From Tetrahymena elliotti 4EA (Eukaryota > Ciliophora > Oligohymenophorea > Hymenostomatida > Tetrahymenidae), in NCBI GenBank assembly GCA_000231825.2, contig JH720298.1, positions 563,742-627,741 on the forward strand: a DNA stretch of 64,000 nucleotides, read 5' to 3'. The notes beneath the pieces were generated by a model. That model was not told where the DNA came from, ran no database searches, and worked only from the letters and a program-made list of their open reading frames with translations. A program made the translations under genes and the position numbers. Below are positions 1 to 64,000 of this stretch, piece by piece (the first letter of the stretch is position 1; each line of letters starts with the position of its first letter).

Positions 1-1463
1 TCTTTCCTTTTATTTTCTTCTTCTAAAGCTTTTTCAGCTTCTAATTTTTTTGCTTTTTATTCTTCTTCAGCTTATTTCTGTAACTCTTCTTCTGATTATT
101 TTTGCAACTCTTCTTCTGTAGGTCCTTGCTAGATTTCCTATTATTAGATATCTTCTTTGGCCTCTACATCTTGTTATATAGCTTATTTAACAACTTCCTA
201 TTCCTCTTATTATTCTGGTAAATTAGTATCAAGTTGGTTTTCATTTTTCTAAGCTTGCTCAATATCATTTGGAATTCCTTAAGTATTTTCATTAAGTTAT
301 TCAGCATTTTGATTTTGATTTTGAATTTAGTTTTAGTTTTGGTTTTAGATGAGTTCTCCTTAATTAAAATTCTGTTATTATGCTTCAAAAGACTAAGCAC
401 TTGTCAATTACTAAGACTAATCATCTGCTAAATACTGTTACTATCCTTGTTGATAATTTTATCCATTTTAATCGCTCTTGTCAGTAGAGGAAAGAGATTG
501 ATTTCTGGAGCTACCTTATTTAACTGAATTCTCTTAATTTTCTTGGAATGCTTACTTATCTTAACTGTCTTACTTCTACACAAATATAACTTAACCCTAA
601 CCATAAGAACTATTTCTAGCTTAGTGTTCATGATGTCTGTCTCTATTATACTATTGGTAATTACCACCAGGATTATTCATGTTATTCTAGGAATGGTTTG
701 AAGAACCTTACTAGTTATAACCCCTATTATGTTAATTATTACCATTATTGTTGTTGTTACCATTTATATTGTTGTTGGTATAATTTCCTTTGTTAAAATT
801 TTGTCTTTTTCCCTAATTATTATTATTATCATACTTGTTATTTGGATAGCTTTTACCAGGTTATGGTTATCCTTAATATTGCTTGTAGTTATTATTGCTT
901 CCTTAATTTTAATTTTTATAATAGCCATGATTAATGTTATCTTTATTATTGTTATTATTATATCTTTGGAAGGTCATGTTCCCATTGTTATTGTTATTGC
1001 TGTTGCTTATATTACTCAGTTGTTGATTGTTATTATAATTGTTAAAATTGTTGTTGTTATTGTTATTGCTGCTACCGCTGTTGTTGCTACTGATGTTATT
1101 ATTACTGTTGTTGCTATATTGATTTTATGCTCCTCCTTGGTTTCTAATGTATTATTTTTAATTATTGGTGTTTTTTGAATTTCCGGAATTACCCATATTA
1201 TTATAAGAGTTATAATTGCTGCCACCATTATTTTGATTTCCACTATACTATTATCCTCCCTTATTACTATTGAAATTCTTATTCTTACTATATTTTTAGT
1301 TGTTGTTGTAGTTGTTGCTATTCATGTTCTGGCCCCCTTGATTGTCATCTCTGTTGTAATTACTTTGCTAACCTTAGTACTTGCTTTTCATGTTTTCCTA
1401 AGAGCCAGATTAGTTAGAAGTCTAATCCTATTTATCTTTTTCTACATATTCTTGTTGGCTCAT
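1..1463 (-). CDS. Asn-rich low-complexity protein with charged coiled-coil tail (partial)
   Basis: The minus-strand frame opens at ATG 1463-1461 (MSQQEYVEKDKQD...) and has no TGA down to base 1, so at least 487 codons are present and the C-terminus lies outside the window. The first ~330 residues are dominated by Asn with Gly, Ser, Gln and Tyr (runs such as NNNNNNNFNNYNNN). They are followed by a Gln-rich stretch and then a Glu/Lys/Gln/Ala heptad-like segment (EELQKQ repeats near bases 40-125), probably a coiled coil. Asn/Gly/Tyr-rich sequence of this kind is typical of RNA-binding or granule-forming proteins, but no RNA-binding domain is visible, so the function is unknown. Base composition rises sharply in GC at the start codon compared with upstream DNA, which supports the start. 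The hydrophobic Ile/Val-rich frames on the opposite strand are antisense artefacts. Confidence 0.75.
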
Positions 1464-4014
1464 TTTATTTTATTTAATTTTTTAGATTGAATTTTTAAAA
1501 ATATTAGTAAATTAAAAGAAATTTGATGATTTATTTCAATTTCCCTTCCCCTCCTTGCTTTTTCTTCTTCCTCTTTTTCTTTATTTATTTTAATAAAAAA
1601 TCGCCTTAAATAAATAAATAGGTAGTCCACTCTGAATAAAATACATGCACAAACAAGCATTATTCAAAGAATAATTCAAACCTTGAAGCAAAGAAAAAAA
1701 TTAATCAAACATATAATCTATCTATTAATATACTTATTTATGCACATAAATATATATATTTATCAATATATGCTTATACTCTAAATAAACTAACTAAGAG
1801 AGAATCAGCAATCAAGCAATAAATTATGCAGGCCATAAAATATTAAAGAAACTTAAAACTAAAAAAGCATGCAAAAAACAGGAATAAATACATATAAAAC
1901 ACATCAAATAAAATAAGAAATCTAAAACAAAATAATTAAAATGAGTTACTTACTTACATTCATAAATTAATTAATTCATTTATTTATTGAATTTTTTATC
2001 AATCAACCCTTTCTTCTTTCTAAACGATACATGTTATTTTTTGATAATTAATAAATAATCAATTTTCTCTCTAAATAGTTGAAATTCAATTCAATTCAAT
2101 TTATTTCTAAAAGTTTTTGTGTCTCTTTGACTTCTTTGAATGGCAAATTTATTTGAAAAGCAATAAATCAAATTAATTCAAAATAAAAAACTTTAAAATC
2201 TTTTATTTTCTAACCCCACCAAATAATACAATTTAAGAAAAATATTTTCAATTTAAGTTTAGTCAACCTAATTTAACACAAATTATTGTGATTCAATTAA
2301 ATTGAAATGGCCTTAAAAAAATTAAAACTATAAAGTTAAAATTATTACTTTTACATGTGATATACTCAATTTTTTAGATTCAGTTATTTTTAATTATTTT
2401 AAAGGTACACAAATAAAGAAAATCTGAAATGTTGTAAAGGAGGGAAAAATCAAGAAAAACAGTAAAGTAAGATGAAAATAAAAATGAGGAGGAATATTAC
2501 ACTTAATAAAATGAAGTAAAAAATATTAAATATTAATAGGTATAGAGTATATTAATATGTCTAATTCTAAGTTTTTGATAAAGTAATTTAATGTTTGTTA
2601 AAGGAATAGTATACCTTTTTGTCTATTTTATTTTTCTAAAGAAATAATCAGCTTAAAATATATCAATTTTATTATTTAAAATAAATCTTTGAAGAAATAT
2701 AAAAATAAAAGAACAAATTAATAAATTGCATTTTTGAATTTCGAATTTCTTAATTAACGAAGTTGCTTGCCATTTTCAATTCCTTTTTAAATATTATTCT
2801 TTAATAAATAAACAAACAACTTTTAAATATTTTGTAAATACTCTTTAACAATAATTTTAAATCAAAAATAAAAAACAATAAGAGAATAAATTTTATTTAA
2901 AGTAATTAAAAAGTGATGCTAAAAAACTGTTTATGAAATATACCATATTCCTTGCTAATTTCCATAATAATCTTTTCTTTATTTAATCATTTTTTTTCAA
3001 TTTTCAGTCAAATTAAATGCTTACCAAAAAATAAAATTATTATACTTTTTTTATATTTATAATATTTCTCTTTATTATATTAGATTTCAATTTTAATCTG
3101 AGAATCAATGATTTTTAAATATCAATTAAATAGCTACTTAAATGAATTAAGCATAATTAAGATTTAATCTTAACTTTTTCTAATAAATTAAATATCTTAT
3201 GTTTAGTTATTCAAATTTTTAACTATTCTCATTTTAAAATTTACTTTTCATATGATTTACTTTAATTTTAGATTCCAATCTTGAGTTTTCATTGATTTAA
3301 GATGCAAAAGCTTAATGAATTTATGATGAAAATCCTTTCATCGCAAAAAATTAAATATTTTCATTTTTAAATATTTATTCTCATTCTAATAATCTTGTAA
3401 AAAGAAATCAAAAATAATTCTTGAAAAAAATATATTAAAAAAATATAGTTGTGTTAATTAAGTTAGTTTAATAAATTAATTCTAACTTTATAGATATTTT
3501 GATATTAAATAATTTGGAAATAAAATCAAATTTATTACTTGAAAGGATCATTTTACTGTAGAATATATATTTTATTTTTTAAATTACTGAAAAACCAATT
3601 AAAATTACTATTGTTAGAAATTTAGTTAATAGTTAAAAATAAATATGGATATTGAATTAAAATGTAAACTGATTATATGATATTAAGTGATTATTTAAAG
3701 ATATCATAGATTTATAAATATGTTAAGGTAAGGTAGTGGGCATCATAAAAATATATTGTTTATAAAATTAATAATAATATATTCCAATAAATTATGTTCA
3801 TAACTTTATTAATATTTGATTAAGTTTTTATGATTTCTCAATAATTACCTCAAATTAATTCGCATCTAAAATATTAATTTAGCAAACAAACTATTTATTA
3901 GTTAAGTATTGTATAGAAAACAAAAATAAAGTACTACTTTAATTTATTTACTCTAACTACTTAGCATCTCCAAAATATTTGTTGAGGTTTTCACAATTAC
4001 CTAATATCATCGTA
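1464..4014. other. AT-rich intergenic region between divergent genes
   Basis: About 2.55 kb of very AT-rich DNA separates the minus-strand gene ending its 5' side at 1463 from the plus-strand gene starting at 4015. It must hold both promoters. I see no reading frame, RNA gene or clear repeat in it. Confidence 0.6.
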
Positions 4015-7000
4015 ATGAACTAGAAAAGGTATATTTAGACGAAAAGGCCTCAAACTACAAATATCTAAAGTGTCAGAGCAGCTAAAAAATCAACTTTAGA
4101 GTCAACAAACATTACAAATAATGAAAATGTGAAATCCAATACATAAGAAACAGAAAAACGACATAAATAAACTGAGATAATAGGTTAAGTTTAGAAAAAG
4201 AATGTAGATACTAGTTTATTATAGAATAATGAAAATAACTTTATAAGTATTACTTCCTAGGATAATGAAATGATAGATGATTATAGAAATATTCATTTAA
4301 AATCTGTCATGTTTTCTTAGGATAGCTAAAATCTATTTGATGGTTATCATTATAATAATGCTCATAACTCACTTTAAATGAGCACTGTTTTTATTGAGCC
4401 TCCTAATAATGCTTATACAGAAGCTTCTTTCACTGAAGAACATAGAAATATGAACAAATACCCATAGAACTTATCAAATATCATCTAATCTCATACTTCA
4501 AGAGTGCAAAAAACAAATGCTTTTCACACAAAATTACCACATAAAAAACAGAATTAAACTTAAATGCTTCTAAAATTTATAAATAATGAAGGGTAGTCTC
4601 ATAATATAAAGCAAATCGAGAGGGCAAATTTGATTTAACAGCATCATTTTTATGATGATTTATTTATGGGAAATCAAAAGGTTTAAGATAATAAAAAGAT
4701 TAACAATAGAGATAATGTAAATAAAAAAAGTAAACCAAATTAGATGATTAACATATCTAATTTTAATAAAAGTTTCTATGTCCAAGTTAATGCTAACTAG
4801 TAACATGCAAATAAAAGAAATAGTTTAGATTAGAATCCACTTGTTGTTGATGATTAAGCTAAATAATGCATATCTGAACAAGTAAACACTCAAAACACAA
4901 CTAAAAACCTACTTGAGAATTAAAGTTAAAACTAAACACAAATGAATGAATAATTTTTAAGAAAGGGTGGTTTTCCAGGAAGGAAGTTATCCATCTTAAA
5001 TAAAGAATAATTGTGCCTAATTGTTAAGAAATTGTCTCGTTCTATGCATTAAGAAAGCAAATTAAGTGCAGCTTCTTTAAACAATAGTTAAGAAATGAAC
5101 TTAAGTTAGGTAAGCCTGTAAAACAAGATCTAAAAAGCATCTTAAACAAACTCTAATAATTTTTTTAACAGAAACTATTCATTTCAAATAAATAACAGAG
5201 CTTAAACAGCTAATAAGACTAATAGAGACTTATAAAAATAAACATGTGTTAAAGGAATTTCAATTAAAAATTACTACAAAAACCAAGCACTTAATAATCT
5301 ATTATAATCCTCAGGTGATAACAACAATAATTTGAGTCTATCAGTGATTGTCCCATCTAATTAATTATAAAAATAAACAAATTATAATGATTTTGAATAG
5401 AAAAACAGCTAAAATCAACATCTTAACAGCAGCCAAATTTTAAATTCAAGTTTGGTTGAAAATGATCTCTAAAATGAAAATAATTATAAAGATTACTAAA
5501 TTTTATCTAAAGAATAAGAATTACAGCAATAACAAGATGAAAATAATTATTAAAATTAATAAATAAATTTTCTTAAGGGACAAGCTGAATGCTATAACTA
5601 AAATCCAGATCTAGAAAGTTTTATTAAAGATACAAAACAATCAAAAATAGCTGATTTTAACAAAAGAAAAAGAAATAGTTCAAACTTTCTAAGTCAATCT
5701 TAAACTCATAGATCTAAAGATTCAAATGCAAATAAAGCACATACCTCATTTAATTTTTATTAATCAAATTAAAATCACTAAATGAATTTAACAGGAAATC
5801 AATTTAAGGTGAAATAATCTCAATTAGTCGAGCATAGCAACCATATTGAAAGAAAGTTATCAAATATGAGTTAAGACTCTCATCCTTACTTAGAAACTTT
5901 AGTATTTGGAGAGTTTGGAACTTTAGAATCAGCAGTAGCAAAATCAAATAATTAAAATAAAAAAGAACAGCTGAATTTTAATGAAGAAGATCAATTCTAA
6001 TTCAATCTTGATGATTAAGTCTAATAATATCCACTCTCTTCTAGATATGCTGAAAAAAATTAGAAATCAAAAAGCAAGAATTTAAATAGAAAATTAAAAA
6101 AAAATGAGCAAAAAGGTTTAGAAGCCTCTAATGGATCAGAAACTGTTTGTGATTTAGCATCTTTTAATGATGATAAAAGTTTATTTTAATTTAAAAAAAG
6201 GAGTTCTTCAGCAAGAGAACAACTCTTCTAATCTTAGTTAATTAATAATGAAAGCTTAAAAGATAAGTTTCTTAAAAATTTAAATCTTAGGGGGTAAAGG
6301 TAGGCCAGTTAAGAAGATCTAAGATCTATGGGATCTTAGCTCTCTCTTTAGGAATAATTACCAGAAAATTAAACAGCTTCAAATTTATAAATTTAAAACA
6401 AATAAAGCTAAGAATCTATAAAAAGTATAAATTAAAACAATCCCAACAACCTGAGTTAATTGGATGAAAATAAACAAAATAATCCTAATCAGTATCAAAA
6501 GTAACCTTCAAACGAGTATCAATCTTTGTTAAAAGTTTATGAAAAAAGTTTAGCAAACAGAACAATTGATTAATAAGATGAAGAACTTATTTTATAAAAA
6601 AGCTAAATTAACAATCAAAATTATGCAAAGAAAAGTGTTTTAATTATAAAGAATGATAATTACTCTCACCTTTCTGAAAATAGTGAGAATCTTTGTAACT
6701 TAAGACAAGTATATAATAATTAAAACAGCGTCACTCTAAATTAGAATAAAATATAAACTGAAAACCAATCTCATAAAAATGGGATGAAAAACTAAACTAA
6801 TTATACTACTGAAAATACGAATCAAAGATAAAATAATTCTACTTTGAATACTGACCATTAAATTATGAGCACATAAAATACCAATGATGTCAATTCTCAA
6901 TATTTTATAAATTAATCCAACCGAAAATAAGAATTCAATGGTATCTTTTTGCCATATTAAAAGGAAGAACATCCAAATGGTTAAATAAATCCCTAATAAG

Positions 7001-7419
7001 CAATTTAATAAAAAATAATTCACTCAAACTTTCCTCAACAAATTAACACAAAATTTTTGCAACAAAAAAATCCAACTAATTCTCAACTTTTCTCATTTTT
7101 ATTGTAAAAGTAAAACCTAAACTAAAATTTTGAGAATAATCTTCAAGCTATAAACCAAAGAAAATCTTCCTTAAATAGTAGTTAGTAAGAAATCAACAAA
7201 ATGAAATCCACAAATCAATCAAATTATTAGTAAAAAGGCAACTCTTTAAACACTTCTGCTCACTTAAACAATAACAACTACCTAAAAGATAAAACTAAAA
7301 AATATTCCTAAACTTAATATCTGAATAATTATAAAAATATATCAAATAATTTAAATAATTAAGACACAGATGAGCTACTTTAACCATGGAATGATTACAC
7401 ATATGTTAAATATTTTTGA
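4015..7419 (+). CDS. Large Q/N-rich protein of unknown function
   Basis: A single uninterrupted code-6 frame runs from ATG 4015 to TGA 7417-7419, giving 1134 residues. I checked every TGA in the interval and none is in frame before the end. The N-terminus is basic (MNQKRYIQTKRPQ). The rest is a Ser/Asn/Gln/Lys-rich, apparently disordered chain with short charged segments, for example RKGGFPGRKLSILNKEQLCL near residue 325. There are no Cys pairs, membrane segments or recognisable catalytic motifs. Such proteins are common in ciliates, often cytoskeletal or regulatory, but nothing here identifies this one. The gene has no visible intron and stands alone, with 650 bp to the next gene on the same strand. 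The start is the first ATG in the frame where GC content rises. Confidence 0.75.
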
Positions 7420-8069
7420 AAAGCAAATAATCTTATTTGTTTATTTTATTAAAACAATTCACCAAAAAAATCTTAAAATTTCTACTAAATATACATGTAT
7501 ACCATACAATCTTTACATCAGAAGCCCTTTTGAAAAAAATCAGATAATTATTATAAAAAATTTGAAAAGGAAATTTATTATTTTTTATGTAAAATTTTTG
7601 TTTTTGATTAATAAATAAGTTATAATGTATAAAAATATTTATCAAATATTCAAGCAAATTTTAAGTAAAAACATTTTTGATCTCGTTTTTTCCATTTGAT
7701 TTTGATTATCATGCTAATAAAGTAGAATCGTTTATCAACAATCATTATGAATTTATATTCTTATAAATAATAAACAAATTATCTTTCTTGATCAAATAAT
7801 TGTGAAACTATTCATTTAAAGAGTACTTCATCTGTTTTTAAAAGTTTACAATCTATTTATTCTATTTTCTTGTCATAACAAATGTGCAAATAATAAAGAA
7901 GTAAAAAATGTTTTAAAAAGACTATAAATATTAATAGATTTAAATAGAAATTATTCATCTAAATAAGTAAGTAAATAATTGAATAAACACTCTTAAATAA
8001 TAAAAATTTAGTAACTTGCTATTAATAGGAAATAAATAAATAGATAATTATAAGTTATTTTAGAACAAG
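7420..8069. other. Intergenic spacer
   Basis: AT-rich spacer between two plus-strand genes. Frames within it are short, shift between strands and lack coding composition. Nothing else is seen. Confidence 0.5.
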
Positions 8070-9209
8070 ATGATAGTTGTTAATAAATAGGCTAATTCAA
8101 ATGTAACCTAAACTACAGTTCGCAATTTTTATCCAAAGAATCCACCTAAATCTGCTGTTTCTCGTTCAAATATGACTTAATCCACAGACAATTTTTTTTA
8201 AAGCTCATAAAATTTTTATTCTCCTCATCATTAGATGAGTTAGTCTACAACTCCAATTGCAAAAAATCCAAAAGTTGATGAATATAATAGCGCATATGGA
8301 ACCCCTAAATATTCAATAAACTAATCTAAGTCTTAATAATAATTTCATAATACAGCCCAGTCATTTTTTAAGCCTTAACAAAGCGAATAAAGGGTTTCTC
8401 AGCCTTAATATCAATACCCATAAAGTTAAAGTTAGATAAATATAAATTTTAAAAAGGAAAATGAAGGAGCAGATAAAGAAAAGTTGCTTGATGCTAAGAA
8501 AACAAGGTAGCAAACTGAATTGAATGTAAATTTACTAAAGAATAGAATCCATTTATTGGAGTTGAAAGAAAAAGAAACTGTAAATAAAATGATCTAAACT
8601 CAAAAGAAAACAATTGATATTATTATGAATAAAACAAATCACCAAACAAAAATTTAATAGAAGCAAGAAAATCAACTCAAGCAGTAGGAAGAGCTAATAA
8701 GAAAGCAAATGGAGTTGAAAATATTAAGAGAATAGAAAAAAACAAAGGATGAGATATTGAAATAAAAAAGAGTTTAATCTGCTCAGATTTAAGCTAAAAG
8801 AATAAAAGATCTCAAAAATCTATACTCTACTCATCTGCAATACATGTAAGAAGAAATGTGGCTTAGAAATGCATAAAGCTATGAAACTGTCAAGCTATAA
8901 GAAAAGGAGTAAGAAATAAAACGCAAATAACTTGAAGATAACAAGAAAGTTTTTGCTAATTAACTTTATAAAAATAGATGCAAACAAGAAATTTCGAAAA
9001 AAGTTCAAAACGAAATGCATTATTTAGAACTCGAACGTAAAGAATAAGAATTAATAAAAAAACTTGAAGCTTCTTAAAATTTATAATACTTAGCATTTAC
9101 TGAATTGCAAAAAGCTCTTAGTCCTCAGCATCTAAATGGTCAAAACATATCAAATAACTCTAGTACAAACTTTAAAAAAACCTCACATAATTATTATATA
9201 GAATAATGA
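8070..9209 (+). CDS. Coiled-coil protein, 379 aa
   Basis: ATG 8070 to TGA 9207-9209 is one exon of 379 codons. Residues 1-130 are a Ser/Gln/Pro/Asn-rich head (for example NFYPKNPPKSAVSRSN). From about residue 135 to 345 the chain is almost entirely Lys/Glu/Gln/Leu with heptad spacing (KEKLLDAKKTRQQTELNVN, EELIRKQMELKILREQKK), so a long parallel coiled coil is likely. No enzyme motif is present. A cytoskeletal or ciliary structural role is plausible from the architecture but is inference only. It is on the same strand as its upstream neighbour and convergent with the gene at 10389-12982. Confidence 0.75.
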
Positions 9210-10388
9210 TTCAATTAAAATATTTTTTATTATCTTTTTTATCAGTCATCCATCCCTTCATCCGTTTTGTAAATTTATAATTTCATATAAAAATCTTCTA
9301 ATCAATAAAAATAAACAAATTTGTTTATTTATGATTGATTGATTCCTTTTCAATATTTCAACGAATTAATTAATAAAAACTAAACAGATAAATTTATTTA
9401 CTTGATAAATAAAAAATAAAAACATTTATCCTTTAGATATGTTTATTTTCATTCTTTATAATCAGTATTAATCTAATCTAATCCAAGCAACTAATATCAT
9501 ATCAATAAAAGAAGCTTATTTACATCTATTCTGACATTTTTATTTAAAAAAATAACAAAAAATAAATAGTGGGATATTATCACTTTACTTGTAAATGATA
9601 ATAATTAAAGAAATCTTTTCGTAATATTATCAAAATAATTTTAAGATCAATCATTTGTTTTTAAAGAAGAAATAAAAAACTCTCATAAAATAAATAGGAA
9701 GATTTTTAATAATATCCATTGGAGTAAAAAAATAATATTTAACTGAAAAATTAAAAGATAATTTAAAGTTGAAAAGATAAAAATAAATTAAGAAATTTTA
9801 CAATTTTTCTGTATGACTTAATAACTTAGTCAATTATTATGAAATAATTAAAATTTGATAAATAAATGTTAAATTAATAACTCAAATAATCTTTGATATC
9901 AATAGAAGATTATATTAAATTTTTTATTTTAATATGTAAATTATTTAGAATCAACAATAAATATTAAAAGCATTATTAATATCTTGGCTTATATTTAAAT
10001 AAATATTTTTAAAATACTATTTTTTTTTATTTCTTTATTGATAATTAAGAAAGTGAGAACCTTTACAATTTTGCTAAATAACACAGCAATTATATCAATT
10101 CCTAATGCAAATAATAAAAAAGTATCAAATAAACGATCAATGAATAGATGATATTTTAAAATAATCGATTATATCAATCTAAAAGGAAGGAAGGATATTT
10201 CTTTCAATTTAATATTAGAATAAATAATAGATCAATAATATAAAATATTAACATTCTGAATACTTACTTATAAATAAAAGGTAGAATATTTTATTTATAG
10301 CTTAAATAGCTGATTTAGTGGAGTTGTAAGCATTCATTTTATTATGGAAAATTGTGGCTAAATATGCAAAAAATTGTACAGTTTGATT
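9210..10388. other. Convergent intergenic region
   Basis: 1.18 kb of AT-rich sequence between the 3' ends of convergent genes. It has many short A/T tracts and TAAATAAA-like runs but no gene, RNA or clear repeat. Confidence 0.5.
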
Positions 10389-12982
10389 TCATTAGATAAT
10401 TTTGGAGTTTTATTTTGAGTATGATAAGAAAGAATTATGTATTCTGCTCTCATTTAAACTTTTTTAAGGGGAAATAGTAGGCATAGTTCTTTTCTTTATA
10501 TCCGATAGTGTATCTTTATCTTTAATCTTTTAGAATTCTTTGACTACTTTTCTATATTCACTTAAAGTTTTTCCAGGGAAGCATCTGCGAACTTAGTTTG
10601 TTGAAAAGGAATCATCAAATTTTTCAAGATCTTCTACATAGAGCTGCTTCTTTTTGATATAATATGACGAATTAAAATAAAATTTTTTATAAAAATAGGT
10701 GATTTATTTACTTCTGGATCAATTATTGAAGTATAGCATGTGCTATTTTGCTTCTAACTAGAAAATTATTCATTTTCAGTAAAAGTAGATGAGGGTTGCT
10801 TAGAAGTTGAATTGAATCTTCTCTTCACTAGAGAATTACTTTTAAAATCATTGCTGCTATTAAATGTCTAGTCTCTCACTATTTTCGATTAGAGAGTCAT
10901 AGTTTTAACAAAGGAATTGTTTAATTTTGAATCATTTTTATCTATCTCCCCTGAAAGTAATCCTCTGAATTCTGCTTTATCAGTTATTCTTTCTGGCCAC
11001 TTTTCTGATTTAGGTTAACTTAAATCATTAATATGAGGGTTTTATTTATGAATTATAGGAGATTTGAGATATTTTAATGGGAAGCTAGTTGTTGTTGTGG
11101 CTGACAAAGAAGCTGAGTGAATGCTTCTGTTTTTCTCATTTATAGAAAAGGAGTTTTAATTTGCATAATAATCAGTTTCATTCATTTGGTTCTGACTTCT
11201 ATTTTAATTAGATCTATCATCAATCTTGTTGTTAGTTGGTGTTGCGTTATATTCAAGGAATGAATCCTCTTTATGAAAATTCACTTTTTTAGTATTAGCA
11301 TTAATTTAGCTTTCATTTTAAATTTAATTTTCCCCATTTTCTGTGTTACTTTTCAATTAAATTTCTGTTACTGATATTTCATTTAGTGGATTGTAAGGGT
11401 TTTCCAAGGCCATACTATTTTATCCTCCTCCGCTGTTATCATTTGTATTCTAGCTGTAGGATCTGCATTTTAGTGAGCTTTTCAGCTAAGAATTTTTTTT
11501 ATTCATCCTCTATTCATTAACTGACTAAACGACATCAGTATAGTTTTTCATTTCTTGTTAATTTAAAGGTTTTTCCAGGATAGAAGAGATGCTACCATTT
11601 GCAAAAACTAGAGGATTTTGTTAGAATTTCTTTTGAAAATCTAATTCATTAGAAAATGATGATATTGAAAAATTTAAATTTTAATTATTTTAATAAGAGT
11701 TTTGATGCTAAAAGTTTGCAATAGGAGTTTAGCCAGATATTTTTTTTTCCATTAAAATAGCACTAGAGCTGGCATCAAAGGGGTTGTTACTACTTTCTCC
11801 TTGAATTTGATGACTGAAAATATTATTAATTTTATTTTTAAAAGCTTCAGATTGCAAAGAACTGTTATTAAAATTAGAACTTTAGCTACCATTAACAGAA
11901 CCTCCAAAAGTTAATAAGATATTTTTGTTATTGTTTGTTTGAAGATTTTAATTAGTTGACTAGCTGTTTTGTGAGGCCATAGTATATTATCTTGCTATCA
12001 AATTAACACTATTATCATTATTTACAGAAAATTGTGGTTTTTATTAATTGTATTTAGTTTTATCTGCTTCATATAAAGTATTAATCTTTCTTAAGTATTC
12101 TCTTTCTTATTCTAAAAACTCTTCATATTGCTTCTTTAAAAGGGCTTCTTGCTTTTTCTTTTCTGCCATTTCAGGGTTTATTTGGCTCTTTGAACGAACT
12201 TTAATAATTTCTAAGACAGGTCTTGTAGGAGGATTAGGAAGAGGAGAAGTTCTTTTTGATAAAATCTTATGTTGCATTTCAAAATTTTGTATGCTTCTTT
12301 CTTTAAAATTACTTCTAATTTTCTCCATATTTGCTTTAACTAAACCATTTTTAAGATCTTCATCTTGCTGCTCTTTTTCAATTCTTTTATTTATATTCTC
12401 TACAGCTTAACTATCTTTTTCAATTATTCTTAAGTTGAAAGATTAGTCAAGGTACTTTTGGCTTTTTTGATTCAATTCATTCCATAATGTAGGAGCAAAT
12501 CCAGTCAAGTAATGAGTACCCTATTAAGATTTATTCAATGTTCTTTTAATCTTTGTATTATCTTCTTGCATCGATAAGTCTCTTAAGTTTTTTTCATTGA
12601 TATTATATATAAATTAACGCGAGTCTAATTAAACATTGATCCTTTCCATCTTTCTTTCATGTAGACGATCAAGAGCCTCTTGTCTCATGAAATTTATGAC
12701 TGTTTTATGTTATTGCTTGAAGTTTTCCTCCTTTTATTTTTCTTACTCTTGCAAAGTAAGTCTCTTCTCCAAACCCTAAGTATTATTTGCATCATGAAAG
12801 AATTAAAGGTATTTTCTACTAAAGCGATACTTATTATTCCACTAATTATCATTTTGCTTATTTGTATAATATTTACTATCTTTCAGAATGTCCTTCCCTG
12901 TTTCTTTTATATGGGTATATTCTGGTAATTTTTTTAGAAGATAATAGTTCTCCATTGCGGGACGCTGATTTAAGTTTATCAT
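10389..12982 (-). CDS. Coiled-coil / low-complexity protein with one intron, about 843 aa
   Basis: Exon 1 runs 12982-10712 and exon 2 runs 10649-10389. A 62-nt intron (10711-10650, GTAAAT...AAG) keeps the frame and leads into well-formed sequence (CFPGKTLSEYRKVVKEF); reading through gives a shorter, less protein-like tail. ATG 12982 and an in-frame ATG at 12955 are both possible starts. I prefer 12982, which adds MINLNQRPA before MENYYLLKKLPEYTHIK. Residues ~60-310 are rich in Lys/Glu/Gln/Arg and likely coiled coil (MRQEALDRLHERKMERI; AEKKKQEALLKKQYEEFLEQ). The C-terminal half is Ser/Asn-rich and probably disordered. No catalytic motif is recognised. The organisation resembles cytoskeleton-associated ciliate proteins, but that is inference. 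The nearest upstream gene is 2 kb away. Confidence 0.75.
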
Positions 12983-15035
12983 CTAAGTGTATATTGATTA
13001 ATTATATTTTAAAGTCTTTTGCAAAAAATGTAAACTATAAAAAAATAATGAGTTGTTATTTCAACTGTGATAAAAATGGCAGGTTGTGAGTTGCTATATT
13101 ATTGAACTTCTTAAAAAATAATTGTATATTTTATATACAAGCTGAAATGCTTTTAAAAGGCTATGCTAATGTTTTATCTTAATTTAAAGAAAACAAAATA
13201 ATTGTATGATATAAAATTTATTTGTGAACAAAAGTTACTTTGATTAATTTATATTGAAATCATTTGTGAAATACTATTCATTATATGGCATTTCTATTCA
13301 CAATTTAATATTTATCTTACAACTTAATATCTTATTAGCCATTCCTTTCCTCACATGTAAATTTTTTAAATCCCTCCACTTTATTTCCATGCATATTAGA
13401 CTTATTATTAACAATACTCAAAATTTATTTGAAATTATTAATTTGCTTTTCATAATTGGCTAACTTTAAACTTCTTTTTACAATATGAATTAAAATCCAT
13501 ACTAAATTTACTTGATCCTGTACAGAATGTATTCATTTTTTCAATTAACTTAGCAAATAAATAATTTAATTAATTGTATTAAACTTTTTTTGTTTTGAAT
13601 AAAACCCTTATTGCAAAGATTTGTATGAATATCCCTGTAATTTCTAAAATTCAATTGTATTTATTTTCAATAAGAATTATTTTATCAATATCAAATCAAG
13701 TTAAAATTATATATTACATTTTAAAATAAACCATTAAAAAATGAAATCGAATTTGAATAAACTTTGTTATGAGCTTAAAGATTTCAAACATATCATAGAA
13801 GAAGACTTTATTAATCATCAATTTATTTCTTAATACTCTTTTTCAAAATTAAACAAAAAAAACTCAATTCTAATTGTTAATAATTCATTATTTTGTAAAA
13901 AGTTGATCATTATTTTTATTTTGAATAAAATATTCTTTTACAAATTAGAATTATTATATTAAATATATTTACCTGAAATAAATACATCAATAAATCTAAA
14001 TATATTTTATAACTTAGAAATATGTAATAATAAATTAGATAATACTTTTTAACTTAAATAATAAACCAGAATTTTATAAGGATTATTTATATTAAGAATA
14101 TCTTTACAAAAATATTATTAATCTACCAAAATATTTCTTGTATATTCTACACTATCAAATGAACCTTTGAAAAACAGTAAAATAAATCATTTCTTTAGGA
14201 ATAAAAATTATAAAATAAAATTTAAATTCTGACATGAGAATAAAATCATATGAAAAACTATTGTTTATCATTGAATTTAAAATATTTCCTTCTAAAACAA
14301 ATACATTCATCTATGATCTAAATATTTCTTTTCAGCACTAAAGTATCAAAACAAGCATTCTAAATTAATTATACACAAAAGATAAAAAAGGAATGTCAAT
14401 TTAAATAACTCAACTAAATCAAATAAAAGTTATTTAAACAAATATTTTTGTGATATTTATTTTTTAATATGCGATTGAACTAAATATTTATCTGTAATTT
14501 TTAGCTAAAATAAATAAATTACTAAAAACTATCAAATATTGGAAAACGTTTTATCATCGTCATCATAAGTAATGTAAGACAAAGCTTCAATTTAGACATT
14601 AAGCTTCTAGATTTAACAATATTAAATCTGGAAAATAATCCTTTAAAATTAGAGGAAATTTATTATTTGATATACATTTGTTCACTCTACAACAATAAAA
14701 TAACCTTTAAAAAGGACTCTATATAAAAAATTAAAATAATAGTATTGTTTAAGCAAGAAGACAAAATACAATTAACCAACCTATTGATATAGGAATCTTT
14801 TTAATATAATGAAAATAAATAATCTAACAAAACTTTTATTGTTAGATTATAAGTTATCAAAATAATTCTTAAAAAATAACTTAAGTTATAAACATTTTAA
14901 CATGATTAATAAAAGAAAATTTTAATTGAGATAAAAAGTTGTCTTAAGATTTATTTTATCAAGCAATAATTTTATAATTTATTTTTGTATTGTATTCTGG
15001 AAAAAAAAATAATTTTTTTATTTGTTAGAATTTGG
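12983..15035. other. Intergenic region
   Basis: 2.05 kb of AT-rich DNA between two minus-strand genes. Short frames near 13254-13463 and 13000-13089 have no coding composition. No repeat or RNA gene was seen. Confidence 0.5.
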
Positions 15036-17204
15036 TCATTTTTTATTTTTTGTTTAAAAGTACTCTTTGGCATATTAGAATAATGAAAATTTAGAATCTT
15101 TTTGCCTAAAATATTCAGTATATCTATGAATGAGGTTTATAACATAAGATATATCTTTGTCTTTTAATTACTCTACTATTTCATCTATTTCATCAAGTTC
15201 CTTGTCTTTGAATGAGCAAAAAATCATTTCTCTTCCAGCTAGAGTTGCTGCAACCCATTAAATCAAAAACTTCAGTTGTGGGTCGCCCATAAAAATACCA
15301 CATCCCCATCTTCCTGTAGAAATTTTATACTTTTTTTTATTCTATAAACCTTATTCTGCCTAAATTAGCTCGCTTCCTCCATGGAAACCTATGAAAGCTT
15401 TTAAGAGTTCTCTGATAATACTATTCATTCTATACTAAATGTTTTAATCATAGGATTATCCATAATGAATGGCATCTATAGCTAATACTGCTGTTAGCTT
15501 TCTATTCTAACTATCTAATTTTAAGTTACTTTAATCAACTCTCCCCTCACAGTGAAATGTATCACCATAGCCACTATATTTTGTGTATATTTCAGATCCT
15601 ATTATCATAATTGCTTCCCTATCTTCCATTTTTGGACAAAAAAGTCTGCAGATTATTAGCTCTGGGCTAATCATGAATCTGATTTCTTCTTAAACCAACC
15701 CGTGATCCAGGACTCCTCCACCTAATCAAATAAATAAATGAATTAATAAAAGACCTAAAACCTCCTGCTTTGATGTCTTAATTAAATAAAGCCCATCTTC
15801 TGACAATATTCGAAAACACCAAAATGAAATTATTTAAATAAAAAGATCATAGTCCCAAGCATGCAAGTAAATTGATAATAAAGTAAAAGACTTCTTTTTA
15901 ATTAGTTAATAAGACATGCAGATAGACAAAGAGAAAAGACTGACTAAGAATTTAAAGATAATATAAAAAAATAACTGTTTTACCTATGTATGCATTTGCA
16001 AAATCTAAGTGAATGGCATCTTCAAAATCCTCAATATTGCCATCTTTGGAGTGGATGACTCCACCAAGTTGGGTCTTATTTTGTTTCCAGAATACACTGA
16101 CATCAGAATTTGAATGAATTTTCTAATCGAAAACAATTCTGTGATAGGTAACTTTTTAGGTTTCGTATTCACCAGGTCTATTTTCAATAGCTTCTTTGAC
16201 TGAGAGGAAGTAGTTATAAATGCAAATGATCTTTTCAATTTTCCTATCAGACTAGTTATAATTTAAGCTTCCTGAAAAGAGGGACTTGAAGCTGTTACCA
16301 TAGGGTATATTCTTTGATATTTAAGAAGAAAGAGTGCAAAAGAACATATTAGCTAAGAAAGTTGCTGCCTATCTCTTAGTTAGCGTTATCTTTCCTTCTT
16401 AGTTTTATACTAATATCGGAATATCGTCTATCTAAACAATCTCCAAGGCTAACTTAGCAATAAAGGGTACTAAATCCTCAAAGAAATCATTGCTTTTTTC
16501 TTTTAAATAGTTAGACACAAACACCATGAGAGAATCTAAGTTAACATTAGCATAACTTGGGTTAGATACTCTAATTATTTTTGTCATTTATGTAAAGAAT
16601 TCATGTCTTCTTACATGTTTTTTATCTACTAATTCCTACAATAAGGCTTCTTTATTGACCCACTATCTTTGATTATAGTATGGAAGCTGATAAATATTTT
16701 CTATCTTCTATTTTGCCTCTCTCATTTCTAAAATTTCCCTTTTTTTCTGCTGCTCCTCTGTTTCTATTTCAATGATAAAATCTTATTCTGTATCAGTATC
16801 TGTGTCCACGTCTAACTAATCTATTTACTCTAAAGTTTTCTAAACTTATCTCCTTTTCAATTCTCTATCTGAAATGGCGCTCTCTGCACGACTATTAGAA
16901 TTTTCTGAAGCATAAACTTTTTACATCATCTCTTCTTTCTCATCAATCATTTTCCTGCCTTCATCTTTTGTTTAAAATAATTAGATTGTTCCAATTTCTA
17001 ATTTTTATAAGCTCCTAATTAAACGAAATGAATGGTACATTATTAGTCTTCCATAGAAATAAAATGGGGTTTAGAAGTCGAACTAACAATTCTTTGCACT
17101 TTAAACATATTTGTAATCTTATTTGACTGAATTGGTTGTTGCTACTTCTTTTACTTATTCTTTCCGTCATTGCTAGCTTCTCTTGTTAAAAACTTTTTAC
17201 TCAT
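15036..17204 (-). CDS. PARG: Poly(ADP-ribose) glycohydrolase (PARG), frame interrupted near the 5' end
   Basis: PARG removes poly(ADP-ribose) from proteins by cleaving ribose-ribose bonds. Exon 2 (15721-15036) and exon 1 (15984 upward) are joined by a 262-nt intron (15983-15722). The junction recreates the PARG signature: IGGGVLDHG then QEE (15692-15684), the conserved catalytic glutamates, then IRFMISPELIICRLFCP. Further family motifs follow: EIYTKYSGYGDTF, LTAVLAIDAIHYG and STGRWGCGIFMGDPQLKFLIQ, ending at TGA 15036-15038. The catalytic-domain frame is open back to ATG 17040, giving 580 aa. Coding-like composition, however, starts at ATG 17204 (MSKKFLTREASNDGK) in another frame, which hits TGA at 16949-16947 right after an A4 run. 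One extra A there would fuse the frames (KAGK then MIDEKEEMM), so this may be a homopolymer error or a real frameshift. The identity is firm; the N-terminus is not. Confidence 0.9.
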
Positions 17205-17689
17205 CTATCAAGAAACAAAAGAAATGGAGGTCTTAATATTATTTTTAATAACAAATAATTTATTTATTTTAATGTATTTTTGTTCAAATATTGAATTCAA
17301 AACGCGCTAAGATTATTATTAATAAAAAATTATCAGTAATTAATCAGATTAGTATCTTAATCAACTTTCATAAGACCTTTCTAAACATTCATTCATACAT
17401 ACATGTATTCACTCTCTATATATAATTAATTATCATCTCTCAATAAAAGCATTACCTATATACTTATGAATCATTTAATACCTTAATTAACTATGTCGAT
17501 TAACCAAAATAATTCCCAAAAATATTTTCATAACTAAGTTAATAAACATTCATATTTCTTTACTAAATTTTTTGGAAACATAATTAGATGAGATAGATAC
17601 CCAAAAATGAATTTATCTTTGAAAAACACATAAATGATAAATTTTTGTGATTTAGTTTTATTTTATCATAAATTTATTGAAGTAGTTGA
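17205..17689. other. Upstream region of PARG
   Basis: AT-rich DNA upstream of the minus-strand PARG gene, presumably holding its promoter. No further structure is seen. Confidence 0.4.
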
Positions 17690-20210
17690 ATTTTAAGGAA
17701 TATAATTGAATTATATTGGCCAGACTTGAAATTTGTATGAATATATATCAATCACACAATCGACAGCTAAAAGAAGAAATTATCAATATTTTGAAAGCAT
17801 AAAAATAATAATTATTTAATAGATGATATTCAATATTTTTATTTCAATTCAAAATCAATCTACCTATCAAAAATCAAAACATTTTACTTTTTAAAATTTA
17901 TTCTCCAATTTTAAATTTTCATTGATTATTTTACCAATGAAATTTAATTTGAGATTTTGTAAATCATGTAAGTTATTTAATTTTTCTACCTTATCCAATC
18001 ATAATTTTGGTGTTTCTTTTGATATCAATCTTATGATCTATACTAAAAACAATTAAAAAAAACAAGTGATTTAAGTATCCTTGATGAATATGTATTAATT
18101 ATCTTAATTTTTTAATTAAGTATTTGATTTTATTAAATATCTTATATAGATAATTTCTATTTATAATTAATATAGATCATTTTATTTCATCTTAGTAAAA
18201 AAATTCAATCATGTAGGTCTCGAAATCTGTATGAATATATATCACACAATTACAGCAAAAAGAGACTATGAATGCTTTTAAATGAGAAAAAGAATAATAA
18301 TTGACTAGATGATATTGAATATTTTTATTTCAAAAAAAATCAATCAATCTATCTAAAATCAAATATTTTTACTTTTTCAATGCTTTTCAAGATATTTTCA
18401 TTTTCATTCATAATTTTACCAATCTAATTTAATTTTGAGTTATTTAATTTTTCTACCCACAGAATGTGATCAATATTTTTGTGTTTGCTTATACATACAT
18501 ACATCAATCTTATGATCTATACTAAAAATAATTAAAAAAATAAGTGAATTAAGCAATCTTCATAAAAATTTAGTGTTAATTTGTTAATATAATTAAATAT
18601 CTTATATAGGATCTATTTTGAATGCTTCTAATTTCAAATATTGATAGTCTGTCTCTTTTTGCTGTAAATAGTTTGATATATATTCTTACAAATCTTAAGA
18701 TTAATATGATCAAATGATATTATTTATTAATTATTAAGAAGAAATAAAATGATCAAGTATATGAATAACAAATAGAAACAAAAGAAAAATTAAAGAAATA
18801 ATAACAATTGACTAGATGGTATTCATTAATTAAAAATCATTCAATCTATCTAATACCTCAATGTTTTACTTTTTCAATCATTTTGACAATTTTTAATTTT
18901 CATTCATTATTTTACCGATGAAATATAATTTTAGATTTTGTAAATCATTGCAATTCTTTAATTAATTTTTCTACCTTATGTGATTATAAGTGTTTACCTA
19001 TTCATAAATATGATCTATTTTCAAAATAATTCAAAAAAACAAGTGATTTAAGTAATCTTATGAACTATTTATATATTATCTTAATATCTTAATTAGCTAT
19101 TGATATAACGAAATATCTTATAAAGGTGATATTTGGATATTTTTAATTTCAAAGTATGAATGATCTCTTTTTGCTGTAGATTGTTTTATATTGATTCATA
19201 CCAATTTCAAGATCAATAGGATCTATCAAATTATATTAAGAAGAAGAAATAAAATGATCAAATATATTAATGAAGAAATAAACAAAAAAATATGAAAGAA
19301 ATAATAACAATTGACTAGATGATATCCAATATTTTTATTTGAATGAAAAATCAAAGAATCTATCAAATATCACAATAATTTATTTACTTTTTCAATCTTT
19401 TTTACAATATTTTTTTTATTATCATTCATTTTTGTAAATCATAGTATTTCTTTCATTTTTCACCATTTTTTATTCATAATTTTGGTGTATGCTTGCTTGC
19501 TTATTCATATACATACATTATGATCTTTTTTCAAAATCATTCAAAAAAACAAGCAAATTAAAAAAAAATGTTAATGACTATTGATAAATGATCTTAATTT
19601 CTGAATTAGCTATTGTTTATTCATATCAATTCCAATATGAATATGATCAAATTTTATTATTAAGAAAAAATAAAACGATCAAATATATTAATTAAGAAAT
19701 ACAAACAAAAGATAGTAAACAAATCATAACAATTGACTAGATGATATTCAATATTTGTATTTGAGTTAAAAATTCAAAAAAAACAAGTGAATTAAGTAAT
19801 ATTAATGGCTATTTATTTATTTATTTATTTATTATCTTAATCTTTTAATAAGCTATTTGATTCTATTAAAAATCTTACTATTTCTTTTTCCTTCTAAACA
19901 TTAGATCATTTATTTCATCTTAGTAATATATAATTCATTCACATAAATCTTGAAATCGTTATGAACATATATCGCACAATTACAGCAAAAGGAGATTCTG
20001 AATCCTTTTAAATAAGAAATATAATTAAAATTGACTAGATGAGATTAAATACTTTCATTTTTACATTAAAAATCAACAAAACAATCACAAATCAAACATA
20101 TTTTACTTTTTAAATACCTTTCGAGGATTTCCAATTTTCATTCATAATTTTACTTAAAAAAATTAATTTTAGTAATTTAATTTTTCTACATAAGCTAATC
20201 ATAATTTAGT
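17690..20210. repeat. Degenerate tandem repeat array, about 300-510 bp period, six units
   Basis: The motif TTGACTAGATG recurs at 18301, 18808, 19311, 19733 and 20031 (TTGACTAGATGAGATTAAAT at the last), with a weaker copy near 17811. It is usually followed by (C/G)AATATTTTTATTT and, ~60 bp later, by a TTTACTTTTT block. A second block, ATATATCACACAATTACAGC, occurs near 18230 and 19970 (related copy near 17745), and its inverse (TTTTTGCTGTA...) near 18657 and 19172, so some segments are inverted. Spacings are about 490, 507, 503, 422 and 298 bp. Copies are diverged and contain no gene. Confidence 0.7.
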
Positions 20211-21960
20211 ATTTTTTTTCATTAAGGTAGGGTTGTAAATTTATTATTCTAAAATTTACCTTATTCATCAATAGATAATATTCTTAGAAATTAAACATAA
20301 AAACAATAAGAAGAAAATATATTTAATCCTATTTTATAAACCCAAAATGAATAATTTAATAAAACGCCTTAATAAAATACCAATCAAGGATTCTTCTCAA
20401 ATGATGAAGATTAAAAATATCAAGAAAACTTGTTGGAACAAATAATGTAGGTGACAGTTTTTAAAAATCTTGTGATCTATCTATACCTAAGACAATTATA
20501 AAATAAAGTTATTAAAGTTTCAAAATAAATATATATCTAACTATTTGGTTTATTTTATTTCATTCATTTCATCTTAATAATATACTTTATTGATACTAAT
20601 CTTAAATTTTATATAAAAGTATATTATGCAATTCAAAGCAAAAATAATTAATATCATTTTAATTTGATAAATAAAATTGCTAAATATTCAAATCATAAAC
20701 GGCATCATCAATAATTTATTATTAATTGCTTCATGACAACTTATTTTATGAGCAGAATACATTTAAATTTTGTATCTTTGATAGAAAATATAACCAATAA
20801 GGATAATACCTAATGAGATATTAGGTATTTATTTGTATTATCAATCTACCTAATCTACTGTCATAATTTAAATTTCTCCATTCAAATAATGAAAAGTTTT
20901 TTAAATTTCAAAATTAATAATGAAAGTATTTATCAATATTTATTAATTAAAACATATACACTTTGATTACTTCGCCTTTTACAAATTGATATTTATTTTA
21001 GTAATATAAAATGAAAACAATACTTATCTATTTAACACATAGCTAGCTATTTGAAATTTTACAAAATAAAATTTAATTTTAGATTTTGTATTTTTTTTTT
21101 CATGCTTAATTTATACATTTTAAAAATCACAATTTTGGTTTTTTATTCACAGATTAATATGATCTTATTACTAAAATAAAAAATATATATATTAAGTTAA
21201 TAAAATAAATATGTATTTATAATTTTAAAATATTAATTATATTTTTTATTTTTTTGAATATACCCTACAGTTGAATATTTGCAATACCCCTATTTGGAAT
21301 TAAAAAAAAAGATTTTAGTTTTAAAAATTCAATAATATTATTTACTGCTTCATAAAAAAATTTAAAGATAAATTTAGTTAATAAAAATATAAAATTGGAT
21401 TATTTAAAAATTTTGTCTTTTTATGAGCTAAAATATAAAATATAAATTTATTAAATTAATCATGAAACTATGGAAAAACACCAATGAGTAGTATTACTGG
21501 CTGATAGATCAAATCAATTTGTGAAATAGAAGATGAGATTTATTGATATTAAAAATGAGAAATTATTCATGAGGTAACAAGTTATATTAAACTTAGTGCA
21601 TTCATTTTCCCCTTTATATGGTTGTTATTGGCTATATGAAGGCGGTTCCAAAAAAATTTGCAGCTTTTAAAAATTATATGAGTTTGATAGCTAAACTAAC
21701 TTAATTTAAATAATATTTTCCTAATATTTAATTAATTGTCTCTTTTTTTACAATCTAAAATAAAATTCAGTATTTAATTTATTTTTTATTTTGTTTTGTA
21801 AAAAATAATAATAACTTTTTATTTTACATATCATATAAATAAAAATGTTTCAATTGGGATATTGATAAAGTAAATTATCAACAAAAAACATATATACATA
21901 GAATTCGACAAACTAAAATATGCAATTCATCAATTCTATTTATTTATGATTTCAAAAAAC
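20211..21960. other. Intergenic region
   Basis: 1.75 kb of AT-rich DNA with no gene. It contains a perfect 10-bp inverted repeat with 5-nt loop at 20805-20829. Confidence 0.5.
20805..20829. repeat. Short perfect inverted repeat (hairpin)
   Basis: AATACCTAAT and its exact complement ATTAGGTATT flank the 5-nt loop GAGAT. No gene end is close, so a terminator role is not supported. Confidence 0.5.
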
Positions 21961-22317
21961 TCAGAATAATAAGGCAGCTAAAACAGCAACGGAAGCAATA
22001 AGAACCTTAGCACTGGAGGCAACACAAGATTTATTGTCAGAAGCGGCAACAGTTTTAGTGGTAGAGCAACTCTTGCAAGCATTGGAGCTAACAGTTTAGT
22101 TAGCATCAACGGTATTAACTTTATCACAATCGATAACGACGCAAGTATTTGTGCTTCCAGCAGCTAATTACCAGTTATTACCAGTAGTACCAGCAGCATT
22201 GCAACTTGTGTTATCACAAGAGGTAGCAGTAGTACAGGTGATGGCAACAGTACCAAGAGTAGCACCAAAGGAAACAGCTAAGAGGCAGAATAAAGCAACA
22301 ATAACCTTAGAGTTCAT
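21961..22317 (-). CDS. Small secreted, probably GPI-anchored, Cys-containing surface protein, 118 aa
   Basis: ATG 22317 to TGA 21963-21961 is one exon of 118 codons. Residues 1-18 (MNSKVIVALFCLLAVSFG) are a clear signal peptide. The middle is Thr/Ser/Ala/Asn-rich with paired cysteines (TCTTATSCDNTSC, CVVIDCD, NACKSC). The last 17 residues (SAKVLIASVAVLAALLF) are hydrophobic with no charged tail, as in a GPI-attachment signal. This layout matches small ciliate surface antigens of the immobilisation-antigen type, although the identity is inferred from architecture, not homology. Codons are unusually GC-rich for the window (GCC, ACC, TGC, GGT), which in Tetrahymena is typical of highly expressed genes. 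It is isolated, with ~1.7 kb on the 3' side and several kb upstream. Confidence 0.85.
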
Positions 22318-25029
22318 TTTTGTTTAAGATGTGTGTTTTTTTTTTAATTTGTTTTTATATTTATTTTTTGATTTAAAATTTTATGAATTGATATCAAGGT
22401 TAGTCTATTTAAATCATAAGCTCATATTCTTTTATATTCTTAGATTTAAAGTTAGTGTCTTTTTAATACTTACTTAGGCTTGTAGGTTTGTAATTAATTG
22501 AAAAAAATAATTAAATGTGACGATTTATTTTTTCTTTTTCATAATTTTAAAACTTTTAAAAACTGAGTTGAATTTAAATTTTTGAGATAATATTGGTTCT
22601 GTTACTACCGCTTTTTAAAAATGGTAAAATATTTCAGTTGATTTTTTTCTAAGAATAAGAAATAGCATAAACATAATAATAGATTAAAGATTGACTCATT
22701 AAAGCTCTTGTTCTTCAATGATGATTTATTTGTAACTTTAAACAATAGAAATTCAAACATAATGAAACCTACCTTATTTAGTTAATGTGTTAGTATAATA
22801 TGTCATCATAATTTCATAATCTAAAATAGACACATTTTTAATTTAAATATTGTGAACATTTTTAAAAGTAATTCAAGATCAGATTTACACAAAAAAAATT
22901 TGTAAGAAATATTTGAAAAAATTTGCCCCACTTGATAAATTACTTTAGAATCAATTAAGATTTCTTAAAAAATCTAATTTCTTAATTATTTTTGAATGTA
23001 GAATAATTTTTAATACTTGAGTTGAAATTATCAACAATCTTTATTAATCCATAACCTAAAAATTCTTTTTGGAATATATTTTAATTTTATTTACCTTTTT
23101 AGATGAGGTAAAATAAATTAAGTTGCTTCTTATAAAATAACTTCATTATGTGTAGAAGAGAAATGCTTTTTAATATGTATTTTTATTGAAAAAGTTGTTG
23201 TAAAAAATAAATAAGTGTAATGTAATATCTCTATTTTCTTAAACAAAAATAAGTATGAATTTGAGAAGGTTGAAACAATTAATTGTTAATAAAAATAAAA
23301 ATTAAACCTGAAAAATTTTTTTTAGTTCAACACTTTTATGCAATATATAAACTGTTAATTAATCATTTTCACAAAAAGACATTTCGATTTACATTAATTA
23401 TTTTGATTAAAAATTTCCTCTTTTAACTAAACTGGCTTGAAACTCAATCATAAATGAGTCTAATTAACAATCTTTTTTTTTTTTTCAGAAGCATCTTTGT
23501 AAGAGACTCAAAATATTTAAATTGTAATATTAAGTAAAGCAAATAAATAAATTGGGCAATTTTTTGTCTTGCTCATTGATTTTTTAAACAATTCAAATTA
23601 ACATGGAATTTCCTTTATAAATAGAATGATTCAAACATTAGTTGCTAAATCTCCCTTTTTAGTTAAAGAAAATAACAAACAAATTTTTCAGATAAAAAAA
23701 GTGAAATTAAAAAGGGATATTACAAAAAATAACTTTCTAATCAAAACTTTATTTGTTTAAAAATTTCTTTAAAGAGAACTCTATTTTGATTATAAGATAG
23801 GCTTTTGGATGATAAAGCTTTTCTTATTTGAGTCTAGATACATTAATTTTGAAAATATAAATATTATTTTTATCATTATGAAATCAATGTTATTTTTACT
23901 AAAAATTTTTGTTAATAGAAGTTTTTGTTTAACCAAAAGTAGTAAAATCATTTTTAGTGTTTATCCTTATTTAGAAATGATGAATCTCAAAGAAAAATAA
24001 AGTTTAAAACTATTTTTGGCGATTTCAATACTAAATAAAAATAAATGAAAAGAGTAGAGTAAGTTACTATTGATTATTTTTAAAAATAGTAACTCTGAGG
24101 AAAGTTAAAAATTCATACGTAATTTTATGTATCAGATGTTTAAAAAAAGAAAAAACAGGATTATTTTTTAAATTTACGTAATAAGTAATTCAAGGTGAGG
24201 AGATAATCAAATTAAGAAACTATTAAATTTTCCTCTTAATCTGAATGAAAAATACTACCTCTTAATACCACACATTACTAATTATCTACTTAATAGATTA
24301 TCTTTAAATACTTGAACCATATTATGAAATAATAAACAATTAAATTATTATGCTAAGACATTAATTAGCTGTTGTTGTTTAGCTTCAATGACATATTATA
24401 TGCTTTAAATTATATTAAACATATGTATATTTGTTTTGTAATAAAATGATGGAAATAGACTAATTGAATAAAATTTTGTAAGTTTAATTTGAAAGTTTTT
24501 ATTGCTGATTAAAAATTTTTTGAAAAACTCCTTGATAAGAGTCCTAATCAGTTTACTTTATTTAAATTTTATTTGGATATCAGCTAATAGATAATTTTGA
24601 TTTAAAATTTGGCTATTGTAAAAGTAAGGCATTCCTTGGACTTCTTTATTTAAGACTCATCAAACAAATATTATTACAATTTCAGCATACGTATAAGCAT
24701 AGTTAGATTTTGACTTACCAATATGGAGTTAACATTATTTTCTTTTATAATTTGACTATTTCTATTTCAAAAAGAGAGTTGTTGCATATTTGTATCATTA
24801 ATAAGGGTTCAGTAAAAAAACGGAAATAAAAAATAAGTTTTTCAGATTTATAAAAAAGAGAAGTTTTAAAAATTTCTAGTGCAAGCCCCAAAAAAGGATA
24901 ATATATGATTTCAGTAAACGGAAATAAATCCTACTCAATACACTTTTTTATGGAAAAAAATGGGGATGGGGTTTAGTAGGATTGGCAAAACATGCAAAAA
25001 AATTATTATTTGATGGAGAAATACAATGA
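22318..25029. other. Gene-poor AT-rich region
   Basis: 2.7 kb holding the promoter of the minus-strand surface-protein gene and otherwise no gene I can support. An inverted repeat lies at 24062-24094. A 63-codon frame at 23809-24000 lacks coding composition. Confidence 0.5.
24062..24094. repeat. Short inverted repeat
   Basis: AGTTACTATT at 24062-24071 is repeated as AATAGTAACT at 24085-24094, giving a 10-bp stem with a 13-nt AT-rich loop. No role is evident. Confidence 0.4.
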
Positions 25030-25335
25030 TATAGATGGTTTAATTGTGTTAATCCATATTATTTTAGAGAGTTTGCTCAAATGTTAATGTATACCTCCTT
25101 TTGTAAATATTGTTTTAGTCCAATAAAATTACAATTAAAATTGACAGCACTTTTTCTATCTTAAGCAGGAGAGTGTTCTCTCAACATAAAATGTTGTTTT
25201 GGGTAATACAAATAGAATGAACAAAAGAAAAATGAGCTTTAAGACATTTACTTCATGTTTATTTAAAATATGTGTTCAAAGTAGTTAGAAAAGGGGAGAA
25301 TATGGGAGTCTTTGTGTGTGTTTTAATTCGATTGA
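25030..25335 (+). pseudogene. Cys-rich open frame in a GC-richer island, possible gene remnant
   Basis: The plus-strand frame between TGA 25027 and TGA 25333 has 101 codons and reads like protein (WFNCVNPYYFREFAQMLMY; CKYCFSPIKL; AGECSLNIKCCFG; FIQNMCSKQLEKGRIWES). It has C-x2-C and CC pairs but no start codon at its head. Further protein-like pieces follow in other frames: CKQCPDNPYRHKS near 25590-25635 and KKYGYRAADANSLEVLLYLT near 25838-25897. The pieces cannot be joined into one frame without assuming introns or decay. It could be a degenerate transposon or gene copy; I do not recognise the family. Confidence 0.3.
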
Positions 25336-26289
25336 TTTTTAATTATATGTATGTAAAATGGTTGAAATACAACATTTAAGGAATAGATGACAAAAGCTTG
25401 ATGCTGCTCAAAAGACGACAGGAGAAGACATTTGTCAATTTTCCTTTGCTGATATCTCAGTTAACAACTAATGTTTATTTACAACATTATTAAGCTCTTC
25501 TTGAAAGCAATATGGAGAATATAAATCCTGTTTGAAAAGGATTATGGGGAATTTTTTCATAAATTATAAAGGGATGTTATGAATCCAAGTGCAAGTAGTG
25601 CCCTGACAATCCATATAGACACAAATCTTGATAACACATAAACGAAAGATCATGTTGCAATGATCAGTAATTTTGGCTTTTGGAAAGCTTTTGAATGATG
25701 GAAAAATTTAAATTAAACATTCATATAAATGAAGATAAAACACAATTATCAAATATTCTATTCATTCTATCTTAAATTATGAATAGGCAGTCCTCTCTGC
25801 AAAGGGCTTTTTTTTAAATTGCAGTAGACTGACCACTCAAAGAAATACGGCTACAGAGCTGCCGATGCTAATAGTCTTGAAGTTTTGCTTTACTTAACAA
25901 TGGAAAATATTTAAACTTTCAAATAAAATGCAATTTTAGAATGATTTATATAAGGTTAAGGAGAGGAGCTGTATGTATGCATGCAACCATGGAGTAGAAA
26001 TGACTTTGTAGTTTTCTTCTAATACATGAGCTAGAAGCGTGAAAAATAGAATATATTATAAAAAGATGAAATATTGCAAGAATGAAAGGATTGGATTATC
26101 AATCAATTGATGGCTTGATTTAGGAAGTTGAAAAAATCAATGAAAAACTTGGAAAAGTTGGCTTAAGAAATACATACATATCAATCAATAATTTAAATGC
26201 TTGAAGTTGTTACAAAATTTGATTGATTAATTAAGAAAGAATACACAAAAAGTTATTTTTATCCTATATTTTATTGAATTAATTCCTAT
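25336..26289. other. Unassigned GC-richer stretch
   Basis: Continues the island above. It holds disconnected protein-like frames on the plus strand (25480-25720 and 25830-25940) but no gene model that I can support. Confidence 0.3.
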
Positions 26290-28030
26290 CTGCCCTGGGC
26301 TTGATAGACAGTTAGTTAGTACTAATATATTCTTCTATTCTCCACACAATTCCTTTACTATTAAATTTACAATTTATGAAAGTTTTTTTCTTATTGCAAT
26401 CATATAATTCCGATCTAGTTATTTTTAATTATCGAAAAGAGCAATACTTTATTTGGCTTACTACTCTCCCCAGTCCCCCACTCTTAATTTTAGGATGCGA
26501 TTTTTACAGACTATTAATTTAATTTAATATTACTTCTTCTTTTTTGCAAAGTAATCCCTCCCCATCCCGCTTATTTATTTATTTTCTCCCTCTCTTCATT
26601 ACTTTGCTTCAAACTTACTTTCATACACATTTTTGATGAAAGTCTAACTAAAAATGAAATATTTTTATTTTACTGCCAAATAAACTTAATAACAAACAAA
26701 ACAAGGACAAAATAATATGCAAAAACTTCTTCCTATCCTATCTATTATTGATGTGCTTTCGAGCTTTTTAAGGGCTGCTGATAGAAGTTTAGTAATAAAC
26801 TTATCTATTTTCCATACAATTTATTTATTTCTTTACATACAATCATATAAAATATTAATTTTCAAATTTTTTTCATGTGTTTATAACAAAATTTTAAATC
26901 AGTTTTTCTTTGTTTCTATCTAAGATTTGATGATTAACCAAATATCGTTGCTTAATCTTAAATCTATATATCTTTCTCCAATTTTCCACTTTCTCTTGAA
27001 TCAAATTTTGGCTTAATATCTATTGATATTTCTTTTTTTTTCCCTCTGCAAAAGAAGTTCACCCATCCATCCATCCTATTTATATTCTTCTTTTCTTAGT
27101 TACCGACATGCTTTTAGTTCGTCAAGACAAACAGAAATAAAAATGATATATTTTATATTTATCAAGCAAATTTAATGAAAAAGCTAACAAGCATACATAA
27201 AAATTAAAAATGTGTATCTATCACATTAATTGTTGAGGTTCTTCATATCTTTTTAACGCATGATAAAAAGTTACTAATTAACTCATCTATTTTCATACAA
27301 TTTGCTTTACTGTAAAAAATACAATTAATCAAAGCTTTTTTCTTATTTGAACCATATAATTCTGTCTTTCTTATTTTGATAATTGCCTAAATTTAAATTT
27401 AATCTGGTATCTATCCTGAATCTACCACTTAGCCTTAATTGCAACTTTTGCTGACTTCAAATTACATTGTTTTTTTTTGTTTTTCCAAAGAAAGCAAATT
27501 ATTCTCCCAACTGATTTTCTTCTTTTCTTAGTTATATACAAATGCTCTTCATTTCTCTCTGAAAACAAAAAACTAAAAATGAAATATTTTATTTTTATCA
27601 AGCAAATTTAATCATAAAAGTAGCAAATAAGAAATAATATATAAAAATGTATATTCATCATATTTTCTATTGAGGTTCTTTCTATCTTTTTAATGCTTTG
27701 TAGAAAGTTAGTTATAAATTCATATATTTTTTATACGATCTACATGAATATAAAATATACAATTAATGAAACCTTTTTTCTTATTTGAGATATTAAAATT
27801 TTGTATTTGTTATTTTGACAATTTCACAAATATAATTTCATCTTGTTACTTTCTTTGGTCTACCTCTTAGTCCTTAATGCAGCTTCAGCCAACTATGAAT
27901 TGCATCTTTTTTTCTTTGCAAAGATATTCCATTCATCCTGTTGATTTTCTTCTTTTCTTTCTCAATTAATCAGATGCTTTTTTTGAAAATAAAAATGAAC
28001 ATATCTATTTAATTACTCAAGTAGCATCAA
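26290..28030. repeat. Degenerate tandem repeat array, about 440-480 bp period, four units
   Basis: Related blocks recur in the same order. An ATACAATT/ACACAATT block lies near 26345, 26813, 27292 and 27730. A CTTTTTTCTTATTTGA-like block lies near 26385, 27337 and 27773. AAAATGAAATATTTT-type blocks lie near 26651, 27140 and 27575, usually followed by TATCAAGCAAATTTAAT. Cytosine-rich CCATCC/TTCTTCTTTTCTTAG blocks separate units. Copies are diverged. A 68-codon frame at 26717-26923 falls inside one unit and is not a gene. Confidence 0.65.
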
Positions 28031-29245
28031 AGCAAGGATATATTTTCACCAGTTTAACTATTTTTAGATTTGAAGTCACTAGATTTTTTATTATAGATGC
28101 ATTTATGAATTCTGCATTAATTCTACTAAAACTGAGGCTTTTTAAATTAGATGATCATCATAGCCTAAAGATAACTACTGAAATTCTGAACGTCTTTAAG
28201 AGGCATCTCTCTTTTAATGAATCAGGACAGGGGTTATACCTATTTTATTATTTTTGAAGCTGCTTCTGTTCATTTTGCTTACTACTTAAACTCACTCATT
28301 TCACTTCATTTTTCTTTTGCTTGTAGAGAAAATCAAAGATAAAATATTTTTATTTCAATCTGGCTTCATGTTGTTATAAACAAAAAAAGAGAGTGATTGG
28401 TACTCAAATTATGAACTCTAAACATGTTTTATGAGTTTTTTTAAAAAGTGAATTCTTCTATCTGTGACTACATTAAAAGCCTATTATTTTATAAATTTAT
28501 TTTTGATAGACAGCTTTGTCATCTTCTTTAATATTTCAATTTTGGTGATTTCCTTTGTATTTTCAATGCAAATCTTTTGATTTGATTATTGACCTAATTC
28601 ATCATAATTTCGATAATAATTAATAACAGTATTCAACATGATTTAATGAATATTTAATACACGGCAACCTCTCTATCTCTAATTAATTAATAGATTCACC
28701 AATTTTCTCTCTAGTCATATGATCTTTTTCTTAAAAATTATTTTCATGAAAAAAAATGTTTTTTTGCTTAATTAATATTGAAGAGAAATACAAAGCAAAG
28801 AATAATTTAATATAAGAATAAATAATAATAAATTTAAGGATGTAATTTTAATAAAATTAATAACTGGTTTATAAAAAGGATTTTATTTATTTTAGATTAA
28901 ACAAAAAAAAATTAAATGAAATGAATTTTTTATGGAAAATATTTTTAATTCATTCAATCATCATAGGAAAATAAAAATACTTGATGTGAAAATTAAATCT
29001 ACTGCACAAACCTATTAGAATATTTAATAAAAGACTTATGAGATTTGTATTTTTAATACTTTTTTATTTCAATAAAAGAATGGGATGTATTAAGAAAAAA
29101 AAATTTTAATTATTGAAATAAAGAATCTAAAAATCAATTAAATTAGAAAGAAGACTACAATAAAATAGCGAATTTATTTCAAATACAATAAGATTTAAAT
29201 GAATTAAGGACTAACTCAAGAATATTTAAGTAAATATAAGAGTAA
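28031..29245. other. Upstream region of the pseudo-otubain gene
   Basis: AT-rich DNA. Near its right end, ATG 29080 opens a short frame starting MGCIKKKKFQ, an N-myristoylation-like start, that ends at an in-frame TGA after about 40 codons. From about 29116 a different frame is open into exon 1 of the next gene, so the true first exon may lie here. Confidence 0.4.
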
Positions 29246-32200
29246 ATGTTTGAAAATTAACAATAATTATTTGAAAAAATAGAGAACATGCATATAAATG
29301 GCTAAGATAAAAATCCTGCATCAGAATCTGAAATTTACTAATGTAATATTTTATTTTTATTCATTAAATTATACTTTATTATTTTAGATCACAATGAAGG
29401 ATAACTCAACCTGCATGAATCCCATTTTGATCAAACAATGAATATGTAAATATTCTTTTTATAGATTAGATTTTTACATAATTATTTCATCTATTCAAAA
29501 AGGTTGTTAGTAGCATAGAATTAAAATTAAGCATAAAAACTACTGAATGATAGCAATTTTAACTAGCAGCAAAATAACTATTATCATTAACCCAATCCAA
29601 ACTAGAACTCTTATTTCCCAAATTTTAATACATCTGATCCCTAGTTTGATTAATCAAACCCTCAAAGTAACTATCCAACTAATTAGTATTATCATCATTA
29701 ATATCATAATTAGCATCCATAAAATTTGGCACCAAGCTATAATTATTAAAATAATTAATAGACAAACTATTAGCCTAACATAACATAACAATTTAGAGGA
29801 ATGTAAACATAGCAATAATTTAGTTAAGAGTAATAAAATAACTATTAGAACTAGGATTAATGCTACAATAATTAAATGTAGTTAATCAATTTCAACTAAA
29901 ATAATCAATATTCAATTTAAAACTAAAATAATAATAATACTTATTAACAATCCCCACAAATCCATCTGTAATTCCCATAAAATAATAGCAACTTTAAGAA
30001 TAATTAAGTTTAAAATGATTCATAAAATAATTTTAATTAGCTGCACCATTATTAACATGATTAGTAAAATTAAAATTAGTTTAGTTAATAAAACGATTAA
30101 TCACAATATCCATTAATTAATTAAATTCAAAATTATGCACATTAAACTTATATCTAGAATTAATAATAAGAGCATGGCATCTCTAACTAATTTCAATTTG
30201 CAAATCCTTAACAAAATAGTTTCATTTTTAATAGTAGCAATCAGTAATCCATAAATAATATAAACTAACTACAGGGTACTGGGTAAGCTTAAAATATATT
30301 TGAAACTTAAAACTATAACAACAATAATTAATAAATTCAATTTTATCAATAAAATAGTAACTTTATTAGGAATAATAATCCCCTTTAAAATAGTGAGTAA
30401 GCATCAGCAAGTATCTATTAAAATAATTGCACACTTTAATAATCAAATCTGCATTAGATTTATGAAAATAATCCAAATTTTAACAATTTTGATAATTAGA
30501 ATTAAAGATTAAATTTTAACTAAGTGAGCAAATAAAATAACTTTATCTAGTAATTTCAAACTTAAATTTAAAGTTACTAACCAATAGATATCAATTAATC
30601 ATAGTAAGCACTTATTTAAGAAGAATACCTTTTAGCTAGTACTAAAAATCAATAAGACATTAATGTAAACTAATCAAAGAATCCCTAGCAAATTTAAAGC
30701 ATTTAGGAAAGTTAATAAAAAAGTGGTATGAATTCTAATTTTCAATAGCAATAGGCATTTTAATATGGTCAAAATTAAGAAATATAAGGTAATTAATAAA
30801 ATATTTAAATTAATGAATGTTAAAAAACTCAATAAGAGAGTTGTATCAATACAGCAGCAGGATATAAATAAGATTACAATATATAATAAAATGAGATAGA
30901 AAATTCTTATCAAAGCTATGCAAATTAAAATATACTAAATGCTTAATAAGCTAATTTTTAGGGTAATGTTTGTCTTAATAATAACTAATAAAGCTAATTA
31001 AGCCATTCTGAAATGTAAAATTAAAATCATTAAAATTAAAGTAAGATTTCTAACTAATACAATTCTTGCTCTAACCCTAATTAACAAATAAGTGTGATAA
31101 AAAATTAAACAGGCAGTGTTTTATATTAAGAAACTTATACGTCCAACAACAATGAGTAAAATTTTAACTTAAATGATGAATATTAATAATAGTAATAATA
31201 ATAATAACCATAATAAAATTCCCAATAAAGTTTAGTTAATCATCAAGTCTAAAAAGAAAATATAAATAATGAACAGAATTCTTAAATCATGATTGATTTA
31301 TCATAAAATCAAGCAGAAAATGAGAAAAATTGGAATGAATAAATTTCATCAAGTAGTATAAAAATAAATTAAATTTTAAGTGAAGAGTAGTGTTAAGAAT
31401 TATTCTAAAAATAGTATGAAATTAAATATGGAGATTAAAACTAAAAAAATTCAATAAGGATTGAAGCTACATAGTTTTCTTTAAATGAAGTTAATTTTTA
31501 ATTTTTATGTGCCTTAAATCAATTTATAAATCTAAACTTTGATTCTACTAAATATTACAATAAGAATAAACTCGAAATTTTTATGCCATAAACTTTATCT
31601 CAATATGCAGAAGAAAAATTTCCTCATAATTAAAAGAAAAAATAATTGTTTAATAAGCTATAAGAAAGTTAAGAAGGTTATAAATATATCTTGGATTTAA
31701 GAAGAGGAGAACATTCTTTTTTTAGAGCAACAATAACAGGTTTTTTGATTTCCTTGTTAAGTGAAAAAAGTGATGAAGATGATGATGTTGTTAATGATTA
31801 GAAATAATTAATTTTGCAAATATTTACCAAATTTTTCTACATGGAATGCTAGAATATTACTCTAAATGAAAATCCTTACAATGAAATCAATGATTTAAAA
31901 CTGTATCAAAATTACAAAAGTTACTTTTTGAATTGCTTTCTATATCTATTAGCACATAAAATAAATAACTTTTCAAGTGGCTATATTATTTCTGAACTCT
32001 TAGAAATGTGTTATAAAGATGAAGCTTTTGATTTCTCAATGATTTGCTTTGGTATTTAGTTATGCAATATTGAATTGAATTTTTTGTAAAATGATAAGGT
32101 TTTTAAATAATTCTTTGACAGCTTTTTTTAGTAAATAGATTGTTACTAATTTGAAATGAATGAAATTTACTAATAATCACTTGTTCATTCTCTCCAAACA

Positions 32201-34252
32201 GATATAAAAATGTTTAGTTTAACAATAGATCCAAAGGATAAAAGTAAAATGTTAATGAAAGAAGAGCTTATTATTCCTGGGGAAAAATATATTATTTCAA
32301 ATATTAAAATGATTAAAGTTGACAGTTTTTACAAGCTTGTTTTTGATTCTGATTAAAAACATTTTTTCAAGTATTTTAAAGATTTCACTGCAAAAGTTGA
32401 TAAATTAAGTTAATACGCTGAACCTGTATAAGAAATATAATAATAAGATTCTGAATATTTTGAATGTGCACAATGTGGAAAAAAATTAGAATTTGAAAAA
32501 GATTTACACATTATTTAAGATGAAAAATCCAAATTGATGTTTTCTTTTTGCTTAGAGCATATATTTGAGATTGTAAATAAACAATTTTCTGATAAAAATC
32601 ATAAAATTCCATATAAATACCATTAACATACTACAAATAAAGATTTTTAAATTTTTGTAGATAGATTAAGTATTTCATGCGTTGTAGATAAAATAATAAC
32701 TTAACAATTCCCTTAATTAAAAACTCAATGCTTCGAATGCAAGAGCAAAGATGAAAGCAAATTAATTAACTTAGTTACCTTTACAAAAATATTGTAGCCT
32801 GTAATTTGCCTTAGTTGTGCTCTAGAGAAAATCAAAGAAAGTAATTACTTGAAAGAAAAGCATATTAAATTCAAAAATTTATTAAATAAAGAAGATCTTA
32901 TCAATATTAAAGAACTATTTCAAAATTTTATAAAAAGAGAGAATGAATTAAATAAGAACTGTTCATGTTGTAAAAAAAACTAGTAAAGATATTCTAAAAA
33001 TCTTTCTATTTAAAATATTTATATAGTTTTAAATTTATGTGAAGAATGCAACAAATTACCTAGGTTAAAATTAGATAAGATAAATATTTTTATTGATAAT
33101 AATTTAACTAAGGCTCAGTTAAAATAAAATGCTGAAGATACAAAAAATAAAAAGTAAAATGAGGAAGAAAAGAGCTAAGTTGAAAGAATAAAAAAACAAG
33201 AATCATTATATTAAAATTAATTGACAAACATTACATCTGATAATGTTAATATTTATCAAAACCAGAATTTTAGTTAAACACAAAAACCTTAAATTCTGTA
33301 AAATAAAGATCATGAATAATGTCTAACTAAATAACTAAATAGTTTAAAAATTTCTTAAAAAGCCTATTAATAAGAGCTTCAAAGCAATTTGTAGTAAGTA
33401 TAAAAAGAGATAGAATCTATTAGTAGAGCAAATTAAAGCTAAATTAAAAAAGATGATATTTCATCTTATTCTCACAATTTATAAGTAAATTCAAACTAAT
33501 TGTAAAAATATGTTCTAAAATAAGATTCAAATATTTAGATTAAAAATGAATCAACAAATAAACAATAAGGTTTTACTTTCTTAAACTCAAGTGAATAATA
33601 GAAGAAAGAATAAATAAATTAACCATTTTTAGAGCCAAAAAAATTGTATCACTAAATAACTTAATAGACAATATATATAAACAATCACTCATATTAATCA
33701 GTTTACAATTTTCCATTTTTATAGGGACATTAAAATATAGAATTGAGTAAAATAACTTAATCTCTACCATACTAAACTTAAGTACCTTTTTTATAAATTA
33801 CAAATTAAAAAAGTCCTACTATGTTTTCTTAAATACCTAAATAAAATGTTATACTATCTCCTGAAAATTCTAATGCGAAAACAGTTAGTTAAAAATAAAA
33901 TTAAGCACCTTAAGAAAGTACATTAAATGTAAAGTATAAATTAATTTGCTTAACATGCCCAAATAAAAACTTGACTAATTCAATACTAATAAACTTATAA
34001 AGAGTATCAAAATAATACAAAGGAAATTACTGTTTAAATTGCATATTAGAAAAATTTAGTAATTTTTAACAAAGATTTAACATTTATTCAAAAGCTCAAC
34101 TAAACAAATTATTTTATTGTTGCAAATGTGGAGAAAATTTGGATGATACAAATTTAAAAGACTTAATTCTTAAATCTTTGGAAAAAAACACTTTAGAATA
34201 CTATTAATGTAGGAAATGCTCTTTCAAAGCTTGCATCAAAGTTTATCAATGA
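29246..34252 (+). CDS. Pseudo-otubain: Q/N-rich protein with inactive OTU-like domain and five paired C-x2-C modules
   Basis: Model: join 29246-29342, 29388-29445, 29503-34252 (1634 aa). Introns of 45 nt (29343-29387) and 57 nt (29446-29502) are GT...AG; the start is uncertain. Exon 3 is open for 4750 nt to TGA 34250-34252. Residues ~50-640 are extremely Asn/Gln/Tyr-rich and prion-like, with poly-Gln encoded by TAA repeats. A conserved lead-in (QYEIKYGD; IRIEATQFSLNEVNFQFLC) precedes the otubain-like region. There RRGEHSFFRATITGFLISLL aligns with RGDGNCFYRAAMIGILISII of the paralogue at 42865, so the catalytic Cys is Ser790. VDSFYKLVFDS aligns with KGHYNIIFDS of the 45701 copy, so the catalytic His is Phe994. 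Five modules of C-x2-C-x(19-30)-C-x2-C (one ends CLEH) follow, for example CAQCGKKLEF and YCCKCGENL. Likely a catalytically dead ubiquitin-binding or regulatory relative; this is inference. Confidence 0.75.
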
Positions 34253-34564
34253 ATGATTTTTTAAATCAATAATGAAAAATATTTACTTGTTTGAATTATT
34301 TTATTCTTTTAATAATTTTGTTGATTTTTTAATATTTTTATTATCTTTTTTAAATAAAAATTTTTTTTTTTGATGTTTGTCATATATTTTTAGATTTTTA
34401 AGTTAAGATTTTCACAAAGTAAGTGAGCTCCTTAATGAATCTATTTATATTTTGATAGTGCTCGCTCAAGTAAGTTATATATATAAAATTTATTATGGGC
34501 TCTTTCATTCTGATATTGATTTTATAAAAATTAATTAATTCAATAAATTCCATAGAAATTAAAA
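34253..34564. other. Spacer before transposase remnant
   Basis: AT-rich spacer. If the Tc1 element has a left terminal inverted repeat it should lie here, but I could not find a convincing match to the right flank. Confidence 0.4.
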
Positions 34565-35592
34565 ATGGTTTTGTCAAAACAATAATTAGGTGTGCTCATT
34601 CCACTAAAGAAAGAAGGATTCTCTGGGTATCTAATTACTTAAAGACTAAAAGAGTATGGTGCAACTATCACTATTCAAGCAGTAAACAAAATTTATAAGA
34701 AATTTACTGAGTTTAGAGGTGAATAAAGAGTTGAAAACAGAGGACAGAAATCTTAGCTCACTGAAGAATTGAAAAAATACCTGAATTAAGAGGTATAGAA
34801 AGATAAATTTCTCACTGCAGTAGATCTTTCAAGGCATCCATTTGTCAACTAACTCAATCTTAGTGTTAGGACAATCTAAAGGTATTTGCTCTAACTAGAA
34901 TTAAAATGTAAGACCGCTTCAACTAAAAACTACATCATAAAAAATAACATTAGTGTTTGATATGATTGGGGTTTGATGATGAGTTAAATGAAGAGATCAG
35001 AAATCAACTCCATAATTTATAGTGATGAATCTAAACTTTTTTGTTAAAAGTAAGGTATAATGCTTGTTAGATGTCTTGAAGGGAAGAAGCTAAGTCCAAA
35101 ATACTTCTAAACGAGAGAGATGTTTCATGGCGGTAATGAAATTATGGTATGGGGGTTAATCTCACCAGAAAGTCCTCTTAGGCTAATCAGAATCGATGGC
35201 ACATAAAATGCATACAAATATATTGATTTATTAAAAAAAAATTTACTTACTATTGATGAGATCAAAAAAAGGAAAGTACTCTTTTAGTAAGATAGCTGTA
35301 AGGTTCACACAAATAAGAAGTTGATGATTTTCTGAAAATAAACAAAATTACAAAATTGAAATGGCCCTCCTAATAGCCAGATATGAATTAAATAGAAAAC
35401 CTATGGGCTTTTGTGAAAGATTTTCTACATAAGAACAGAGAGAAGATAAAATCAAAAGATGATGTATGGAAGTTTGCTGAGAGAGCTTTCTTTTCTGATG
35501 ACAGTGAGTCCTTAATCAAAAGAATGTATGAAGATTACCCTCAAAGAATAAATTGTCTCTTCAAGGAAGAAGGAAAAATAACAAAATATTGA
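34565..35592 (+). mobile_element. Decayed Tc1/mariner-family (DD34E) transposase
   Basis: Tc1/mariner transposases cut and paste DNA at TA sites. ATG 34565 opens MVLSKQQLGVLIPLKKEGF with an N-terminal helix-turn-helix-like region and a second one (LSVRTIQRYLLQLELK). The catalytic core is recognisable: first Asp in IIYSDESKLFCQKQG, HGGNEIMVWGLISPESP, second Asp in VLFQQDSCKVHTNKK, and the Glu in WPSQQPDMNQIENLWAFVKD. About 34 residues separate the second Asp and the Glu, the Tc1 spacing. The gene is broken by a TGA within ISV-YDWG near 34955, a TGA after LMIF near 35330 and a frameshift before the Glu motif. The last frame ends at TGA 35590-35592. It lies between two otubain paralogues on the same strand. 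No terminal repeats were identified. Confidence 0.85.
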
Positions 35593-35750
35593 AATAAAAT
35601 TTATCTTTTCTACCTTTTTGTTTGCAATAGTGGATTTTATATTTATTTTCTAAAATTTTTGAAATTAATAAATTTTCTTTATTTCTCTCAACTTCATATT
35701 AGTATTGTGATTGTTAATTAAAATTTGTTATCTTAATATATTATTATATC

Positions 35751-36011
35751 ATGAATGATTTAGATCCAATTAAAAATATTTTTCTTAAAATATTGTTTAG
35801 GCCATAGATTATATAAGAGTATTAAATTGAAATAATAGATGTTGTTCCTCTTTAAATTCCTTCAAATGTCCAACTCTTTTTTGGAGGGAAATATAATTAT
35901 ATAGAAGATTTAAAGAGTAATATTTAGATAATATCTATTAAAAAGTATTAAAGTTAGGGGGGAAAAAAGAGAAAATAAGAATCTTTAAATTTGTTGATAT
36001 TTTTTAAATGA
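35751..36011 (+). pseudogene. Short protein-like frame of 86 codons, possibly truncated
   Basis: ATG 35751 to TGA 36009-36011 reads MNDLDPIKNIFLKILF... and VPLQIPSNVQLFFGGKYNY. The same frame continues after the TGA with protein-like sequence (NNLYVKNTKEGKTIVLFEYG) to a second TGA near 36104, which suggests a nonsense mutation or an intron. I do not recognise a family. It could belong to the transposon remnant or to the broken gene downstream. Confidence 0.3.
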
Positions 36012-36106
36012 CAGATAAAAAATAATTTATATGTAAAAAATACAAAAGAAGGTAAAACTATTGTTTTATTTGAATATGGCATTACAAAGATAGCATCTAT
36101 GCACTG

Positions 36107-36439
36107 AAGAATTAAAAATTTTCATCTTTTTTTAGTGAGAAATGTTTCAGATTGAATAAAAAAAATAAAAAATAATATTGATACTAAAAGGAAAGAAAGA
36201 TAGGCTAAAGGGATATCAAAATTCAATCGAATCAGCAAGAAAATCATTTAAAATGGCTGTTATACATATTGTTTTTAATTTAGAGGCAGCTAAAGATAAA
36301 ATTAACAAGAAGTTATTTGGTCATGGATAAAAATGATAATATAGCTCACCTTTTTTGCTTTTATACCATAATTAAATTACTATTTCAGAGCCAATTTCTT
36401 TTAACTCTAATTTGATGTAAAACAAACTTACTAATGGTT
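36107..36439. other. Spacer
   Basis: AT-rich spacer. It may contain decayed 5' sequence of the following pseudogene, but no exon can be supported. Confidence 0.3.
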
Positions 36440-38437
36440 TTGATTTATAAAAAATTAAGCAAATTCTGGAAAAAATTAAAATACTTCAGAGCCTGAAAAT
36501 TAACTAATCACATAATCTACAAATAAGAAATAATATTAAAATGAGATATCAGATTAAGTTGAAAAATAATAAAATAAACTGATAAATTAAAAGCAAGATC
36601 ATTAAAATAGAGTTAATAATCAATAAAACCCAAATTAAAACAAAAATGAATTCCTTTTTAATTAAAATAAAACATCAAATTAAATAATATAGACTCATCT
36701 AAACAAAAATTTAGAATAAAATTAATAGGATCAAGGAAAATCAACAAGATTTAATGAAAGTTTGAAAAATGGTATCTATGAATAGAGTAGCAATTAACAT
36801 ATTAATTATTAAAATTGCTAAAGTAATTAACTTAGTTAATTCAGTTCAAAAAAGGAAATTTTTAACTAAAAACAAGAAGAATCTTAAACCCTGATTGTAT
36901 AAAATCTTAGTGTATAAATATTTTAATAACTTAATAATTAATAAAATTAAATACAAAATAAGGTTGAGCAAATTCCATTTTGTTCAAATTATGAGTAATT
37001 TTAATATTTATTCATATGAAATTAAATATGGATAATTAAACAAATAAAAAATTATTAAAATTGAAGCTTCAAAATTGGTTCAAAGTGAAGACAATATTTA
37101 ATTTTTTATGCCTTAACATTTTGTAGTCAAAATTTTGATTACACAAAATACTACAAAAAGAAATCAGTAAAAATTTATCAACCAATAACATTATGCTAAT
37201 ATGCAAAAAAAGAAATTTATTAACAGTCACTTATTTAGTCTCTTTAAGCAGACATAAAAATATTTAGTTTATAAGCAGATTCTAAAGATAGGCATAAAAT
37301 ATCCATGGAAGAAGAACTAATAATACCAAGAGAATAAGATACTATTTCAAATATTAAAATGATTAAAAATGAAAATATTTATAAACTTGTTTTTGATTCA
37401 AATCAAGAACAATTTTTCAAATATCTAAAAGATTTAACTCCAAAAGTTGTTCAATAAACTAAAAATTTAAAGTTAATAGAATAAAATACTAAACAAAATT
37501 TTGTTAGATTCTAATGTGTAGAATGTGGTAAAAATTTAGAATTCGAAAGAGATTTACATACAATTGTTGATGAAAAGTCAAAATTATTTTTTAATTTTTG
37601 CTTATCACATATTTTTTAAATCTAAAAAAAGAGTTTTAAAATAAAAAGAATATAATTATTTACAAATTCAAATAATTTGAGTTGTAAGAAGAATTAAGAA
37701 TTTTCATAAAAAGAAAAAACATGACTGAAACAATAGATAAAATAACTATTGCAAAGTTTCCTAATTTAAAAACTCAATGCTGCTTTTGTTAGAATAAAGA
37801 TAAAAGTAAATTGATAGGCTTAGACACAGTTACTTAAATAATGTAGCTTGTAATTTGTTTTGAGTGTACCTAATCTATAACCAAAGAGATAAAAAAATAA
37901 AAGAACATAATCTTCGTACTTTTCACATTGAAGATATTTATGTCAATCTAAATTTTTGTAGTGAATGCTTGGTTTTACCAAAGATAAACTTAAGTAGACT
38001 AAATATTCAGATTGAAAATTATTTTATTTTCTTATCTTAAAAAAGTTAAACCTAAGAAACAAAAGATAATAAATAGTAAGAGCAAGAAAAGTACTATCCA
38101 AAAAAAACTAATGAGGAATAATTAAAAAATAATCAAGTTATATAAGATTCATAAATGAATATTGTATAAAACTACTTAAATTAATAAAATTTAAAATAAC
38201 CAAGTTCACCTTTAATGATGTAAAATAGAGATATTCCTTAAGATATTATTTCTAAAGTAGATAATTTAAAAATATAATCAGAATCAAATACTTTTAACCA
38301 AAAAGCTAACAAATAATAAGACTTAAATGTTTATATTTAAAATGAATAACAGAAGAAGTAAAAAATTAGTTAATAAATTGCAGTTTAATAAAAAATAGAT
38401 AGCTAAAAATAAAATATTTAATATATTCAGAATGAAT

Positions 38438-38468
<31 letters not shown>

Positions 38469-39001
38469 GTTATTAATAGGCAAATTAATAAATATAATTC
38501 AGCATAATTACTTAAACTCACTATTATCCAAATTAAGAGCCCTTTTTAAAGATAAAAAATGTAAATTCTTCAAAGAATTTTATTGACAAATAATCAAATA
38601 TCTTCTAAACCTCATTAAACTATTAAATTAATTCCTGAAAATTTTAATGCTAAAAAAAATTAATCCAACATAACATTCAAAAAATTAAGAAAAATAACTT
38701 AGTCAAGAATAAAATATTTTTTATAAGGCATATACTTATTGATTTAACTGGGGTTTCTAATTAATATAAAGGACATTATTGCTTAAATTGTTTAATAAGC
38801 ACATTCAATAATGTGCATCAAAGTGAAAATATTTATTCGAAGGCATGGTTCAATAATTTATTTTATTGCTGTAATTGTAGAAATAGAATTTTTGATAAAG
38901 ATTTAAAAAAATTAATTTTGAATTCTATCTAATCCTAAAGTATAGAATAGTATTATTGTGAAAAATGTAAAAAACCAAATATAATTAAAACCAAGAGATG
39001 A
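36440..39001 (+). pseudogene. Broken paralogue of the pseudo-otubain gene, catalytic segment missing
   Basis: A Q/N-rich frame (36443-37015) is followed, after a TGA and frame change, by YEIKYGQLNKQKIIKIEAS and FFMPQHFV, which match YEIKYGDQNQKN and FMPQTLSQYAEE of the gene at 29246. The next recognisable block, KEIYQQSLIQSLQADIKIFS then MEEELIIPREQDTISNIKMI, matches a point about 200 residues further along that gene. The segment holding the OTU nucleophile region is therefore absent. The remaining parts of the Cys-module region (CVECGKNLEFERDLH, QCCFCQNKDKSK, ICFECTQ, NFCSECLVLPKINL, YYCEKCKK) are present but split by at least three TGA or frame changes (near 37370, 37720, 37920 and 38585). 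It ends at TGA 38999-39001. It is almost certainly non-functional. Confidence 0.75.
38438..38466. repeat. TAAA microsatellite
   Basis: A run of (ATAA/TAAA)n about 28 bp long inside the pseudogene. In code 6 it would encode an I-N-K-Q repeat. Confidence 0.6.
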
Positions 39002-39639
39002 ACTAAACAGTTAACTAGCAAAAATTTATTTGAGTTATTCTTTTTAATCTATTTTATATGATCGAATTTTATCAGTGTGGTAAAGATGCAATTTTTATTT
39101 AGAATGAATTAGTTTAAAAATAAAGATTATTTTTTTATTATTAAAAATCAATTTATAACTGAATAGGTAATTTAATTTTTTTAAACATGAGTGTTTATTA
39201 TTTCATTCATAATAGTTAATTAATTGAGTTAGGAATATAAATATTAAATTTATGTTCCAATAATTCATTAGGTTTTTTTGTAATGTGTCAGTTAACTTCA
39301 GAATGATCTAATTTTAATATTCCTTTTTAGAAAAAAATCATGTATGATTAAAAAAACAGAAAGGAAACCTAAAGAAAAAAATAAATCTATTTTTTTAATT
39401 TGGTATAATTTTAATTAAGATAGTAAATTTTTATTTAAGTGTAAAATTTATTTTAATAAAAATATTCAAGAAATAATAAAAATATTTATAGTTGAGAAAG
39501 AATAAATTTAATATTCTTTTGATAAAAAAAATATCTAATTTCAAATAATGTTGGAGAAATATAATAGGTTGTGATTATTTTTTATTCAAGAGTTAACTAA
39601 ATAATGCAGTCATAAAATAAAATAATAAAATATTTTGAA

Positions 39640-39749
39640 AGAGGGTACTTAACAGGTCCAAATAGTATAAGGAAGAATCCTAAGGAAATAGCAGAAGCGA
39701 TGAAAATAGCTTTAAGCGCAGTGTATATAGCAATATACTATTGAAAAAT
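39640..39749 (+). pseudogene. Helix-turn-helix-like fragment, possible transposon remnant
   Basis: A GC-richer patch reads YFERGYLTGPNSIRKNPKEI then AEAMKIALSAVYIAIYY before TGA. The pattern I-R-K-N-P-x-E-I-A-E-A...S-x-V-Y resembles the N-terminal helix-turn-helix of Tc1/mariner transposases. No DDE motif follows. Identification is tentative. Confidence 0.25.
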
Positions 39750-41359
39750 CTAATAGTTGGGATGAAATACCATTATTTTTGAAATAGGCATATTAAAAAA
39801 TAATTAAATATTTGAAAATAGAAATTTATTATAGACTTTTTATTTATGTAATTAATTTTTTTGATTTAGCTTTATTTTTATGAAGTAGAGTTCCAATAAA
39901 TATTTTTGGCATAATTTTTTGTATTTTTTCAAATTTCAAAAATTTATTTGATAAAAAATAATGAAAAAAACTCATAATTTTAATAATGATTAATTATTAT
40001 AATAATAACTAATATCATTAAAGATAGTCATATAAATTACAATATATAATAAAAATAATATAATTTTTAAATATACTTTTAGTAACTTTAAAATACATGC
40101 CACAACTAGAGTGTATGATTAAATATAATAAAAATAACTAAGTTCTGTTTTAATTTTAAGAAAGCTTTTTTTTTAAATTAAATTTTGGATTTTTCTTTAG
40201 AATTTGCAATTCAAGTGATTAATGTGTAAAATATTTTTCTTAATTAAATTAAAAAGGAGGTTAGATATAACTGAAAATGAAATTTTTTAAGTAAAAAATA
40301 ATTAAAAATTTCATCTTATTTAAAGCTTTAATTAATGAGAAATGTATTTACACAAAATGATAATTTGTCAAAAGTAAAACAAAAAAAGAAAAAAAGAAGA
40401 TTTTTTCAACATAAAACAAGAGATAATTTAACATTTTAAATTTACTAAAAATTTAATTTATTCTCAGAAGACTAAAGGATAAATACTTTTAAGAAATAAT
40501 TTGTTTTTTAGATTTATTTTAAAAATGATTTTTGTTTATTAGACTTTATACTTTAATTTTTTAGATCTATTATTCTAAAATTTTGATTTTGATTACAATT
40601 AGCATTTATCTCTGGGTAATTTTAACTATTTAGAAATAGAGGAATATTCAATAAAATATTAAACAATTTAAAAAGAATATTTCTTTTAGATTAAAAAATA
40701 AATATGGTTTTTTTTTTATTATTACAAAAGATAAAAATTATTTTAAGAAAAACTAAGATATTTTTTACATCTTTTAAATCTATTTTAGAAAGTATCTCCT
40801 CGAAGGTTTTTGTAGAGTCTATCTCGATTTCCTTAGAGTAAACTTTTAGTTTTTTTGTTATAGGTGTTTTAATTAATTTATTAGAATAAAAAATAAATAG
40901 ATGGATTAAAAGTTTTGGTTATTTAAAAAAGTTGCTATAAATATTCTATTGTATTCAATAGATTAGAAATAAAAATATTTTATTGAAAAAACTTTTATAA
41001 AAAATTAATCTATTCTGTGGGGAGATAATTACAATTCAATCTCAGATGTAAGATGTTTGTTAATTCCAAACCTCAACAGAATATAATAAATAAATTAATT
41101 AATAAATACTTCACAAATTTTGAAGAAAAGTAAAAAGTAAATTAAATGATAAAATAAATTACTAATCAAATTCTATTTGTAATATACAGGTCAGATTCTT
41201 CGATTGAAAATCGATTTTCTTTGTTTTCTTGATTTTTGTTGAGATTTGCTTTAAATGCAAAAATAAAACGGCATGTAAATATATTAATAAAACAATTTCT
41301 TATTTATGAAAATAAATGATTTTAATTTATATTTGAAACCATAAACCTATAAAAATAAA

Positions 41360-42180
41360 CTTAAAAATACTCTTCACATAAATTAATAGAGAATAAAAAG
41401 ATCAATAAGGCCCTCAATTTTTTGGAATTACTTTTAGTAAAGAAAGTTAAAAGAGTAGCGACTCTTCAATAAATTCTAGCGGCGAAGCTTTATTTAACAA
41501 CTCAGAGTTAAATTATTTTAAAACAATAAAAAATTATTATTATTCTATAATCAATTGACTACTTTAGTCAATTCAAATCAGGAAATTTATATTATTACTC
41601 CTCCGACACAAGTAACTGCAATTAGGGTATTCCTACAACTAATCAATAAGCTTAATAGAATATTTATAGCTAAATAAATGAGAATTGGTCATAAATAATT
41701 TCTTAAGAAAAAGCAAAACAGTAAAGCAACTTTAATTTAATAGCTTCTTGTATTTAAAATGTATATATGTTTATTGATAAAGATTGATTGGTTCATCTGA
41801 TAATTCTGATGGTGATATTTGTTTGATTAATCAAAAGTAATATATATCTATCTATGTATTTATTAAAATACCAAATTTAAGCCATACTTTTAAAAGAAAT
41901 AGTGAAGAGATGTCATAAATCTGTTTTCTATCTACTGGAGACTAATCTTAGCAGTCTTAATGCAGCTAAAATTAATCATAAAACAGCTCAACAACAAATC
42001 ATATCTCTGTTCTTAAATCATTAAGAGTTGATGAGAATTGGTTTACAATGTAAATTAATTAATGATCAATTTTTAATCTTATAAATTTAATGATTTCTAG
42101 TTATTAAAATGACAAAGACAAGAAGGGTGAAGAGTGTATTGATATGATAGGATTATTGATGGAATAATGTAAATTTAATT
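41360..42180 (+). pseudogene. Exon-like segments of an unrecognised gene or pseudogene
   Basis: Four protein-like plus-strand blocks occur in order: QGPQFFGITFSKES then SSGEALFNNSELNYFK (41405-41520); IDYFSQFKSGNLYYYSSDTS then QINENWSQIIS (41555-41760); KEIVKRCHKSVFYLLETNLS to QELMRIGLQ (41900-42050); and NDKDKKGEECIDMIGLLMEQ (42105-42175). They are separated by AT-rich stretches with GT...AG ends, for example GTAAAT...TTCTAG at 42049-42099. One junction is out of frame by a base, so this is either decayed or my splice choice is wrong. No family recognised. Confidence 0.35.
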
Positions 42181-42864
42181 CATATTTTTTAGTTTAATTA
42201 TTTTATTTTTTACTGTCTGGTAAATAATATAGACAAAATATATTGATATGTTACTTTCACTAGTGTTTGTATGTAAATAAAAGAAAACAACAAACAAATC
42301 TTCTTCTTTCTACAAAAAATACGAATAAAAAATATAAAAAAGCTTAAATATTCTAAAAAATATTTGTTTATTTTGATTTTTGATGAGTTTTTTTAAATTC
42401 ATTTCCAACAAAGACAATTTACAAAATTTTCAAAAACAAACATAAAAAAAAGCAAAAAAAAATTTGAATGCTTAGTTGCTTATTTCTTAACCAATTTATT
42501 AAATTTCAAACATTTTTTTATTGTTTTATTCTAAAAATAGCTCAGATTAACGACAGTCAAAAGCTAAATTTTTTAGATAAGATAGGGATGAACAATAAAT
42601 CATATTAAAAGAATTGACCATATTATTACTATTATTATTATTTTATTCTATAGCTATTAAATGTTTGTATGCTCATAATAGTACTTTCTTTCTTTATTTT
42701 TTTCATAATAACAATACAAAATTTGTAAAATATTTTTTTAATAAAAAGTAAATACTTTGCTGATAGATAAATATTCAACCTTTTTTAAATTATTTATTTG
42801 TTATTCACTAAATAGTTATAGTTAGTTGTTTGTTATTTATTATAAGTAAGAATATTTATTTATC

Positions 42865-45430
42865 ATGGAATAGTTAGTAGATTTGTTTGGTTACTAGCTG
42901 ACAAAGCATTAGTATGATAATATAACAGCAAACGAGTAAGAATTATAGTAGTTCTTGCAGATTATCTCCTAAAAGATTAATTAGAAAGGGCCTGAATATT
43001 TCTAAAAGATTAGAATATAGCTAAAATCATAATTACAATCTTTTTAGCAATTAATTAGAGTAGAAGAATACGCTTTTCAAAAATTGTCAAATAAATAGCT
43101 TAAGCAGGGATATACTGATGTAAGTAAGCAATATCCCTACTTGATTAAGGTGAGAGGAGATGGAAATTGCTTTTATCGAGCTGCGATGATTGGAATTTTG
43201 ATATCAATTATTCAAAAAAATAAAAATGAATTATTTAGAATATTAATCAGATAAATATAATAAACAGATAAATTCGTGTATTAATTAAAAGACGAGCAAA
43301 TGTCAATACAAGAAACAGATATTGGGCTGATTCTAGTGAAATTTTTTACATAGATCCTGATATAAAAAACAATAAATAACAAGTTTAGCATTCTTTAGCT
43401 GCTTGCAGAAATTAATGATTTTCCAGAAATAGATTTAAGTTTGATCATATTTTGTAGGAATTTTGTACATAAATATTTTGAAAAGTCTTTAAAAGACCCT
43501 CAATATAATTAATTTATTGGTGATGATATGAAAACCAAAATTCCTTTTTCCTTATGCGTTATTGGTGAACAGGCAGAAGACGTAATTATTCCCATATCTG
43601 CTGATGTATTTTTTAAAAAAATTAAATATTCTAATTTGTTAATTTTATCTTTAATAATCAAGGCTTTTTCCTATAACATAGTCATATAAAATCTCTACAT
43701 AGACAAGAATGACAAACTATATACAGATTAAATTTAATATAAGCCCAATATTGGTAATCCATTTGATACTATTATTTTGTGCTACACCCAAAGCCATTTT
43801 GATCTTCTTCTCTCATCGGACTAATCTTAGATATTTTAAAACTACCCATAGATCTAATTAAATAGTAAATTCATTCTTAAGATTATGAACTCACAAAGAA
43901 TATTGAAAGATGAGCTGATTGATAAAGAGTTAGAATAAGATGAAATTGAAAAGGAAAAAAAATCATAGTTATGTAAATACTATTAATTCATAAATGTTAT
44001 TTAATTGCATGTATTAATATAGTTTATTAATAGCAATTGTATAAAGATGATTATGAAAATGGCATTGGCAATTATGAGAATAATAAATAGCATCAAAGTA
44101 TCAGCTAAAAAAAAGTAGACAAGTGTAAAAAGTAGATTCAAAAAGGGGGGAAAAATAAAGAGAAGGAGGAGAAGGAAAATCATAGAGAAAGCAGTAATCA
44201 AAATGATGAGTACTATTCAGAAAAAAAATAAAAGAGTAAATTAAAATTTTATTAAAAAAGCCAAATAAAAAATTTACTTGATGTATTTGATTGATTAGGT
44301 GAAAAGAAGAAATTGAGCTTTTACTAAAGGCTAAAGTCATTTAAGAAATGTTTTGAAAGCAAATAGGAATCAAAAGAAGAGCAAAAATGGAAATGTTTGG
44401 AGTGTCAGAAAGAATTTATTTCTAATTAAGAAGAGGAAATGAGCAAAGCCTTTCTATGTGATAATTGTTATTAATTGCAAAGCAATCAGTTAAGTATTAG
44501 TAAATATTAAATATTCTAAATTGTTTTTATTTAATTTTAGATTAAATCCTTTAAAGGTGGTTTTATTTTAATTTGATCTTTTTATCTATTTTATTAGTTC
44601 GTTAAGACAATGATAAGAAAAAGTCAAATATTGAATCCTAAAGAGTTTGCAATCTATGTGAGAGTGAGTTAGAATTAGATGAAAACTTTCATAGTGATGA
44701 TATTTGCAAATAATGTATAAAAATTCAGCTTCTGACAAATTATAAATAAAATGATTGTATTTCATGTAAAAAAGAAGCTCAAATTAAAATTGAGAGTCCT
44801 ATTTATAATGATTTTTAACTAGGAATATGCTATGAATGTGTGAGAGAGAACTTCATCTTATTTAAAGATCAATAGAAATTAGATACTCTCAGAGTTTTCT
44901 TAAAAGGCTTATAAGCATATATTGTATTTAATGTGAATGAGGAAATTTCAAAATAAATAAACATGTACTAAAGTGGCATAGCTAGCATTGAATAAGATAA
45001 AAATTAGCCTTCATGTTTCTTTTGTATGGAGTCAGGAGATTAGTTTTTATATGAGACAGCCAACCCATAAATCCAAATATGCATAAATTGCTTCAAATCT
45101 TAAGAGTATAGGCAAATTAAAGACAGTGCCTAAGATGAATAAATTTAGAACATTTTATGGTAAATAATTAACTAATTAAATGTATCGACATGCTTTATAT
45201 GTTTTGATCCTATTGATGAAGAAAGCAAAGACGATATCAAAGTTTAAGACATTATAAGGGAATCATCAATTTAAATATGTCTAAAGTGTTAAAAAGAAGG
45301 AATTATTGTTTTCGATCAAGACCAAAACATTTCAGCATTCAGTAGCTATTTAAATCATCCTTTAAATATTATTCTTAAAGAGGAGGATTAGCAATAACTT
45401 AAATAACTTTTTCAAAGCATATTAAATTGA
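42865..45430 (+). CDS. Otubain-like (OTU, C65-like) cysteine protease with five paired C-x2-C modules, 765 aa
   Basis: Otubains are deubiquitinating cysteine proteases. Model: join 42865-43605, 43663-43972, 44023-44235, 44299-44499, 44598-45430. Introns are 57, 50, 63 and 98 nt with GT...AG ends; a 41-nt alternative exists for the last. The nucleophile motif VRGDGNCFYRAAMIGILISI gives Asp99 and Cys102. EIDLSLIIFCRNFVHKYF and EDVIIPISAD match the otubain helical region, and YTQSHFDLLL supplies His292. After an acidic/basic linker come five C-x2-C...C-x2-C modules (CLECQ...CDNC; CNLCE...CKQC; CISCK...CYEC; CFFCM...CINC; CFICF...CLKC), which probably bind zinc. The first intron position is shared with the paralogues at 45701 and 54459. 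The next gene starts 270 bp downstream on the same strand. The catalytic motifs are intact, so activity is likely. Confidence 0.9.
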
Positions 45431-45700
45431 ATTTTATGTGATAAATAAACAAATCTAAATAAATGCTTTATTATTTATTCATATCATTTTAATTAGTTAT
45501 TAAGTTAAGCTTAAGAAATATCACAAAAATGTTAATTAAGATATGTATTTGATTTGTTGTTTTCAATTAATTATTTTAGATATAATTCATTCATTAATTT
45601 GATTTTCAAATTATTTAATTTCTAAATAACACAATAAACTATTTATTTCTTTCAATTTTTAGCTGCAGCTGTTTGAATTTAAGCAAAATATTTTAGAGAA

Positions 45701-48700
45701 ATGGAGTAGAAGATAAGCATTTTTGGAAAAACTTACTCTCTTCAGTTTTTTGAGGAGGTTTTCAGCAATTAATAGATCAAAAATATTATTTTATAAGCAA
45801 GTTAGAGAGGGACTAGTCCAAATTTCGATATTTAGAAGATGAGGAGAACAGTCAACTAAAAGATAGAGAGCTTAGTAGAAATAGGAACATTTTAGCACTT
45901 TTTAGATAAGCAAGCTTAATAATAAGATAAAACTGAAGCATATCAATTAGTAGCCTAGACTTTTCCTGTGTAATTAGTTGTAAGAGGGGATGGAAATTGC
46001 TTTTATCGTTCTTTTATAGTCAATTACATTTTTAAGATAGTATTTTATTAGTTGAAAGAAGAACTATTTTAGCTAATTGCGAAAATATGGAATTTTTAAC
46101 AATATCAAATTAAATTTGAACACAATTCTGTGAAAATAAATTCTGAAGAGTTTAAAGTACTCTCTATTCGCTTCCTCTTTGATGTATTTATGAAAAAAGC
46201 ATAAAATTAAATAAATTTAACTTTATTCATAAATTAATACAACAACTAACCAGAAGTTGATCTGAGTTTTATTGTAATTTGCAGAAACTTCATCAACAAT
46301 TACTTCTCAAGAAATCTTAGAAATCCCTCTAAATTAGGTTTTATAGATGAACAAGACTAAGTTGAAATTCCTGTTCTTCTAGAAACATATGGATCTGAAG
46401 CATAAAATACAATCATTCCTCTTTCTGCAAATGTAGATAATTTTATTTGTTTAAAATTAAGGTTATTTATTTAATCATAAAAATATTTTAAAATAGGCTT
46501 TTAACAATGTGAAATTGAATTTTTAGAATTTATATAGAGACTTAGTTGCGAAAAAATTCTAAACCAGACTTGATGTGTATAACGATTAGAGTGCGAAATT
46601 AAATGTTTAAAATTAAGTAAGTGTAGATGTTTTATTCACCAAAGGTCACTACAATATTATTTTCGATTCACAATTTTCCTAGCAATTTTGTTAAGACATA
46701 GTTTCATAGAAAAAAGAAGAAAATTAAAGCATCATATCTTCAGTTTCTAGCAAATTATTTAATATCTTTGTGTCAAAGCAACCTGAATCATAGAAAATTC
46801 AGCAAAATTCTCAAAATTAACCATTTATTTAAAGCTAATTTTAGAATTAAAATTAAGAAAATAATTCTCATTTATATTAAAGTAATTTATCAGTAAGTAG
46901 CGATAGCAACCAAAGACAAAGAAATATAGATAACTCATAACTGAAAAGTTAATCTGCTATAAGCTAGAGTTCTAGTTCAAGCAAACTGTAATCATAATCT
47001 TCAGGAGTTAAGAAGAACCCATTTGAAATTAATAATTCATAAATAAAATAAAATAGTAATAGTTTTAATATTTAAGATTAAACTAATAGTAATCTCAATA
47101 GCAGTTAAATTAGTTAAATATAACAATATTAGAATATTTCAAAATAACCAGAGCAATCTTATGAAATCACGAACTACTTTTACAGTCCCCCTTTGAATAC
47201 ACTAGCTAATAAATAAATTAATAGTTAACAGTAATACCAACCATAACAAAATATAAATCAATAGAATTTATTATAGTAAAATATTAACTTAAAGAGTACC
47301 TCATAATAAGGCATTAACAGAAATAAATAAAACTCTCAGACTAATCTCTCTTAAAATATTAAAAATTATTAAAATTAAAATATCTTGCAGAATAATAATA
47401 ATAAGACTTAAGTTGAAAACTAAGGATCTACTTTTTCTGCTTTGAATCCTGGATTAGAAATTGATGAAAATGCTTTCTAAAAAAATAAAAAGAGAAATGA
47501 AGAAATAGCTAAACCAGCTTTGGGTAAAAGAAATAGCTGTGATATATGCAGTCAAAGTAGAAACACATATGACTTGCTTTATATTTGCATTTGCCAGGAT
47601 TGCATAATTACAAATTTACTAAATTTAAAAGAGCCTAGCTTGTAAATTTTAGCTGATTTATTCAGATTAGTTAAGAATGATAAATTTTGTTTAACCTGCT
47701 TTTCTAACATTCCTTATACTGTCAGCATAGAATCATAAAACAGCACAGACGCTTTTAAACTTATTTGTGGAAACTGTTAAAAAAATGATTATGTTCCTAA
47801 CTTTTTTGTAAAATTATCAAATTTTATGTAAGAATATAGTGTTTAGCTGAATGATGTTGTTTCAAAATAAAAATAAATATTTAAGAATTGGGAATAGTCG
47901 TAGTAAGAATCAAAATAGAATTAAAATATACTGTCTGTGTCGTACATCTTTTAAACTATTAAAGATCTAGTGTAAAATGAAAATAGGTTAAACAATAACA
48001 CTTATAGAGTTAACTTGTAAAATTCTATGAGAAATAAAACCGATGCTTAGAGAGATAGCTTAATTGAATTTCTTACTTAAACAAACAGATTTAAAGATTT
48101 CTGCTTTGTGTGTGAATCTAATGTAGCTAAATCATTTGAGTTGCCTTTATAGAATGGAGGTACAATTAGACTGTGTGTTGAATGCATTCACGAAATAGAA
48201 AATATATATACTGCAGTCATTAAAAATAATGGCCTTACCTATTTATATTGCAGCTTAATAGATCAAAAGGTTATTCTCCATATGCAAAATTAAAATCTAT
48301 CATACTACTTTAACATTAAAAAGCATTGTTATAACTGCCTTGAATAAGCATATTTTCCCTTTTAAGTGTCTAAAAATTATTAATTATGTTTTAATTGTCT
48401 TTCTAATTAGTAAGAATACTTGAAAAATGATGACAAACTTGTTGCTTTGGTGAAAAAGTAAACTAAATAATTCTAGAAATGCTTAGGATGCTTCTAAAAT
48501 GTGAATGTTGAGGACACTAAAATAGACAGATCTATGTATTTATGTTATGTCTGCTCAAATTATAGCATAGTCAAAGATCCTAATTCCAATTGTTACTAGG
48601 TACTCAATAGAGTCTACAATCGTCATTTTAAAGTTTAAGAAAATGAAATATGTGATTATTTTATTGATGAAAAGGAAAACGTTGTTTTTTTGACAGAATC

Positions 48701-49106
48701 ATCATCTGAGAATGAACCCACCTCTCTCGTTTAGCAAGAAAACTATGACCTAGAATTACTGAAATAAAAAATATTAGATTGTCCAAAATGTAATTATGAC
48801 TAATTACCTAAAAGGCTTTTTGACTCTATTTAATGTACTTGCAAATTTGAACATAATTTAAGCAACAAAACGATCTCTGTAGAAGAAGGATAGCAAGTAT
48901 ACTGTTTATTCTGCAATAGCTACATTAATGATAAAGAAAATAATTTAAGTCACCATTCTCTCTCAGCAAAGAGTATAATTCAGCATTTTAACTCTTCAGA
49001 AATAAATGTAAAATACTTCTTCAAAAACAAAATTAAGCTTGTAAGATGTGGTAATTGTAAGCATTTGCAATCAATTTAAGAATAATACTCAGACTATTAA
49101 TTTTGA
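45701..49106 (+). CDS. Otubain-like cysteine protease with about seven paired C-x2-C modules, 1113 aa
   Basis: Exons 45701-46432 and 46497-49106, joined across a 64-nt intron (46433-46496, GTAGAT...AATAG). Both exons are phase 0, and the join restores TIIPLSAN-AFNNVKLNFQNL. The nucleophile motif VRGDGNCFYRSFIVNYIF gives Asp97 and Cys100, and LFTKGHYNIIFDSQFSQQF gives His295. The otubain helical block EVDLSFIVICRNFINNYFS is present. Residues ~330-570 are a Ser/Asn/Gln-rich linker. The C-terminal ~550 residues carry about seven C-x2-C pairs with a partner pair 13-40 residues on (CDICSQ...CQDC; CLTCFS...CGNC; CFVCES...CVEC; CYNCLE...CFNC; CLGCFQ...CYVC; CPKCNY...; CLFCNS...CGNC). This suggests repeated zinc-binding modules. 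No membrane segment is seen. It is adjacent to the gene at 42865 in the same direction, as expected from tandem duplication. Confidence 0.9.
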
Positions 49107-49516
49107 TGAGAAACTTACAAAACAAATAAATAGAAAAATGAATTGAAAAAAATTATGATAAAAATTAAATTTATTTTTAATTAGTTATTTTATTTATTGT
49201 AAACTATCAGTTCTTAAATTAATTACAAATATCAACTAACAAAATTTATTAAGTTCCAAAAGTTACAAAAATTTAAAAATTTATTTTTTGGAAAAATACT
49301 GAATTGAATGAAGAACTGAGGTAACTTGAATTAAAAAGTTATCTAATCTATCTAAATAATTTTCACCTTTTATTTAATTCATATTTAGATGAAATCTTTA
49401 TTTGTTAATTACAATCAAATTACTCATTATTATATTAATTAATTTACCTCAATTTGATGGCAAATATTTCAAAACTAATTGTAAATATCTTTCAATTCAA
49501 ACTATCAGACTTTAAA
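49107..49516. other. Intergenic spacer
   Basis: AT-rich sequence following the otubain-like gene. No feature seen. Confidence 0.5.
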
Positions 49517-49747
49517 ATGTTAGCTTTTAATTTATTAAATCGATTAATCAAAGTCGTCAATAATTTTTCATCTTTATAAAGATCATTAAATACTAGCCTT
49601 GGATTGGTTATCATGCAATATTCGACTTTATTGTAGAAGGCTATTCCAGAAAGGGACTTGGCAAATATTGCTTAGTTGATATAATTATATTCCTTGGTAA
49701 AGCTTCTTTACTAAGTGCAAGTTAGGGTGACATAATTATTTGTTTGA
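49517..49747 (+). CDS. Possible small gene or exon, 76 codons
   Basis: ATG 49517 to TGA 49745-49747 encodes MLAFNLLNRLIKVVNNFSSL... with QKAIPERDLANIAQLIQL. The patch 49600-49800 is clearly GC-richer than its surroundings. A second plus-strand frame over the same bases also reads like protein (WIGYHAIFDFIVEGYSRKGL), and it could be an exon following the ACTAG at 49595-49599. Only one can be real. Family unknown. Confidence 0.3.
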
Positions 49748-50371
49748 ATAATTTAAGGCTGATGTTATCAGCTATTTGTGAGTTGGAGCAAAGAACATAA
49801 ATTTTTTAATAAATGAGTTAATTTATTAATTTTTTTCAATAATTTCTAATAGATTTATTCTCTTCCTATTTAAATTAAATATAATCTTTTAGTAAGTATT
49901 TCTGCCTTGATAAAATATTCTGAAATCGTATTATATGTATGCTTCTTTGAAATAATTTAAATAGAGTATCATAAATTCTTAGATTTGAATTTCGGTCATT
50001 CACTTATGGAATTTTTTTTTAATTTACCTAACATGAACATTTTTTAGATCTTTTTCTTCTCAAGAAAAAAAGCGATTTAGTCAATATAAAGTAGTCAATT
50101 CAATAGAATCTGATCCATATTTTTTAGGTTGCATATAAATCAAATATTATTAATAAGTAAATATTATCATACTCAGTATGCCAGATCCAAATGCTATATG
50201 TTCTCCTCTATACAAAGGATACTCTTTTATTGTATAAAAAGCATTAAAAATAACAAAAGAATATTTTAATCACAAAAAGTATTGAATTTTAGAAGTAAAA
50301 AAAAGCTTGGTCCTAACTCAATTAAAACACTTTTTTGTAGAAAAATTTAGCAATAAAAAGAAATAATCAAG
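49748..50371. other. Intergenic spacer
   Basis: AT-rich. It contains a 35-codon frame from ATG 50177 (MPDPNAICSPLYKG) that could be an upstream exon of the next feature, but this is not supportable alone. Confidence 0.35.
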
Positions 50372-51028
50372 ATGAATCAGGTAAAAATTGAATCAATTAA
50401 TCCAAAAAATAGTGAAAATATAGTAGAGCCAAATATAGCATAAAATTTTACAGATATTTTAGTAGTTACTGTAAACAGAACAATCAAAATAGAAAAATAG
50501 ACAATACTTTTTCCCAAAAGAAACAAATGTAATTAATAAATTACAATATAAAAAAAGAAATTCACGCTATTGAAAAATTAAAGAAACAGATTTTACCCCA
50601 CTTCCCAGCCAATCCTTTAATTTTACCCGAACTTGTAAAGTATATTTAAAAATATCTCTTCTAATCTATCATTGGATCAGCAAAAAAGTAACAAAGTTTC
50701 TCTCATCTCTAGTTAATTTTAATTTCATTATATTGAAGTACAAGGCTAGAAACCAAATATATTTCAGCTAAATAATTTTTTTACGATTATATTACAAAAT
50801 AATTAAAATTTATAATTCTTCAAATCTACATTAGGAAAATTTAATTAAAAGAATTTCACAGGATCAATAAATAAGAAATTATTAAATCCTTTTTGTATTC
50901 TTCCTCTTCAAATAAAATTATTATTTTCATAAATTATGCAGTTACAAATTGAAAAATAAAGAAAAATTGATTAGTATTTATTTAGCTTTTAAATTAAAAT
51001 AATTTATATTCTGTGCAGCAACAATTGA
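50372..51028 (+). CDS. Possible gene of unknown function, splice structure uncertain
   Basis: ATG 50372 opens MNQVKIESINPKNSENIVEP and the frame stays open to TGA 51026-51028 (218 codons). From about 50560 a different frame reads better (IHAIEKLKKQILPHFPANPL then ILPELVKYIQKYLFQSIIGS). The two would join across a GTAATT...AAAAAG stretch of only 29 nt, shorter than every other intron in this window, so either a very short intron or a frameshift is involved. No motif identifies it. It may be a remnant. Confidence 0.35.
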
Positions 51029-52260
51029 TGCATAATGAAAGAATTGGTATTTAAATTTTTATATTGTTATGAAGCATGCATCAAAATTTCTTTCAACTAT
51101 TTTTTTTTGTTTGGCTTGAAATAAAAGAAAATTAAAATGATTTTAGGGTTTTTTTCATTCATTTTTTATTTTGTAAACATTTGCTAAATCTTCCTTTTAT
51201 TTTAACTGTTAAATTTAGAAAGAATTTACTGAATTTGAATAAGGGTGATGATTTAAAAAAAGTGATTTTTATCATTAGTGATATTTATTTTTAAAATGTT
51301 TAAGACAATCATCATATTTTTACTATTTTTATTTGAAATGGAGTTATAATATATCCACATACAATGAGAAAAAACATAGAGAATTAATAATCTTATTCAT
51401 TTTATTTTAGAATTTCAATATAAATGAAATATAATAGTTAGTTCCCACCTAAAATTTTTTGTCTCATTTTTATGGTCATTTACTGTGGTCTTTTATTTCC
51501 TTATAATAATTTTTTATGAATCATTCATTATGCAGCAACTAACTGTTACTGTGCACAATAGGGTGTAAAAAAACGTGTTTAAAGTTACTTAGTGCATTAA
51601 AAAGATATTCTAGCAATTTTTACTTAGAGCAATTCAAGTTTGATTTAAAAAGGCTTTATACAATTTTCATATTCATGGAATATTTATTAAAATAAATAGA
51701 TAGGGAATTAATCTTTTGCTTAGGCTTTATTGAAATATAATATTGAAAGTAATAAAATAACATTTAGATTTAGAAATTATTCTGCCAAATAAATTCATAA
51801 AATTCAAAACCTTTGATGAACATTTTGTATTGAAAGAAGTAAAAATTTTTTATCAATTTTATTTATTTTTTTTTCTTCCTTAAATAAATAATTTATTTTT
51901 TAAAGAAATTCATTGTTCATTCCATAATTAAATTTTACATTAGAAAATAAGTTAAAAAAGAATCTATCACTAAATTATATCAACTTATCAACCTATTAAA
52001 TTTATTAATTAATTAGTGTATTTTATAGTTGAAGGATATTATCGAAGAGTAGTTGTTTCTTAGAGTTTTAAAAATGATAAATGAAAGAAAAAATGTAAAA
52101 ATGTGAATTTGATGGATATTTAAAAAAATTAGTTTAAAATTATTTATAAGTATCTTAAATAAAAACATCACAAATTTATATAGAACCTTAAATCATTTAT
52201 GTATTTATATTCTTTATATTTTTTTCACCAAAATATATTAAATGGCAGTCAAATATTCTG
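51029..52260. other. Intergenic region
   Basis: 1.2 kb of AT-rich DNA, 3' to both flanking genes. Nothing recognised. Confidence 0.5.
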
Positions 52261-52617
52261 TCATTTGCAGAATGTTTGCCATGAGTTTTGTATTTGGGCT
52301 GGAACGTTGAAAGGTAATTTGAACTATTCATTGTTCTTCAAGCAAGGGGTATCAAATGAAACAAATTTTTAAGTTTCAAGGTCTTCGTAAGAAATGCTGA
52401 ATTTGTAACCAAGTTTATAACAGCGGTTATGAGCAAAAAGGGATCTTTCAGGGTTAGGGTTTGATTCTGTTGGGAAAGGGAAGTTATCTCTAACTTCCAG
52501 ACAATTTGCAGTATCTTCAAGAGTTTTACTATTTGAGTTTTATTTAAACAGAACAAGAGTTGATCCTGTTAAAAGGGTAAAAATTAAACCCAGGACGATG
52601 AGCAGTTTATCTTTCAT
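52261..52617 (-). CDS. Small secreted or single-pass membrane protein, 118 aa
   Basis: ATG 52617 to TGA 52263-52261, one exon of 118 codons, with GC content far above the surrounding DNA. Residues 4-26 (KLLIVLGLIFTLLTGSTL) form a signal peptide or N-terminal anchor. The rest is polar, with four cysteines (ANCLEV, HNRCYKLGYKF, DTPCLKNN, WQTFCK) that could make two disulphides, and a Pro/Asn-rich segment (PFPTESNPNPERS). No family recognised. A secreted or lumenal role follows from the leader only. Its neighbours are unrelated genes more than 1 kb away. Confidence 0.8.
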
Positions 52618-54458
52618 TTGATATTTTAATCTTTATTAAATAAGCTTATTTATTTAATTATATTTATGTCAATAGATTTTAGCAGTATTTATACAGTTAA
52701 TCATAGAATTTCTAAAGAAAAATACCTAAAATTTGAGTCATTTGGAATTTCAAAATCTATTCTTAATTACGTATTATTTTTTTGTTTCTAATTAGGTTTT
52801 GCTAGTTTATTTGATTGATATTGAATAGAAATGACTAATTTTGTAAAATAAAAGAGTTATTCTCTTCCAATTTTCCTTCTCAAACATTCCCAATTTTTTC
52901 TACATTTGGGTTACAGATTTATATTTTTGGAGAAAGGAGTCCATTTATTAGTAAGATAAATTTATTTTGTTTGATAAACATTTAAGCTTGTAAAGGTATT
53001 TTAGTTACTCTATAAATTTTACTTTCTAATTTAATAAGAAGGGTCTGATAAAAAAATTTATTTTCTTTATTGGAATCTCCTAGTTTTATATCTCTCATTT
53101 TTCAAAAGTTTTTCTTTTATTAAATGTAAATCCCTTTCTTATATATTTAGAAAAATGTTTGGATTTTTAAAAATTTATCTTGTTTTACATTATCTTATTT
53201 TTTAGTAAAATTATTACAATTTTAACTTGATTTAAGTATTGAAAAAATAATTTTTTATGGCAAAAAATCTGTTTTTGACAGTATCTTATTTTATATAAGA
53301 AATTTAGAGTAAGACTAAAAATAAAGGAGTAAGCTTTCTTGATTATTAAAAGATAATCATTAATTTTAAATTTATATTTTTAACAATACAAGCAAATATA
53401 GTATCAACATTTCTAAACAAAAAAATTATTTATGTTCAAGTCCAGGAAATTTAAATTGAAATAAATATTAAAATCTTTTGTGTGATATTCTGTTAATTTT
53501 TTAGATTTCAAAAACAAAACAAATGAAAAATATTTCTTAACTTTTTACTTGAATATTTAATAAAGTTTAGTTTAATCACAGTTTCAAAGTATTTTTTGAA
53601 TGAGAAAGCAGTATCAATATTTCTTTTGAAAAATTAAAAACAAAATTAGAAGAAAAAAATTATTTATAATTTTTTAATAAAATATTTTGGGTCAATAAAA
53701 GTTAAGATTTTCATTTTAAATTCTTCAATAAATAATAAAAGATAAATAAATTGGTTTCCAACATATTTATTTGGATTATAAAATATTTATTGTAAATAAT
53801 GTTTAATTAAAATTATTTTTTCCTTGTATTAAATACAGTCTAATCTGATCAAATCTGAAGTTTATGAAATTGAGAAATAATTTATTTAAATAAAGAGAAT
53901 TATTCAATCTTGTATTAAGCTTGCAAAATATTAACAACCAAAAACCATACTTAACTTATTAGTATTAAATAAAAAAAATATTTTTAGTTTAGAAATAAAT
54001 ATCAAAAATAACATTTTTTACTTCATCAATGATTTATTGGTCAAAATATTTCAAATAAAAATAAGAAAAAAAATGTAAATAAATAAATAAATAAAGAGGT
54101 TCTAATATTTAGTTATTGATTCTATCAAAGAAGATGATCTTTCTTTATAATTATTATAGACTCTTAATTAACCACAAAAAAGAAAAAATCTATTTATAAT
54201 ATGATTACAAAGAAATAGTAGAAAATGAATTATAATTATTACTAAAATTTGGTTTTGGAATAATAAGAAGAACCTAATCTAAAATCTCTATGTAGGTAAG
54301 GGATCTTATTTTTATTCAAATCTTATATTGCTTTTGCTAGCTGGGTTATTTAATTGAAAAGATTTATTCTAATAACTAATTTACAATATTGAATGAATAA
54401 ATAAATAATTAATTAATAATTTAGAGCAAAATATTTTTAGAAGGATTGATAACTACTT
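52618..54458. other. Intergenic region
   Basis: 1.84 kb of AT-rich DNA upstream of two divergent genes (52617, minus; 54459, plus), so it should hold both promoters. A TAAA microsatellite lies at 54077-54095. No gene seen. Confidence 0.5.
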
Positions 54459-57400
54459 ATGTTAGAAAATTTTAAGCGAAATATTCAAAGACCTGGTATA
54501 TGGACTTAGTAACAAAAGAAAGAAGAAAGCATTTATTAGATAGTCTACTAAAAGATATAGGAAAATGTACCAAAGATGAAAAGAAATGATTTATATGGTT
54601 AAGTGTCTGGCATTTACGAAGTTGGTAATTTGGAGGAATACTCAAAATAATACAAAAGCTATTAAATCTAAGAATCAATTTAAAAAATAAGCTAAGAAAA
54701 TTAGATTTGGATAGGTGTAAGAGGAGATGGTAACTGTTTTTACAGATCAATTATCATCCTTTATCTCTTGGAATTGTTTAAGTCAGAAGATTTGAAACAA
54801 GTGGAGGAATTTATTTAGAGAGTTAAAAACTTGAAAAATATGAGCATAAACTATGAGTAATAGATGGACTGCTAAATGTTGTAATATGTTTTGATATGCT
54901 TTCTGTATAAGCTTAAAGAGATTAGATCAAAAACTCATATTAATATGATAGATGTTATAAAGTTGTACAACTCCTCACCTGAAATTGATGCAGCAGCAGT
55001 AGTTATCTGTAGAAATCTTATATATAAGACTTTTTAAATGTCCAAAAACCACCCAAACTTCAGTTTTTTTATAGAAGAGTAAATGAAAGAACTAATTCCA
55101 GAGATGTTACTAAAGTACTGTGAATATGCAGAAGATATCATCATTCCTCTTGCTTCTCAAGTAATTTTATCTTAGAAATTATTTTAAAATAATCAATTAA
55201 ATATATATATTTAAAAATTAAAGACTTTTAAATGCAATTTGTTAGTTTAAAACCTATACAGATAATCTACTACAAGCATTAATACTGAAAAGCTACCCTA
55301 TTAGCCATTTATTAATGCATCTCCAGTTTTTGCTACACTAAATGTTCTTTTCACAAAAGGCCATTATGAGTCTTTAATTTCTACTAGTTAAGTGAAATTT
55401 TATCCTTAGTTCTACACGATCTAAGCTAGACCAAATATTAACACTGACTTTAAAATTTAATTCTACTAAGAAATTTTAAATCAACTAGAAAGAGAACCTC
55501 AACCTTAATAAGAATTACAGGAAAAAAGAGAGAAAAATCAACAAAATGTTGGTTTATAGGAAGAATATAACAAAATAAATAATTTTCTCAATCCAAATGG
55601 TGATGAACCAACTCCCAAATAAGATTCAAACTCTACTACCCTTCAATAAGAAAAGATGCTTGAAAATAGTAGATAAGAATTGATATAATAATATGATTAG
55701 TAATCTTTCAAAACAGAAGAAGAATATGAGAAACAATATAAATCAGGTTAATATCTTGAAAAAAATAATTCAGAATAAGTAAAAGAAATTATTCATTAAT
55801 AAAAATTATCAAATAATCAAGAAAATATCCATCTTCTTAAAGGTGAAAGAGTTAACCAAAGAACAATTGATATAAATTAACAATAATAGGATGAAGAATA
55901 ATCTAGAAACATTTAAGCCAATAATTAAAATATTGTTCAACAAATACCTCCAAAAGAAGATAAAGAAACAGTGACATAATAGGTTCAAAAAGCCAACTCA
56001 AATTAAAGCATATCAACAGAACAAAAAGGAGATAATCAAAAAGAAATTAATGAAAAAATGAAGATTTCTAAAATAATTTAAATAAACAAGAAAAATCAAG
56101 AAAATTTAAATAAAGAAGAACTGATTCAAAAAAATTAACAAAAAGATAAAGCATAAATTAATGAAAAAAGTTAAATTTAAACAAACAATTAAGCCACAAA
56201 TCAAGAATAAAATCAGAAAATAACTTAAACCAATTCTTCAAATAATAAAAATTCTAATTAATTTAATTTTTTGAACCAGATAAAATGTTCACAATTTGAA
56301 AAATGCAAGAATTATATTGATATACGCAAAAATCCATAAATTTAAAAGATTACAATCTCAAGAAAACCACAGTTTTTATGTATTGATTGTTCTAAAAATA
56401 AAAGATAATCAAGCCCAGGAAAAGATAAGTAAGAAAAATAAGAAGAAATTGAACATTAAATCCCAAATGAAAATAATGATATTTATCAAAAGCAAAAAAT
56501 ATATTTAGAATAATCAAAAAATAATTCTGTAAAAACCTTAAAAGAGTAATAAAAAGATGTTGAAACAAGTGAAAAGTAAAATATTGACCGAAAATAAGAT
56601 ATTTCTTCATAGAATTAATTATTTTACTAATATTAGAATGATAATCCTTAAAATACATAAAAAAATAATGAAAACAGATAAAATACAATAAATAAAATAT
56701 TTTACACAAACAAAAGCAAACCTGATTTTAAAAACCAAATGATAAATAATGAAAAAAGTTAAGAGAATCTTAGTAACAAATAATAAGTTTTTAATCAAAA
56801 TTAAAATTAAATTAAATATTAAGATTAAACTGAAAATGATGGTTCAAGAAATAATTAAGTATCAAAGAAAACTAATTAGGATTAAATTAATTAAAACTTA
56901 ATATAAAAAGATTAAGTTCAAAATAAAAAAGATAGTTTACCTGAATAAGAGAAACCTACTCAAAGAACTGAAGAAAATCATTATAACAATCAAAGCAGTA
57001 AACCATAATAAGATTAAAATGAAAACTAAATCGAAAAAGAGTGTCAAGAAAGGTGTATTTGTTGTTTGAAAAACTATCATGAATTGCAATTTCTTGAAAA
57101 ATTTAATTTATTTTTAGCCTAAACTAAAAAAATTTGTTTTTTATGCCTGAACTGTTTACATAAAAATATTAGTAAATGGTAAATAGATTAAGACTTAATA
57201 AATATTAATGGAAATTAATACACTATGTTGGGTTAAACTTTTTTTAAAATTTAAGATATATTATCTTGTAATCCTCATTAAAAAGCATATGATAAATAAT
57301 AAGATCATAATATTTCGGTTTAAGAATTAAATGACAGAAACAAATAAATTGATAAAGATATAAATAAATGTGAAGAATGTCTTGAAAATATCTAAGGAAC

Positions 57401-59135
57401 ATTTACTTTAAATTATGATGTAAAAGTTATTTTAAAAAATGGCTAAAAGGAAGTGTAATATGATGGTAAAATATGTCATGATTGTTTGACAAATTTGTTT
57501 AAATAAATAAAAAATAATTAAGATAAAATAGAAAGCAGTAATAATAAGAATAAGCAATTTTTTATTAGTGAATAATTAAAATAGAGAATATAACCTAAGC
57601 AATTATATGAATCAGAAACTTATTCTTTAGACAATCAAAGGACTGATAATTTTAAAAATGTAGAAAAATAAAAAGAAAGAATAAAAGAAGAGGAAGTACA
57701 AGAAGAAGAGAAAGTTTATGAACAGAAATTCTTAAACAAAATAAATAATATAGATAGAAAAGATAATCTTCTCAACTAGAAGCAAACCTAACAAAATTAA
57801 TTAAATGAATATTTTTTAACTCAAAAGAAATATGATTAATAAGTTTTAAAATATAATTTTATTGAGGACTCTAAATCAATATCAGATAATCCATAATAAG
57901 GCTAAAAAAATAAAAAAGATTAAAATTAGAATTTAGATAATATAGAGAATTCTTAGCTTTTTAAATTAAATAAATGTGAAAACTGCAGAGCTTCTACTGA
58001 GAAAGATGAATATAAATATCAAATCATTGTTTTAGAAGATGATGAGACAAAAAATTCAATGCTCTGTTCAGCATGCTTTTAACTAATAAAAGCTAAAAAT
58101 CAATTTATTTAAAAAGATGGTATTATAATAATTGATTCAAAGAGATACTATTTAGATTTTGAAAGTTATAAATTATAATTATATATTCAATTTAATTTAA
58201 ATCTAATAGATGAGAATAAATAACTTTCAATTAAATAAAATCCTTCAAATAAAAGTAATTTTGAGTAATCAAATAAAATTTATTAAGATTCGTATTGTTA
58301 TTACTAAAATAGATGCGAAAACTGCTTTTAATGTGTGAAAGAAGATTAATATAAATATTAAACATTAGTGATAAAATATTATAAATAAAAAGAAAATGCA
58401 AAACTCTGCGAAGAATGCTTTTTAAAATTAGTAAAATAAAAACCTAAAATATATTTAGATTGTGAAGTTGCTTTTGAATAAAAAAGCTATTATATACAAG
58501 AAAAAAGTTTTACAAAACATATTTAAACTATTAAATAGAAGAAAGATATTTAAAGAGAAACTAGTGTTCAAGTTGCAATACCAAAATCTCATTAAATAGA
58601 ATTTAAAACATAAGAGGTTTAGGAAAAACTAGAAAGCCCTTAAATTAAATATGATCTTTTCAAATATACCCCAAATTTGTAATAAAAATTTAAATAAAAA
58701 CCAGAAAATTCTAATTCTATCAAAATTTAGTAAGTTGTAATTTCCCCTAAATATAAAAGTTCTAATATATTTAATCATCCATAACTATCTACTTAACCAG
58801 TCTATACTCAATAAAATTAATTTCGAAATGCGAGTAATGGTATTAGATTCTCTGAAAAATATTTAAGTAATGAGAAAGCAAATAGTAATAATAAGATAAT
58901 TAGTTCCACATCTTCAAAAGAATAGCAAAAACAGGAAAGACCTCTGTCTTCAATGCTCAGAAAATCAAATGATTTTTAAAAAGAAGAACAATTTTATTAA
59001 TAAGCTAAAACAAGTTAAAATTTTACTAATCAATTCAAACTTTAACATAAAGTTAATGATTTTATTTCAGAATAAAAAAAAGTTAATTAGCATTATTATA
59101 ACTAAAAAACAAATTTCTCTTATTACAAATAATGA
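54459..59135 (+). CDS. Otubain-like cysteine protease with long Q/K/E-rich linker and paired C-x2-C modules, 1537 aa
   Basis: Exons 54459-55160 and 55224-59135, joined across a 63-nt intron (55161-55223, GTAATT...TAAAG) at the same position as in the genes at 42865 and 45701 (after EDIIIPLASQ). ATG 54459 gives MLENFKRNIQRPGIWTQQQK. The nucleophile motif VRGDGNCFYRSIIILYLLEL gives Asp90 and Cys93; EIDAAAVVICRNLIYKTF is the otubain helix; LFTKGHYESLIS gives His281. Residues ~330-590 are a Gln/Lys/Glu/Asn-rich linker, probably disordered with coiled-coil tendency. Five C-x2-C-like modules are spread through the C-terminal half with long linkers (CSQFEKCKNY...CIDC; CICCLK...CLNC; CEECLE...CHDC; CENCRA...CSAC; CENCFQ...CEEC). 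It is the largest catalytically intact member and is separated from its paralogues by 5.3 kb. Confidence 0.9.
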
Positions 59136-60368
59136 AATATTTTCATTAAATTTATTGTTAATCCTATGAATACAAGTTTTATTCTTGTTGTTCTATTTGT
59201 CTTGTTATTTTGCTATGAATAAAATAAATATTTCTTCCATAAAAAATTATTACAAGTTCTAAGTAAAATATTGGAAATGTCAAGTACTATTTATTTATTC
59301 ATATCCTATTTAGAAAATTTAAAAATCAATAATAATGGATGTTACAAATATTAAATCTTCTCAATTTAGTTCTAATTAAAAAACTTACTAATATTAAAAA
59401 GTACTTGATTAAATTTTTCGATAACTACAATTTATTTTTAATTAATATCTTTTGATTCATTTTATTTCAAATAATTATAATTTAATTAATTATTATTAAT
59501 TCATAAAATATTTCTTCTGATTTTAGATTTTTTGCTTAAAATTACATCCTTAAATCATTAATTAAATAATAAATAAATAAAACATTTTTTTAGTTAGTCT
59601 ATTATTCAGAAATATTCAAATTAATATTGTAAGACTACTTTTATTCATAAAATTATTTTTTCAAACTAATAAAATTGTACATCCTTTGAATTAGTTAAAA
59701 AATATGTTATGAGCAAAATAATAATAAATTTTGAAAACCTTAAAATATTTGATTAGTTATAAATTAATCTATTAAGTAGTAAGCATGAATTAAGTTCTAA
59801 TTGTTTACAATCTCAAATCTGGTGCTTATTTATTTTTCTACAACCAAATATTAATCAAATTAATTAATATCCATAAATAACTAAAAAAATGATTGTGTTA
59901 ATTAAATTAGAGCTAATTTTAGCTTCTGGAAATTTTAAAAGCTTCTAATAAAATATCATTCATCAATTCAATTAATTTTCAATTTCTTAAAAAATTATTT
60001 TTTTTAAGATAAATTTTTTAAGAGATTCAAAATAATTTAATGTTAAAAAATCCATCCATTAAAATGATCAAGATTTTAATTCGATCAACTTAAATTATAA
60101 AATATTATTTTTGTTTTTCAATAATTCGATAACTCAAATTAGAATGCATTATTAAGTATAAATTAGGATGAATTTTACAAAGATAATGATTAATAGAAAA
60201 AAGATATGTAAAGATAATAAAAATTGATTTTGTTTGATACTGTAACACTAAATATTAATTATTACTTTTTCTATTTAAATATTAAGTCTATTTTCTAAAT
60301 AAATTCAAATAATTGATAAAAAATAAATAAACAAAACCTAAAAATATAAAATTAGAAAAAAGAATAAA
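59136..60368. other. Intergenic region
   Basis: 1.23 kb of AT-rich DNA upstream of the surface-protein gene at 60369. No gene or repeat recognised. Confidence 0.5.
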
Positions 60369-63300
60369 ATGCATTTGCTATTATTATTAGTAATATTTTT
60401 AAGCTTCATCCTATCTACACTTTAGAAACATATTTAGGATTAAGCTAGTAGATTTATCTTAGATAATAAATTTAGAAGACTTTAGAGTTGTTCCTAGTAT
60501 TGCGAGACATGTGATATTGATGGAACTTGTCTTAAATGTATCGATCAAAGAGTATTTCCTGATTGTAATTGCTAAATAGGTTATTACAGTGACTCACAAG
60601 GTAATTGCCAGCCTTGTAAGTAAGGATGTTTAGCTTGTACATCTGCTAGTACATGCTCAGAGTGCCAAAAAACCTACACATTAGACACAATAACATAAGA
60701 TTGTAATTGTAATATTCCAAATACTGATGGTAAAATTAATGAACTAACTAACAAATTACTGAGCAAAATATTTTTTTTCGAAAATAGGAACTTGTATAAA
60801 TCCTAAGAATGGTGTCTTGTTTTACTATTCAAGGATGCTTAATGATTATCAATCATTAGAAGTTATCTTTAATCAAATGATATTTATAAAAGCAGCAGCA
60901 AATTTATAACTTTAATTTATCCCTTCACCTAATAATTGCTAGATACTGAGTGCAAGTAGTTTAGCTCTTTATTAAGATTATGGAGCAAATTGTGCAATCG
61001 ATTCTTTAAGAAGAAACAGACTTATAATTAATTTCTGTAAAATATTAAAAATATAAATTTATTTTTTTCTTCATTAATTATACTATTAGAATAAAAAGGT
61101 ACTTAATTTGATGTCTAAAAGGTTTTTTCAGTGCCAGAATTCGATAAATCGCAAATATAAATTTAAATAAATGAATAGATAATATCAACTTCTGAGATAT
61201 ATAAATTAGAGGATCAGATGAGAGTTCAAAACAATGTTGTTAATAGGATTTGTTTTTTTTCTTAAAATGACTAATACTATATATACAACTAAAGCCCTAC
61301 ATTCTTAATGCAGCCATTAATTAATTTATTCATTTATAAAGACGAAATCGTCAAGGAAGTGACTGTAATTAGTCCTCCACAATATGTAGGAGAGTAATTT
61401 GATGTCAATTTTTATGCTACCCCTACTGGTGTACCAGCTTATTAAGTTTCTTTCAAAAACACTCCATAAGTAGAAGTAACAATAATTCTTTCTATAAAGT
61501 GTTCTATATTTGGTGCTTCCACTATATCATAATCCAAAATAAATTTATCTAGCTCTAAAGAAACCAATAAAAATATGTATTCGGCCTTATAATTGCTTGG
61601 TGTATTTTTATTCACTGTTCTTCCTCAGTAAGTGAATTTCTAAGCTTCTGGAATTTCTAACTTCTAAGATTACTCTATTTAATTCTTCACTTCTCCATAA
61701 GTAACAAGTCCATTCACCAAATATTTAGTCTAAGCAGATGCAACAGGAAGTATCTCGTTTTAGCTCCCTTAATTCACTGTGAAAGAAACAAAAGAAGTTG
61801 TTTTTGTGGTAAATCGGCAAATAAATAATTAATCTTCATATGTTTAATTTAGTTTAGTGTTTAAAATAATTGAATAAAAAACTAAATTTTAAAATAATCA
61901 ACCTATTTTTTACAATAAATTTTAATTCACAAAAGGTTCATGTTTAGGATTTGAATGGTGAGATTGTATGTTAATCATATGCTTTTGGTTTATTTTTAAG
62001 CTTATAATATGTAACAGAGTTAAATTAACCAATACCTAAATAAAATCCATTTTCTGATGTATGGATTACTGTCAACACTAAGGATTTTTATCTTGGTTAG
62101 TCTTAAATACTAAGCTCTGATTACTATGTTTAATCATGGAGTTGTTTTGACCAAAATAAAAATGCATGTGTAAGTAGAACTGGATAACCATTTTAATTGT
62201 AACAGCTTGGTAACAGAATGATGCTTCCAGCAGATCAAATGCAAGTCAATATGCAATATACCTTCTATTATCAATTTAAAAGCATTGGTTTTGAATTCAG
62301 TAAATAGTACTAGTAATATGTAGTTGATACAGGATCTACTTTTGCCATTGCTAATTTTAAATACTTGCCCTAAAAAACAACAATTAATATGCAAGATATA
62401 GTTTATATTGTACTTTTAATTGGAGCAGACTTCCCTTATCAAATTGGATAAGCTCTTTTTAATTTAGAAATTACAATTGGAAGTGAAACAAAATCAATAT
62501 AATCAGTTTCTAATTAAATTTCTTTTATTCCTTAAGATTATATCCCTAATCCAGACTTAAGTACCCCAGCTTTAAAAATCAAATATTCTATCTATGACTA
62601 CTACTTTTAACAAACTATCCCTATGTAAAATGTCAACCAACCTTTACAAATTGATATTAATCCTCCTCTGACTATGCAAATCAGCATACGTAATTTATTT
62701 TATATTTTTAATTTTCTTAAAATTGATAAAATAATATTAATTATATTTATTTTTAACATTAAAATTTTAGCAACATAAACTTATATTGGATACTAAGATT
62801 AAGTTACTATCACTTGTGTTGGTTGCAATGCTGATAAATATTAATTCTTCTATTACACAAATTAGAGTGATAGAGATTATGAACTTAAATTCCCCCTTTA
62901 TCCAAAGAGAAAAATGTTAAGTTTAGAGCAACAAACCTCTGAAATAAAAACTATCCTTCCGCCTGGAGACTTAGTAATAATGATTTTAGGATACAGCATA
63001 ACAAATAACTAGTTTACTAATATTACATAAACTTTAACAATTACTGGAAGCACTTTAACTCAGCAAGCCTATACAAATTTAGTTTAAGATTAGTATAATT
63101 AAGCTTAGTTATACTAAAGTTAAAACAGGAACCTTGATCAAATTTTAACTTATCAGACTATCATGGAAGCTATCGAACAATATGAAAACTCAAACACTTC
63201 ACCTTCTGCAGTTAATGATCTCAAACTCAACATTTTAAATAACTTATTACAAAATTAATGGTAATCTTAGGTGAATAATATCTTAACTCTTTCTGGATAA

Positions 63301-64000
63301 ATAATTTACAGATTGCTTTTGAGTTAGATTAATTTAAATAAATAAACATTCTCCTTAGCTACAACATAGGTCAGAAGTAGAATATCATTTATTTATTCCC
63401 AAGTTAGAATATTAGATGCTGCTTCTTTAAATGCTGATGTTATTTTATTATATTCAGAAAATATTAAAATTTCAACCCAAATTTACATGGAATTAGTTAA
63501 TAAAAGTGTTAATTTTGGAAAATATCCAAATGCTGACATTGTTTCAACCACAGTTACCTTAATGAGTTCATATTCATTTTTGCTTCAAACCAACTAGTCA
63601 CCAATTTCGTTATCTACTGCAGCAGCATCTTTATTAATAGAAAAATATGATGATATTACATTCCTTTACAATTATTATTAACTTGTAGGTCAAAATTTAG
63701 ATTCTATTAATTTTTCCTAGAATTACTATGTATTAACTCAAAGATGGTCTAACACTACCTATCTTTATCGTGATGAACTATAGTAAATCAACTCTTAATA
63801 TATTGCCCAAGCAAATAGTTCTGTTTTACCACTTCTTTAGAGAACATATGATATTAAAATCCCATCTGTATTCACAGATTAGCCATATGATGTCTCTCCT
63901 TCACGTAGAAGAAGGTTCTTATAAACTACTCCTCCAGATTCTTTACGTCCTAACTTTATCCTAAGTTTTGGCTAAGTTTCTCAAGAAGAAATTTTATAAT
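60369..64000 (+). CDS. Large secreted or surface protein with furin-like Cys-rich N-terminus (partial, five exons seen)
   Basis: Exons: 60369-60729, 60788-61036, 61090-61808, 61936-62689, and 62771 past the window end. Introns are 58, 53, 127 and 81 nt, all GT...AG with frame kept. Residues 1-19 (MHLLLLLVIFLSFILSTLQ) are a signal peptide. Residues ~40-125 hold about 20 cysteines in C-x2-C and C-x(4-6)-C spacing (YCETCDIDGTCLKCID; CQPCKQGCLACTSASTCSEC), as in furin-like/growth-factor-receptor cysteine-rich regions common in ciliate surface proteins. The rest is Ser/Thr/Asn-rich extracellular-type sequence, with a module starting TYIGYQDQVTITCVGC and helical stretches (LDQILTYQTIMEAIEQ). The C-terminus, possibly with membrane segments, lies outside. 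A receptor-like or adhesion role is plausible but unproven; a link to REJ or polycystin-type proteins cannot be judged here. Confidence 0.8.

What the first reader, a model, noticed from the sequence alone, without database searches (positions are those of the whole stretch)
29246..59135. Five-member same-strand array of otubain-like proteases fused to repeated C-x2-C modules
Seen: five related genes on the plus strand over 30 kb. Each has (or had) an OTU-like region and a C-terminal array of C-x2-C...C-x2-C modules. Three carry RGDGNCFYR with a downstream catalytic His; the same helix (xIDxSxIIxCRNF) and the same (I/V)IIP(I/L)(S/A) block recur. Known: RGDGNCFYR and G-H-Y/F are hallmarks of OTU/otubain (C65) deubiquitinases. 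Inference: a lineage-specific expansion of deubiquitinases with an unusual paired-cysteine tail that could recognise substrates. I know of no characterised system with this architecture, although annotated homologues may exist.
Basis: partly seen in the sequence, partly recalled or inferred. Interest (0 to 1): 0.8.

Follow-up and report, generated by a model that had tools for sequence, protein, structure and literature searches.

The report
Tetrahymena otubains with zinc-finger-like tails
A ciliate carries a tandem cluster of genes of a known ubiquitin-removing enzyme family, most of them joined to an unusual tail of repeated paired-cysteine modules; some copies have lost the catalytic residues yet are kept in related species, so they probably work by binding rather than cutting.

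Summary
The window is from a Tetrahymena genome. On the plus strand lie five related loci: three OTU (otubain, C65) genes with RGDGNCFYR and a downstream His (42865, 45701, 54459), one gene whose OTU domain has lost Cys and His (29246), and a degraded copy of that gene without the active-site part (37.0-39.0 kb). OTU domain and cysteine tail are one gene: the 45701 protein has full-length orthologues in three other Tetrahymena species, with 26 of 26 CxxC cysteines of the tail conserved. The array is old (several members have clear orthologues), not species-specific. The main new point: gene 29246 belongs to a pseudo-otubain clade in which catalytic Cys is Ser and His is lost in 10 of 10 domain copies from four species. 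The modelled tail module has a treble-clef-like order of elements, weakly RING-like, and no Pfam match over a cut-off. The closest known layout is A20 (OTU plus seven zinc fingers), but with another OTU family and other fingers. New variant of a known kind; activity untested.

The parts
29246..34252 (+). pseudo-otubain gene (1668 aa): Q/N-rich N-terminus, divergent OTU domain (about 31586-32515) without catalytic Cys and His, C4 modules (32729-34219)
   Evidence: relatives in T. thermophila, T. utriculariae, T. malaccensis
31697..31729 (+). degenerate active-site motif LRRGEHSFFRA (Ser at the catalytic Cys position)
37015..38989 (+). degraded copy of the 29246 gene: pieces in changing frames, active-site part of the OTU domain absent
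42865..45430 (+). OTU plus C4-tail gene (about 765 aa spliced; exons 42865-43605, 43663-43972, 44023-44235, 44299-44499, 44598-45430; the later introns are script predictions only)
43153..43179 (+). RGDGNCFYR of the 42865 gene
45701..49106 (+). OTU plus C4-tail gene (1113 aa; exons 45701-46432 and 46497-49106); orthologue of TTHERM_00008590
45983..46009 (+). RGDGNCFYR of the 45701 gene
46433..46496 (+). intron after the IIPLS block
47538..48914 (+). six C4 modules of the 45701 gene
54459..59135 (+). OTU plus C4-tail gene (1537 aa spliced, intron 55161-55223); orthologue of TTHERM_00008620
54720..54746 (+). RGDGNCFYR of the 54459 gene; catalytic His at 55362-55364
57054..58418 (+). four C4 modules of the 54459 gene; the third (57960-58214) was modelled
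34565..35600 (+). Tc1/mariner-like transposase remnant between the 29246 gene and its degraded copy (not part of the family)
   Evidence: family assignment partly by eye

Best explanation
This is an old tandem array of otubain-family (C65) proteins of the genus Tetrahymena. In genes such as 45701 and 54459 an N-terminal OTU domain is joined through a fast-evolving Q/N-rich linker to a C-terminal string of four-cysteine, probably zinc-binding, treble-clef-like modules. Members with an intact Cys-His pair most likely cut ubiquitin (or a ubiquitin-like) chain, and the tail brings them to particular substrates or partners. A separate clade (29246 type) has Ser in place of the catalytic Cys, has lost His and is still kept in four species; it most likely works without cleavage, by holding ubiquitin, E2-ubiquitin or partner proteins. 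Shown: homology, gene structure, conservation, loss of catalytic residues. Inferred: zinc, cleavage, ubiquitin binding, the role of the tail.
Against: No activity, expression or zinc data. The full-length model has mean pLDDT 34.7. The residue two after His is Glu in 54459, C6:630080 and C6:650839 and Tyr in C36:758566, not Asp or Asn. The module gives no significant sequence or Foldseek match. No ubiquitin-contact residues were checked in the pseudo clade, and its OTU domain is not seen by Pfam. Three of 17 gene models have no C4 module.
Confidence: 0.66

Rival explanations
1. A20-like ubiquitin editing: the OTU domain trims chains while RING-like C4 modules recruit E2 enzymes or bind ubiquitin, so one protein both removes and adds (or steers) ubiquitin; pseudo-otubains are the pure binding versions.
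Confidence: 0.2
2. The substrate is not ubiquitin: the enzymes act on another ubiquitin-like modifier, or the C4 tails bind nucleic acid and the OTU domain is a passenger.
For: OTU specificity cannot be read from sequence; C4 modules are also common in nucleic-acid binding proteins (general knowledge); several Foldseek rows for the module are ribosomal chains (not significant).
Against: The nearest solved relatives act on ubiquitin; the RGDGNCFYR motif is kept nearly unchanged in active members.
Confidence: 0.15
3. A decaying tandem array: most copies, above all the Cys-less ones, are pseudogenes on the way out.
For: The 37.0-39.0 kb copy is degraded; 6 of 22 loci lack Cys.
Against: The 29246 gene is one open frame of 1668 codons; its clade has members in three further species with an LRRG-SFFR motif in 10 of 10 copies; clear orthologues of other members; low dN/dS in one pair.
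Confidence: 0.07

Closest known systems
Otubains: OTUB1, OTUB2, rice OTUB (peptidase family C65)
   Same: OTU fold, RGDGNCFYR / DGNC motif, C-terminal GHY block; profile match over the whole domain
   Different: known otubains are short and few per genome (recalled); here at least 22 loci, long Q-rich linkers and C4 tails in most, members without Cys; the residue two after His may be Glu
A20 / TNFAIP3
   Same: N-terminal OTU deubiquitinase followed by a string of zinc fingers in one protein
   Different: A20's OTU belongs to another OTU subfamily and its fingers have about 11 residues between the Cys pairs (both recalled); here 50 of 57 modules have 14 to 31; no zf-A20 Pfam match seen
Pseudo-deubiquitinases
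   Same: deubiquitinase fold with catalytic residues lost, retained for binding, scaffolding or activating a partner (PMC10919355 and PMC5106787, passages)
   Different: here a conserved otubain clade with Ser in place of Cys and its own C4 tail, in the same array as active relatives
RING / treble-clef zinc fingers
   Same: module model: CxxC knuckle, hairpin, CxxC at the start of a helix, second hairpin, helix; 12 of the first 14 VIA rows are RING-type ligase entries
   Different: one possible zinc site of four Cys, not two; low Z; no sequence match

Membership tests
Peptidase C65 (otubain) | PF10275 score above the curated cut-off | tested here: met
   54459 OTU segment 53.2 bits, 42661 frame 43.6, 45701 first-exon frame 26.6 against 24.3; the 29246 OTU segment gives no PF10275 hit
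Peptidase C65 (otubain) | catalytic Cys in DGNC and downstream His | tested here: met
   42865, 45701, 54459
Peptidase C65 (otubain), for gene 29246 | catalytic Cys and His | tested here: not met
   Ser at the Cys position and Phe at the His position in 29246; Ser in 10 of 10 and no His in 10 of 10 domain copies of its clade
Peptidase C65 (otubain) | Asp or Asn two residues after His (recalled) | tested here: inconclusive
   Asp in 42865, Asn in 45701, Glu in 54459 and its two orthologues
Peptidase C65 (otubain) | OTU fold | tested here: met
Peptidase C65 (otubain) | ubiquitin chain cleavage | not testable with these tools
   bench assay needed
A20 family | OTU domain followed by several C4 fingers in one gene | tested here: met
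   45701 orthologues over full length in three species; module counts
A20 family | A20-type finger spacing (about 11 residues between the Cys pairs, recalled) or zf-A20 Pfam match | tested here: not met
   1 of 57 modules has 11; no zf-A20 hit at E up to 1 among the proteins (only weak zinc_ribbon_6, E 0.22, and DUF7140, E 0.92, under their cut-offs)
RING domain | eight metal ligands in cross-brace order | tested here: not met
   in the aligned modules no Cys or His beyond the two pairs is invariant; modules were picked by the C4 pattern, and the tail of C1:1483098 was not tested for a true RING
RING domain | RING-like fold | tested here: inconclusive

The most novel reading that the evidence does not exclude
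Tetrahymena evolved on its own an A20-like ubiquitin-editing family: otubain deubiquitinases joined to strings of one-zinc RING-like modules, encoded in one array with natural Cys-to-Ser otubains that act as ubiquitin or E2-ubiquitin traps and so regulate their active neighbours' substrates. Ser at the catalytic Cys position is seen in the 29246 clade, in C6:678888, and in C36:782808 and C5:1628127, the last two close relatives.
Probability: 0.2. Interest if true: 0.75.

Novelty: new variant of a known kind. Interest (0 to 1): 0.5.

Why it matters
It would be an independent case of an OTU deubiquitinase gaining a string of C4 fingers, to set against A20, in a genetically tractable ciliate genus. 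The conserved pseudo-otubain clade offers natural otubains without the catalytic residues, kept in four species: a direct way to ask what an otubain does without cleaving. It also shows why such families stay hidden: whole proteins of the family (54459, TTHERM_00008590, TTHERM_00008620) give no Pfam hit while the OTU segment of 54459 alone is far over the cut-off, and the orthologues found are named hypothetical proteins.

Tried and rejected
Full-length structure prediction of TTHERM_00008590 (P0009, first row of A3) gave mean pLDDT 34.7 and nothing usable for linker and tail; only its OTU region was used. Foldseek with the module model gave no significant match (best E 0.36, a chain of a ribosome). 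Module profile against PDB sequences: best E 0.28, a LIM protein. Neither shows that the module fold is new. The module model was built from 8 of the 14 window module copies aligned.

A genome search with the five-module tail of C6:630080 found only itself, so whether C4 modules of this type occur in other genes of this genome is not settled. The profile search beyond Tetrahymena gave two otubains without C4 module (P0015, source unnamed; P0016, a grass), but only 7990 candidates sharing most words were scored; presence in other ciliates is open.

Considered and rejected: separate genes for OTU and tail (orthologues annotated as one protein in three species); chance CxxC pairs; an OTU assignment of gene 29246 by chance. 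Terminal inverted repeats of the transposase remnant: none convincing. Tandem repeats of period up to 500 in 22-29 kb: none found.

Limits of the counts: modules were found by the pattern CxxC-(6 to 50)-CxxC, so the invariance of the two pairs in A2, A6 and A7 is by construction; the evidence is the shuffles and the cross-species conservation. The pseudo copies were first picked by a pattern that included Ser; a profile of the downstream part, blind to the motif, found the same 10 copies in the same 8 proteins. In the shuffle control one run failed; on the repeat 99 of 100 answered, with the same best value. The splice choice is the best of many candidates per locus. The coding sequence of C1:551681 came out with 13 stops (minus-strand exons joined in the wrong order) and that gene was left out (17 of 18 models used). 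C36:766438 has Cys but no His was found in its frame; unresolved. The C8 copy was read in one short frame only. The 22 loci are a lower bound (the search tool's own note).

Literature: searches (locus tags, 0 papers), 47, 53, 55 and 95 of the held library listed no paper on this family (listings and abstract beginnings seen). Passages seen: PMC3341644 on Ichthyophthirius (no mention of otubain or C65 in the main text), PMC6925433 on Entodinium (3 C65 transcripts), PMC11071308 (OTU domains of viruses, not this family). The Tetrahymena genome paper could not be read under the id I tried.

Full report
Origin. The window is C6:563742-627741 of an 89.95 Mb genome of 134 contigs. Table 11 gives no frame of 200 aa, the ciliate table 6 gives 54. 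The closest hits of window proteins are from Tetrahymena thermophila, T. utriculariae and T. malaccensis (54-56% for the 54459 OTU region, 57-61% for 45701, 43-51% for 29246). It is a Tetrahymena species; which one was not determined.

Gene anatomy. Three genes carry an OTU domain of the C65 (otubain) family with RGDGNCFYR and a downstream His: 42865-45430, 45701-49106 and 54459-59135. An intron follows the IIP(I/L)(S/A) block; placing it raised the profile score in 13 of 17 loci tried by 7.5 to 42.3 bits (304 to 342 in 54459), and the annotated T. thermophila protein skips it. The later introns of 42865 are predictions of a simple script.

One gene, not two. The spliced 45701 protein (1113 aa) aligns end to end with TTHERM_00008590, ABPG72_017206 and ABPG74_009923. 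Against T. thermophila it is 78% identical in the OTU part, 46% in the linker (61 gaps) and 70% in the tail; 26 of 26 CxxC cysteines of the tail are invariant in the four species, 29 of 35 of all tail cysteines, 287 of 532 of all tail residues. The spacing of the six modules keeps its register (14, 21, 20, 16, 17, 37 in three species; 14, 22, 20, 16, 17, 37 here).

The pseudo-otubains. Gene 29246 shows LRRGEHSFFRA where active members show RGDGNCFYR. Its OTU identity rests on 21.4 bits against the family profile (composition bias 37; best full score among 500 shuffles -4.0) and on profile-profile alignment with the family without its Cys-less members (96.0%, score 68.2; reversed profile 0.1%; best of 99 answered column shuffles 1.3%, score 21.2). 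Pfam does not see it. Seven proteins of its kind were found in the three other species; with 29246 they hold ten domain copies, all with Ser at the Cys position and none with His. Other Cys-less loci in this genome are C6:678888 (Ser), C36:782808 (Ser, His kept), C5:1628127 (Ser), C36:763319 (Gly) and C8:946554 (Ala, one frame).

Extent. Loci of the family found in this genome: C6 ten (29246, the degraded copy, 42865, 45701, 54459, then 630080, 643016, 646899, 650839, 678888 beyond the window), C36 five (758566, 763319, 766438, 782808, 786223), and one each on C51, C55, C5, C8, C65 and two on C1. Of these 22, 15 have the Cys, six do not, one lacks the active-site part. His was seen in 14 of the 15 with Cys; C36:766438 is unresolved. 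Of 17 gene models, 14 have at least one C4 module; C36:766438, C36:782808 and C51:577582 have none, and the last two carry a hydrophobic stretch near the C-terminus.

Age and order. In the tree the 45701, 54459, C55, C51 and C1:551681 members group with orthologues from other species with strong support; the pseudo clade is separate, with several copies in each of the three other species; long branches make deep joins unsure. Contig length and tag order are proxies; the other genomes were not read.

Mechanism. Active members probably cleave ubiquitin chains and the tail gives address or partner; pseudo-members probably bind without cutting. A20 shows that OTU plus zinc fingers can serve ubiquitin editing (PMC5826380, passages), OTUB1 that an otubain can act on E2 enzymes without cleavage (PMC10919355, passages). 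These are analogies, not tests.

Noticed in passing
window 34565-35600, +: Tc1/mariner-like transposase remnant with an in-frame TGA, between the pseudo-otubain gene and its degraded copy; only a weak PF01498 match (E 0.0067, under its cut-off). It may have to do with the local duplication.
   Followed up: partly
window 15850-17040, -: Part of a poly(ADP-ribose) glycohydrolase gene (PF20811, E 2.4e-27).
   Followed up: partly
window 60368-64000, +: Cys-rich, secreted-looking reading frames just after the last window gene of the array, seen by eye; the piece 60936-61958 has no Pfam match.
   Followed up: no
C36:782808 and C51:577582 (L019, L025): Family members without C4 tail that carry a hydrophobic stretch near the C-terminus, as if membrane-anchored; the first is Cys-less but keeps His.
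   Followed up: no
P0017 and P0018 (T. utriculariae, T. malaccensis): Proteins of about 2600 aa that hold two pseudo-OTU domains each; either real fusions of tandem copies or merged annotation.
   Followed up: no
C1:1483098 (L023): Its tail ends in a stretch that looks by eye like a RING finger; not tested.
   Followed up: no
whole proteins P0005, P0006, P0009: Pfam scans of the whole Q-rich proteins find no OTU domain although the 54459 segment alone scores 53.2 bits, so surveys by whole protein may undercount such genes in ciliates.
   Followed up: partly
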